This document shows, in pieces, positions 1-64,000 of a stretch of 64,000 bases of DNA (its first letter is position 1; every line of letters starts with the position of its first letter). The stretch lies in contig FN649728.1 of NCBI GenBank assembly GCA_000310025.1, positions 6,286,426 through 6,350,425 of the forward strand. The letters are read 5' to 3'. The DNA is from Ectocarpus siliculosus (lineage: Eukaryota > Sar > Phaeophyceae > Ectocarpales > Ectocarpaceae). The notes beneath the pieces are model-generated. The model saw nothing but the letters and a program-made list of their open reading frames with translations, was not told the DNA's origin and did no database searches. The position numbers and the translations under genes were made by a program.

Positions 1-1147
1 GTACTGGAAAAACTGCAAAAACTCCCCAGGTTCCTTGGAGAAGGACCAAAACTGGTCCATACCCGCCTTGACTCTTTCATCGACCTATGGCAACATTAGC
101 ACGTGGAAAACTTGACAAATCCCACACGGATGACTCTCTGTTCTCTGCGTAACGGCCTCCTCCTTAAGGCCCACAGGTAGCATGAACGCATCTCTCAAGC
201 GAACGGTCACCTCGTGAACGGAGTTTGATCGCATCTGAGAGGCAAACCTCGTCCTTCTTGGCACACAGACGACACAACGCAGAGGGTATGACCAATGTAT
301 CCTGCCGGTCCGCTCATCAGGAAGTCCTGTTTCCAAGGATTCCCCTTGCACCAACATTCGTGCAGGCGCCTTCTGACCTCTGCTCGCGGCACGTATCCAA
401 CACCGAACAGGATTATCCCGGGGCTAGCTCGCTTTGGTAATCTGCGTGGCAACTCTGGAAAACAACGTGCGACGTGCCTAGGGTGCCCTTGAACAAGGCG
501 ATACATAGAAGGGACACACACGGTGGGTGCTATAGCTGCAGATCTATTCCTCCCCCGAGCCAAAGACAGACATGTCGGAAATGCCCCAGTTTCACCAGTA
601 TCGTCGCTTGCAACATACGATGAACCATGAGGTTCTCCGTACAGACCAAAGGTGTACCAAAAAGACTTTCCGTCGGCCAAATGACCGTGGGGGGCGAAAT
701 CAACCTAGTGCGTTCTGGTGGTTGTTACACGATTAAGTCGCGGAGAACGAAATCTGTTGGTGTAGGTGTTCAGTTCGCACCATCAGCACGCGGGAAAGCA
801 CCTCCTTGCACGGCTCAAAGAAAGCATGGTTTGCAGTGTGTCCATGAGAATATCAAAACGAGGTGCCGAAGATGCTTGCAAATATATACTTACAGAGAAC
901 CGTCCACGGAATGTGGAATCTTCGTAGGTGTCCGGAATCGGGAGGGGATGGAAGATGAAGAGAAACAACGCACGTTGTCGTAATATTGCGTCCCGACAAC
1001 TGAAAAAAATAAAAACACCCAAAACAAAACACACCCAACGTATTATTGTTCATTGAAGCAATGTAACAAGTAACGAAACGAAAGCACTTTTTCCCACGTT
1101 TGTTGTTGCTCGAGGCTCTAGCGCCGAGTGCATACCGTAATATCCTT

Positions 1148-1285
1148 TGAGTTAGCCCCCCATCATGAGTTAGCCCGACCCTCCCAAAAACCGCCATGGT
1201 ATTGTAGCACAAAAACGTTTGAGTTAGCCCCGGGGTTACCGGAGTTTTTTTTTTGTTTTCGCCCCGCTACCTTTGGGTTAGCCCC
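1148..1285 (+). repeat. Cluster of GAGTTAGCCCC motifs in U1 copy A
   Basis: Four near-identical GAGTTAGCCCC motifs start at 1148, 1166, 1221 and 1275, often preceded by CTTT. Related clusters start at 25240, 25258, 25312 and 25359 in copy B, and at 35646, 35664, 35713 and 35766 in copy C. The first two motifs are always 18 nt apart, while the other spacings range from 47 to 55. No function is known to me. Confidence 0.6.
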
Positions 1286-4200
1286 GGGTGTTCTTGCTCT
1301 GGTGTTTTTTTCTCAGCGAACAGGCCCCACAGCTGCGAACAAAAGAAACAACCGCCCATGGGACAGATGTCACGGGTAGCGACCGGCAGAGAAGAATGTC
1401 AAACTGTGCTGACGCCACTTTTATATCATTGTCGGCGACATACATGAGTCCAGACACCTCCAGCACCTGGTTCACCGAGGCGCAACCTCCGGTAGTAGCG
1501 GAATCTCTTGAATCTGTCACGAGCATTCAAACAGAACAAAACACCTCTGCTCGGGAGGGGATTTGTTCGCCGACGTCCGTGTTCTGCGTGCTCTTTTACC
1601 TCCAAGACTACTTGTACACCTGCTTTTGGACATTCACACGCTTGGGAGAAATCAACACATGCTATGCTTGACGGGCGTATACCATCTGCTGGAATCTGTG
1701 GTATCGGGGTATTTTTCTCCCTTCAACCGGCTGGGCATAGCGACCGTTCCCAGAGGAGATACCCTTCTCACGACTTTGTGTGTCATCGTACTGAATCACA
1801 GATGCTGATGCACGAGCAAGAGTGTGCGATGAATCGACGTTTGTTCTGACCGAATGCCCGCTTGAAAACGCCACCCATGGAACGAGGGTGGACATGAAAA
1901 GGCTTGGGGCATCCAAACCACGCAGGCAGCACATGGTGCCGATACGTTACAAAATAAAGCCACCAATCCAAGTAAGTGAGGGCCTCAACACGAATGTATC
2001 ATCAGACCATCAAGCTGCGGTGGATACCGCAGGACACCGGACACTTGTGACCTATGCGACAACCATTCGAAGCCAAGCGGGGGACCGGCCTCTTGCGCTT
2101 GCCCAACGGTAGATACGGAATCACAATGAGGTGATACGTCATCCGGCATAAACCTGCCCGGTGTCGGTAGGTGAAGCTTTCATACTTGAGCGATGAGGCC
2201 AGCGACGACGAAATGGCGACTGTAGTTCACTGCTTACACACGTCAAACCGGGGCCACATTCCTTGTCAAGAAAGGTCCAACCCGCGGCAATGCGTTCCAC
2301 GATGTTGTAGTGCCGAGAGTGGTAGTCCGTCGAAGGGCTTGCTTGGTCGTTTGTGCCCAAATCTGTTTTGCGGAAGGGTTTCACTGGCATCTGACGAGGC
2401 CACCGTCCGTTTTCCGTGTATGCCACATTTCGGGGTAGCTTTCATCCCATTGTATAGCACAAGTTCTCAACTCAAAAAGCAAGGTACAGTTATGCATACA
2501 TTTCCCTGCTCATGGTGGAAATTACTCGGCTAAAGTTTGTTTGCCATTCGTCTGCACTTTCCCAATCCAATACACGGACGGACTTACGCTGTCCAGCTGA
2601 AACCTGTTCAAGTAGGAAACGATAGTCAATCGCAGATGAAACAACTCTTCACCGCCGTACCAGTTGTTTCACACGTTGTGTTTCAGTGTCAAAGAACGTG
2701 ATGCAAATCGTTGCTGTGAAGCAGTTCGGATAGTGCAGTACGCAGTGCTTGTAGTTCCCACATCTTCGAGACCAGGTTGTTGGAGCAAGTCAGGCCTGAG
2801 GGCGCGTTAGCCACGGTTCATGCAAGGTTGATAGAATGCCTTGACGGTTGCATGTGAGAGATTGCACATTCCAGGGACGGTCAGAGCCCGGCGTGTCGCT
2901 GGAACGAGGTGCATAAGCATCGACGCCCAAGCCAGAGATGCAAGCATGTCGCCGACTAATTCCGAAAAATAGGAAATACAGCAAAGGGCCTTGAGTAAGC
3001 GCCGCGGGGGTGCGAACAATTTCGAAATCATTTCCTCTTGATTCTATTGCACAACCGCGGTGAAAATGTTCAACGTTCTGGTGCGCGGACTTACGTCCCG
3101 GATGTGGAAAAAGCAATCACATTCCTTGCTCATGTTTCGGCGCATCACCCGTACGAACTCAAGAAACAACGTGCGGTAGCCAACAAACATCAACAGGGCG
3201 TTTGAAAGGGCTGCAGTAATGGGGAAGAGACTGAGCTGAGGGTAAAGGAGCTCTGAAGTGTATCAGCTTGGGACTGTAATGTTTCTGCGGGGTCTGCAGC
3301 GGTCTGCGAGCGTTTCCAGCTATATAGGTGAAATGCAATCTTGGTTGAAACTTTGCGAGGTTATCGAGGACGACGGCAACCGGCGTTGATGCCTGCCGGA
3401 AACTTTGCTTGCAGTAATCACTTTACCAGTATTTATTTTCTCTCGTTGTGCCGAATTCTGGACCCCTCTCTATCTTTCCACTATTTATCGGCGCTATTCT
3501 CGTGAAGCCCGGAGGAAGCACAACGTGCCCTGAGGTAGGGTGGGCACAAGTGACTTCTGTATTCTTATTCTCGACGTGGTGCCTTCTGAGTTGCGCTCAG
3601 CCCCATGGCAGCGTTCTTTGAATGCTTTCTGTGGTAACTTGCAAAGAGCCGTGCAGATACAGATCCGGGCGCGAAAGACGTCATTCAACCAGAACTCCTT
3701 TTTTGTTTGATTTTCAACGCCCCGGGCGCCACCTCAACGTCCCGGTGTGAACAAACAACTCGGTGACTCTTTCAAAGCGCTGCACGGTTTGTGAAACAAA
3801 AGCCTGTTGATATTCCGCCTCTCCGCATGGTGTCAACCACGTTGTAGCAGAAGCGCAAAGAGAGTCACTGACGTTTGCTGACCTCTCAAGACTTAACACT
3901 CGCGAAGCGACCAGAGGGGTACAATAGCGGTTGTTTGTGCATCTCGGCGACGTAGTCTCGTGAGCTTCCTGCGTGTCCGAGCTAAACATCCAACGCGAGA
4001 CAGGACCATGTCTTTTCGAGTTCTCTCAATCTTTCTTCGACAGTCCGCGTCTTCAGGCAAGGGGGGAGGGTCGAACCTTTTGAATTTTACTCACGCAAGC
4101 CCTGCGTTGTTTCCCCGTAGTTTACCATGTGGTGGCACACGGGAAAAATAATCGCAGAGGCAGAGCACGTGAAACAGAACCCATCAATCCCCCCAAAGAT

Positions 4201-6508
4201 GGTCATCTACCTAACCCCGAGACATTACAATCCAGGTGGCTCTACAAACGCCTGAATGCTGCGACCCGCGATAGGGTGGAGCTGACAGGGTGCCATGGTA
4301 GCCACGGCTACCCTACGGTACGGAGTGAGTGTCTCGCACGGTAAACGGTCCGAGACCACATTCAGCAATGACACACGATGAAGCAACCGCCTCGTGACGT
4401 CGCTGAAAACAGAGCGCCACGAAACCACTGGGACCCCTACTCGTGGCGTCGATTTCCAAGCCGCAAAACTACAATATTCTCGAACATAAGCAAGCGTTCT
4501 GATTGTCGTTCTAGAATTCCTCAAACTTTTCAACAGGTTTGCCTTCGAAATGCGTTTGAATACTTTGGTGTTGGGGGTGTTCGTTTCATCTGTGGTGTGC
4601 ATGCACCAGGACACCGTCTCAACACGTACATACATACATGAAAGATAAATGTTCTTGGATTGTACGCGAAGAAGGAGGGCACAGCGCACTTTTACCATCC
4701 TTCCGGTGGATAGTGTACGTCTCCGCTTCAAAGGCGCACATCTTAAGTCGGCTCCCCACTCGAAAGACACAAAAAATCTCACAAGCAAGGGTGCCCCGCA
4801 GATATCCAAAGCAGGGGGGGAGGGGGGCACTGTGTTGAGCATTCGGGACCCCCAGAATGATGCTGAAGGACACCTTTCGAACTACACGGCACAATAGATA
4901 CGGCGAGCGATCTGCTGCTGCTACCACTACTGCGTGTGGGTATGGATAAATTTGGAGGACGTAGCTAGAAGTGCAATCGTTGGTTGTGTGTTCGTCTTTG
5001 GTCCATTCTCGTGAAGTTATGCTTAGATTGGTAAACTGTATTTTGTGCTAACTGATATTGACCTAAGGGCAGGACCGACGGGCTCCAATCATTTTTTCTC
5101 TTTTGTTTTTGTCTGGCGTTGTGGGTGCTCCGACACTTCTAGTTTCGTTTCAGGTATAGTTTTGCTCCTTCCCTGTCTAGCAAGTAGCCTGTGGGGCGCA
5201 CCAGGTGTACAATATGTATCGTATCATCAGAGTTCGCTGCAACGACGGTTGGCTGTTCATTCTTTTATTTTGGGGTGGTAATGATACGCATCTCGGCAAG
5301 ATGCTGAAGGCGGGAACGACGCCAAAGCATGAGAGAAATATAGCCAACAAAAATAACAACAGAAACAATAATTAGTACAACAACAGCTGCTGTTCCATTG
5401 TATGCCCCATCCAGCAGCACGATACCCACTGTTCGAAGGACAATGCGGGGGGGGGGGGTGTTACAATGTGAAGGTTCAAGTGCGAAACGACGGTATGTGA
5501 GAAACGTGCGGCCTCAACCACCACCCACGTTGTGATAGCCAGGTTTATGATGTTTATTGCGTTTTGTGTTACATAGTACCCCTGTTGCAATTGCGCGTCT
5601 TTCGAGGTTTGGTACGCGTTCGTTGACTCCGGGGAAGGTGAGTCATCCTCCCCGAAATCTTAAGAGACACTTCCCCGCGTCAAAGAAACACACTATAAAA
5701 AAAAAGCCATGTCAAATGTGTGTCTTCAAAGTGGGGACGACTATAGGTTGAAGATAATGCGTTGGAAAATAGCAGGGCAACATTCGCTCCAAGATGCACG
5801 CTTGCAGAATGGGGAGCAGAACAGAATCGTCGTACAGTTTCGACTGTTGTGACGTTTGCAGATATCACGCGAAGAGAAAGAACACAACACTGTGTACAAA
5901 ACGAAATCGTGTCTTGTTTGGTAGAGCAGAACATCCTAAAATTTCGATGAAACCGCTCATTAAATACTGTATGGGCAATACTTTGCGGAAGACGTAAATT
6001 ATCAGAGCTATATTCTTTGTTACGGGAACTGAAGAGCAAAAATAGAAAAATGTACCCCCATCCGAACACCATGAAGGCCTGCGCCACACGAACATCGACG
6101 ACGGGCCATGTCCGAAATGGCATGCCTCGCAACCAGTAGAGTGCAACGTAGCAAAGTACGCAGGGTTTATTATCAATAATGAAAACCAACGTAGTAGTAG
6201 GTAGATTCTTGCTCTCGTTCTGAATATTGAATGAAATGAGCTTTGAGAAAGAAGGCGAAGAAGTAATTGATCGGTGCGGTGACCCAATTTCTGCTCAAAG
6301 TTCAATTTTGTAGCAACCAGGGCGAAGGATGGAGTTACATACGGTAGGCTACCTCTGCGAAGGGTGAATACATGTACCCGAGTAGACTATCGTGGAAATT
6401 TGAGGCCTTCCTCGGGGCCACGTCGGCAGTTGACACGCGGACTTGGGCAATGGTCCTATCGCAGTAAGCAAGGGATCACCAGAAGCTGTTTCCTTTTCCT
6501 GGTCATAT

Positions 6509-7911
6509 GTGAACAGTTATACATTGGTGCTGGCTGGTCGTTAGCAGTGGAGGTTGTTCGGGTGATCTTTTCACTTATGTTTCCTGGCGGCTGTTCGACT
6601 AGGAGAGTCCTTCATGTTCTTCGAAGCAGCTGTAACATTCTTTTCTTTCTAGCACAGCAGTAGCGGGTAGAACAGCGAAGAACACCTTGCTTGGTCACAG
6701 GTATCCGTGTTACAGCAGTTTCGAAAACACACACGTCTGCACCTGCTGTGCTCCGTGGTTACGCACGCTGGAGGAACACAACAAAACACGCCCGCCCGCT
6801 AGAAAGGTCTGAACCGCTTAGTAAAGCGGGTAGGCCATTCAAGTCCTGTAGCAATCTAACAGGTGGGACGCCGTTGTGGCTCGAAGCGCGGCTGATTGAT
6901 GGTGCGAGGTTAGCTGTCGGTCGGTCGGTCCCATTTGCCCTCTCTTCAACTCATACCAACACCCGCCGCTTGTTTGTTCGTTTTCTCTTTTCTACTGATG
7001 TCATCGACTCCCACGTTTGTGCCGCTGTGCTGCTGCTGCTGCTGCTTTACTCACTGCTCGGGTCTTGGTTGCTCATATTGCCTTATTACACCTCCTCCCT
7101 GGCTCTCACCCTTCGTAAGGCACAGCCAAAAAACGCTGTGGTACATACTGTAGCTATCAAGCACCCACGACCCGCAGCAGCACAGCGTGCACAAAGAAAG
7201 TCGAAACGTTGGACCGAACATAGAACGACGTTGTATGAACGTAGAACTATAGTGATGACAAAATAGTTCTGCACCCAGGTCGCTGCGGACGTGAGTTCGT
7301 CTGTTTGAATTTGTTTCCCCCCCGTCGTGGTGGGTGCACAGAGTACGTGCATGCGTGTTATGTATGTATGTACTGCGTGATGGTTTGGCTGTGTCTGCTT
7401 TCATGTATCCATCTTTCTTTTCATGTTTGAAAAAAACACCCGCCCGCACACGCGTGCTCCTGTCTGGGTTCATTCGATCCGTCCCCCCTTAAAAAAAATT
7501 CATCCACATCCTGTGGCCTCTTCCTTTCTCTGGAATGTGCGACACACGCCATGATCGATCATAATGCTACGGTTACGGCCCTGCAACATACTTTGCATGC
7601 TAAACGCGCGAATACAACGCTTCTCCGCCCGCCGGTGGCGAGGGTGTGTGTGTGCGTTTCCTGGGCGACAATATTGTACGGCTCTGATGAATTTCAAGTC
7701 GTTTGGCGGCCTGGAATCCGCGGCGGTGGGAAACGCAGCATCAGAAAAAAGGCAAATACATGCGGAGAGTGGAAGAGACGAACATTAGACTAGTGTGTTA
7801 CATCTTTAATCTATACTCCGTACATGCATATGTATGAGTTTTCTTTTTGCACGTTCTTGCATCACCCCCTGCCGCGGTGCTCTCTTTACCCCACTCCAGA
7901 GGGACGCCTTG
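6509..7911. mobile_element. 1.4-kb insert specific to U1 copies A and C
   Basis: Copies A (6509-7911) and C (41166-42573) carry this segment at the same position. Copy B (near 30635) and the copy at 54640 read straight through, so the segment was gained by the A/C ancestor or lost twice. The ends are roughly CATAT/GTGAACAG on the left and CGCCTT/GTAATGATT on the right. I see no convincing terminal inverted repeat, LTR or poly-A tail, so the class is unknown. It contains a CTG run near 7028-7047 that creates a Leu-rich stretch in a 6691-7266 reading frame. The matching frame is disrupted in copy C, so I do not call a gene. Confidence 0.55.
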
Positions 7912-8321
7912 TAATGATTTACCAATTTGTATATTCGTACGCAGAGCATGGTTGCGAGGCCGAAGCAAGCCCTGCAACCGCCTCTTCAGGTGAACGGAGA
8001 AGGCCGGAAGGAATGTTGTGGGGGAGGTTGTGCGCCGATGAAACATTTTCACTTGAGTACTCCAACGGTTGGCACATTTTCAATTTTTGTGTTCATCAAA
8101 TCCAAACCGCCCAAATAGTAGAATTCTAGTGACTCTTAAGAGAACTTCGCGTGGTTGACGGATACAGGAATGGGTCCTTGGTCGCTAGAGAATAGAGACG
8201 GCGAGATGTGCATGCCGTTAACGTAGTGAGCTTGATGTTTCGGGAGCTGTTGACCTAGCGGTTGCCACGACCGATGACGTTGTCAACATTGCCAACCAAC
8301 CCTTACACCAAATCTATCAAT

Positions 8322-8591
8322 TCAACAGTACCTATGCCAAGCGTCTGGAATGGAATGCTGTACCACACTGAGCGATTGAAGTGGAAAGTCCCTCACGCGC
8401 GGAGGTGAATTAGTTCCCAAGTCATTCGGATAATTAGTGGGCGAGAGCTGTTGAAGTACCTCCTGTACCTCCTGGACTTCGACGGGACCGTGCGACAGCA
8501 ATGACCCTCGGCTGTCACACCAAGCGAATCGCACCAGGTACAAGAAACAACACTTAGTCACTCCCAAGGCAGAGACGCCAAGCACGTCCAA
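8322..8591 (-). pseudogene. Possible downstream exon of an LRR gene, copy A
   Basis: This minus-strand reading frame is shared with 31114-31368 and 55065-55328. The conserved parts include GVSALGVT, an aromatic/hydrophobic stretch, a VQ-rich segment and LSP-x-x-YPN-x-L. Compared with copy B this copy lacks 6 nt in frame, which keeps the register and hints at past coding constraint. In the other two copies an LRR exon lies about 55-95 bp upstream of the frame start; here the unit ends at 8609 and that exon is missing. No domain is recognised. The frame could be an open intron stretch rather than an exon. Confidence 0.25.
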
Positions 8592-8609
8592 GCTAGGCTA
8601 GCATAGGCC

Positions 8610-11600
8610 TCTTGCGCTTGCCCAACGGTCGATAACGAAACACAATGACGCGACACTTCAGCTGGCATAAACCTGCCCGGCGCCGCGGTAGGCGGAGATT
8701 TCATGCATAAGTGATGAGGTCAACCACGACGTAACGGTGACTGTAGCTTGATAATGAGACACGTCAAACCACGCCATGACCACATTCCGTGTCAGGTAAG
8801 TTCCAATCCGCGGCAACGCATTCCACCATAGCAACCAGAGTGGTAGTCGAAGGGCTTTCTCGGTCGTTTGTGCCCAAATCTGTCTTGCGGAAGGGTTTCA
8901 ATGGGGGCATCTGACGAGGCCAGAGTCCGCATTCCGTGTACGTCACCTTTCGGAGCAGCCTCCATCCCATATGTTAGCACAAGTTCTCCACTCTTGACGC
9001 TAAATGAAGCTTGCACTCCTATTGCCCTGTTCATGAGGAAATTACCAGTCCGACGTTCGACATTCGACTGCACTTTCCTAAACCAATACACGGACGGACT
9101 TACGTTGTCCATCTGAAACCTTTTAATGTAGCACGATAGTCAGTCGCAAATGAAACAAGTATTTACCCTGCCCTCCAGTTTTTCAACTTGTTGTATGTCG
9201 GGGTCATACTGAGTGACTGAGCACTTCCGTTGCTATGAACAATTTCCGGAAGTCCAATGCGCAGTACATGTACTGTAGTTCCCACATTTTGGAGGTCAGT
9301 GTGTTGGACAAGTCACGACTGAGCGCGCGTTAGTGATGCTTCATGCAAGGTATGACATAATGCCTTGACGGTTGCATGTGAGAGATTCCACATCCAAGGG
9401 ACGGTCATAGCCCGGCGCGTCCTGGAACACAGTGCATCAGCATGGACGAGCGAGAGATTGAGGCATGTCGCCGATATTTACCGAAAAAAAGAAAATACAG
9501 GAAAGCGTCTTGAGAAAGCGCTGGGGGTGCGAGCGGTTTTGAAATCTCATTCCGCGCTCATTTTTCGGTGCGTTACCCGTGTATCACCCGTGTGAACTCA
9601 AGAAGCAACGTGCGGCAGCGAACATAGATCAAGAGGGCTTTTGAAGGGGCTGCAGTCATGGGGAAGAGACTGAGTTTGGGGTAAAGGAGCTTTGAGTGTG
9701 AGCATGAGGATAATTTAGCGAGTTCATCGAGGACGACGGGTCCGGGCGTTGATACCTGCCGGGCACTTTGTTTGCGGTTATCACTGTACTCGCTCGTACT
9801 ACCATATTTCGTTGTGCGAAACGGTCGGAGAAATTTCTGTGTCAGTTTGCGAAAGACGCAAGTAACCAGGTGGGCAGCATTCTTGGATACAGAATCTGAA
9901 AACAAATAGGCCATGATCTGCCATCCAAACATAGTCAATACCTGCACCACACTAACATCAACGACGAGCCATGCCTGGAATTGCATGCCCTGCAACCAAT
10001 AGAGTGCCCCGTGGATAAGTACGCAAACCGTTCAAGGATTTGTTGAAGGTAGGCACCAACGACGAGGCTGGGTGGATGTTTCACATGCGCGGTAATTGAG
10101 GCAATGGTCTTTCGAGAAGGAGGCGAAGAAGTACTAATGGTTCGATTCTCCGTTTGAAGATAAATTGCAGTAGTGGTAACGCACTCATGGCGAAGGGTAC
10201 GAGCCACATGCGGCGGGCTTTACGTCCACGAAGGGTGGATACCTGAGTGGACAACCATTGAAATTTGGGGTAGTTTTCGTAACCACGTTGGTCATTGACA
10301 CCCGAACTCGGGAAATGGTGACAACGGAGCAAGGAAAGGAATGTCAGCCGTTTCACTTTCAAATCGCATTTCCCGACGGGCGTACTGGTTCGTCCAGCAG
10401 AATCCCTTCGAAGTAGTATCAAGCCATGCAACCGCTATTGTCTTATAAGAAGAACGCCGGGACAAACGAAGGGGGGGGGGGTGCGCCCAAGAAAGAAATA
10501 TTGACTTGAGTCGTCCACTCATCTTAGCAACAGCGCTGGCACTGGTACCACCTTCATCGCTGGTAAGTCCAACGCCATGACAAGAGAGAGGAGCGGGAGA
10601 TTGAATGGGAAGTCCGAACTCTTCGTACTCCTGCTGCGGCCTGGGGGTGCGCAAAACACAACATGTACTCGCAAAACACAACATGTACTCGAGAACGGGA
10701 AAACCGCCTCAGGCTCCTCCGAGAAGGGCGAATACTGGCCCATCCTCGCCTTGACCCTTTCGTTGATACTTTCTACTTTATCCCTCGTGGCATCACAGGT
10801 CATCACCGTCATCCACGGGCATTTTCAACGAGATAGAGATGGTCAACGGTCGTCAGATGGAATACCCGCGAGACGTTGTGCAGTTCCGCGATTCATGACC
10901 TAGAGGACACTGCTCTGACCGACATACACGCACAATCTCACGTGAAGGTGAGGGCACATGAGAACCCTACAGTATATCGGATCAACACAACATCTGGCAA
11001 GTCCACGATGGGGGGCGCCCAATGAAGGAGCAAACTAGACTGCGTCGGAATAGATGCATGTCGGGCAAATCCAAGCCAACACAAATTCGAATACAACAAT
11101 CGGCGCCACCTGCTGCAATTCTAATTGGTAGTCGTCCACAAATCACATACCATACCAGCCATATGGAGCACTTAATCGGCGTTCACGATTCGGGCCAGGA
11201 ACTACCAGGATTGTACACAAATTCTCCAACGAAACTCACGTGAATGGCTGTGAACCCTCATATTTCTTGCTAGGATACACTGTCGCTACCGCGCAAACAC
11301 CGCTTGCTGGGGAAGAGAAAACCTGCCGTCCTAATTCGCTTCAGTTCGACATTCTGGATTGCTGGACAACCAAGGCCTGAACTACCAATGGCTGCCGCCC
11401 TCAAGACATGTGTCCCGAATACCGATGGCATTATTTCAACACAAGTAGCTCTCATTTCGTCGATATCGTGCCATGTCGCAGCCTGCATTCGTACTTGCTT
11501 TGAGCCGCGTTTCGCCCAAATAAACATAAAGGATGTGGATTCCCGTGCCGTTCACACCCTTGTCCCCACCGAAGAAAAAGCTCGACAGACTACTGTGGTT

Positions 11601-12008
11601 CCAATGACAGCGCTCTTTATAAACTTCCAAGGTCTATAGAAATTGGCCTGGTCGGTCGGTCGAAAAAACGAAAATCGAACACGCCCCGGCCTCGAAGATG
11701 TGCACGAATGCAGTTTCTCTTTCCAGTTTCGGGATGCTCCTACGAGAGTATGGGTATTTGTTCCTTAAGGCGATCTTCGAGTGTGAGGACGGCATTCACT
11801 CCTGTTCCCTTGGTTTGGCATATTACCCTTTCGTACGTCTCGATTGGGCTCATGTACTGTACTTCTCGCGAGTGGTTGGCACAAATCACCGAGCACTACA
11901 TGTCAAACTGTAGTATATTCTAGTATGTTTTCCATTGGAGGTTTCATCCCTGGAACACCGAATTCGTTTCTTTGCCTGTGAAGCAGCGAGAGGTACTCAA
12001 CAGCAAAA
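8610..12008. repeat. Repeat family U2, copy a, with a diverged U1-like start
   Basis: Segment 8610-9810 is a diverged version of U1 2091-3460. From 9813 it switches to sequence matching about 49240-49720 and 56830-57300, and from 10360 it is collinear with 15186-16909, 49830-51700 and 57390-59320. Near 12008 it switches to U1-type sequence (around 2690 of copy A). I see no gene with a recognisable product here. Confidence 0.75.
10651..10690 (+). repeat. Exact 20-bp tandem duplication
   Basis: The 20-mer GCAAAACACAACATGTACTC occurs twice head to tail (10651-10670 and 10671-10690). Sister U2 copies have a single diverged version, so this is a local recent duplication. Confidence 0.95.
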
Positions 12009-15000
12009 GCATCACTTTCGTTGCTATGAAGAACTTCGAATAGTGTCATACGGTCTCTGTATCTGTAATTCCCACATTTTAAACTCACGCCTGAGGGCGC
12101 GTTAGTCATGGGCTGAAACCAAGTGCATGAGCATCGACGAGCGAGAGATGCAGACATGTCGCCGATTTCTTCCGAAAACAAGGAAATACACCAAGGGGTC
12201 TTGATAAAGCGCCGGCGGGTGAGAGCGGTGTCGGGATCATTTCTTCTTGATTCTATTGCACAACCCCGGTGAATATCAAACGTTCTGGTGCGGACTTACG
12301 TCCCGGATGCGGGAAACACAATCACATTTCTTGCTCATGTTTCGGCGCATCACCCGTACGAACTGAAGAAGCAACGTGCAGTAGCGAACAAACGTCACGA
12401 GGGCGTTTGAAAGGGCTGCAGTAATGCGGAAGAGACGGAGCTGGGGGTAAAGGAGCTCTGCAGTGTGTGAGCATGGGACTGTAATGTTTTTGCGGGGTCT
12501 GCAGCGGTCTACGAGTGATACCAGCTAGGTCGAAATGCAAGCTTGGTTGAAATTTGACGAGTTTATCGAGGACGACGGCACCGGGCGTTGATGCCTGGCG
12601 GCAACTTGGTTTGCAGTAATCGCTGAAGTCGCTATTCTTACCATCTTTCGTTGTGCCGTATTCTGGACCCCTCTCTCTCTTTCCACTATCTGTCGGCGCT
12701 ATTCTCGTCATGCCCGGAGGAAGTAGAACGTGCCCGAAGGTAGGGTGGGCACAGGTGATTCTTCTGTATTGTCATTTTCGACGTGGTACATTCTGAGTTG
12801 CACTCAGCCCCATGGCACCGTTCATTGAATGCTTTCTGTGGTCACTTGCAAAGAACCTTGCGAAAATAGATCCTGGCGCGACAAACGTAACTAAACCTTT
12901 ATTTGAGTTTGATTTTCGACACCCCAGGCGCCACGTCAACGTCCCGGTTTGAACAAATAACCCCATGACTTTTCAAAGAGCTGCACGGTACGTGTAAAGA
13001 CAGCCTGCTGATCTTCCGCCTCTCTGCATGGTGTCAATCACGTGGTAGCAGAAGCGCATTGACAAGGAGAGCCACTGACGTTGGCTAGCCTTTCAGAAAT
13101 AAACAATCCCGAAACGGCCAGAGGGGTACAAAAGCGGTTGTGTACAAGTATTCATTTCGGCGACGTAGTCTCGTGAGGTTCCTGCGTGTCTGAGCTAAAC
13201 AATCAACGCGAGACAGGAGAACATGTCTTTTCGAGTTCTCTCAACCTTTCTTTGACAGTCCGCGTCTTCAGGCAAAGGGGGAGGGTCGAACCTATTGAAC
13301 ATTATCATGAATATTACCATGCAAGCCCTGCATTATTTCCCAGTAGTTTACGACGTGGTGGCACACGGGAAAAATAACCGCAGAGGCAGAACACGTGAAA
13401 CAGAACCCCATAAATTGCCCCCAAAGATGGTCTTTTACCTGACCCTGGTACTACAATCAATCCAGGTGGCTCTACCAACGCCTGACAGCTTCGACCCGCG
13501 GTAGGGTGGAGCTGACAGGGTGCCATGTAATCGGTTAAATTAGACCATACGACTAGTCAGCGCTGACTAGTCGGATGGTCTAATTTTACCGATTAAAAGA
13601 TATCCTCTGAGCTCGTTACCACCCGGCCGGATCACATGGGCTCGAGGCTTTGTGCGGCTTAATCACTGGGACTGAGAATAGGGATCTCCGGGATGTACCC
13701 CTCGCCATACGTTGCTGTCTTGCAATGGTAATTTTACGCAAAGAAAAAGTGATCCGGCCGGTATTCGAACTTCGTGCGGGTATCCTTTAATCAGTTAAAT
13801 TAGCCTGTCCGACTAGTCAGCGCTGACGAGTCGGATCGTCTAATTCTACCGATTACTATGGTAGCCACGGCTATCCTTCGACACGGAGGAAGTGTCTCGC
13901 ACGGTAAACGGTCCGAGACCACAATCAGAAATGACACACGATGAAGCGAACGCCTCGGGACGTCGCTGAAAACAGAGCGCCACGAAACTATCGGGACCCC
14001 TACTCGTGGTGTCGATTTAGAAGCCGAAAAACTACAATATTTGCGAACAAGAGCAAGCGTTCCGATTGTCGTTCTAGAATTCCTCAAACTTTCCAACAGG
14101 TTTGCCTTCGAAATGCGTTTGAATGTTTTTGGTATTCGGAGTGTTTGTTTTCACCTGTGGTTACATGCACCAGGAGACCGTCTCAACACGTAAATTCATA
14201 AGAGACAAATGTTCTTGGATTGTACGCGAAGAAGGAGGGCACAGCGCACTTTTACCATCCTTCCGGTGGATAGTGTACGTCCCCGCTTCGAAGGCGCACA
14301 TCATAAGTCAGCTCCCGCTTGAAAGACACAAAAAATCTCAGAAGCAGGGTGCCCCACAGATATCCAAAACAGGGGGGTGGCACTGTCTTGAGCATTCGGG
14401 ACCCCCAGGATCATGGTGAAGGACACCTTTCGAACTACACGGCACAATAGACAAGGCGAGCGATCTGCTGCTGCTGCCACCACTGCGTGTGGGTATGGAC
14501 AAATTCGGAGGACGTAGCTAGAAGTGCAATTGTTGTTTGAGTGTTCGTCTTTGGTCCATTTTCTTGAAACTAGGCTTATATTGGTAAATTGTATTTTGTG
14601 CTACCTGATATTGACCTCTGGGCAGGACCGATGCTCCACTTTGTTTGTCCATTGTATATTTGTCTGGCGTTGTGGGTTCTCCAACACTTCTAGTTTCGTT
14701 TCAGGTATAGTTTTGCTCCTTCCCTGTTTAGCAGGTATAGCCTGTGTGGCGCACAAGATGAACAGTATGTATCGTATCAGAGATTGTTCCAATGGCGGTT
14801 GGCTGTCTTTCTTTTATTTGGGGGGGGGGGGGGGGGCGTAATAATATGCATCTCGGCAAGGTGTTGAACGCCGGAACGACGCCAAAGCAATAGAGAAATA
14901 GTCCTAAGCCAACAGAAACAACAACAAAACAATGACAACAACAGATGCAAATGTGTGCCTCGTCCTGCAGCACTATACCCACTGTTCGAAGAATAATGTG

Positions 15001-15013
15001 GGTGGGGGGTGTA
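12009..15013. repeat. U1-like partial copy D
   Basis: This segment is collinear with about 2690-5460 of copy A. It is interrupted by the 328-bp MITE at 13528-13855. It ends near 15013, just after a G-rich tract, in sequence not seen elsewhere in the window. A homopolymer of about 17 G lies near 14821-14837. No gene is supported. Confidence 0.75.
13528..13855. mobile_element. Foldback MITE with a hairpin at each end
   Basis: This 328-bp element interrupts copy D at a position that is uninterrupted in U1 copies A (about 4297), B (28441), C (38964) and at 52450. The left 68 bp (13528-13595) form a palindrome of two 34-nt arms starting TAATCGG, with two mismatches. The right 68 bp (13788-13855) form a similar but more diverged palindrome ending CCGATTA. 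The two ends are also inverted copies of each other. Further inside, a second inverted pair contains GATCCGGCCGG. The flanks CCATG (13523-13527) and CTATG (13856-13860) look like a 5-bp target duplication with one change. It encodes nothing and would need a transposase in trans. Confidence 0.85.
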
Positions 15014-15185
15014 CTCATAGTCGTGCATGCCGTAGTCGTTAGACCATTGACCTCGCATCCTTACAAAGCCCGGACGGAGCACGCCGGGTTCTCACCGGAC
15101 CAGGCTCTCACATCACCAAGCGCGAAGCGCCGTGAGGTATTTGGCGAGTCGCATGAAGGGTGCGCTGCATCCTGCTAAGGGTGTT
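15014..15185. other. Unique spacer between U1-like and U2 segments
   Basis: This segment matches nothing else I can find in the window. It holds a weak polymerase III A-box-like stretch near 15032 and a GGTTC-containing stretch near 15087, but no foldable tRNA cloverleaf. It could be the remnant of a small insertion at the junction. Confidence 0.4.
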
Positions 15186-16909
15186 CGGCATCCCAACGGG
15201 GGTACTAGCGCGACCAGCAGTACCCTTCGAATAAAGATCAAGCCATGCAACCACTACGGTCTTAACGGAGAACGCCGGGAGGAATGATGGCGGGGTGGGG
15301 AAGCCCAAGAAACCTAACACAGACGTGAGCCCTCCACACGTAGGCATCTATCGCAACGGGGCTGGTATTGGTAGCACCTTCATCGCTGTGACTCGGCGCG
15401 TAAGTCCAAAACAACAACATTCAGTAAGGAGTATCACGGCACATCACAATGATTCTCGACTATATTCTTGCGCTCGTGCGAAGCCTTGGGGCATGCTTGT
15501 CATTTCGCACGGGAGTCTTTCGAATGCCAAAGACCCCAACCAAACGTGAGTGGTTCATTACGGAGTCGACGTGACGCATGGACGGTGCTCTCGCGGATGA
15601 TTTGCGATGAAGATTTTTCTGGACGTTTTCCTCCCTTGTTGTTCCCAACCCACACAGACTATACGCTAGAGCAAGTGTCGGCTTGAGTGAAAAACGCTGG
15701 CCAAATCATGAGCATGGGGGAAGGTGTAATGGGGAGCCCGAACGCTTCGTACTCCTGGTACAGCCTGGGGCTGCGAAAAACACATGTACCAGGAAACGTG
15801 ACAAAGGCCTCAGGCTCCTCGGAGAAGGGAGAACATTGGCCAATCCTCGCCTTGACCCTCTCGTTGATACCTACGTTGTTCCGCGTGGCCACAGGTCACC
15901 ACCGTGATCCACGGGCACTCTCAACGAGATAAGAGATGGTCAACCGTCGTGCGAGGAATACCCGCGTAACATTGTGTAGTTCCGCGATTCATGACCTAGA
16001 GGACACCGCTCTCATGGACATGCACCCACAATCTCATGCGAGGGAGAGGTCACCCACCACGCGTATGGGAAAATACAGTACATCGGATCAACACATCTTG
16101 CAAGTCGACAACGGGGGGCACTCAATGAACGAGCAAATACCTAAGCTATACTGCGCTGGAATAGATGCATGTCGGGCAAATCCAAGCCAACATGTCATCG
16201 AATACAACGTTCGGAGCCACCTGGTGCATTTCTACTTGGTGGTCGTTCACAAAATCACACCATACCAACCCTGGAGCGCTCGGCGTTCATGATTCGGGCC
16301 AGAAACCACCAGGATTGCACACAAATTCTCTAACGAAGCTCACGTGAATGAATGTGAAACACGTTACTCTTCCTAGGATACGCTGTCTAGGATACACTGT
16401 CGCCAACCCTTCGCGCAAATACCGCTGGATGGAGAAAGGACAACTTGCCGGGCTCCAGCAATTCCTTTCATTTCCATATTCTGGATTGCCACACTACCAA
16501 TGGCTGCCTCCCTCAATGGCATGTGTCCTGGACAATGACGGCACAATTTCGACGCAGGAAGCCCCCAATTGGTCAGCATCGTGCGATGCTTGCAGCCCGC
16601 ATTTGTGCTTGCTTTGAGCCCTCAATACACAGCGTTTCCCCCAACCAAATCCATAGGATGAGCATTCCCGTGCCGTTCACACCCTTGTCCCCCCTGAATA
16701 AAAAACGCTCGACCGACTACTGTGGTTGCAATGGCAGCTCTCTTTGCAAACCCCCAAGGACTAAGGCAGTTGGCCTGATCGGTCGGTCGAAAAAACCAAA
16801 ATCGAACTCGCCCCGGCCTCGAAGATGTGCACGCATGCAGTTTCTCTTTCCAGTCTCGGGATGGTATGGGAATTTGTTCTTCACTCAATCTCCGTGTCTG
16901 AGCAATGGC
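15186..16909. repeat. Repeat family U2, copy b
   Basis: The segment is collinear with 57390-59110 and nearly identical over long stretches. The match stops at 16909/16910 after GAGCAATGGCA. There copy d (59110) continues with TTCACTCC, while this copy enters the retrotransposon. The continuation is not found on the far side, so the insertion was accompanied or followed by loss of flanking sequence. No gene is supported. Confidence 0.85.
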
Positions 16910-17107
16910 AATCCCCGGCCTGCCCCCCCCGTCCCTGGGGTAGGCCGAGGTTCCGCAAGTGGATCTAGACCTCGAAAGACCACCCAGCAAAGACGGATAT
17001 ACGGTCCCTAGCACTGTTGAGAGGGGGATCCTGAGTTTGGCGGTTGGGAGTTACTGCTGTCGTGAGATCGGGGTAGCTCGTGAACCGCCAGCTTTGGTAG
17101 CTGCAAA

Positions 17108-17917
17108 ATGAGGCTGGATCCTAACGCCCCGGCTTGGACACCGGGGTTATGCAGCAGCAGAGAGCACGGTGAGGGTGGCGGAGTGACCGCACGCCGTGGG
17201 GGTATGCCCCAGAGAGAGGAAAGGAGAGAGTCCAGAGATGGAAGGCCACACCGCTCCGGGACAAGAAGACAACTCTATGGGAAACAAGGCAAGAACCGGG
17301 AAAACTATTACATTAGCCCGAGTGTTCGCAAAAAAATAGCAAAAAAACAAAAAAAGAGGGGGAGATGGAGGAGAAGGAGGGGTCGGGCGGCGCGTAGGCT
17401 AGCTAAGAGAGCAGCGCGCGCCGCGCGAAAGAGACAGCAGGGTCAACTTCTTCGGGTAGCAACCTGGAATGTGCGGACTTTGGCTGTAAACGGGGCCAAT
17501 GGATACGGGCGAGCCTACAGCATTCTACACGAGGCAGCGAGACAAAACGTATCGGTGGTAGGAATGCAGGAGACACGGAGGGAAGGTCGAACGGAATTTG
17601 CAGCAGCGGGTTTCCGGGTGTTCTGCTGTGGCACGGAGACTGGTGGAGTCCATGGTGTGGGGATAGCCGTCAAAGAGTCACTGTGCAAGACATCCACGTT
17701 CACTACGGAGTTTATCGACGAACGCCTTATGGCCATGTTTCTGTTAGCAGGCCACCGTGGAGCGGTCAACTTCGTAGCCGCGTATGCTCCAACCGAACCT
17801 TCAACCGCCGACAGCAAGCGCGCGTTCTGGGGAAAACTTGACAGTCTCGTGCGGAGGATCCCTTCCAAAGAATGTACGGGCGTGATGAGCTCAACGACAA
17901 TGGCATGCTACTGTTGA
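17108..17917 (+). pseudogene. Retrotransposon endonuclease domain, N-terminal part
   Basis: The frame opens at ATG 17108. Residues 1-115 are basic, with an Arg/Lys-rich block at about 74-112 that could bind nucleic acid. The EEP/AP-endonuclease fold starts at about residue 116 with ATWNVRTL (Asn121), followed by GMQETR (Glu155), HGVGIAV (182-188) and AYAPTE (225-230). These are the metal-binding and catalytic positions of the family, whose role is to nick target DNA for target-primed reverse transcription. After about residue 255 (PSKE) the frame runs into unrelated residues and a stop. The remainder of the domain continues in another frame at 17872. The D-x-N segment expected between the two parts is absent, so the enzyme is dead. 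Confidence 0.85.
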
Positions 17918-18900
17918 ATTTTGCAACGGAAAACAGGCTAGCTCTCACGAACACGTTCTTCGAGACACGCAAGGGCGGAATATGGCACACATACAACGGT
18001 GTGTCGGGAAACGATTGCAAGCGACTTGACTACATCCTGACAAGGCAGGCACATCACGGCCGAGTTTCTAACGTGGTTGTCACCCCCCAGCCGGTTCGCC
18101 CAGTCAAAGCAGACTCAGACCACAACATGGTAGTAGCCACCGTCAACCTCGGTGGCAGGCTTGCCCACAACCGTGCAGTCCGGACTAAACCCAAACAGCA
18201 GCAATTCAACCGACGGGAATTGCAGTTCGAAACAGCACGAGGTGCGGTGACTGATCGGTTCCTCCTCAACCTCGACACACGACTGGACGAACGAACAACC
18301 ACCGCCGCGAAATTGGTGACCGACTTTACCAATGCTCTCCTCGAAGCAGCACGGACAACCCTAGGGGAGGAACCGCGGAGACGTCGCACGCAGGGGTGGT
18401 GTGAGACCCCAGAGACGAGAGCAGCGCTGGAGGAGGCCCTTACCACACGGCGGGAAGCGCGCCGGGCGATGAGGGGCAACTGGAACTCAGCAACGTGGAG
18501 AACTCTCAAAGCAGCGTGTAAGGGAGTGGCTACAGCAGTCGAAACAGGCATTTATGCCCACCTGGACGGATATCTGACTGAACTCGAAGCAATCTACAAA
18601 GATCGCGACATGAGAGGACTGTACCAACACCTCAGCGGGAGACAAGCGGGGGGACAGCAGTTCGTCGCGGATGAGAACGGCGTGTTGCTCCGGAACAGGG
18701 GCGACATCCTCCAACGGCGGGCGAGATTCTTCAGCACCCTACTCAACACCAAATCCCCCACCCTGAACCCAGACATCATCGAACGAGTGACGCAGCGGCC
18801 AGCGACACGTGACAGTCAAACGGTTGGGAGAGGTGCCAGATCTCGAGGAGGTGGCACGGGCAGCGAAAGGCCTCAAGAACTGGAAGGCACCCGGCCATGA
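17872..18900 (+). pseudogene. Retrotransposon endonuclease C-terminal part and linker
   Basis: The ATG at 17872 is only the first Met in this frame and is not a real start. Residues 1-90 complete the EEP domain: RLDYIL (51-56) and SDHNMV (82-87), the latter holding the conserved Ser-Asp-His catalytic end. The following 200 residues form the helical linker typical between endonuclease and RT in these elements. Near 18800 the meaningful reading moves to another frame, where the RT begins, and the last 30 or so residues of this ORF are a shadow. The DNA match to the EEP fold is otherwise good, so the element may have died fairly recently. Confidence 0.8.
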
Positions 18901-20062
18901 CTCCCTCCCTGCCGAATTGCTCAAGATCGATGACGACGAACCCGTTGTCCTGAGACACCTCCATACCATCCTCGTCAAGGTGTGGAACGGAGGAGATATC
19001 CCCCAAGAGTGGAAGGACGCAACCATCAAGGTGCTGTACAAGAAGGGTGACCGGTCCAACTGTAACAACTACAGGGGGATTTCGCTACTATCTCACGTAG
19101 GCAAGGTTCCCATCAAGATCATCACCAACCGTCTAAGCGCCTTCTGCGAAGCCAACAACATCCTCCCGGAGGAACAGTGCGGATTCCGACCCGGGCGATC
19201 CACCGTCGACATGCTGTTTGTCGTGCGTCGCCTCCAGGAGCTGGGGCGGAGAAAGAAAATATCGCTCTACATGTGCTTCGTCGACTTGAAGAAGGCGCAT
19301 GATTCGGTCGACCGAGAGATGCTATGGAAGGTGCTGGCCAGGGCCGGGATTCCCGCGAAGCTAATCAAAGTCATCCGCCAATTCCACGATGGAATGCGGG
19401 CCCGGGTGCGCATGGACGACGGAGAACTATCGGACTGGTTCTTCGTCACACAGGGTGTGCGACAAGGATGTGTGCTATCCCCACTGCTGTTCAACATCTT
19501 CTTCGCCGAGGTCCTCGAGGTCGTCGTTATCCGATTCAGCGAGGATGATGTTGTTCTGCGGAATCTGGTGTGCTTGGAGGAGGGGAAGACGGAAACGGGG
19601 GGGGGGGAGGAGACACCCCTTGACCGAGTACGGAGGGCAGTATGGGGGATGCTGTATGCCGATGATGCCGGCGTCCTATCGAGGTCTGCAGAAGGACTGG
19701 CGAGAATGATGACCATCATCGTTGAGGTGTTCGGAGAGTTCGGGCTAATGTATCCCTCGAGGGAACCCGTGCTGAAAATGAGTGGCGCCGATGTTGCAGC
19801 AGAGGCTGCCGACGTCACCACTAGTGCGCAGGGCAGGGTGGACGACCTGGAGAGCGAAGTTTCAGGCCTGACGGACGAGGTACAGCAGCTGGCAGGACTG
19901 CTCCGAGCCGCTCTCGGAAAGTTAGAGAAGGAGGGGGAGTCCGGCGGCGCTGGGGTGGGCGCTGTCGTCACGGGCACTACGTCTGCCCTCGGTCTGCTGG
20001 AAGAGGGGCCGCACAACGGAGGAATCACGCCGCCCGCACAGCACGTGGGAAGAAGCACCTGA
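18809..20062 (+). pseudogene. Reverse transcriptase domain with a foreign C-terminal tail
   Basis: RT motifs appear in order: [13 protein letters not shown] (26-38), the KKGD...NYRGISLLS block (78-95), [11 protein letters not shown] (124-134), motif [13 protein letters not shown] (157-168, catalytic Asp159), motif [11 protein letters not shown] (216-225) and motif C YADD (283-286, codons 19655-19666). The palm is therefore complete. The usual thumb and C-terminal region should follow FGEFGLM (309-314), but from about residue 316 the sequence becomes an Ala/Glu/Leu-rich, coiled-coil-like stretch. It contains an internal ATG at 19778 and runs about 95 residues to the stop. That tail is unlike the family and probably comes from another element joined in frame. 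The first codons before GEVPDLEEV belong to the linker; the true upstream part is in the 17872 frame. Confidence 0.85.
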
Positions 20063-20065
20063 CCG

Positions 20066-20850
20066 GTAGCCAGGCTGGTATTGCCAAGGATCCCTGCTGG
20101 AGTGGACCCGGGCATAGGACCGGGCAGCCGGGAGGTCAGGCGGTCATCGTCCAAAGAGCAGCCTGCTGCGGTGGGCGCTTGCATGGACTACACGGCCGCA
20201 GAAGAGGTCATCAGCAGTAGGCCGGTTGCGGAATGCGAACCGGTGTGGGCATTTCAGATCCCTGCTTACGGTTGGTTTGGGAGATTCCAGAACACCGAAT
20301 ACCTCCACGGGATAGGCAGCGCAAGGTAGAGATACAGCCGCCGCTCGAGGCACTGGCCGAAGAGTCAGAGCAACGTACTCATCACGTCGAGAAAAGCTGT
20401 GCGGCGCTGGAGGGGGTGCCGCAGACAGCACACCAAGGGTGCCTGTTGACCGCGGGAAAGTGCTTGCGTCTAGAGAGCTGGGGCAGCATGCATCCCCACG
20501 ACGCCGTCGATGCGCCATCAAAACAACCAGGTGAAGCTAATCGTGGGGCCATGGGAAGAAGGACACGGTGGGGTAAGGCAGTAAATATTATCGGTGCAAC
20601 AAGCGGGGGCATCGGTCAGTATCGTGCAGATCCCGTAGGCAGCCCTGGCGATGGTGGTGGCGAGCGATGACGAAGAGCTAGGTATGGCATGTGAGGCCTT
20701 GAAAGATCAGGCGGGGGAAATACACTAGCGCGGGACACCGCGCGCGCTCCATCTACACACAGCAGCAGCGGCAGCAGCAGCAGCAGCATCAGATGATGAT
20801 GATGATGATGATGAAGATGGCACCATTGCAGCAGCGTGGAAGGGTGGAGA
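20066..20850. other. GC-rich sequence of unknown origin with a trinucleotide run
   Basis: Overlapping plus-strand frames at 20081-20329 and 20233-20670 are open, but GC-rich composition alone can explain this, and I recognise no domain. A CAG/CAT/GAT-type trinucleotide microsatellite lies at about 20759-20818. It may be the rest of the sequence joined to the RT tail. Confidence 0.4.
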
Positions 20851-21400
20851 CACAGAAACCGGCCGCAAGGCCGTGTGCCCATAGCTGCGGCGGAAGAGGC
20901 GTGGGGGGGCAACATTCAGAGAACACGGCGAGATGGTCGTGTGCCCACAGCCGCGACAGAAGGGGCGCGGGAGGGCAACAAGCAAAACAGCTCCGTGCCG
21001 CGCAACAAGGAGCGTGGGGAAGGGCATCATACTTGAACAATAATTCAGGCCCGTACATAGCCGCGACGGAAGGGGCGTGGGGGGGGGCAATGTTCACAGA
21101 ACACGGCGATATGGCCGTGTGCCCACAGCCGCCGCGACGGGAGGGGCGCGAGAGGGCAACAACCAAATAGCACGGCGGGAGGGCCGTGTGCTCACAGCTG
21201 AGGGCAACAACCAATGCAGCCCCATGGCGCGTCGGGAGGGCGTGGGGGGGAGGTAAACATTAGCCCAATGGCGCGTCGGACGGGGCGTGAGGCGGGGAGG
21301 AAATCGAAGCAGCCCCGTGGCGCGCCGAAAGGGGCGTGAGGGGGAACCCCGCGGCACGTCGGAAGGGGTGTGGGGGGGAGGGTACTTGCATCGAGGTGCT
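20851..21400 (+). repeat. Degenerate GC-rich minisatellite
   Basis: In the first half, blocks containing CGTGTGCCCACAGCCGCGAC-like sequence recur near 20875, 20940, 21050, 21117 and 21187. In the second half, four blocks of the form AGCCCC-x-TGGCGCGTCGG...GGGGCGTGAGGGGG start at 21218, 21262, 21311 and 21345, spaced 34-49 bp. Runs of up to nine G occur. The strong G/C skew keeps several frames open on both strands without indicating a gene. Confidence 0.75.
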
Positions 21401-22555
21401 AAAGCGGGAACTCCTTTTCTGGCGAAGCTACAGGCCGGGACGAGCGCTGGGAGGGGAGCAAACACGCATCGCAGTGCTGGATTAGCACTTCATTCTTGAC
21501 GGTATTTGGTGTTTGATGGTATTCGTAGCGAAGGTGGTGATCCTCGTTAGTTGTCATGAGTGCACTTTGGTTGAAGAGCCAGGGAGGGTGTTCCATGTTT
21601 CTCGGAGGCGTTCGCGTCCACATGTTCAGTATTTTCCTGGTAGTCATTTGGTTGAAACCTCTTGATTGCTGCCACGTAGGGCCGTTCTCTAGGTTGCGAA
21701 ATGTGCAGGAAAATGGGATACTGTTGGAACCGCTGAAGGAACGTATGAGAAAAAAATTGGGACACCAATGTTGTACGTCGACGAGAACAGAGGATTGTCG
21801 AAAAATGCATGCCGGTTATGCGTCGCTCAGAAAATGTTAGGTGATTGCCTTATGCCCCGGTGCGCTGTGTTACGTCAGCGAGGGGGGACGATTTTGATGT
21901 TTGTCTGATGTTTGTTTGAAGAGCAGGCAGTAGTGCAGTCGCATGGTAGTTGTTTGAACCAACTGCTCAGGATAGTCTTACGCTCTTGCTTACCAAGGAT
22001 CGGGATAGGCCGTCGTTGGAAACAGGGTTACGATCTTGGTACTTCATGCAGGAAGAATATGATAGCACGCCACCCACGTTTGTGGATGTAGATTCCGAGC
22101 GTGGAGTCTGGCGCGACTGGAAGTATGCATGTATTGATCCTGCTCTAGTAGCCCAACGTGACAGTGTCTGGTGGAACGGTAAATATTGGTGGGGGTTTTG
22201 ACCTGGAGGCTGGGTTTCCCCCTGTTATTTTTTTGCGTTGGTGTTTGTCCGTTTGCTTTTTTTGTCACATCCGGCGTGTGCATGCCCACTATTAGTGGTC
22301 ACTGGTGGTTAGTTACTAGCGTAGAGAACCAGGGAGGGTGTTCGTGTGTGCATGAGCGGATGAGAATATTCCAACGGGACTGTAGGAATTGGCTACGCGG
22401 ATAGGAATTGATAGTCCCCTGCGTTGGTTTCATGGTTGATCCACGGGGCTCGACCCTGCGGGAGTGCTTGCTGTGTCGTGGCACTCTCTCTCTCCCGCCG
22501 CGTCCTGATCGTGTCTGCTGTCCTAAATACAAGTGATACCATCATCTTCAACACA
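21401..22555. other. Unrecognised non-repeated sequence
   Basis: I see no gene, RNA or mobile element here. The short phrase CAGGGAGGGTGTTC occurs at 21581 and 22328. It belongs to the sequence that replaced the continuation of U2 copy b. Confidence 0.4.
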
Positions 22556-23115
22556 CTTCCAGCACGTAGTAAATCCCTCGCACGGTAAACGCTCCGAGGT
22601 CACAAACAAAAATGACACATGATGAAGCGAGCGCCTCCGGATGTCGTTGAAAACAGAGGGCCACGAAACCACTAGTACCCCTACCCGTGTCGCCGATTCC
22701 CAAGCCGGAAAAATCAAAATACGTGAGCGTTTCGATAGTCGTTCCAACGTTGAATAATGTCCAACACGTCTTGCATTTGATTTTCTGTTTTGAATGTTTA
22801 CTAATTGTTATTGGTCTCTTGTTTACGGGCATACGGTCTCTACACATACAATGGAGGACAACTGTTCTTGCATTGGCCGTAAGGAAGCTGGGCACAGAAG
22901 TGTTTAAATCCAGTCTTCGGGTGCCTTAGCTTGAAAATGATGAGTTGGAAAAAAGCAGTGGAATGCTACAGCACACAATAATAATCGATTTGGTTTCGTT
23001 TGTTTCACGTTGCACGCTTGCGGAATGGTAAGCAGAACAAACTGGTCGCACAGTTTCGACTGTTGTGACGTTTGCAGACATCACGCGAACCGAACAAAGA
23101 CAGAAACTGGTTGTA
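22556..23115. repeat. U2 fragment
   Basis: The segment matches about 48625-49170 and 56215-56760, beginning with CTCGCACGGTAAACGCTCCGAGG-type sequence. Both edges are abrupt. No gene is supported. Confidence 0.75.
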
Positions 23116-24335
23116 CAGCTCATTCGCGCTCAGCTTTGAGGAAGCAGATAATCATGAATGACACCGCTCTTTGTTGATTTATTTCGAGTTGCTTCGTTAT
23201 TATCGGTTTCTAGATCACCAGGATAGAAAGAGAGAAGGGGTAGGAACCGGCGCTGAGAAAACACACAATCCACGCGCCTGATTCCCACTCAAAAACTGTC
23301 TCATTCTCTCTCTCCGAACGCACGTCGGCTAAATCCTGCCGGGGGAAAACACCGGCTACTGCAATTGCACGCAGGGGTCTGGAGTGACCAAGTCCCCAAA
23401 AGGTACTCGACCATTCAACTAAACTCTAAAAACCTCACCAAAGGAAATGAGGGCTTCGTACCCATTCCGTTCCCGAACCTTCGAAAGAAAAGGGGTCGGT
23501 GGGCGGGAAAAAGACACTACTTTCTGGCCACCTGTTCTATGTTGGCCAGTGCCTCAGTCCTTCGGCGTGCCCACGTACTCCGATTGTCCTCTCTCGCGCT
23601 CACAAGCGCTACGACCTACAACACCGGTGCACGTGTGCTCTCCCGTGCTGTCTGGAACTGTTTGGTGGGGGGGGCACACGGAATCTAATCCACGTGTACC
23701 AGTCCCCAGTTTTCCAAGAATGATGCTTTCAACTCTTACGGTTTCAACAAACTGCAGTTTATTCCGTCTTCGACAACACACTTGGCTATTCAATAATATG
23801 AAATTTTGTTGTCGAAGACCAAATAACCTGTTCCAGTTTATTGTGTACGGAAGAAGAACATGTCCCAGATCTACGTTTGTGTTTAGGTTCTTGTTGTGGC
23901 GCCCTGGAGGCGTGTTGGTTGGGTTGTCTCGGTTTGGTTTTCTGGGGTCTTACAAAGAGAAAGGTGTCACGGAGTTATCATTCTGCTGCCTCGCTGCTCC
24001 TGCAGCAAGAGTTTGATAGACGCGTGTCTACTGGATCAAGGGCCACGTGTTGAGCAATGCACAGAGTGAAACACGCAGCCCGCGTCGGAGGGTCACGCGG
24101 CAAGGAGGGCAGCCGCTGAATGGCAGTGCGTACCATTGGGAGGCTCAATCGTCCGAGACTGCTACTGTGCAACAGTTTCGTCCCGTCTGGTAGTATTCGG
24201 AGGGAGACTTTGTGTTTTAGTAGCAGAGACAGGTTAGGATACCGCCGAGGCTTTGTGCCATGCGGAGCGTGTGGTACGGGGGAAGTCTCCCTCTGTAGGC
24301 CACAGAAATATTAATCAAGGCAATTCGAAAGAAAA
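23116..24335. other. Unrecognised non-repeated sequence with one strong hairpin
   Basis: A 189-codon plus-strand frame (23447-24016) is open but shows no domain and has overlapping open frames beside it, so I do not call a gene. A perfect 13-bp inverted pair, GTCTTCGACAACA (23766-23778) and its complement (23807-23819), encloses a 28-nt A/T-rich loop. The rest is featureless to me. Confidence 0.4.
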
Positions 24336-27300
24336 CAATAAACGGCTCACTGGGATGCATTCTCCAGTAGCGCGACCTCTTGAATCTCTCCCAAGCATCC
24401 AAACACCGAACCAACTCTGCCCGGGCGGGAAAATGTTTGCCCGACGTCCGTGTTCTGATACATCCTTCTCTCGAAGCCTAAGCCTGTTTTCGGTCTTGTG
24501 CACGGTTGGGGAGAAAACAACAAATTCCTTGCTTGGCGAGCGCAAACGACATGCTGGGTTTTGTGGTATCGGCAGAGCATTCGTTCTGAAGCCTGCCTGG
24601 CTTATGTTGGAATGCCCCGGTTTCACCAGTATCGTCGTTAGCAATATACGATGAACCACGAGGCTAGCAAGATAGACGAAAAGTGTATCAAAAAAGATTC
24701 CCGACGGCCAAATGATCGTGGGGGGCGAAATCAACCTTGTGCGTTCTGGTGGTTCTTGCAAGATGAAGTCGCCGAGAACGAAATCTGGTGGTGTATTGTA
24801 GGTGTTCAGTGCGCAAAATCAGCAAGTCGGAAAGCACCTCCTTGCACGGCTCGAAGTAAGCATGGTTTGCAGGGTGTCCATGACATTATCAAAGCGAGGT
24901 GCCGAAGGTACTTGCAAATATTAAACTTCAGAGACCCGTCTACGGAGCGTGGTGTCTTTGTAGTTGTCCGGAATCGGGAGGGGATGGAAGATTAAGAGAA
25001 ACGAGTGTCGACGTCTATAGTCAATATTGCGTCCCCAAACTGAAAATTTAAAAATACAAAAATACCCAAACAAAGCACACCTATTGCGTCCCCAAACTGA
25101 AAATATAAAAATACCCGAAACAAAACACACCCAACGTATTGTTGTTCACTGAAGCAATCTAACAAATAACGAAAGCACGTTTTCCCACCTTGGTTGTTGC
25201 GCGAGGCTCTAGCGCCGAGTGCATACCGTATTATCATTTGAGTTAGCCCCCCACGATGAGTTAGCCCGCCCCTCCCAAATACCGCCGGGGTATTGTAGTA
25301 CAAAAACGTTTGAGTTAGCCTAGTTTTTATTTTTTTCCCCCCGCTACCTTGGAGTTTAGAGTTAGCCCCGGGTGTTCTTGCTCTAGTGTTTTTTTCTCAG
25401 CGAACAGGCCCCACAGCTGCGAACAAACAAAACAGCCGCCCATGGAACATATGTCACAGGTAACGACCGGCAGAGCGGAAAGTTAAACTGTCCTGACGCC
25501 ACTTTCATATCTGATAATTTCGTGGTTGAAGTCACGCATTGTCGGCGACATACATGAGTCAAGACACCTCCAGCACCTGGTTCACCGAGGCGCAACCTCC
25601 AGTAGTAGCGGGATCTCTTGAATCTGTCACGAGCATTCAAACAGAACAAAACACGTCTGCTTGGGTGGTGAGATGTTCGCCCGACGTCCTTGTTCTGAGT
25701 AGTCTTTTACCTCCAAGACTACTTTTCCACCTGCTTGCACACTACTTTTCCACCTGCTTCCAACGCTTGAGAGAACTCAACATACGCTATGCTTGACGGG
25801 CGTATACCAGATGCCGTGTTCTGTGGTATCGGGGTATTTTTCTCCCTTAAACCGGCCGGGCATAGTGACCGTTCCCACAGGAGATACCCTTCTCACGACT
25901 TTGTGTGTTAGCGTACTGAATCACAGATGCTGATGCACGAGCAAGAGTGTGCGATGAATCGACGTTTGTTCTGACCTAATGCCCGCTTGACAATACCACC
26001 CACGGAATGAGCGTGGACATCAAAAGGCTTGGGGTATCCAAACCACGCAGGCAGTACATGTGCCGATAAGTTCCAAAGCAAAGCCACGAATCCAAGTTAG
26101 TGAGGGCCTGAACACGAATGTGTCATCGGACCATCAAGCTGCCGTGGATACGGCAGGACACCGGACGCGTGTCACCTTCCAGCCCCACCAATGCGACAAC
26201 CATTCCAAGCCAAGCGGGGGGACCGGCCTCTTGCGCTTGCCCAACGGTAGATACGGAATCACAATGAGGTGATACGACTGCCGGCATAAACCTGCCCGGT
26301 TTCGGTAGGTGAAGCTTTCATACTTGAGCGATGAGGCCAGCGACCACGAAATGGCGACTGTAGTTCACTGCTTACACACGTCAAACCGGGGCCACATTCC
26401 ATGTCAAGAAAGGTCCAACCTGCGGCAATTGATCCACCATATTATAGTATCGAGAGTGGTAGTCCGTCGAAAGGCTTGCTTGGTCGTTTGTGCCCAAATC
26501 TGTTTTGCGGAAGGGTTTCACTGGTATTTGACGAAGCCACCGTCTGTGTTCCGTGTAGCCACGTTTCGGGGTATAACTTTCATCCCACTGTATAGCACAA
26601 GTTCTCAACTCATACAACAAGGTAGAGTTATGTATACATTTCCCTGCTCATTGTGGAAACTACTTGGCAAAATTTCGCGATTCGACTGCACTTTCCCGAA
26701 CTAATACACGGACGGACTTCCGTTGTCCAGCTCAAACCTGTTCAAGTAGCAAAGTATAGTCAATCGCAGATGAAATAAGTCTTCACCGGCGTACCAGTTG
26801 TTTCACACATTGTGTTTCCGTGTCAAAGAACGTGATGCAAATCGTTGCTGTGAAGAAGTTCGGATAGTGCAATACGCAGTGCTTGTAGTTCCCACATTTT
26901 CGAGATCGGTGTGTTTGAGAAAATTCAGGCCTGAGGGCGCGTTAGTCATGGTTCATGTAAGGTATAACAGAATGCCTGGATGGTTGAATGTTAGAGATTG
27001 CACATTCCAGGGACGGTCAGAGCCCGGCGTGTCGCTGGAACGAGGTGCATAAGCATCGACTCCCAAGCCAGAGATGCAGGCATGTCGCCGAAAAGTTCCG
27101 AAAAATAGGAAGTTCAGCAAAGGGCCTTGAGTAAGCGCCGCGGGGGTGCGAGCGGTTTCGAAATCATTTCCTCTTGATTATATTGCACAACCCCGTTGAA
27201 AATGTCCAACGTTCTGGTGCGCGGACTTACGTCCCAGATGTGGAAGAAGCAAGCACATTCCTTGCTCATGTTTCGGCGCATCACCCGTACGAACTCAAGA

Positions 27301-30300
27301 AGCAACGCGCGGTAGCAAACAAACATCAAGAGGGCGTTTGAAAAAGCTGCAGTACTGGGGAAGAGACCGAGCTGAGGGTAAAGGAGCTCTGAAGTGTGCC
27401 AGCTTGGGGCTGTAATGTTCTGCGGGGTCTGCAGCGGTCTGCGAGTGTTACCAGCGAGGTGTTAATGCAAGCTTGATTGCAATTTTACGAGTTTGTCGAG
27501 GACGACGGCAACGGGCGTCGATGCCGGCCGGAAACGTTGCCTGCAGTAATCACTGTACTCGCTATATATACTATCTTTCGTTGTGCCGAATTCTGGACCC
27601 CTCTCTCTCTTTCCACTATTTGTCGGCGCTATTATCGTGCTGCCCGGAGGAAGTACAACGTGCCCGAAGGTAGGGTGGGCACAAGTGAACTTCTGTATTC
27701 TTATTCTCTCGACGTGGTGCCTTCTGAGTTGCGCTCAGCCCCATGGCACCGTTCTTTGAATGCTTTATGTGGTAACTTGCAAAGAACCGTGCAGAAATAG
27801 AACCGGGCATGAAAAACGTAATTAAACCAGAATTCCTAGTGTAGTTTGATTTTCAATGCCCCGGGCGCCACCTCAACGTCCCGGTGTGAACAAAAAACCC
27901 GGTGACTTTTTCAAAGAGCTGCACGGTTTGTGAAACAAAAGCCTGTTCATCTTCCGCCTCCCCGCATGGTGTCAATCATGTGGTAGCAGAAGGGCATTCA
28001 CAAGGAGAGCCGCTGACGTTTGCTGACCTCTCGAGACTTCAACAATCGCGAAGCGACCAGAGAGGTACAGTAGCGGTTGTTTATGCATTTCGGCGTACGT
28101 AGTCTCGTGAGCTTCCTGCGTGTCCGAGCTAAACATCCAACGCGAGACCGGAGAACATGTTTTTTTTAGTTCTCTCAATCTTTCTTCGACAGTCAGAGTC
28201 TTCGGGCAAGGGCGGACGGTCGAACCTTTTGAATATTACTCGCGCAAGCCCTGCGTTGTTTCCCAGTAGTTTTCCATGGGGTGGCACAAGGGAAAAATAA
28301 CTGCAGAGGCAGAACATGTGAAACAGAACCCATAAATCGCCCCCAAAGATGGTCATCTACCTGGCCCGGGATATGACAATCCAGGTGGCTCGAACAACGC
28401 CTGACAGCTTCGACCCACTATCGGGTTCAGCTGATAGGGTGCCATGGTAGCCACGGCTACCCTACGGTACGGAGTAAGCGTCTCGCACGGTAAACGCTCC
28501 GAGACCACAATCACCAATGACACACGATGAAGCAACCGCCTCGGGACGTCGCTGAAAACAGAGCGCCACGGAACCACTGGGACCCCTGCTCGTGGCGTCG
28601 ATTTCCAAGCCGAAAAACTACAACATTTCCCAACATAAGCAGGCGTTCCGATTGTCGTTCTAGAATTCGTCAAACTCTCCAACAGGTTTGCCTTCGAAAT
28701 GTGTTTGAATGTTTTTGGTATTGGGTGTGTTCGTTTCATCTGTGGTTGCATGCACCAGGACACCGTCTCAACACGTACATACATAAGAGACAAACGTTCT
28801 TGGATTGTACGGGAAGAAGGAGGGCACAGCGCACTTTTACCATCCTTCCGGTGGATAGTGTACGTCCCCGCTTCAAAGGCGTACATCTTAAGTCAGGTCC
28901 CCGCTTGAAAGACACAAAAAAAATCTCAGAAGCAGGGTGCCCCGCAGATATCCAAAACAGGGGGGGGGGTCACTGTGTCCAGCATTCGGGACCCCCAGGA
29001 TGATGCTGAAGGACACCTACCGAACTACACGGCACAATAGACGAGGCGAGCGATCTGCTGCTGCTGCCACCACTGCGTGTGGGTATGGATACATTCGGAG
29101 GACGTAGCTAGAAGTGCAATTGTTGTTTGTGTGTTCGTCTTTGGTCCACTGTGTGGTAAAATTATGCTTATATTGGTAAATTTGTTTTTGTACCATCTGA
29201 TATTAACCTCTGGGCAGGACCGACGCTCCACTTCGTTTGTCCGTTGTATGTTTGTCTGGCGTTGTGGGTTCTCCGACACTTCTAGTTTCGTTTCAGGTAT
29301 AGTTTTGCTCCTTCCCTGTTTAGCAGGTATAGCCTGTGTGGCGCACAAGGTGTACAGTATGTATCGTATCAGAGATTGTTCCAATGACGGTTGGCTGTCT
29401 TTCTTTTATTTTGGGGGGGGCGTAGTTATGTGCATCTCGGCAAGATGTTGAACGCGGGAACGACGCCAAAACGATAGAGAAACAGTCCAAAGCCAACAGA
29501 AATAGCAACATAACAATGACAACACCAGCTGCAAATGTGTGCCTCGTCCTGCAGCACTATACCCACTCTTCGAAGAATAATGTGGGGGGTGGAGTGGTAC
29601 GATGTGAAGGTTCAAAGGCGAACGACGGTATGTAAGCACGTGCGACGTTCAACCAACAACACGTTGTGATCGCCAGGTTTTGTGGTGTAGTATCCCTGCT
29701 GCAATTGCGCGCCTTTTGACGTATGGTACGCCTCCGTTGACCCTGGGGATGGTGAGTTGTCATCCTCGGAATCTTAAGGACACACTCCCCGCGAAAAAGA
29801 AAGTCAATAAAAAAAACGATGTGTGTCTTCAAAGCGGGGGCGACTGTTAGGTTCAGCATAATGCGTTGGAAAATAGCAGTGCAACACTACCTGCACATCA
29901 TCAACTTCCAATTGTTCGCTCCAAGATGCAGGCTTGCGGAATGGGGAGCGGAACAAAACCGTCGTACAGTTTCGACTGTTCTGACGTTTGCAGACATCAC
30001 GTGAAGCAAAAGAAGACAAAACTGTGCACAAAGCGCAATCGTGTCCAGGTTTGGTAGATAGAGCAGAACATCCTGCAAATTCGATGAAACCGCTCATTTA
30101 CATCATATATTGTGTGGGCAATACTTTCTGAAAGACGTAAATGGTGAGGGCAATATTTGGTGGTACTGGAACTGAACACAACACTAGAAAAATGTACTGC
30201 CATCCGAACACTATGAAGGCCTGCATCACAGGAACATCGACGACGGGCCATGTCAGAAATGTAATGCCTCGGAACAAATAAAGTGCGATGTAGCAAAGTA

Positions 30301-31113
30301 CGCAGGTTGTTCAAGGAATTATCGATAATGAAAACCAACGCAGGTAGGATTCTTACTCTCGTTCTGAACATGGAATGAAATGAGCTTTGAGAAAGGAGGC
30401 GAATAAGTAATTGTTCGGTGCGGCGACCAAATCTCTGCTCAAAAATCAATATTGTAGTAACCGTGGCGAAGGATGGAGTTACATACGGTAGGCTACCTCT
30501 AGAAGGGTGAATACATGTATCCGAGTGGACAATTGTGGAAATTTGAGGCCTTGCTACCACGTCCTTCATCGACACGCGGACTTGGGCAATGGTCCTATTG
30601 CAGTGAGCAAGGGATCACCAGGAACTGTTTCCTGTTCAAATTATGATTTTCCAAATTGTGTAATCGTCCCCAGAGCATGATCGCGAATCAGACGTAAGCC
30701 ATGCAACCGCCTCTTGTAGTGAACGAAGAACGCCAGAAGGGATGTTGTTCGGGGGGGGTTGCGCCAAAGGAACATATAGACTTGAGTAATCCAACGGTTG
30801 GTATTTTTCCATTTTTGGTCACGTCGAATCCAAACCGCCCAAATAGTAGAATTCTAGAGACTCTTGAGAGACCTTTGCTGGTTGACGGATACTGGAATGG
30901 GTCCTCGGTCACTAGAGAACGGAGACGGCTAGATGTGCATGCCTTTGAGGTAGTGAGCTTGATGTTTCAGGAGGTGTTGACCGGGTACAAACCCGTGCCT
31001 AGCCGTTGCCACGACTGATGAAGTTGTCAACATTGCCAACCAACCCATACACCACATGTATCAATTCAAGAACACCAAGCGTCTGAAATGCAATGATTTA
31101 CCGCACTGAGCGA

Positions 31114-31368
31114 TTAAAGTGGAAGGTCCCTAAAGCGTGGAGGTGGGTTGGTTTCCAACTCATTCGGATATTTCATGGGCGATAGCTGTTGAAGTACCTG
31201 CTGTACCTGCTGGACTTGGGCGGGACAGTACAACAGCAATGACCAGCGGCTGACACACGAAGCGAATCGCAATCGCACCAGGTACAAGATATAGCCACTG
31301 GTCACTCCCAAGGCAGAGACGCCAAGAAAGACGAGAATAGGCGAGCACAGAACACGCCGAAATATCAA
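31114..31368 (-). CDS. Possible downstream exon of an LRR gene, copy B
   Basis: The frame follows the LRR exon of 31421-31492 on the same strand after about 50 bp. It aligns in register with 8322-8591 and 55065-55328. Visible features are GVSALGVT, a hydrophobic stretch with SRWSLLLYC, a VQQVQQVLQQL segment and LSPMKYPNEL. It differs from copy A by an in-frame 6-nt insertion. The middle could be a membrane-spanning segment, but it is short. Tandem CAG trinucleotides at the VQQ segment could instead be intron acceptors, so exon borders are uncertain and no function can be assigned. Confidence 0.3.
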   Translation of the reverse strand: MIFRRVLCSPILVFLGVSALGVTSGYILYLVRLRFASCVSRWSLLLYCPAQVQQVQQVLQQLSPMKYPNELETNPPPRFRDLPL

Positions 31369-31420
31369 CCACAGACAACCAGACTCACTACATTCAAGAC
31401 AGCCAACAGGAAGGCCTCAC

Positions 31421-31492
31421 CGGAAAGATTGTTGTCGCTGAGACTTAGCCACGTTAGCGCTGTCAGCCCGCCCAGCTCGGGCGGAATCGTGC
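31421..31492 (-). CDS. Single LRR exon (72 nt), cassette 1
   Basis: On the minus strand a pyrimidine-containing ...CCCTCAG acceptor precedes, and a GTGAGG donor follows, exactly 72 nt encoding one 24-residue leucine-rich repeat. Both borders fall after the first base of a Gly codon (phase 1), so the exon is symmetrical and could be duplicated or skipped without changing frame. Visible pattern: T-IPPELGGLTAL-x-x-LSLSDNNLS. LRRs of this SGxIPPELGxLxxL type form ligand-binding solenoids in plant-like and brown algal receptors. The frame is also open 133 nt upstream to an ATG at 31623-31625 (minus strand), a distance preserved in cassette 2, so a short read-through protein is an alternative. No neighbouring LRR exon is visible, so the gene is a fragment or has very long introns. 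Confidence 0.75.
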
Positions 31493-31870
31493 CTGAGGGA
31501 TTTGGTGGTAGCACGGACCGGAACGAAAATAGTTTCACGTACCACGTCTGTCTGCCACTCGGGAGCACCATTGCAACCATATTCCCGCTGCATAACAAGC
31601 CAAGAATGAGCAGTCTGCTCTTCATTTCGTGTATAACCTCGAACGTTTGCTAGGCATGTCAACTGCGGTCTCACCAGCTGAGAAGGTGCTAGTGTTTAAA
31701 CAATGTTCAAGAGATTAATCGTACACATCACAGGTGGGGCAGGGCAGTGGGCGAGAATCAACGCATATTCGTGGTGTCATGTCTGTACCCAAGGATACAA
31801 GGGAAAGCGATTGTGAATTCCGAAAATCGTATTATCGACCGCCGTAAGACAAACGAGAACCAACCTCATC

Positions 31871-32769
31871 TCGAGGCCGAGTGCTACAAGGACATACAAC
31901 GTCACGTTCGGGAAACATGGAGCTGGAGGGAAGAGCAGAATCCATTTCGAGCAGCAAACCAAATCGTTTCACAGACGAATCCCGAGTCCGCAGCTGCGAA
32001 TTGGAAGGTGCGGTCGATGCCCTAAACGCTGTTGCTGTTGACGTTCTTGTCACGCTTCCATAGTAAAACGTTGTAGAAGACACTCGTGGCCTCTGGTCAG
32101 TACACCCCCAGGGCGGAATGAATCACATCAGCCAGAAAGGCCCAGAAAGAGGTGAAGGCACCCCAGTCAACTCATCACCTTTGAACTACTCAGGCCACAA
32201 TATCCAATCATTGATGTTGGGGTTGGGTAGCCTGGCAAATGTACATCCCGTAGCCCGGATTTGGAACCTGAGTCAACAACCAAGATAACTCTCTGGGTAT
32301 TTCGGGTGTGAGAAGGACAGTCACACACCTGTCATGCCTATTCCAGAGACCTGGTCAACATTGTTTTATGCAAAATGTATGGGTCACTCAAAAATGGCAA
32401 CCGCTCACCAAGATTGAAATTGAAAGACGCCATGATAATGCACGACTATTGGTAAATGTGGAGGAGGATGAAGAACTTTACGAAACCAAAATGGCTAACA
32501 GGCAACTACACATTGCGGTGCGGTGGTTGCTGCAAGATATCGCCTTGTTGTCTGAAACCTCTCGGGGTTTCCCATTTCCTTAGTTTCGGGGGCGAGATCG
32601 ATGCATCCCCGTACAAGGGTTCTCTAATCCATCGACTGCTGGCACGTTCTCGCAACCGCACTTAATAAATTTCCCGCAAGGTAAATGTCATCCACAAACA
32701 TAGCTGCACCGAAAGCGCTTCGATTTCTTAAACACGTGGTGCCGAGTTTCTCGACAGAATGTTACCCTC
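31871..32769. other. Unrecognised sequence after U1 copy B
   Basis: Only short frames occur, such as 32308-32583 on the plus strand and 31832-32083 on the minus strand, and neither has a domain. I see no mobile element here. Confidence 0.4.
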
Positions 32770-33786
32770 ATACTTCCTCTGTATCATAAGTCTGTGCCGT
32801 TATGTTTTTGCGCCCCCTTAACGGTGTCCGATCGGTTTTCCGATTTTTCGTTGAATTCTCCGGCGTTTTTTTAGCAAGAAAAACTTTTGCTTACTTTAGT
32901 TGGTGCTTGAACCATGCGGCTGAACGGCCGGAGAACATTGAGTTGGCCTAAAAACGGCCATATTTTGCCCTTTTCCACGTAGGGGGTGTGTGGGGCTAAA
33001 CGCCTGTCCCGCCCCCAAAAACTCAAGCATTATCCCCACCCCAAAGATAACCCCCCTCCTATACTCCATCAGCCAAACGCGCCCCCCATATATACTAGTG
33101 ACCCCCAACACTCAAATCAAGATATTTGGGATTTACACACTAAAACCAAGACACTTGGGGGCCGCACACAAGAAACAAGACACTTGCAGGGCAACAAACA
33201 ATAGTAGTGCCCGAACCCAACCCCCCCCTCCTACTCAACGATACGTGCCGCGTCCGCCAATACTCAAACCAGTATAATCGTGACCCCACACAAAAACCAA
33301 GACAATTTGGGTTTCACCTTAAAACCAAGACACTTGGGGTTCCCACACTAAAACCAAGACACTTGCGGGTAAAAAAAATGTCTGTTGCTGTCGGGGGAAA
33401 ACAAAGGGAAAAACTCGATTAGTCGTCCTCGCTGTCGCTGGGACTCGATGCCATCCAGGCGTGAGCCTTCTCAAAAGCCTCCTTATCGTATTTTACCACC
33501 CTCTCTAACGTCTCTTCCCTCTGTCGCTTTCTGACCCCGGTGTGTTCTACTGCGAAGTCGTAAAATTCTCAAAAGAGTTCTCAATAAATTATACCGAAAT
33601 ACGGCCAAAATGGGCATATGTTGACCATATTTTAGTGTGTATCACGGTGTTCGATTTTTTTTTTCTTGTCATCTTCGTATGCTCTTTGCCTTTCAACGCA
33701 CCCGGTCAAAGGCTAAACGTCAACGTTTAAGTACCCCAACGACTGAGCGCCCAAAACGGCACAGACTTATGATACAGAGGAAGTAT
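32770..33786. mobile_element. 1-kb segment bounded by a perfect 32-nt inverted repeat
   Basis: The 32 nt at 32770-32801 (ATACTTCCTCTG...GTGCCGTT) are exactly complementary to 33755-33786. Identity drops sharply inside and is weak outside. The interior contains the 28-29-bp minisatellite and A/T-rich ends but no transposase-like frame. A non-autonomous DNA transposon or an inverted duplication would both explain it. I see no clear target duplication and no second copy in the window. Confidence 0.5.
33110..33370 (+). repeat. AC-rich minisatellite, period 28-29 bp
   Basis: The phrase AAAACCAAGACACTTGGGG recurs near 33142, 33293, 33321 and 33350, with degenerate forms near 33114 and 33171. Spacing is 28-29 bp where copies are adjacent. 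The gap at 33180-33290 equals about four more units that have decayed. Confidence 0.7.
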
Positions 33787-34518
33787 ACCCATACCCTTCG
33801 GCAACATCGCCGAGCACAAACTGCGAAACATAATGGATTTGTCCAGCAGCGAGAACACCTCAAGGAACACCAACCCCGCCCGGGTGAAGGACCTTAAGAG
33901 AGAAGGGCAATCTTGACGAATTTCATGTTTCCCCCGACTCCTCCGCCGAGAGGGCAATAGGTCATCGTTACACGTCTGATCGATGTTCAACAATCGTCGG
34001 GTAGCGGGGAAAGGTGGGGGCTGACGTTTCCGATGAGTCGTGAGACTCACATTGGAGCCATACCACATAACAGGGAACACCTAACTCCGACGGCCAACAA
34101 GTCGGTGGGGCAAACTCAACCTCGCGCCTTCTCGTCATGGTTACAAACGGACAATGCTTCTGTCCATGTCCCGAGTTAGCTCGTAACACCTGTGAGCCAA
34201 AATACACCTTCTTGGATGAATCACAAAGAGTAGGTTGGCGGGTTCTCGATGACCAGAAGTAACAAAGTGACGCAAGTACCTGCCAATTGCTGGCTTCCGA
34301 GAAACTCCTATAGAGTGCGGTTGCTTGGGGAAGAACTCGGGGAGGTGATGGAAGACCACTGCAACAAAGTCTAGGTTCGTTGGTATTGTACACAAGCTAT
34401 CACAGGTAGTAGTCTCAGTGAAGAGTTCGACATCTATCTGCTAGAAACCATTCACGGGCTTCTGAACATTCAGGATGTTTCGTACTTCTGATGCAGCCTG
34501 GGGATGTGAAAAACACGA
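33787..34518. other. Mostly unrecognised sequence leading into U1 copy C
   Basis: The first 200 bp look unique. Some phrases near 34085-34145 and 34470-34518 resemble U1/U2 sequence (for example 15740-15780), suggesting an old, eroded copy. No gene is supported. Confidence 0.4.
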
Positions 34519-37500
34519 CGTGTACTGGAAAAACTGAAAACTCCCCAGGTTCCTTGGAGAAGGACCAAAACTGATCCATACCCGCCTTGACTCTTTCATC
34601 GACCTATGGCAACATTAGCACGTGGAAAACTTGACAAATCCCACACGGACGACTCTCTGTTCTCTGCGTAACGGCCTCCTACAGGGAGCACGAATGCATC
34701 TCTAAAGCGAACGGTCAACTCGTGAACGGATTTGGATCGCATCTGAGAGGCAAACCTCTTCCTTCTTGGCACACAGACGACACAACGCAGAAAATATGAC
34801 CAATGTATCATCCCGGTCCACTCATCAGGAGGTCCTGTTTCTAAAGATCGCCCTTGCACCAACATTAGTGCAGGCGCCTTCTGACCTCTGCTTGCGGCAC
34901 GTATCCAACACCGAACAGGATTATCCCGGGGCTAGCTTGCTTTGGTAACCTGCGTGGCAACTCTGGAAAACAACGTTCGACGTGCCTAGGGTGCCCTTAA
35001 ACAAGGCGATACATAGAAGGGACACCCACGGTGGATGCTATAGCTGCCGATCTATTCCTCCCTCTAGCCAAAGACAGACATGTCGGAAATGCCCCAGTTT
35101 CACCAGTATGGTCGCGTGCAACATACGATGAACCATGAGGCTCGCCTCGTAGACCAAACGTGATTTTAAAAGACTTCCCGCCGGCCAAATGATCGTGGGG
35201 GGGCGAAATCAACCTCTTGCGTTATGGTGGTTCTTGCGACATGAAGTCGCGAAGAACGAAATCTGTTGGTGTACGTGTTCCGTTCGCATCATCAGCAAGC
35301 CGGAAAGCACCTCCTTGCACGACTCAAAGCAAGCATGGTTCGCAGTGTGTCTATGACAATATCAACGCGAGGTGCCGAAGATACTTGCAACTATATACTT
35401 TCAGAGAACCGTCTACGGAATGTGGAATCTTTGTATGTGTCCGGAATCGGAAGGGGATGGAAGAAGAGAAACAAACATGTCGTAATATTGCGTCCTCAAA
35501 ACTGAAAAAAATGAAAACACCCCAAACAAGACACACCCAACGTATTATGGTTCATTGAAGCAATCTAACAAGTAACGAAAGCACTTTATCCCACGTTTGT
35601 TGTTGCTCGAGGCTCTAGCGCCGAGTGCATACCGCAATATCCTTTGAACTAGCCCCCCACCATGAGTTAGCCCGACCCTCTCAAATACAGCCACGGTAGC
35701 ACAACAACGTTTGAATTAGCCCCGTGGTTACTGGAGTTTCTTTTTGTTTTCGCCTCGCTACCTTTGAGTTAGCCCCGGGTGTTCTTGCTCTGGTGTTCGT
35801 TTCTCAGCGAACAGGCCCTACAGCTGCGAACAAACAAAACAACCACCCATGGAACAGATGTCACGGCAGAGCAGAAGGTTAAACTGTGCTGACGCCACTT
35901 TTATATCTGATAAGTTCGTGGTTGATAAGTCACGCATTGTCGGCGACATACATGAGTCAAGACACCTCCAGCACCTGGTTCACCGAGGCGCAACCTCCGG
36001 TAGTAGTGGGATCTCTTGAATCTGTCCCGAGCATTCAAACAGAACAAAACACCTCTGCTCGGGCGGGGATTTGTTCGCCCGACGTCCGTGTTCTGCGTGC
36101 TCTTTTACCTCCAAGACTACTTGTACACCTGCTTTTGGACATTCACACGCTTGGGAGAAATCAGCACAAGCTATGCTTGACGGGCGTATACCATATGCTG
36201 GGTTCGGTGGCATCGGGAGATTCTTCTTCCACACGAACGAAGAGATGTCCATTGGCAAGCTTCTGGGTTGACCTTTTTTTCTTTGCATCACCAGGAAACG
36301 TAGCGAAGAGCCTGAGTGACTTCAATGTGTGTGTATCAGAGTGCGATTTCAATCGTTAGCTCCAGCTGCATGCAAAAACCCGGCCTGGCTTACTGACCGC
36401 TCCCAGAGGAGATACCTTTCTCACGACTTTGTGTGTTAGCGTACTGCATCACAGATGCTGATACACGAGCAAGAGTGTGCGATGAATCGACGTGTGTTCT
36501 GACCGAATGCCCGCTTGACAATACCACCCACGGAATGACGGTGGACATCAAAAGGCTTGGGGCATCCAAACCACGGAAGTACCTGTCCGATAAGTTCCAA
36601 AGCAACACCACCAATCCAAGTAGGTGAGGGCCTGAACACGAATGTATCATCAGACCATCCAGCTACCGTGGATACCGCAGGACACCGGACACTTTTGACC
36701 TTCCTACCCCACCATGAGACAACCATTCCAAGACAAGCGGGGGACCGGCCTCTTGCGCTTGCCCAATGGTAGATACGGAATCACAATGAGGTGTACGACT
36801 GCCGGCATAAACCTGCCCGGTGTCGGTAGGTGAAGCTCTCATACTTGAGCGATGAGGCCAGCGACGACGAAATGGCGACTGGAGTTCACTGCCTTCACGT
36901 CAAACCGGGGCCACATTCCTTGTCAAGGAAGTTCCAACCTGCGGCAATGCGTTCCACGATGTTGTAGTGCCGAGAGTGGTCGTCCGTCGGAGGGCTTGCT
37001 TGGCCGGTTTAGCCCAAATCTGTTTTCGGAAGGGTTTCACCGGCATCTGACGAGACCAGCGACCGTTTTCCGTGTATGCCACGTTTCGGGGTATAGCTTT
37101 CATCACATTGTATAGCACAAGTTCTCAACTCATACAACAAGGTAAAGTTATGCATACATTTCCCTGCTCATGGTGGAAATTACTCGGCTAAAGTTTGTTT
37201 GCCATTCGACTGCACTTTCACAAACCAATACACGGACGGACTTACGCTGTCCAGCTGAAACCTGTTCAAGTAGCAAACGATAGTCAATCGCAGATGAAAC
37301 AAGTCTTCACCGCCGTACCAGTTGTTTAACACGTTGTGTTTCGGTGTCACAGAAAGTGATGCAAATCGTTGCTGTGAAGAAGTTCGGATAGTGCAATACG
37401 CAGTGCTTCAAGTTCCCACATTTTCGAGATCGGGTTGTTGGAACAAGTCAGGCCTGAGGGCGCGTTAGTGATGGTTCATGCAAGGTATGACAGCATGCCT

Positions 37501-40500
37501 TGACGGTTGCATGTAAGAGATTGCACATCCGAGAGACGGTCAGACCCCGGCGTGTCGCTGGAACGAAGTGCATGAGCATCGACGCCCAAGCCAGAGATGC
37601 AGGCATGTCGCCGAATAATTCCGAAAACATGTAAATACACCAAAGGGCCTTGAGAAAGCGCCAGAGGGGGCAAGGGTTTCGAAATCATTTCTTCTTGATT
37701 ATATTGCACAACCTCCGGTGAAAATTACACGTTCTGGTGCGCACTTACGTCCCGGATGCGAGCAAAGCAATCACATTCCTTGCTCATGTTTCGGCGCATC
37801 CCCCGTGCTCAAGAAGCAATGTGCGGTAGGTAGCGAACAAACATCACAAGGGCGTTTGGAAGGGCTGCAGCAATGAAGAAGAGACGGACCTGGGGGTAAA
37901 GGAGCTGTGAAGTGTATCAGCATGCGGCTGTAATATTCCGGCGGGGTCTGCAGCGGTATGCGAGTGTTTCTAGCAAGCTAGGTGGAAATGCAAGCCCGGT
38001 TGAAACTTTGCGAGCGTATCGAGGACGACGACACCGGGCGTTGATGCCTGCCGGAAACTTTGCTTGCAGTAATCACTGTACTCGCTACATATTTCTCTTT
38101 CGTTGTGCCGAATTCTGGACCCCTCTCTCTCTTTCCATAATTTTTCGGCGCTATTCTCGTGATGCCCGGAGGAAGTACAACGTGCCCTTAGGTAGGGTGG
38201 GCACAAGTGATACTTCTGTATTCTTATTGTCGACGTTGTGCCTTCTGAGTTGCGCTCAGCCCCATGGCACCGTTCTTTGAATGCTTTCTGTGGTAGCTTG
38301 CCAAGAACCGTGCAGATATAGATCCGGGCGCGAAAGACGTCATTAAACCAGAACTCGAATTTTAGTTTGATTTCGATTCCCCGGGCGCCACCCCAACGTC
38401 CCGGTGTGAACAAATAACTCGGTGACTTTTTCAAAGCGCTGCACAGTTCGTGAAACAAAAGCCTGTTGATCTTCCGCCTCCCCGCATGGTGTCAATCACG
38501 TGGTAGCAGAAGGGCAATTTACAAGGAGAGCCACTGACGTTTGCTGACCTCTCAAGACTGAAGCAATCGCGAAGCGACCAGAGGGGTACAAAAGCGGTTG
38601 TTTCACCATTTCGGCGACGTAGTCTCGTGAGCTTCCTGCTTGTCCGAGCTAAACATCCAACGCGAGACCGGAGAACATGTTCTTTCGAGTTCTGTCAATC
38701 TTTCTTCGACAGTCCGCGTCTTCGGGAAAGGGGGGACGGTCGAACGTTTTGAATATTACTCATGCAAGCCCTGCGTTGTTTCCCAGTAGTTTACAATGTG
38801 GTGGCACACCGGAAAAATAACCGCAGAGGCAGAACACGCGAAACAGAACCCATAAATCGCCCCCAAAGATGGTCATCTACCTGACCCCCGGATACTACAA
38901 TCCACGTGGCTCTAACAACGCCTGACTGCTGCGACCCACCACAAGGTGGAGCCGGTAGGCTGCCATGGTAGCCACGGCTACCCTACGGTACGGAGTAAGT
39001 GTCTCACACGGTAAACGCTCCGAGACCAAATTCAGCAATGACACACGATGAAACAACCGCCTCGGGGCGTCGCTGAAAACAGAGCGCCACGAAACCACTG
39101 GGACCCCTACTCGTGGCGTCGATTTCCAAGACGAAAAACTTCAATATTTCCGAACATACGCAGGCGTTCCGATTGTCGTTCTAGAATTCCTCAAACTTTC
39201 CAACAGGTTCGTTTGCTTTCGAAATGCGTTTGAATAGTTTTGGTATTGGGGGTGTTTGTTTCATCTGTGGTGTGCATGCACCAGGACACCGTCTCAACAC
39301 GTGCATACATCAGAGACAAGTGTTCTTGGATTGTACGCGAAGAAGGAGGGCACGGCGCACGTTTAACCATCCTTCCGGTGGATAGTGTACGTCCCCGCTT
39401 CAAAGGCGCACATCTTATGTCAGCTCCCTGCTTGAAAGACACAAAAAAAATCAGAAGCAGGGTGCCCCGCAGATATCCAAAACAGGGGGGGGGGCCTGTG
39501 TTGATCATTCGGGACCCCCAGAATGATGCTCAAGGACACCTACCTTTCGAACTACACGGCACACTAGACAAGGCGAGCGATCTGCTGCTGCTGCCGCTAC
39601 TGCGTGTGGGTATGGATAAATTCGGATGACGTAGATAGAAGTGCAATTGCTGTTTGTGTGTTCGTCTTTGGTCCATTTTCGTGAAATTATGGTTAGATTG
39701 GTAAACTGTATTTTGTGCCAAATGATTTTGACCTAAGGGCAGGACCGACGGGCTCCAATCATTTTTTCTTCTTTGTTTTTGTCTGGTGTTTTGGGTTCTC
39801 CGACACTTCTAGTTTCGTTTCAGGTATAGTTTTGCTCCTTCCGTGTCTAGCAAGTAACCTGTGGGGCGCACAAGGTGTACGGTACGTATCGTATCAGAGT
39901 TAGTTGCAACGATGGTTGGCTGTCATTCTTTTAATAGGGCGGGGGGGGGGTGGTGGCAATGATATGCATCTCGGCAAGATGTTGAACACGGGAACGACGC
40001 CAAAGCAATAGAGAAATATAGCCAACAAAAAATAACAACAGAAGCAATACTTAGTACAACAACAGCTGCTGTTCCATTGTATGCCTCATCCAGCAGCACG
40101 ATACCCACCGTTCGAAGGACAATGCGGGGGGGGGAGTGTTACAATGTGAAGCTCCAAGAGCGAACGACCTGGTATGTATGTAAGAACGTGCGACTTGAAC
40201 CACCACCACGTCGTGATAGCCAGGTTTATGATGTTTTTTGCTTTTTGTGTTAGTATCCCTGTTGCAATTGCGCGTCTTTTGACGTATGGTACGCCTCCGT
40301 TGACCCCGGGGAAGGTGAGTCATCCTCCCCGAAATCTTAAGGACACTTCCCCGCGTCAAAGAAAAACACTATAAAAAAAAAGCCATGTCAAATGTGTGTC
40401 TTCAAAGTGGGGACGACTATAGGTTGAAAATAATGAAAATAATGTGTTGGAAAATAGGAGGGCAACGTTCGCTCCAAGATGCACGCTTGCAGAAGCAGAA

Positions 40501-42880
40501 CAGAATCGTCGTACAGTTTCGACTGTTGTGACGTTTGCAGATATCACGCGAAGAGAAAGAACACAAAACTGTGTACAAAACGAAATCGTGTCTTGTTTGG
40601 TAGAGCAGAACATCCTAAAATTTCGATGAAACCGCTCATTAAATACTGTGTGGGCAATACTTTGCAGAAGACGTAAATGATCAGGGCGATATTCTTTGTT
40701 ACGGGAACTGAAGAGCAAAAATAGAAAAATGTACTCCCATCCGAACACCAGGAAGGCCTGCGTCACAGGAACATCGACGACGGGCCATGTCCGAAATGGG
40801 ATGCCTCGCAACCAGTAGAGTGCGACGTAGCAAAGTACGCAGGGTTTACTATCAATAATGAAAACCAAGGTACGTAGATTCTTGCTCTCGTTCTGAATAT
40901 TGAATGAAATGAGCTTTGAGAAAGAAGGCGAAGAAGTAATTGTTCGGTGCGGTGACCAAATTTCTGCTCAATAATCAATTTTGTAGCAACCAGGGCGAAG
41001 GATGGAGTTACATACGTCTGCGAAGGGTGAATACATGTACCCGAGTAGACCATCGTGGAAATTTGAGGCCTTCCTCGGGACCACGTCGTTCAATGACACG
41101 CGGACTTGGGCAATGGTCCTATCGCAGTAAGCAAGGGATCACCAGAAGCTGGTTCCTGTGCATATGTGAACAGTTATACATTGGTGTTGACTGGTCGTTA
41201 GCAGTGGAGGCTGTTCGGGTGATCTTTTCACTTCTGTTTCCTGGCGGCTGTTCCGACTTGGAGAGTCCTTCATGTTCTTTGAAGCAGGTGTGACATTCTA
41301 TTCCTTCTTTCTAGCACATCAGTAGCGGGTAGAACAGCGAAGAACATCTTGCTTGGTCACAGGTATCCGTGTAACAGCAGTTAGTTTCGAAAACGCACAC
41401 GTCTGTACCTGCTGCACTCCGTGCTTGCGCACGCTGGAGGACCACAACAAAACACGCCCGCCCGCGAGAAAGGTCTGAACCGCTTAGTAAAGCGGGCAGG
41501 CCATTCAAGTACTGTAGAAATCTAGGAGGTGGGACGCCGTTGTGGCTCGAAGCGCGGCTGATTGATGGTGCGAGGTTAGCTGTCGGTCGGTCGGTCCCAT
41601 TTGCCCTCTAGTCAACTCAGACCAACACCCGCCGCATGTTTGTTCGTTTTCTCTTTTCTACTGCTGTCATCGACTCCCACGTTTGTGCCGCTGTGCTGCT
41701 GCTGCTGCACTCTGCTGCTCGGGTCTTGGTTGCTCATATTGCCTTACTACACCTCCTCCCTGGCTCTCACCCTTCGTGAGGCACAGGCAAACAAACGCTG
41801 TGGTACACTTGTAGCTAACAAGCACCCACGACCCGCAGCAGCACAGCGTGCACGAAGTCGGAACGTTGGACCGAACATGGAACGACGTTGTATGAACATA
41901 GAACATATCTAGTGATGACAAAATGGTTCTGCACCCAGGTCGCTGCGGACGTGAGTTGGTCTTTTTGAATTTGTTTTCCCCCCGTCGTGGTGGGTGCACA
42001 GTACGTACGTGCGTGTTATGTATGTATGTACTGCGTGATAGTTTGGCTGTGTCTGCTTACTTACGTGTATCCATCTTTCCTTTAATGTTTGAAAAAAAAA
42101 GCACACACACACACGCGTGCTCCTGTCTGGGTTCATTCGATCCTTCCCACCTTCTTAACAAATACATCCACATCCTGCGGCCTCTTCCTTTCTCCGGAAT
42201 GTGCGACACACGCCATGATCGATCATGATGCTACGGTTACGGCCCTGCAACATATAGCTACACGTCCGAATACAACACTTCTCCGCCCGCCTGTGGCGAG
42301 GGTGCGTGTGTGGTTTCCTGGGCCACAATATTGTACGGCTCTGATGAATTTCAAGTCGTTTGGCGGCCTGGAATCAGCGGCGGTGGGGGAAAACGCAGCA
42401 TCAGATAAACGGCAAATACATGCGGAGTGTGGAAGGGACGAACAACAGACTAGTGTGTTACATATTTAATCTATACTCCGTACATGCATATGTATGGGTT
42501 TTCTTTTTGCATGTTCTTGCATCACCCCCTGCCGCGGTGCTCTCTTTACCCCACTCCAGAGGGACGCCTTCCAATGAGTTACAATTTGTGTAATCGTACG
42601 CAGAGCATGGTTGCGAGGCCGAAGCAAGCCCTGCAAACGCCTCTTCAGGTGAACGGAGAAGGCCGGAAGGAATGTTGTGGGGGAGGTTGTGCGCCAATAA
42701 AACATATTCACTTCAGTACTCCAACGGTCGGCACATTTTTAATTTTGGTGTCCATTAAATCCAAACCGCCCAAATAGTAGAACTCTAGAGATTCTTGAGA
42801 GAACTTTGCGTGGTTGACGGATGCTGGAATTGGTCCTTGGTCGCTAGAGAACAGAGACGGCGAGATGTGCATGCCGTTGC
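34519..42880. repeat. Long repeat family U1, copy C
   Basis: This copy is collinear with copy A from its first base and shares the 1.4-kb insert (41166-42573), so A and C are the closest pair. It leaves the family at about 42880, after GAGATGTGCATGCCGTT. There it is fused to sequence that elsewhere (60150-60420) lies next to LRR cassette 3. Its short ORFs are generally disrupted relative to copy A. Confidence 0.85.
41166..42573. mobile_element. 1.4-kb insert, copy in U1 copy C
   Basis: This is the counterpart of 6509-7911, at the same site in the unit. It differs by small indels, including a shortened CTG run and a longer CA run near 42102-42113, which break the reading frame that is open in copy A. 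Confidence 0.55.
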
Positions 42881-42894
42881 ATGAGAAACATGGG

Positions 42895-43110
42895 ACCATT
42901 CGAAGTAGACGGCACGGGCAACATCAGCCCATTGCATCGAACGGCAACGCTGTGAAGGCAAACTGCCCCGCCCTGCCAATCGCACGGTAAGCCACGCCTT
43001 CAAAATGCCGTTGGTATGGCAGGGATATGACAGCTGAAACACACAAATACAGACGGTGAGTGATGAGTCGTAGAGTTGGCCTCACATACGCAGGTATAGT
43101 CTAACACAAG
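42895..43110. repeat. Copy of the sequence flanking LRR cassette 3
   Basis: The segment matches 60150-60420 (GAAACATGG, CATTCGAAGTAGACGGCA, GGCAACGCTGTGAAGGCAAAC and GTTGGCCTCACATACGCAGGTA are shared). At 59959-60420 an LRR exon lies directly to the left of this block. Here the left side is U1 sequence and the exon is absent. Confidence 0.75.
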
Positions 43111-44389
43111 TGTAATCATGCGCGTAGTGTGTCCATGTTGCAAAATTGGCCATCTTCACTTCCAGGGCCGACGCCAAATCATTTCACGATTGCCACTTTC
43201 GGCCATTCCCCCCAGTGCATTAGACAGGCAACATTACGGTAGCCGACGAAAAAAAAGCGCGCTTTGATTACGTCCGTCACCCCCAATGACGGCACATGCC
43301 CTCTGTGCTTTAGTCTTCGAATCCATCCGTACACGTGGAGAAAGGGAAAAATCTCACGGTAATGGTTCCCAATCACGGATCTGTTTCGATCCATCGCGCA
43401 ACGTTGTGGGAACAACCTCCTAAACCAACTTGATCATTTGATGCGTACGCACTTTCAGGTATCCGGCCGTTCACCGCAAACATCTTCTTGTTCTACATGT
43501 ACAACAAGGACATTTCCAGCACCGTCAAGGACAGTACATGTCACGAACGAGTACGCAGTTGTTCCCTTGTGGACGTTGGGTGACTACTCAGACGTATAGC
43601 AAATATTTTTGATGATGCATATCCGGAGGAACAGAGACAGACCCACGCCTTTAAATCGTTGATGAACACACTCGCAGCACGAGGCATTCCCACGTCTGAT
43701 ACCCCCGGTGTAGCAACAGCGCTGTCCGGCGACACAACGCTTTCTAGAATAGACCCGAGAGAAGGCCATTCGGCACGAGACGTCGATTCTGACTGCACCT
43801 GCCCGCGCATATAATGCAGCGAATATCAACATTAAAAGTTGCCCAATAGTGTTTGCGCTTGTTCGTTGCTGTAGAACATACACCTGTTACTGGTGGCGTA
43901 TGACGATTGTTGAGGATGGATCGTGAGTTCCGCAAGATTGACTTTCACGTGTATGACACGCGCCAACGACGTACTATGGATCACCGAAACGTACGACCAT
44001 CCTCCAGTCAGAGCAAATGTCGGGGCAGCAGTGAGGGGTGTGGAACGTGCCCTTCTCATTAAATGCGATCGCTAAAACCGACAAGACCTGGACAATAGAC
44101 TAACGACTTGTCAATCGAATCAAATCCAGCTCGAAGGGACACCGTGAACGTTGTGCCGGAATAAGACCTCAGGCCACGCTGGGGCGTCCCTTGGTGTTTT
44201 CCCCTTCGTGTCGAGCTCAGAATTTCTAGCTACGACTCACGGTTGTCCCGCAGCAGATGGCCGTGTTAGCGCCTACTTACAAGATGCTACGTACCGAAGA
44301 TGCGACTTCACGGTCACAGCGAAGAAAAGCCTCCATCCAATATGAGAACGTCATGCCATGTGAAAACATTAGTATGAGGACAATTGAAC
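43111..44389. other. Unrecognised non-repeated sequence
   Basis: Minus-strand frames at 43541-43810 and 43584-43883 are open for 90-100 codons but overlap each other and show no domain. I see no repeat or RNA gene here. Confidence 0.4.
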
Positions 44390-45860
44390 ACATGCCAGAG
44401 GGTTCACGTTCTCCGACGGCGAGCTGACGGTGGGGGGGGAAGTCAACATCATGGTTTCTGATCGTGCTTACGCGATGAAGCCACGGAGACGGAAATCTGG
44501 CTGTGTCGATGATAAGCTCGCAACATCTGCAAGTCGGATTGCACCTCCTTGCACGGTCACCGTATGTATGGATTGCACGGTGTCCCATGGCAACATATAC
44601 ACGTGGTGCCGAAAATACTTGCACTCGTATCACTCCAGACAACCTTTTATGGAACATGGGTGTTTGAGTGTTCGGAAACTGGGGGCGATGGAAGACCAAG
44701 AAAAACACAGTATGTCGTCGTTTGCTTCTCTAGTGATTTTGTTATAAAAGAAAGGTACGACAGCTGCTTGACATTGAACAAACGACCTATCAGAAAGATG
44801 TCACGGGTACCCACTAGCAGAGCAAACGGTTAACTGTTCTGACAGCGCCTTTTGCGTCTGACAATTTCGTGGGTGACACGTCATGTCATGCGTTCAGGGC
44901 GACAGACATTAGCCAGACACCTCCAGCAAACGGCTCACTGGGATGCTTTTCTCCAGTTGCGTGACCTCTTGAATCTCTCCCAAGCATCGAAACAAAAAAA
45001 CAACTCTGTTCGGGCAGGGAGATGTTCGCCGGACGTCCGTGTTCTGATACATACTAATCTCGAAGCCTAAGCCTGTTTTCGGTCGTGTACACGGTTGGGA
45101 GAAAACAACACATTCTTTGCATGACGAGCGCACACGACATGCTGAGTTCTGTGGTATCAGCGGAGTATTCGTTTTGAAGCCTGCTTGCCGAAGTCACCGT
45201 TCGTATTTTCCATCACATAGGAGATGCTGTGCTGGCGAGTTATTGTGGCTAAAGGAACTGAATCACAGATGCTGATAGAAGAGCAAGAGTGTGCGATGAA
45301 TTGCTGTTTGTTCTGACCGAATGCCCGCTTGGCAATAGAGGGTGGATATCCAAAGGCTTGGGGCATCCAAACAACGGAGGCAGTACCTGTGCCGACACGT
45401 TCCAAAACGAATCCGTCAATCAGAGTAAGTGAGAGCCAACAGAGCGAACAGAGAGATGTATCAGCGGGCCATCAAGCTGCCATGGATACGGCGGGATACC
45501 GGACACTTGTGACCTTCCAACAACGCCAATACGGCAACCGCTCCAAGCCACGCGGGGGACTGGCCTCTTGCGCTTGCCCAACGGCCAATAAACATTTGAG
45601 TGCAAATTCAGGACATACGTCTGCCGGCATGAACCTGCCCGGTGCCGGTGCACGGAGCTTTCATGCATGCGCGGCGACTGTAGCTCATTTGTGAGACACG
45701 CCAAACCAGGGCCAAATTCCCTGTCAGGTAAGGAGTTCAAGACTTCGAAGGCTTGGAGCACCTGCCGCGAGGCCGCTGCACAGCAAGTGTACGACACGAC
45801 CTGCTGTACACTGCTCATAGAAGGGCTATCGGCACCCTACCACCGACACCATAGCCGTTA
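44390..45860. repeat. Strongly diverged U1-like copy
   Basis: Positions 44400-44715 follow copy A 680-980, and 44890-45750 follow copy A 1440-2300 with many differences and gaps. Segment 44930-45185 is closest to 24340-24600. This appears to be the oldest U1 copy in the window. No gene is supported. Confidence 0.65.
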
Positions 45861-46078
45861 TTTGTAGCCAGAAGACTCTGCTAGCCGGCAAGCCAAAAAC
45901 CGGGCCGGCTGGTTGGGTGCTCGAGGAGAAAATGCCGATCGTGACAAGCGGTGGACGGACTGACGATCAGAACAGGGCTGCGCGGCTTTTTCGGGCTGTT
46001 CCGTGCGGAATACGGTAGTTGCAACCTTTTTTTTCCACACTCACGATACCCCAAGGCATCTAACCTTGCACGAGAAAG

Positions 46079-46153
46079 ATGGTGGGTACAGCTACCTCCC
46101 GTCGCGTGGCATTGCTAATGCTGTCGCTTCCTTCTTCGAAGAGTTATCGCTTA
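46079..46153 (+). pseudogene. Degenerate copy of a signal-peptide first exon
   Basis: The frame begins ATG at 46079 and reads MVGT, then ATSRRVALLMLSLPSS, parallel to the exon at 46288. Where the sister has a GTAAGT donor, this copy has AAGAGT, and the frame continues to a stop about 8 codons later. The shared 5' context (ACGATACCCCA and GAAAGATG) shows a tandem duplication of about 210 bp. The donor is lost, so this copy is probably dead. Confidence 0.55.
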
Positions 46154-46287
46154 CAAAATTAAACTGCGAGCAGACGTTCGGCGCGAACTTGAACTAGCCG
46201 CTCTCTGGCATGGATATTTTAGGGTCAACCAAAACGTTTTTCCCTATACGCACGATACCCCACGGTAGCAGACCTTGGGCTTGAAAG

Positions 46288-46347
46288 ATGGCGCAGCGAG
46301 GTACCTCCCGCCGCGTGGCCTTGCTGTTGCTGTTGCTTCCTCCTTCG
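46288..46347 (+). CDS. Candidate first exon encoding a signal peptide
   Basis: Twenty codons from ATG 46288 encode a basic start (RGTSRR) followed by a Leu-rich hydrophobic core VALLLLLLPP, the layout of a secretory signal peptide. Directly after a TCG codon comes GTAAGT, a consensus splice donor, in phase 0. If the donor is ignored, the frame runs to a stop at 46536 through a plausible but unremarkable sequence. No downstream exon is recognised before U2 sequence starts at about 46790, so the gene is either truncated or has its next exon far away. The exon lies in a 900-bp island (45861-46790) that interrupts the repeat mosaic. It could supply the leader of a secreted or membrane receptor, but that is inference. 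Confidence 0.45.
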
Positions 46348-46790
46348 GTAAGTTGTCGGTGGATAACCAAATCCGTGGCGGCCCAAAACACCGAACTTGA
46401 TGTGACCTCTCGCAACCGTTGGCATTTTTTCTTCAACACAACCTTTTTGTTCCGGCGCATTCGGCACCTCACGGCGCCAAACCTTGGCATTGCCCAACAG
46501 CCCATGTTACTCGCTCCTTCCGGATACCAATCTTGAGGCAACTCGTTAAGTATTTGGCGAGATATCGGCTAACCCGTGAACAGAAGAGCGCAAAACCCAC
46601 CCTAGAAAAATCACCGCTTCGCTGCTGGCTCTTCCCCTGGCGCCAGGTCTTTTAGATTTTTTGCCTCATCTGTCTCCTATCCTCGTTCACATACACGACC
46701 CTCTTTTTTCCAGGTTTCCACGATAACGCACATTGATTTTGAGATTGTCCACATTTAGATTTTGATTTTTGGCACTTCGTTAATATACGG

Positions 46791-49700
46791 CCTAAATACT
46801 CGGCCGACGTTTGTCATTCGAATGCACTTTCCCAAACCAATACACGGACGGACCTTACGTTGTCCGGCTGAAACTTCTTCAAGTAGCAACGATAGCCAGT
46901 CGCACATGAAACAAGTGTTCGCCCTGCCCTACCAATCCTCCACCCGGTGTGTTTCCGGGTCGAAGACAGTGATACACTTTCGTTGCTATCAAGAACTTCG
47001 GATAGTGTCATACGGTGTCTGTATCTGTAATTCCCACTTCTTCGAGTCACGCCTGAGGACGTGTTTGTCATGCTTCATGCAAGGTTGACAGAATGCCTTG
47101 ACGGTTGCATGTGAGAGAATGCACATCCAAGGGACGGTCAGAGCCCGGCGTGTGCTGGAACGAAGTATATGACCATCGACGAGCCGGAGGTGCAGGCATG
47201 TCGCCGATTTCTTCCTAAACAAGGAAGCAGAGCAAAGGACCTTGAGAAAGCGCCAGCGGGTGCGAGCGGTTTCGAAATATTCTTCTCCTTGATTCTGTTG
47301 CACACCCCCGGGAAAAGTTGCACGTTCTTGTGCGGACTTACGTCCGGGATGCGGGAAAAACAACCATATTCCTTGCTCATGTTTCGGCGCATCACCCGTG
47401 CGAACTCAAGAAGCACCGTGCGGAAGCGAACAAACATCAGGAGGGCGTTTGGAAGGGCTGCAGTAATGGGGGGGGGAGACGGAGCTGGGGGTACGGAGCT
47501 CTGGAGTGTGCCAGCATGGGGCTGTAATGTTCTGCGGGGTCTGCAGCGGTCTACGAGTGTTACCAGCGAGGTGCAAATGCCAGCTTGGTTGCAATTTTAC
47601 GACTATAACGAGGACCACGGCACCGTGCGTTGATGCCTGCCGGAACCTTTGCTTGTAGTAATCGCTGTAGTCGCTACTTTTACCATCTTTCGTTGTGCCG
47701 CATTCTGGACCTGTCTCTTTCTTTCCACTATTTATCGGCGCTATTCTCGTCATGCCCGGAGGAATTACAACGTGCACGAAGGTAGGATGGGTAACGGTGA
47801 TACTTGTGTATTCTCATTCTCGACGTCGTGCCTTCTGAGTTGCGCTCAGCCCCATGGCAGCGTTCTTTGAATGCTTTCTGTGGTAACTTGCACAGAACCG
47901 TGCAGAAATAGATGCTGGCGCGACAAACGTAATGCAACCACCTCCTCCGATTTTAGTTTGACTTTCAACGCGCTGGGCGCCTCGTCAGTGTCCCGGTGTG
48001 AACAAATAACCCCGTGAGTTCTCGACGCGCTGAACGGTACGTCTCGAGCTGCATTCGGTATTCGGCTAATCCTCACGGCGTTAACCACTTTGAGGCAGAA
48101 GCGCATTCGCAAGGAGAGTCACTGACGTGTGCTGGCCTCTCAAATACATCAACAATCGCAAAGTGACGAGGAGTAAACCAGCGCTTCTTTTCCCATTTTG
48201 GGGATGTAGAGTAGTCTTGCCAATTTCCTGCGTGTCTGAGCTAAACGTTCAACGTGATGAGACAGGAGAACATGTCTGTCTCCTCGATTCTCGATTCCTC
48301 TCAACGTTTCTTCGATAGTTCACGTTCACGTCTTCGGGCAAGGGTTGGGGGGGCTGAGCGTCTTTTTTTGTGTTGACCCTTCAAGCCCTACGTTGTTTCC
48401 CAGCAGTTCAAGATGTGGTGGTACACGGAAAAAACACCCGGAAAGAGAGGATACGTGAAACCAAACCCCCACAGACCAAGCCTTCACGAACGACAACGCC
48501 CCCCCACCTGAACCCGGGGTACTACAATCCAGGTGGCTCTAACAACGTCTAAAATCTGCGAGCCACGATAGGGTTAACCTGATAGGGTGCCATGGTCAAG
48601 CATACGACTGCTACCCTACAGCTGGGAGTAAATGCCTCGCACGGTAAACGCTCCGAGGCCACCATCAGAAATGACACATCATGAAGCGAATGCCTCCGGA
48701 TATCGTTTACAACAGAGTGCCACAAAATACACTGGGACTCCTGCCCGTGTCGCCGATTTCCAAGCCGGACAATTGCAATTGTATAGTCCAGAAAATACGC
48801 AAGCGTTTCGATAGTTCCAAACAGGTGGAAAACTATCTCAAACAGGCTGTGCATTTGAAATGCATGTATATATTTTGGTTACTGGGAGTATTTGTTCTCG
48901 CCTTTGGTGTGCACTGGGACACCATCTCAACATGTACTCAGAATACAAATGTTCTTGGCATGTGGGCAAAAAAAGCTGGCACAGAGTATTTCAATCATTC
49001 TTCGGGTGCACATGTTGTAAATTCTGCATTGGCAAACGCAGTCTAATACTATAGCACAGCATAAATTTGCCTTTTCGTTTGCTTCAAGTTGCACGCTTGC
49101 GGAATGGGAAGCAGAACAGACCGGGCCAATAGTTTCGACTGTTTTTCCGTCTACAGACATCACTCGAAGAGAGACAACACTGTGAATAAAGAATAAGGCG
49201 CAATCACGTTTGATAGAGCAGACCACACTAGAACATAGACGAAACGGTCGGGAAATACTCTGTGTCAGTTTGCGAAAGACGCAAGTGACCAGGTGGGCAA
49301 CATTCTTCGTTACTGGAACTGAAAACAAACAAGAACATGAACTGCCATCTAAACACAATCAACACCCGCATCACACGAACATCAACGACGAGCCATGCCC
49401 GAAATTGCATGACCTGCGACCAATAGAGCACAACGTACAATAGTACGCAGGCCGTTCAGGAACTTGTTGAAGGTAGGCACCAACGACAAGGCTGGTTAGA
49501 TTTTTCTCATTCGTGTTACCTGATGTAACGCGCCGGGAGAAAGAAAGTCAACAAGTACTAGTTCGGTGCGGCCACCCATTTTCTGTTTTGTCTGTTCGGT
49601 GTGGCGACCCATGTGTTGTTTGAGTACAACATATTGGCCATCCATGGCGAAGGGTACGAGACACATGCGGCGGGCTTTACGTCTACGAAGGGCGAACACC

Positions 49701-52170
49701 CGAGTAGACAATCATGGACATAGTCGGGCATTGCTCGGAACCACGTCGGTGATTGATACGCGAACCGGAAAAGGTCCTATCGGAGTAAGGAGGGAATATC
49801 GGCAGTTTCACTTTCTAAACTATTTCCCAACGGGGGTACTAGCGCGACCAGCAGTACCCTTCGAATTTCGATCAAGCCATGCCACCACTATTGTCTTAAA
49901 CGGAGAACGCCGGGAGAAAATGATGGCGGGTGGGGGGGAGGGCCAAGAAACCTAACATAGACTTGAGCCCCTCCACACGTAGGCATCTATCGCAACGGGG
50001 CTGGTATTGGTAGCACCTTCATCGCTGTGACTTGGCGCTTAAGTCGAAAACTACAACACTCAGTAAGGAGTATCACTGCACATGACAATGATTCTCAAAT
50101 ATATTCTTACGCTCGTGCGAAGCCTTGGGGCATGGTTGTCATTTCGCACGCAAGTCTTTCGAGTGCCGCAAAACCCAACCAAACGTGAGTGGTTCATTAC
50201 GGAATCGACGTGACGCATGGACGGTGCTCTTGCGGATGATTTGCGAAGATTTTTCCGGACTTTTTCCTCCCATGCTGCTCCCAACCCACACAGACTATAC
50301 GTGTCGGCTTGGGTGAAAAACGCTGGCCAAATCATGAGCATGGGGGAAGGTGTAATGGGGAGTCCGAACGGTCGTACCCCTGGTACAGCCTGGGGCTGCC
50401 GTAAACACATGTACCAGGAAACGTGATAAAGGCCTCAGGCTCCTCAGGGAGGGGCGAACATCGGCCCATCCTCGCCTTGACCCTCTCGTTGATACCTACT
50501 TTGTTTCGCGTGGTGTCACAGGTCATCACCGTGATCCACGGGTACTCTCAACGAGATAGAGATGGTCAACGGTCGTGCGATTGAATACCCGCGAGATTCT
50601 GTAGTTCCGTGATTCATTACCTAGAGGACACCGCTCTGGTGGACAGAGACGCGCAATCCCATGTGAAGGAGAGGTCACCCATCACACGCATGAGAAATAT
50701 ACCGTACATCGGATCAACACAACATTTGGCAAGTCGACAAAGGGGGGCACTCAATGAACGAGCAAATACCTAGGCTATACTGCGAAGAGTAGATGCATAT
50801 CGGGGAGATCCAAGCCAACACGTCATCGAATACAACGTTCCGAGCCACCCGCTGCGTTTCAACTTGGTCGTTCACAAATCATACCATACCAGCCATATAA
50901 AGCACTTAATCGGCGTTCGCGATTCGGGCCAGGAACCACCAGGATTGTAAACAAATTCTCCAACGAAACTCAGGTGAATGACTTGTGAACCCTCATATTT
51001 CTTGCTACGATACATACACTGTCGCTACCGCGCAAACACCGCTTGCTCGGGAAGAGAAAACCTGCCGTCCTAATTCGCTTCAGTTCGATATTCTGCATTG
51101 CTGGACTACCAAGGCCTGAACTACCAATGGCTGCCGCCCTCAAGACATGTGTCCTGAACAACGACGGCACTATTTCAACACAGGTAGCTCTCATTTGGTC
51201 AGCATCGTGCGATGCTTGCAGCCCGCATTTGTGCTTGCTTTGAGCAGCGATTCCCTCAACCAAATTCATAGCATGCGCATTCCCGTGCCGTTCATACCCT
51301 TGTCCCCACCGAAGAAAAAAAAGCTCGAACGACTACTGTGGTTGATGACAGCTCTCTTTGCAAATCTCCAAGGTCTAAAGAAATTGGCCTGGTCGGTCGG
51401 TCGAAAATCCCAAAATCGAACACGACCCGGCCTCGAACATGTGCACGCATGCAGTTTCTCTTTCCAGTCTTGGGATACTCCTCCGAGAGTATAGGGATTT
51501 GTTCCTTACTCAATCACCGAGTCTGAGCTATTGCCCTACTGCTGTTCTCTTTGTTTGGCATACTTTACCATTTTGTACGTCTCGATTGGGCTCATGTCGC
51601 GTACGTCTTACGAGTGGTTGGCGTAAACCACGGAGCACTATATACATGTCAAACTGTATATATTCTATTATATATAGTATGTCGTTCGATTGGAGGTTTT
51701 GTCCTTGGATCACCGAAAATCGTTTCATTGCCTGTGCAGAAGCGAGAGGTACTCGACAGGAAACATAACTGTTCGCCAAGTGCGAAGACCTTGTAAACGG
51801 CAACATAAACAGCAGCAGAGGTGACCCCAGCAAGTTCCCGATCACTGTGACTCAGAGGCTGAGTCTGACAGCCAACAAACTCGGAATAGTATCCTCGCAG
51901 CCCCACAAATCTGGGAAAAGCCCATCACTCAGCAAATCACTCCACCTGAGGACATAGAACAGTAGGTTCAGAATTGAACGTGAGCGGTACAATCGCGGAT
52001 TCGATTTCCAGTATGGACACGACCATTGCTTTCAATACTCGCTGTTCAATTCCTGAAAAACAAATCACTCGTTCTATTCAATAACAGGTGACTTTCTCCG
52101 AGTTAGCTAGACACCAAGTGGTGAGCAGGTGACACAGGTGATGATCGGAAGCGAGAACAATGCAATGAAG
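46791..52170. repeat. Repeat family U2, copy c, with U1-like start
   Basis: Positions 46800-48250 follow copy A 2550-3990 and 12009-13200. From 48250 it is the U2 version, collinear with 55871-59690. It ends near 52170 after GACTCGAG, where U1-type sequence (copy A 4020) takes over. Only short frames occur and none is recognised. Confidence 0.8.
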
Positions 52171-55064
52171 ACTCGAGTTCTCTCAACCGTTCTTCGACAG
52201 TCCGCGTCTTCGGGCAAGGGGGGACGGTCGAACGTTTTGAATATTACTCATGCAAGCCCTGCGTTGTTTCCCAGAAGTTTACCATGTGTGGCACACCGGA
52301 AAAATAACCGCAGAGGCAGAACACGCAAAACAGAACCCATACATCGCCCCCAAAGATGGTCATCTACCTGACCCCGGGATATGACAATCCACGTGGCTCT
52401 ACCAACGCCTGACAGCTGCGACCCACCATCGGGTGGAGCTGATAGGGTGCCATGGTAGCCACGGCTACCCTACGGTACGGAGTAAGTGTCTCGCACGGTA
52501 AACGCTCCGAGACCAAACTCAGCAATGACACACGATGAAGCAACCGCCTCGAGACGTCGCTGAAAACAGAGCGCCACGAACACACTGGGACCCCTACTCG
52601 TGGCGATAATTTCCAAGCCGAAAAACTACAGTATTTCCTAACATAAGCAAGCGTTCCGATTGTCGTTCTAGAATTCTTCAAACACTCCAACAGGTTTGCC
52701 TTCGAAATGCGTTTGAATGCTTTTGGTATTGGGGGTGTTCGTTTTATCTGTGGTTGCATGCACCAGGACACCGTCTCAACACGTGCATACATGAGAGACA
52801 AATGTTCTTGGATCGTACGCGAAGAAGGAGGGCACAGCGCACTTTTACCATCCTTCCGGTGGATAGTGTACGTCCCCGCTTCAAAGGCGCACATCTTAAG
52901 TCAGGCCCCCCTCGAAAGACACAAAAAATCTCAGAAGCAGGGTGCCCCGCAGATACCCAAAACAGGGGGGGGGGCACTGTGTTCAGCAATCGGGACCCCC
53001 AGAATGATGCTGAAGGACACCTTTGGAACTACACGGCACAATAGACAAGGCGAGCGATCTGCTTCTGCTTGTGTGTGTATGGATAAATTCGGAGAACGTA
53101 GCTAGAAGTGCAATTAATTGTTGTTTGTGTGTTCGTCTTTGGTCCATTTTCGTGAAATAATGCTCAGATTGGTAAACATTTTTGTGCTACCTGATATTGA
53201 CCTCTGGGCAGGACCGACGCTGCACTTCATTTGTCCATTGTATGTTTGTCTGGCGTTGTGGGTTCTCCGACACTTGTAGTTTCGTTTCAGGTATCGTTTT
53301 GCTCCTTCCCGGTTTAGCACGTAGCCGGTGCGGCGCACAAGGTGTAAAGTATCAGAGATTGTTCCAATGACGGTTGGCTGTATTTCATATATTTGGGTAG
53401 AGGGGGGGGGTAATTATATGCATCTCGGCAAGATGTTGAACGCGGGAACGACGCCAAAGCAACAGAGAAACAGTCTAAAACCAACAGAAATAACAACAAA
53501 ACAATATAATGACAACAGCTGCAAATGTGTGCCTCGTCCTGCAGCTATACCCACTGTTCGAACAATAATGTGGGGGGTGGAGTGTTACAATGTGAAGGTT
53601 TTTAGGCGAACGACGGCATGTAAGAACGTGCGACTTTCAACCACCAACACGTTGTGATCGTCAGGTTTGTTATGCCTGCTGCAATTGCGCACCTTTTGAC
53701 GTATGGTACATCTCCGTTGACCCCGGGGATGGTGAATTTTCATCCTCGGAATCTTAGTGACCCACTTCCCCACGAAAAAGAAAAACACTTGAAAAAAAAC
53801 AAACGATGTGTGTCTTCGAAGCGGGGACGACTGTTAGGTTGAAAATAATGCGTTGAAAAATAGGAGTGCAATGCTATCTGCACATCATCAACTTCCAATC
53901 GTTTGCTCCGAGATGCACCTTGCGGAATGGGGAGCGGAACAAAAATCGTCGTACAGTTTCGACTGGTACGACGTTTGCAGACATCACGTGAAGCAAACAC
54001 CACGTGAAGCAAAATAACACAAACTGTGCACAAAGCGCAATCGTGTCCAGGTTTGGTAGAGCAGAGCATCCCCTACAATTTCGATGAAACCGCTCATTTG
54101 ATCATATATTGTGTGGGCAATACTTTCCGAAAGACGATGGGCAATATGTGTTGGTACTGGAACTGAACAGAACAATAGAAAAATGTACTGCCATCCGAAC
54201 ACCATGAAGGCCTGCATCACAGGAACATCGACGACGGGCCATGTCAGAAATGGCATGCCTCGCAAAAAAATAGAGTGCGACGTAGCCAAGTACGGAGGGT
54301 GTTTTATGGGATTATCGAGAAAAAATGAAAACCAACGCAGGTAGAATTCTTGCTCTCGTCCTGAATATTGAATGAAATGAGCTTTTGAGAAAGGAGGCGA
54401 AGAAGTAATTGTTCGGTGCGCGGTGACCCAATTTCTGCTCAATAATCAATTTTGTATCAACCAGGGCGAAGGATGGAGTTACATACCGTAGGCTACCTCT
54501 GCGAGAGGTGAATACTGTACCCGAGTAGACCATCGTGGAAATTTAAGGCCTTGCTTGGGACCACGTCGTTCATTGACACGCGCACTCGGGCAATGGTCCT
54601 ATCACAGTAAGCAAGGGATCACATTAAGCTGTTCCCTGTTCATATTATGATTCTCCAATTTGCGTAATCTTACGCAGAGCATGATCACGAAGCAGAATCA
54701 AGCCATGCAACCCCCTCCTGTCATGAACGAAGAACGCCGGAAGAAATGTTGTGGGGGGGATATCCGCCAACAAATTATCGACTTGCGAACTCCAACGGTT
54801 GGTACATTTTCTATTTTTGGCTCCATCAAACACAAACCGCCCAGATCCTACGTTCTAGAAACTCTTGAGAAACTTCTGCGTGGTTGACGGATGCTGGAAT
54901 GGGTCCTCGGTCACTAGAGAACAGAGACGGCTAGATGTTCATGCCCTAGAGGTAGTGAGCTTGATGTTTCAGGAGGTGTTGACCGAGTAACCCGTGCCTA
55001 GCCGTTGCCACGACTGATGACGTTGTTGAAATTGCCAACCATCCCTTACACCAAATGTACCAAT

Positions 55065-55328
55065 TCAAGAACACCCAGCGTCTGGAATGGAATGATTTAC
55101 CACACTGCGAGATTGAAGTGGAAAGTCTCTAAAGCGCGGAGGTGAGTTGGTTCCCAACTCATTCGGATATTTCATGGGCGATAGCAGATGACGTACCTGC
55201 TGTACCTGCTGGACTTCGACGGGACAGTACAACAGCAATGACCAGCGGCTGTCACACCAAGCGAATCGCCATCGCATGAAGTACACGAGGTGGCCACCGG
55301 TCACTCCCGAGGCAGAGACGCCGAACAC
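55065..55328 (-). CDS. Possible downstream exon of an LRR gene, copy F
   Basis: Third copy of the frame also seen at 8322-8591 and 31114-31368. It reads GVSASGVTGG, an aromatic stretch, SRWSLLLYC, VEVQQVQQV and LSPMKYPNEL, then SIPDAGCS. It keeps the 6 extra nucleotides of copy B in frame. It lies on the minus strand about 95 bp after LRR cassette 2. Exon borders and function are unknown. Confidence 0.3.
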   Translation of the reverse strand: MFGVSASGVTGGHLVYFMRWRFAWCDSRWSLLLYCPVEVQQVQQVRHLLSPMKYPNELGTNSPPRFRDFPLQSRSVVNHSIPDAGCS

Positions 55329-55422
55329 GCCGACGATAGGCTAGCATAGAAAACGCAAAAAACTACCAACAACCAACAGCCAACACTCACTACACGCGAG
55401 ACAACCAACTGCAAGGCCTCAC

Positions 55423-55494
55423 CGGAAAGATTGTTGTCGTCGAGATCTAGCCTCGTTAGCGCCGTCAGCCGGCCCAGCTCGGGTGGAATGGCGC
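55423..55494 (-). CDS. Single LRR exon (72 nt), cassette 2
   Basis: Minus strand: a TTTCCTCAG acceptor, then 72 nt, then a GTGAGG donor, with both borders in phase 1 within Gly codons. The repeat reads A-IPPELGRLTAL-x-x-LDLDDNNLS. Compared with cassette 1, changes cluster at the variable x positions (Gly/Arg, Trp/Arg, Ser/Asp, Ser/Asp) while the Leu and Asn scaffold is unchanged, which is what ligand-face diversification looks like. The frame upstream stays open for 133 nt to an ATG at 55625-55627, as in cassette 1. No second LRR is found nearby. Confidence 0.75.
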
Positions 55495-55870
55495 CTGAGG
55501 AAATCAGCGGCAGCACCGACGCAAACGAAAAGAGTTTCGTGCAACAGGTCTTGACACTCGAGAGCACCTTTTGCGTATCCATGTTTCTGCTGCTGAACGA
55601 AGAAAGAGTGAACACGCTGCTGTTCATCTCGTGTTGCCTCCAATCATATCCACCGCCCCGCTAGCAGAGGGGGCCTCAGGGTTAAAAAATACATTCAAGA
55701 TATTTGCCGTGCACATCACGGGTGGGGCAGGGCGGCGGGTGAGAATCAATGCATGTTTCTGGGACTGCGCCCAAGGTGATCATGGAAAGCGGTTGTGAAC
55801 TCCGAAATTCGTGTAATTGACCAAACGAGAACGAACGTCATCCCGAGGCCGGGTGATACAAGGACATAGA

Positions 55871-58800
55871 ACGTGATGAGTCAGGAGAACATGTCTATCT
55901 CCTCGATTCCTCTCAACGTTTCTTCGATAGTTCACGTCGTCGGGCAAGGGTTGGGGAGGTTGAGCGTCTCTTTTTGTGTTGACCATTCAAGCCCTACGTT
56001 GTTTCCCAGCAGTTCAAGATGTGGTGGTACACGGAACAAACACCCGGAAAGAGAGGATACGTGAAAACAACCCCCCACAGACCAAGCCTTCACGAACGAC
56101 AACGGCCACCCACCTGAACCCGGGGTACTACAATCCAGGTGGTTCTAACAACGCCAAATATCTGCGAGCCACGTTAGGGTTAACCTGATGGGGTGCCATG
56201 CCCTACAGCTGGGAGTACATGCCTCGCACGGTAAACGCTCCGAGGCCACCATCAGAAATGACACATGATGAAGCGAATGCCTCCGGATATCGTTCGCAAC
56301 AGAGTACCTCAAAAAACAATGGGACCCCTACCCATGTCGCCGATTTCCAAGCCGGACAATTGCAATAGTACCGAAAATACGCAAGCGTCTCGATAGTTCC
56401 ACACAGGTGGCAAATTATCTCAAACAGGCGTTGCATTTGAAATGCATGTATATATTTTGGTTACTGGGAGTATTTGTTCTCGCCTGTGGTGTGTACTGGG
56501 ACACCATCTCAACATGTGCTCAGAATACAAATGTTATTGGAATGTGGGTAAAAAAAGCTGGGCACAGAGTATTATCAATCTTCGGGTGCACATGTCATAA
56601 ATTCTGCGTTGGAAAACTCAGTCTATTACTTTAGAACAGCATCAATTTGCTTTTCGATTGCTTAAAGTTGTACGCTTGCGGAATGGGAAGCAGAACAGGC
56701 CGGGTCAATGTTTCGACTGTTGTTCCGTTTGCAGACATTGAAAGAGAAATATGTACAAAACTGTAAGTAAAGCGCAATCAGTGTTCAGGTTTGATAGAGC
56801 AGACCATACTAAAACGTAGACGAAACGGTCGGGAAATATTCTGTGTCAGTTTGCGAAAGACGCAAGTCACCAGGTGGGCAACATTCTTCGTTGCTGGAAC
56901 TGAAAACGAACAAGCACATGAACTGCCATCTAAACACAATCAACACTCGCATCACACGAACATCAACGACGAGCCATGCCGGAAATTGCATGCCCTGCAA
57001 CCAAATGCAGCACAACGCAGGCCGTCCAAGAAACTGTCGAAGGTGGGCACCAACGTCAAGTGTGGTTAGATTTTTCGAAGTCGTGTTAAACAATGCAATG
57101 CGCTTGTTGAAAGGAGGCCAACCAGTACTAGTTCGGTGCGGCGACCCATGTTCTGTCATGACGGTTCGGTGTGGCGACCCTTTTACTGTTTGAATACAAC
57201 GTATTGGCAATTCATGGCGAAGGGTACGAGCCACATGCGGCGGGCTTTACGCCTACGAAGGGCAAACACAAGAGTTGAAGATCATGGACACATTCGGGCA
57301 TTGCTCGGAGCCACGTCGGTCATTGACACGCGAACTGGAAATGGTTCTATCGGAGTAAGGAAGGGAATATCAGCAGTTTCACTTTCTAAACAATTTCCCA
57401 ACGGGGGTACTAGCGCGACCAGCAGTACCCTTCGAAATAAGATCAAGCCATGCAACTACTATGGTCTCAAACGGAGAACGCCGGGAGGAATGATGGCGGG
57501 GTGCGGAAGCCCAAGAAACCTAACACAGACTTGAGCCCTCCACACGTAGGCATCTATCGCAACGGGGCTGGTATTGGTAGCACCTACATCGCTGTGACTC
57601 GGCGCGTAAGTCCAAAACAACAACATTCAGTAAGGAGTATCACTGCACATGACAATGATTCTCAAATATATTCTTGCGCTCGTGCGAAGCCTTGGGGCAT
57701 GGTTGTCATTTCGCACGGGAGTCTTTCGAATGCCACAGATCCAAACCAAACGTGAGTGGTTCATTACGGAGTCGACGTGACGCATGGACGGTGCTCTTGC
57801 GGATGATTTGCGATGAAGATTTTTCTGGACGTTTTCCTCCCTTGTTGCTCCCAACCCACACAGACTTACGCTAGAGCAAGTGTCGGCTTGAGTAAAAAAC
57901 GCGGGCCAAATCATGAGCATGGGGGAAGGTGTAATGGGTAGCCCGAACGCTTCGTACTCCTGGTACAGCCTGGGGCTGCGAGAACACATGTACCAGGAAA
58001 CGTGACAAAGGCCTCAGGCTCCTCGGAGAAGGGCGAACATTGGCCAATCCTCGCCTTGACCCCCTCGTTGATACCTACTTTGTTCCGCGTGGCGTCAAAG
58101 GTCACCACCGTGATCCACGGGCACTCTCAACTAGATAAGAGATGGTCAACGGTCGTGCGAGGAATACCCGCGTAACATTGTGTAGTTCCGCGATTCATGA
58201 CCTAGAGGACACCGCTCTGATGGACATGCACCCACAATCTCATGCGAGGGAGAGGTCACCCACCACACGTATGGGAAAATACAGTACAGTACATCGGATC
58301 AACACATCTTGCAAGTCGACAACGGGGGGCACTCAATGAACGATTAAATACCTAAGCTATACTGCGCGGAATACATGCATGTCGGGCAAATCCAAGCCAA
58401 CACGTCACCGAACATAACGTTAGGCGCCACCTGCTGCAATTCAACTTGGTGGTCGTTCACAAAATCATACCATACCAACCCTGGAGCGCTCGGCGTTCAT
58501 GATTCGGGCCAGAAACCACCAAGATTGTACACAAATTCTCTAACGAAGCTCACGTGAATGAATGTGAAACATCGTTACTCTTACTAGGATACACTGTCGC
58601 CACCCTTCGCGCAAATACCGCTTGTTGGAGAAAGGACAACTTGCCGGGCTCCAGCAATTCCTTTCATTTCCATATTTTGGATTGCCGGACTACCAATGGC
58701 TGCCTCCCTCAATGGCATGTGTGCTGAACAATGACGGCACTATTTCGACGCAGGTAGCTCCCAATTGGTCAGCATCGTGCGATGCTTGCAGCCCGCATTT

Positions 58801-59690
58801 GTGCTTGCTTTGAGCCCTCAATACACAGCGTTTCCCCCAACCAAATCCATAGGATGAGCAATCCCGTGCTGTTCACACCCTTGTACCCCCTGAATAAAAA
58901 ACGCTCGACCGACTACTGTGGTTGCAATGGCAGCTCTCTTTGCAAACCCCCAAGGTCTAAGGCAGTTGGCCTGATCGGTCGGTCGAAAAAACCAAAATCG
59001 AACTCGCCCCGGCCTCGAAGATGTGCACACATGCAGTTTCTCTTTCCAGTCTCGGGATGGTATGGGAATTTGTTCTTCACTCAATCTCCGTGTCTGAGCA
59101 ATGGCATTCACTCCTGTTCTCTTGGTTTGGCATAGTACTCTTTCGTACGTCTCGATTGGGCTCATGTCAAGTGCGTTTTGCGAGTGGTTGGCGCAAATCA
59201 CCGAGCACCATATGTCAAACTGTAGTATATTCTCGTATATCGTTCGATTGGAGGTTTTGTCCCTGGAACACCGAAACTCGTTTCTTTGCCTGTGAAGCAG
59301 CGAGAGGTACTCGACAGCAAATATATATTCGTCAAGTGCGAAGACCTTGTAAAAAGCGACATAAACAGCAGCAGAGGCGACACCGCAAGGGACCCGATCA
59401 TTATGACTCAGAGGCTGAGTCTGACAACCAACAAATTTGAAATAGTATCGTCCCAGACCCACGAATCTGGGAAAAGCCCATCACTCAGCAAATCACTCCA
59501 TTTAAGGACATCGAACAAAAGATCCAGAAGTGAACGTGAGCGGCACAATCGCGGATTCGATTTCCGGTATGTACATGACCATTGGTTTAAATGCTCACTG
59601 TTCAATTTCGGAAAAACAAATCACTCGTTCTCAACAATAACAGGTGACTTTCTCTGAGTTAGCTAGACACCAAGTGATGAGCAGGTGACG
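55871..59690. repeat. Repeat family U2, copy d
   Basis: The most complete U2 copy, collinear with 48250-52110 and, from 57390, with 15186-16909. A minus-strand frame of 214 codons (58818-59462) is open here but broken in copies at 16622-16909 and 51290-51910; it has no recognised domain. Sequence beyond 59690 diverges toward the LRR cassette 3 block. Confidence 0.8.
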
Positions 59691-59733
59691 TAGGTGTTGA
59701 TCGGAAGCGAGAACCATGCAATGAATACTTGAG

Positions 59734-59753
59734 TATAAAAAAGTGTGACGTCA
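59734..59753 (+). promoter_or_regulatory. Possible TATA box next to a TGACGTCA site
   Basis: TATAAAA (59734-59740) is followed by the bZIP/CRE palindrome TGACGTCA (59746-59753). The order, TATA upstream of the bZIP site, is not the usual one for a plus-strand promoter. The match may be chance. Confidence 0.15.
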
Positions 59754-59958
59754 CTTCCTGATGCAGCATCGGATTCTGGAGAAGGCATCTCTTCACTTGG
59801 GAACATGCTTGAAAACACCCATGTCTCCTCGGAGAGGGCACGTATTGACCCATCGACGCTCCTACCCTTTCACCGACCACCAAATACAATTCTGGGGTGC
59901 GACCACGACAAGGACTCGTTGATGCACGCGGGCGTTTCCCCCCTGTAGCATCACTCAC

Positions 59959-60030
59959 CGCTCAGTTGATTTTCGCTTAGCACCAGCTCCTGCAGAGCCG
60001 TCAGTCCTCCCAGAGCACACGGAATCGGTC
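59959..60030 (-). CDS. Single LRR exon (72 nt), cassette 3
   Basis: Minus strand: an acceptor GTCGTCCTTCAG, then exactly 72 nt, then the donor GTGAGTGATG. Both borders are phase 1 in Gly codons, as in cassettes 1 and 2. The repeat reads P-IPCALGGLTALQELVLSENQLS, a diverged LRR in which the PEL of the other two cassettes is CAL and the ladder is ENQLS. Because intron phase and exon length are identical, the three cassettes would be interchangeable by recombination. The surrounding block (59691-60420) is a third context, partly shared with 42895-43110. The other exons of the gene are not visible. Confidence 0.75.
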
Positions 60031-60585
60031 CTGAAGGACGACGCCCACAGCATGCGACGAAACACGGATTAGCCCATGACAGGTGGACACAGTATGCAGC
60101 ATGCACACGCGTTCACGTTCATCGCACTGGCCCCCAATACAAACGAGCATCAGAAACATGGTGTCATTCGAAGTAGACGGCATGGGCGACATCAGCCCAT
60201 TGTATCGAACGGCAACGCTGTGAAGGCAAACAGCCGCACCCGGCCAAACGCACGGTAAGCCACGCCATTCAATATGCGTTAGTATTGAAAGGATATGACA
60301 GTTGAAATACAACAATACAGAAGGTGAGTCATGAATCACGCCGTGCCGCGAGCCTCGTTCAAATCGTACGCGGAACCTCGGGTCGGCTGATACTCAAGAG
60401 AGTTGGCCTCACATACGCAGGTAATCTCGGATTTGAGACGCATCTAGATTTCGGAACGAAATCGAGAAGAGTCAGATATTCCAGAAAGGATGTTGGAAAA
60501 TGACCCCACCTAGTTCAGTCCCCCTTTTCTCTCCCGAAATACGCCGGAGCTATAGAGGAGAAGGGATATATTCGAGAGTCGTAAC

Positions 60586-61449
60586 ATGCCGCCTCGCAAC
60601 ACGCGGCGCGCCACGGCGGCGGCTTCGGCGGCTGCTTCTCCTACAACGGCTTCCTCAGCGGCGGCGCCTTCTTCCTCAGCGGCTGCTGCCCCGGCGGCGG
60701 CTGCCGCGGCCCCAGCGGCTGCCAGCGCGCCGATGGGACCGCTTTCCCCGCCTCCACCTGGGCTGCCTCCCCGGCCCGACCGCCAGACGGCCGCGTTTGT
60801 GGACGCGACCACGGCGGCCTACGCTCTGCCGTGCTACACGGCGCTGGTGCCGGGAGCCGGGGCAACGCTGGACCTTGGGCGGGTGTTCGACCGCAACCGG
60901 CTCGGTTGCGATCAGGGCACTGTGGAGGAGTTGGTCCTCCGTTTGGGTGAGGTGGCCACTCGGCTGCCGCCCCTTGCCGGGGCGGAGACCTACACGGCAG
61001 TTTTGGCGCGCGCCAGGAAGGTGGCCACTTCGCGGGCGGGCGACAAGTCCGTTGCCTATCGCCAGGCCGAGGCGAAGAAGCTCTTGGCCGAGTACACGGT
61101 GGAACTCGCGCTCCGCCATGGCCGCCTCTTGCAGTCAGAAGGCTGTGTGCTGCTGGAAGCAGTAGAGGACGTTGTTCTGCCTGCTCACTTCGGAGGTTCG
61201 GCGGCGCGGTCCGCGACGGCAGCGCCACCGGCGGCTGCTGTCGCCCCGGCCGCCGCCCCGGCGACGTACTTATCTGATGCGGAGCTGGCGCAGCGAATGC
61301 AAGCACAGATTGACCTGAGTGGGGGGCCGAGCGACAGCAGCGGGAGGGCGGAGAGCCCGCACGAGAGGGACGACCGCGAGCTGATCGCTCTGCTGACTCG
61401 AGCGCACGCAAAACCAGAGGTGCGCTGCTCAATATTCAATATTCTATAA
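60586..61449 (+). CDS. GC-rich Ala/Pro-rich protein of unknown function
   Basis: The 287-codon frame starts at ATG 60586 (context AACATGC). Residues 1-66 are low-complexity Ala/Ser/Pro ending in a Pro-rich run. Residues 67-205 look folded and mostly helical (FDRNRLGCD, TVEELVLRLGEV, AEAKKLLAEYTVELALRHGRLL, LLEAVEDVVLP). A second Ala/Pro linker at 206-227 leads to a charged end with YLSDAELAQRMQAQIDL. GC content is far above that of the flanks, and the composition drops to A/T-rich at about 61420, just after an AG/GTGCGC that could be a splice donor; the last residues may therefore be intron read-through. A 17-A tract follows at 61484. A gag-like retrotransposon protein or retrocopy is possible. 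I recognise no family. The competing frame at 60500-61165 is a GC shadow. Confidence 0.5.
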   Translation: MPPRNTRRATAAASAAASPTTASSAAAPSSSAAAAPAAAAAAPAAASAPMGPLSPPPPGLPPRPDRQTAAFVDATTAAYALPCYTALVPGAGATLDLGRVFDRNRLGCDQGTVEELVLRLGEVATRLPPLAGAETYTAVLARARKVATSRAGDKSVAYRQAEAKKLLAEYTVELALRHGRLLQSEGCVLLEAVEDVVLPAHFGGSAARSATAAPPAAAVAPAAAPATYLSDAELAQRMQAQIDLSGGPSDSSGRAESPHERDDRELIALLTRAHAKPEVRCSIFNIL

Positions 61450-61483
61450 AATATGCCAAGTGTTGAAAGTGATGAAAGTGTTC

Positions 61484-61513
61484 AAAAAAAAAAAAAAAAA
61501 GGGGGCACATTTC

Positions 61514-61544
<31 letters not shown>

Positions 61545-61691
61545 AGGTTGTGCGAATCCTCACGCCCTCTCGTGCATTTGAGGACGAGCTACACGCGCTT
61601 CTCTTTAGAAGACTACGATGAAGGTCTGGTCGTACCATACTGGTGGTTCACACTTCGATGTCGGGGGTGCATGTGTACTGTATGCACGTCG

Positions 61692-61728
<37 letters not shown>
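61484..61728 (+). repeat. Poly-A, TTG microsatellite and second poly-A tract
   Basis: A run of 17 A (61484-61500) is followed by GGGGG and about ten TTG/GTT units (61514-61543). A second run of 37 A lies at 61692-61728. The first A-run 35 bp after the 60586 frame could be a reverse-transcribed poly-A tail. No cleavage signal or target duplication is clear. Confidence 0.8.
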
Positions 61729-61730
<2 letters not shown>

Positions 61731-62245
61731 GAAGCCCTTCTTGGCACGGATCTACATGTGTACATATATACTGAAGTATGTATTCTGCGGACACTAACAG
61801 AATGCGTGCCCACAACAACCAACCATGGCTATCTGGTGTTTCATGTTGCCGCTCTATTGATAAAGGCCTGCCGCTGTTGCCCGGTCCTCACATCGTACGT
61901 CATACCTTACGAAACATCATGAATGATTGGTGGCATACATATGTACGTAGCCCGTCCATAGTTCCCTCCATCTGTAGTGGCAGCTGCGGCAACACACACG
62001 CACAGCTTGTTGTTGTCCGTGACTACGGTTACACCTTCTGGCTGTTACCGCGGTGTGGTCATTTCACCGATGCCCGCTGCACACTCACATACAGTTGAAG
62101 GGTTGTCTACTGCATATTTTCCCACAATACCCTCACTAATACTGAAGCCTTTGAGAAAATACTTCGGATGTACTCCCACACGCACCGATGAGGTTGTTAG
62201 TCTATGCCTCACCGCTCCGCTGTTGGCTGTTACATTCTGGTGTCG
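61729..62245. other. Unrecognised sequence before the satellite
   Basis: No gene or repeat is supported. The last 25 bp (TGTTGGCTGTTACATTCTGG) resemble part of the satellite monomer, suggesting eroded monomer sequence at the array edge. Confidence 0.4.
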
Positions 62246-64000
62246 GACCGTCGGTAGATTTGTTTGTCACAAATGTTGGCTGTTACACGCCATTGTGTAG
62301 CCATCATTGCACAAGCAGTTGCCTCATGACGAAATCCCTGCGAGACACGCCGATGTTTTGCCCGCAGCAGATTCTGCCTTTAGCATACGCCGATATGCTT
62401 GCGACCGTCAGTAGATTTGTTTGTCACAAATGTTGGCTGTTACACGTCTTTGTATAGCCATCATTTCACAAGCAGTTGCATCATGACGAAATCCCTGCGA
62501 GACACGCCGATGTTTTGCCCGCAGCAGACTCTCTCTGCCTTTAGCATACGCCGATATGCTTGCGACGTCGGTAGATTTGTTTGTCACAAATGTTGGCTGT
62601 TACACGCTATTGTGTAGCCATCATGCACAAGCAGTTGCCTCATGACGAAATTCCTGCAAGACACGCCGATGTTTTGCCCGCAGCAGACTCTGCCTTTAGC
62701 ATACGCCGATATGCTTGCGACCGTCGGTAGATTTGTTTGTCACAAATGTTGGCTGTTACACGTCTTTGTATAGCCATCATTGCACAAGCAGTTGCCTCAT
62801 GACGAAATCCCTGCGAGACACGCCGATGTTTTGCCCGCAGCAGACTCTGCCTATAGCATACGCCGATATGCTTGCGACCGTCAGTAGATTTGTTTGTCAC
62901 AAATGTTGGCTGTTACACGTCTTTGTATAGCCATCATTGCACAAGCAGTTGGCCTCATGACGAAATCCCTGCGAGACACGCCGATGTTTTGCCCGCAGCA
63001 GACTCTGCCTTTAGCATACGCCGATATGCTTGCGACCGTCAGTAGATTTGTTTGTCACAAATGTTGGCTGTTACACGTCTTTGTATAGCCATCATTTCAC
63101 AAGCAGTTGCCTCATGACGAAATCCCTGCGAGACACGCCGATGTTTTGCCCGCAGCAGACTCTGCCTATAGCATACGCCGATATGCTTGCGACCGTCAGT
63201 AGATTTGTTTGTCACAAATGTTGGCTGTTACACGCCTTTGTATAGCCATCATTGCACAAGCAGTTGCCTCATGACGAAATCCCTGCGAGACACGCCGATG
63301 TTTTGCCCGCAGCAGACTCTGCCTTTAGCATACGCCGATATGCTTGCGACCGTCGGTAGATTTGTTTGTCACAAATGTTGGCTGTTACACGCTATTGTGT
63401 AGCCATCATTTCACAAGCAGTTGCCTCATGACGAAATCCCTGCGAGACACGCCGATGTTTTGCCCGCAGCAGACTCTGCCTATAGCATACGCCGATATGC
63501 TTGCGACCGTCAGTAGATTTGTTTGTCACAAATGTTGGCTGTTACACGCCTTTGTATAGCCATCATTGCACAAGCAGTTGCCTCATGACGAAATCCCTGC
63601 GAGACACGCCGATGTTTTGCCCGCAGCAGACTCTGCCTTTAGCATACGCCGATATGCTTGCGACCGTCGGTAGATTTGTTTGTCACAAATGTTGGCTGTT
63701 ACACGCTATTGTGTAGCCATCATTTCACAAGCAGTTGCCTCATGACGAAATCCCTGCGAGACACGCCGATGTTTTGCCCGCAGCAGACTCTGCCTATAGC
63801 ATACGCCGATATGCTTGCGACCGTCAGTAGATTTGTTTGTCACAAATGTTGGCTGTTACACGCCTTTGTATAGCCATCATTGCACAAGCAGTTGCCTCAT
63901 GACGAAATCCCTGCGAGACACGCCGATGTTTTGCCCGCAGCAGACTCTGCCTTTAGCATACGCCGATATGCTTGCGACCGTCAGTAGATTTGTTTGTCAC
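62246..64000 (+). repeat. 157-bp satellite array with a 314-bp dimeric higher-order repeat
   Basis: Taking GACCGTC-A/G-GTAG as the monomer start, monomers begin at 62246, 62403, 62564, 62719, 62876, 63034, 63191, 63348, 63505, 63662, 63819 and 63976. That is eleven complete copies, and a twelfth is cut by the window edge. Eight of the eleven are exactly 157 bp; the others are 155, 158 and 161. From 63191 two monomer types alternate: type 1 has CAGTAG, CGCCTTTGTATAG, ATTGCAC and CCTTTAGC; type 2 has CGGTAG, CGCTATTGTGTAG, ATTTCAC and CCTATAGC. This gives a 314-bp dimer. Each monomer holds small dyads (GCATACGCCGATATGC; TTTGTTTGTCACAAA). Open frames of 71 codons inside each monomer are a side effect of the period, not genes. 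Confidence 0.95.

What the first reader, a model, noticed from the sequence alone, without database searches (positions are those of the whole stretch)
31421..60030. Three orphan LRR exons, each exactly 72 nt, AG/GT-bounded and phase 1
Seen directly: cassettes at 31421-31492, 55423-55494 and 59959-60030 (minus strand) have identical length, identical border phase, good splice signals and three different versions of one LRR. Known: in Ectocarpus, LRR-ROCO and NB-ARC-TPR candidate receptors encode one repeat per exon, and exon shuffling has been proposed to diversify them. Inference: these isolated, symmetrical cassettes scattered through recombining repeat units could be a donor reservoir for LRR exon exchange, or the wreckage of such genes.
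Basis: partly seen in the sequence, partly recalled or inferred. Interest (0 to 1): 0.82.

Follow-up and report, generated by a model that had tools for sequence, protein, structure and literature searches.

The report
LRR exons of a giant-intron gene
The three small leucine-rich-repeat exons are real, but they are not orphans: they look like consecutive exons of one receptor-like brown-algal gene whose introns were swollen by local duplications, and the part of each repeat that would touch a target seems to change fast.

Summary
In detail: three minus-strand 72-nt exons, AG/GT-bounded, phase 1 at both ends, each encoding one 23-residue LRR. They are not orphans. A scan of the surrounding 164 kb (partly N) finds 10 such units, all minus, all with splice borders; reversed sequence gives none. 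Eight lie in series behind a single 5' exon (N-terminal domain, LRR cap, phase-1 donor; C3:6375549-6376268) and spliced together read as one LRR domain. A compact paralog at C3:3.53 Mb has one exon of each type in series, introns 0.4-0.7 kb. The window is mostly intron expanded by segmental duplication; exons 31421 and 55423 are copies of one type. Published ligand-facing codons exceed flank divergence (odds ratio 4.3, P about 1e-5; four of 11 pairs pooled) while the framework is conserved: a diversifying receptor fits better than wreckage. Nothing found supports a donor role here. Transcription is untested. In passing: three arrays elsewhere, 0.6-4.6 kb from Roc-domain matches, hold 19, 22 and 19 such exons (14, 16 and 16 complete) in both orientations, where exon exchange becomes directly testable.

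The parts
31421..31492 (-). LRR exon, type A (TIPPELGGLTALTWLSLSDNNLS), 72 nt, phase 1-1
55423..55494 (-). LRR exon, type A, second copy (AIPPELGRLTALTRLDLDDNNLS), 72 nt, phase 1-1
59959..60030 (-). LRR exon, type C (PIPCALGGLTALQELVLSENQLS), 72 nt, phase 1-1
28168..31902 (.). duplicated block carrying the exon at 31421
   Evidence: 84.5% identical to 52176-55874
52176..55874 (.). duplicated block carrying the exon at 55423
   Evidence: C221 carries a 98.5% copy of its exon-bearing part, window 54436-55876
57933..60423 (.). duplicated block carrying the exon at 59959; paralogous blocks with type-C exons lie at C3:6268388-6270869 and C3:6362477-6365295 (the latter aligns to window 57512-60423)
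   Evidence: 80.8% and 77.8% identity
7914..8606 (.). partial copy of the A block that breaks off before the exon (exon-less copy)

Best explanation
The three exons are internal, in-series exons (LRR 4, 5 and 6 of 8 single-LRR exons after the cap) of one minus-strand LRR gene spanning about C3:6252673-6377999. The gene has an upstream frame with coiled-coil-like repeats, an N-terminal exon whose LRR cap ends in a phase-1 donor, then 72-nt phase 1-1 LRR exons. Unequal recombination between repeats duplicated exon-plus-intron segments, swelling seven of eight introns to 4-47 kb and raising the LRR exon count (4 in the compact paralog, 8 here). Because each exon is symmetrical, every duplication or exon skip keeps the frame. 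Selection then diversifies the ligand-facing codons while keeping the LRR framework, as expected for a recognition receptor. Shown here: exon anatomy, order, frame, homology, substitution pattern. Inferred: that the compact form is ancestral, transcription as one unit, splicing across the long introns, and a recognition role.
For: Eight of 8 LRR exons behind the 5' exon, up to the last one found, are on one strand with intact AG/GT and frame. One 5' exon was found in the cluster, in a 321-aa open frame whose cap ends ..ENGLSG|GTAGGT; paralog caps also end at a phase-1 donor (C221, C3:3.53 Mb). The C3:3.53 Mb paralog has cap, C, D and A exons in series and an E-like 72-nt AG/GT exon after them. 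Between these two loci blastn aligns mainly the exons and their near flanks, besides repeat pieces. Codons 14, 16, 18, 19 (positions from PMC11378527) versus intron flanks: odds ratio 4.3, P 1e-5; framework versus flanks: 0.40, P 0.0025; four non-overlapping pairs pooled. Of the 11 pairs, 5 show the ligand-codon excess at P below 0.05. Chance that six of these exons stay intact with framework under neutral substitution: about 5e-5 in a simple simulation.
Against: No RNA evidence. Introns of 18-47 kb would be extreme, and two of them contain N or gap stretches, which could hide ends of separate genes. No 3' end was found beyond the last LRR exon; the frames downstream were listed but their Pfam scans failed and were not repeated. 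In 6 of 11 pairs the ligand-codon excess is not significant (P 0.063-0.8, including the youngest, B versus C221, P 0.15), and I had seen the alignment before testing. A versus B alone shows pN about equal to pS. In C exons synonymous sites are also conserved relative to flanks in most comparisons, so framework conservation need not be purely at protein level. In the compact paralog the N-terminal exon matches in two different frames, the second with a stop inside: a frameshift or an extra intron, so that copy may be damaged. The simulation ignores shared ancestry and indels.
Confidence: 0.6

Rival explanations
1. Partly dead gene: the exons are real descendants of a working LRR gene, but after intron swelling only some (or none) are still spliced; the window exons are recently silenced copies.
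For: Introns are very long and full of duplicates and a retroelement; exon-less copies of the same blocks exist; no 3' end found; the compact paralog's N-terminal exon is split between frames.
Against: All 8 exons found are intact in frame and borders; pooled over four pairs, framework slower than flanks and ligand-facing codons faster.
Confidence: 0.2
2. Several shorter LRR genes in tandem, whose other 5' exons lie in N stretches or were missed; the three exons belong to two or more of them.
For: Exon order D-C-C-C-A-A-C-E may contain repeats of the paralog order C-D-A-E; 12,024 N lie between window end and the next exon; C221 carries a second 5' exon (59% identical in protein) with its own C and A exons.
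Against: Only one 5' exon match on C3 6.24-6.40 Mb; every exon found in the series has phase-1 borders on both sides.
Confidence: 0.12
3. Donor reservoir for LRR exon exchange.
For: Same exon format as hundreds of half-pattern matches in this genome; Teng et al. propose mostly LRR-only sequences as a possible reservoir (PMC11378527, section 15).
Against: Single orientation, in series behind a 5' exon; duplicates carry about 0.6-4 kb of flank, i.e. segmental duplication rather than exon-sized exchange; the C250b copy, whose exon differs more than its flanks, has no closer donor among the 5 matches found.
Confidence: 0.08

Closest known systems
Brown-algal LRR-ROCO genes with 72-bp LRR exons (Teng et al. 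2024, PMC11378527: abstract, sections 11 and 15 and passages seen; Zambounis et al. 2012 recalled, not held)
   Same: 72-nt exons, LRR in nt 3-71, one repeat per exon, variation at positions 14/16/18/19
   Different: No Roc match in or near the locus; LRR exons here mostly 4-47 kb apart; the N-terminal exon of this family was not compared with ROCO proteins
Non-ROCO sequences with 72-bp LRR exons in S. japonica (15 reported, PMC11378527 section 15)
   Same: 72-bp LRR exons without ROC-COR, most of them LRR only
   Different: Here a conserved N-terminal exon (six loci) and giant duplicated introns; their sequences were not compared
Plant BRI1-like receptor kinases (LRR cap)
   Same: Cap stretch resembles the first LRR region of BRI1-like 1 and 3, at E 0.42-0.61 only
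   Different: The match is not significant; no kinase was seen, but downstream frames were not Pfam-scanned
Lamprey VLR cassettes (recalled; one search gave listings only)
   Same: Only for the mixed-orientation arrays elsewhere in this genome: LRR modules in both orientations near a candidate receptor gene
   Different: No assembly process, recombinase or somatic variation shown; the window locus has uniform orientation

Membership tests
72-bp LRR exon module of brown algae | exon exactly 72 nt, LRR of 23 aa in nt 3-71, symmetrical phase | tested here: met
   definition read in PMC11378527 section 11
72-bp LRR exon module of brown algae | variation concentrated at LRR positions 14, 16, 18, 19 | tested here: met
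   pooled over four pairs; 5 of 11 single pairs at P below 0.05, 6 not
LRR-ROCO gene | ROC domain downstream of LRRs | tested here: not met
   67 Roc matches at E 0.01 or better in the genome, none in C3:6.22-6.40 Mb or near C3:3.53 Mb; nearest C3:6658172. N stretches and divergent domains remain a loophole
LRR-ROCO gene | COR domain | tested here: inconclusive
   PF16095 gives one match in the whole genome (C17); PMC11378527 says InterProScan did not find the COR domain of brown algae
N-terminal-domain LRR gene family (C3:3.53 Mb, C221, C16 and others) | conserved N-terminal exon followed by LRR cap | tested here: met
   47-55% identity to the cluster exon for three relatives
Expressed, spliced gene | spliced transcripts across the borders | not testable with these tools
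   no RNA data
Templated cassette system (VLR-like) | donor modules copied into an expressed gene | not testable with these tools
   no population or somatic DNA data; orientation at the window locus is uniform

The most novel reading that the evidence does not exclude
The genome runs a DNA-level LRR exon system. Several hundred matches to the 72-nt phase-1 LRR exon format exist. Near Roc-domain matches such cassettes are packed with a median spacing of 244-270 bp in both orientations, so part of them must be inverted or copied into the sense strand to be used; that would create receptor variants by inversion or gene conversion, germline or somatic. The window locus would be a relative expanded by slower segmental duplication.
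Probability: 0.15. Interest if true: 0.95.

Novelty: new variant of a known kind. Interest (0 to 1): 0.6.

Why it matters
The locus shows how a candidate recognition receptor can gain exons: symmetrical 72-nt LRR exons duplicated with their introns, then diversified at the ligand-facing codons. It separates two ideas often merged for brown algae: germline duplication with selection (supported here) and exon exchange (not needed here). The mixed-orientation arrays give specific coordinates at which exchange or inversion can be tested.

Tried and rejected
Rejected: orphan cassettes (a series exists); wreckage; transposon-carried exon (the 401-bp query around exon A has 9 genome matches: three in the C3 6.3 Mb cluster, five on unplaced contigs C250, C364, C221, one at C3:3.53 Mb; the 251-bp query around the C exon has 7, all in the cluster, on C221 or at C3:3.53 Mb); ROCO gene. 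An apparent recombination breakpoint at the C221 C-type exon (against C 132k: upstream 51%, downstream 19% divergent) is not claimed as shuffling: against the window block homology resumes about 1 kb further upstream, so an insertion is simpler. The open frame upstream of exons 31421 and 55423 was considered as a longer first exon; the acceptor context shared by paralogs makes an internal exon likelier, but it is not excluded. The correlation of flank and exon divergence among C exons was weak and not significant. Pfam, NCBIfam and PDB sequence searches did not name the N-terminal domain.

Led nowhere: structure prediction of the N-terminal exon, the machine being busy; Zambounis 2012 not held; PMC4513859 has no occurrence of LRR, leucine-rich or ROCO in the main text; PMC3879662 passages only mention ROCO/LRR genes. 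The Pfam scans of the frames downstream of the last LRR exon failed and were not repeated.
Full report
Setting. I read 50 kb on each side of the window, a second locus at C3:3516000-3546000 (one base missing), all of contig C364 (16,827 bases), 20,000 of 37,291 bases of C250 and 30,000 of 45,590 of C221, 9.8 kb of C16 and 10 kb further left on C3. N stretches lie in the 164 kb (12,024, 3,061 and 100 bases), in C221 (7,684) and in C250 (100), and in the last 10 kb (about 6.5 kb).

Observation. The three cassettes are exactly as described. A weight-matrix scan built from 14 LRR exons of these loci, both strands, 12 bits or more, gives in the 164 kb 10 hits, all minus, each with AG before and GT (nine) or GC (one) after at 72 nt. 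The reversed sequences of all six stretches give none. The matrix includes most of the exons it then finds, so the informative parts are the null, the single strand and the borders. In five other fetched LRR loci (L001, L002, L003, L007, L008) the same scan has 9 hits, none with AG/GT at that spacing, so the borders are not a by-product of the LRR motif.

Not orphans. From 5' to 3' on the minus strand: a 500-aa open frame with coiled-coil-like repeats (L032:6072-7574; all Pfam matches below their cut-offs); an exon with a conserved N-terminal domain and an LRR cap (C3:6375549-6376268); then LRR exons at C3:6374324 (type D), 6368973 (C), 6364830 (C), 6346384 (C, window 59959), 6341848 (A, window 55423), 6317846 (A, window 31421), 6270403 (C) and 6252673 (E). 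The cap ends in a phase-1 donor and the joined exons read as an unbroken LRR domain. Introns are about 1, 5, 4, 18, 4, 24, 47 and 18 kb. The first 18-kb intron, next to the window end, contains 12,024 N and the 47-kb one a 100-N gap. Two further LRR units lie at C3:6398872 and 6399465, upstream of the 5' exon. I found no 3' end: LRR scans and frame lists further left gave nothing clear, and Pfam scans of those frames failed and were not repeated.

Relatives. The N-terminal exon query matches six loci: the cluster, C221, C16, C2, C3:1.32 Mb and C3:3.53 Mb (7 matches, two in the last). The C3:1.32 Mb match has a stop inside, and the two C3:3.53 Mb matches are in different frames, the second with a stop: a frameshift or an extra intron there is unresolved. 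In the C3:3.53 Mb gene the cap is followed in series by C, D and A exons and an E-like exon, which scores below the scan threshold but is 72 nt with AG/GT and matches the cluster's E exon; introns are about 0.4-0.7 kb. Between this locus and the cluster, blastn finds mainly the exons and their near flanks, plus retroelement or repeat pieces and a few weak stretches. In the C16 relative several LRRs share an exon (hits spaced 72 nt apart, mostly without borders) and one LRR frame runs to a stop. The N-terminal part has no convincing Pfam, NCBIfam or PDB match.

How it grew. The window is built of large local duplicates (blastn of the window on itself): 28168-31902 and 52176-55874 carry the two A exons, and 57933-60423 carries the C exon and matches blocks with C exons left and right of the window. 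Some block copies stop short of the exon (window 7914-8606 and others). The exon A region was found only in this cluster, on unplaced contigs C250, C364 and C221, and at C3:3.53 Mb (9 matches). So exon number rose by segmental duplication with flanks; exon-sized transfer was not seen.

Selection. Positions 14, 16, 18 and 19 of the LRR come from PMC11378527 (section 11), read before the test, though I had also seen the alignment. I pooled four non-overlapping pairs of the 11. These codons differ more than 150-nt flanks on each side (odds ratio 4.3, P 1e-5). The framework, defined by me after seeing the alignment, differs less (0.40, P 0.0025). Single pairs are mixed: 5 of 11 show the excess at P below 0.05 (for example C250a/C250b ligand codons 3 of 12, flanks 13 of 300; C 34k/C window 7 of 12 against 42 of 297); 6 do not (P 0.063 to 0.8, including B/C221, the youngest, P 0.15, and A/B, P 0.2). 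Among C exons the last 34 nt differ by 21-41% whatever the flank divergence, while the first 38 nt differ by 5-11%. Synonymous sites of C exons are also conserved relative to flanks in most comparisons, so conversion or nucleotide-level constraint may contribute. A substitution-only neutral simulation gives about 5e-5 that six of these exons stay intact with their framework; it ignores shared ancestry and is only a guide.

Family question. By exon format this is the published 72-bp LRR exon (the paper calls it phase 2; nt 3-71 encode the LRR, so the borders are the same). It is not a ROCO gene by the test available: none of 67 Roc matches lies in the cluster or at C3:3.53 Mb. Teng et al. report 15 non-ROCO sequences with such exons in S. 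japonica and suggest they can be a reservoir. I did not find a description of this locus or of giant introns in such genes; my searches were in an open-access library that lacks Zambounis 2012, so this is not proof of absence. None of these searches settles whether mixed-orientation LRR exon arrays are already in print.

Genome-wide, in passing. The 3' half-pattern of such exons (LRR end plus GGTRAG) has 481 matches against 13 for the pattern read backwards; the 5' half-pattern has 537 against 6. Only the first 100 places of each are listed. On contigs C1-C5 these give 116 exons, 78 with both halves at 72 nt, 38 with one half only; of 80 same-strand half-pairs in the two lists implying a length of 40-110 nt, 79 imply 72. 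Of 11 clusters with at least 3 exons on C1-C5, 5 are single-stranded and 6 mixed; counting complete exons only, 4 are mixed. The three largest, C4:2033761-2038663 (19 exons, 14 complete), C4:4683439-4690029 (22, 16 complete) and C5:1694091-1702135 (19, 16 complete), switch strand 8, 9 and 9 times with a median spacing of 270, 244 and 244 bp, and complete exons occur on both strands. Roc matches lie 0.6-4.6 kb from all three: C4:2029906, C4:4678682, C5:1693304; the two on C4 are weak, below the family cut-off. A single-LRR protein query also gave mixed strands in 14 of 22 clusters of three or more hits (150 of 459 candidates scored). Assembly error, old inversions with silent exons, and active inversion or copying all remain possible.

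Verdict. A real and coherent feature, correctly seen and wrongly called orphan. The most likely reading is a diversifying LRR gene with giant, duplication-swollen introns; transcription is untested.

Noticed in passing
C4:2033761-2038663, C4:4683439-4690029, C5:1694091-1702135 of the same genome (outside the window): Arrays of 19, 22 and 19 LRR exons of the 72-nt format (14, 16 and 16 complete) in both orientations, median spacing 244-270 bp, 0.6-4.6 kb from Roc-domain matches (two of the three Roc matches weak). Not explained.
   Followed up: partly
window 16391-20062: LINE-like element on the plus strand: endonuclease-like stretch (E 3.7e-5, 24 bits against a cut-off of 24.5) and reverse transcriptase (E 3.8e-29); a 379-bp piece is 98.4% identical near the C3:3.53 Mb LRR gene.
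   Followed up: no
window 62246-64000: 157-bp tandem satellite, 11 copies, 95% matches, followed outside the window by 12,024 N.
   Followed up: no
contigs C250, C364, C221: Unplaced contigs up to 97-98% identical to stretches of the window or its left neighbourhood, with further A exons (all three) and a C exon (C221); C221 has its own 5' exon, 59% identical in protein.
   Followed up: partly
L032:6072-7574 (C3:6376497-6377999): 500-aa open frame with tandem coiled-coil-like repeats just upstream of the N-terminal exon.
   Followed up: partly
window 60556-61449: Ala/Pro-rich 297-aa plus-strand frame followed by a TGT microsatellite (61514) and a 37-base A run (61692), perhaps a second retroelement; no Pfam match.
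   Followed up: no
C476:356535: An LRR_8 match lies in a reported open frame of 18,877 aa.
   Followed up: no
C3:6398872-6399536: Two more 72-nt LRR units, one with a GC donor, upstream of the cluster's 5' exon; a donor half-pattern also matches at C3:6396603.
   Followed up: no
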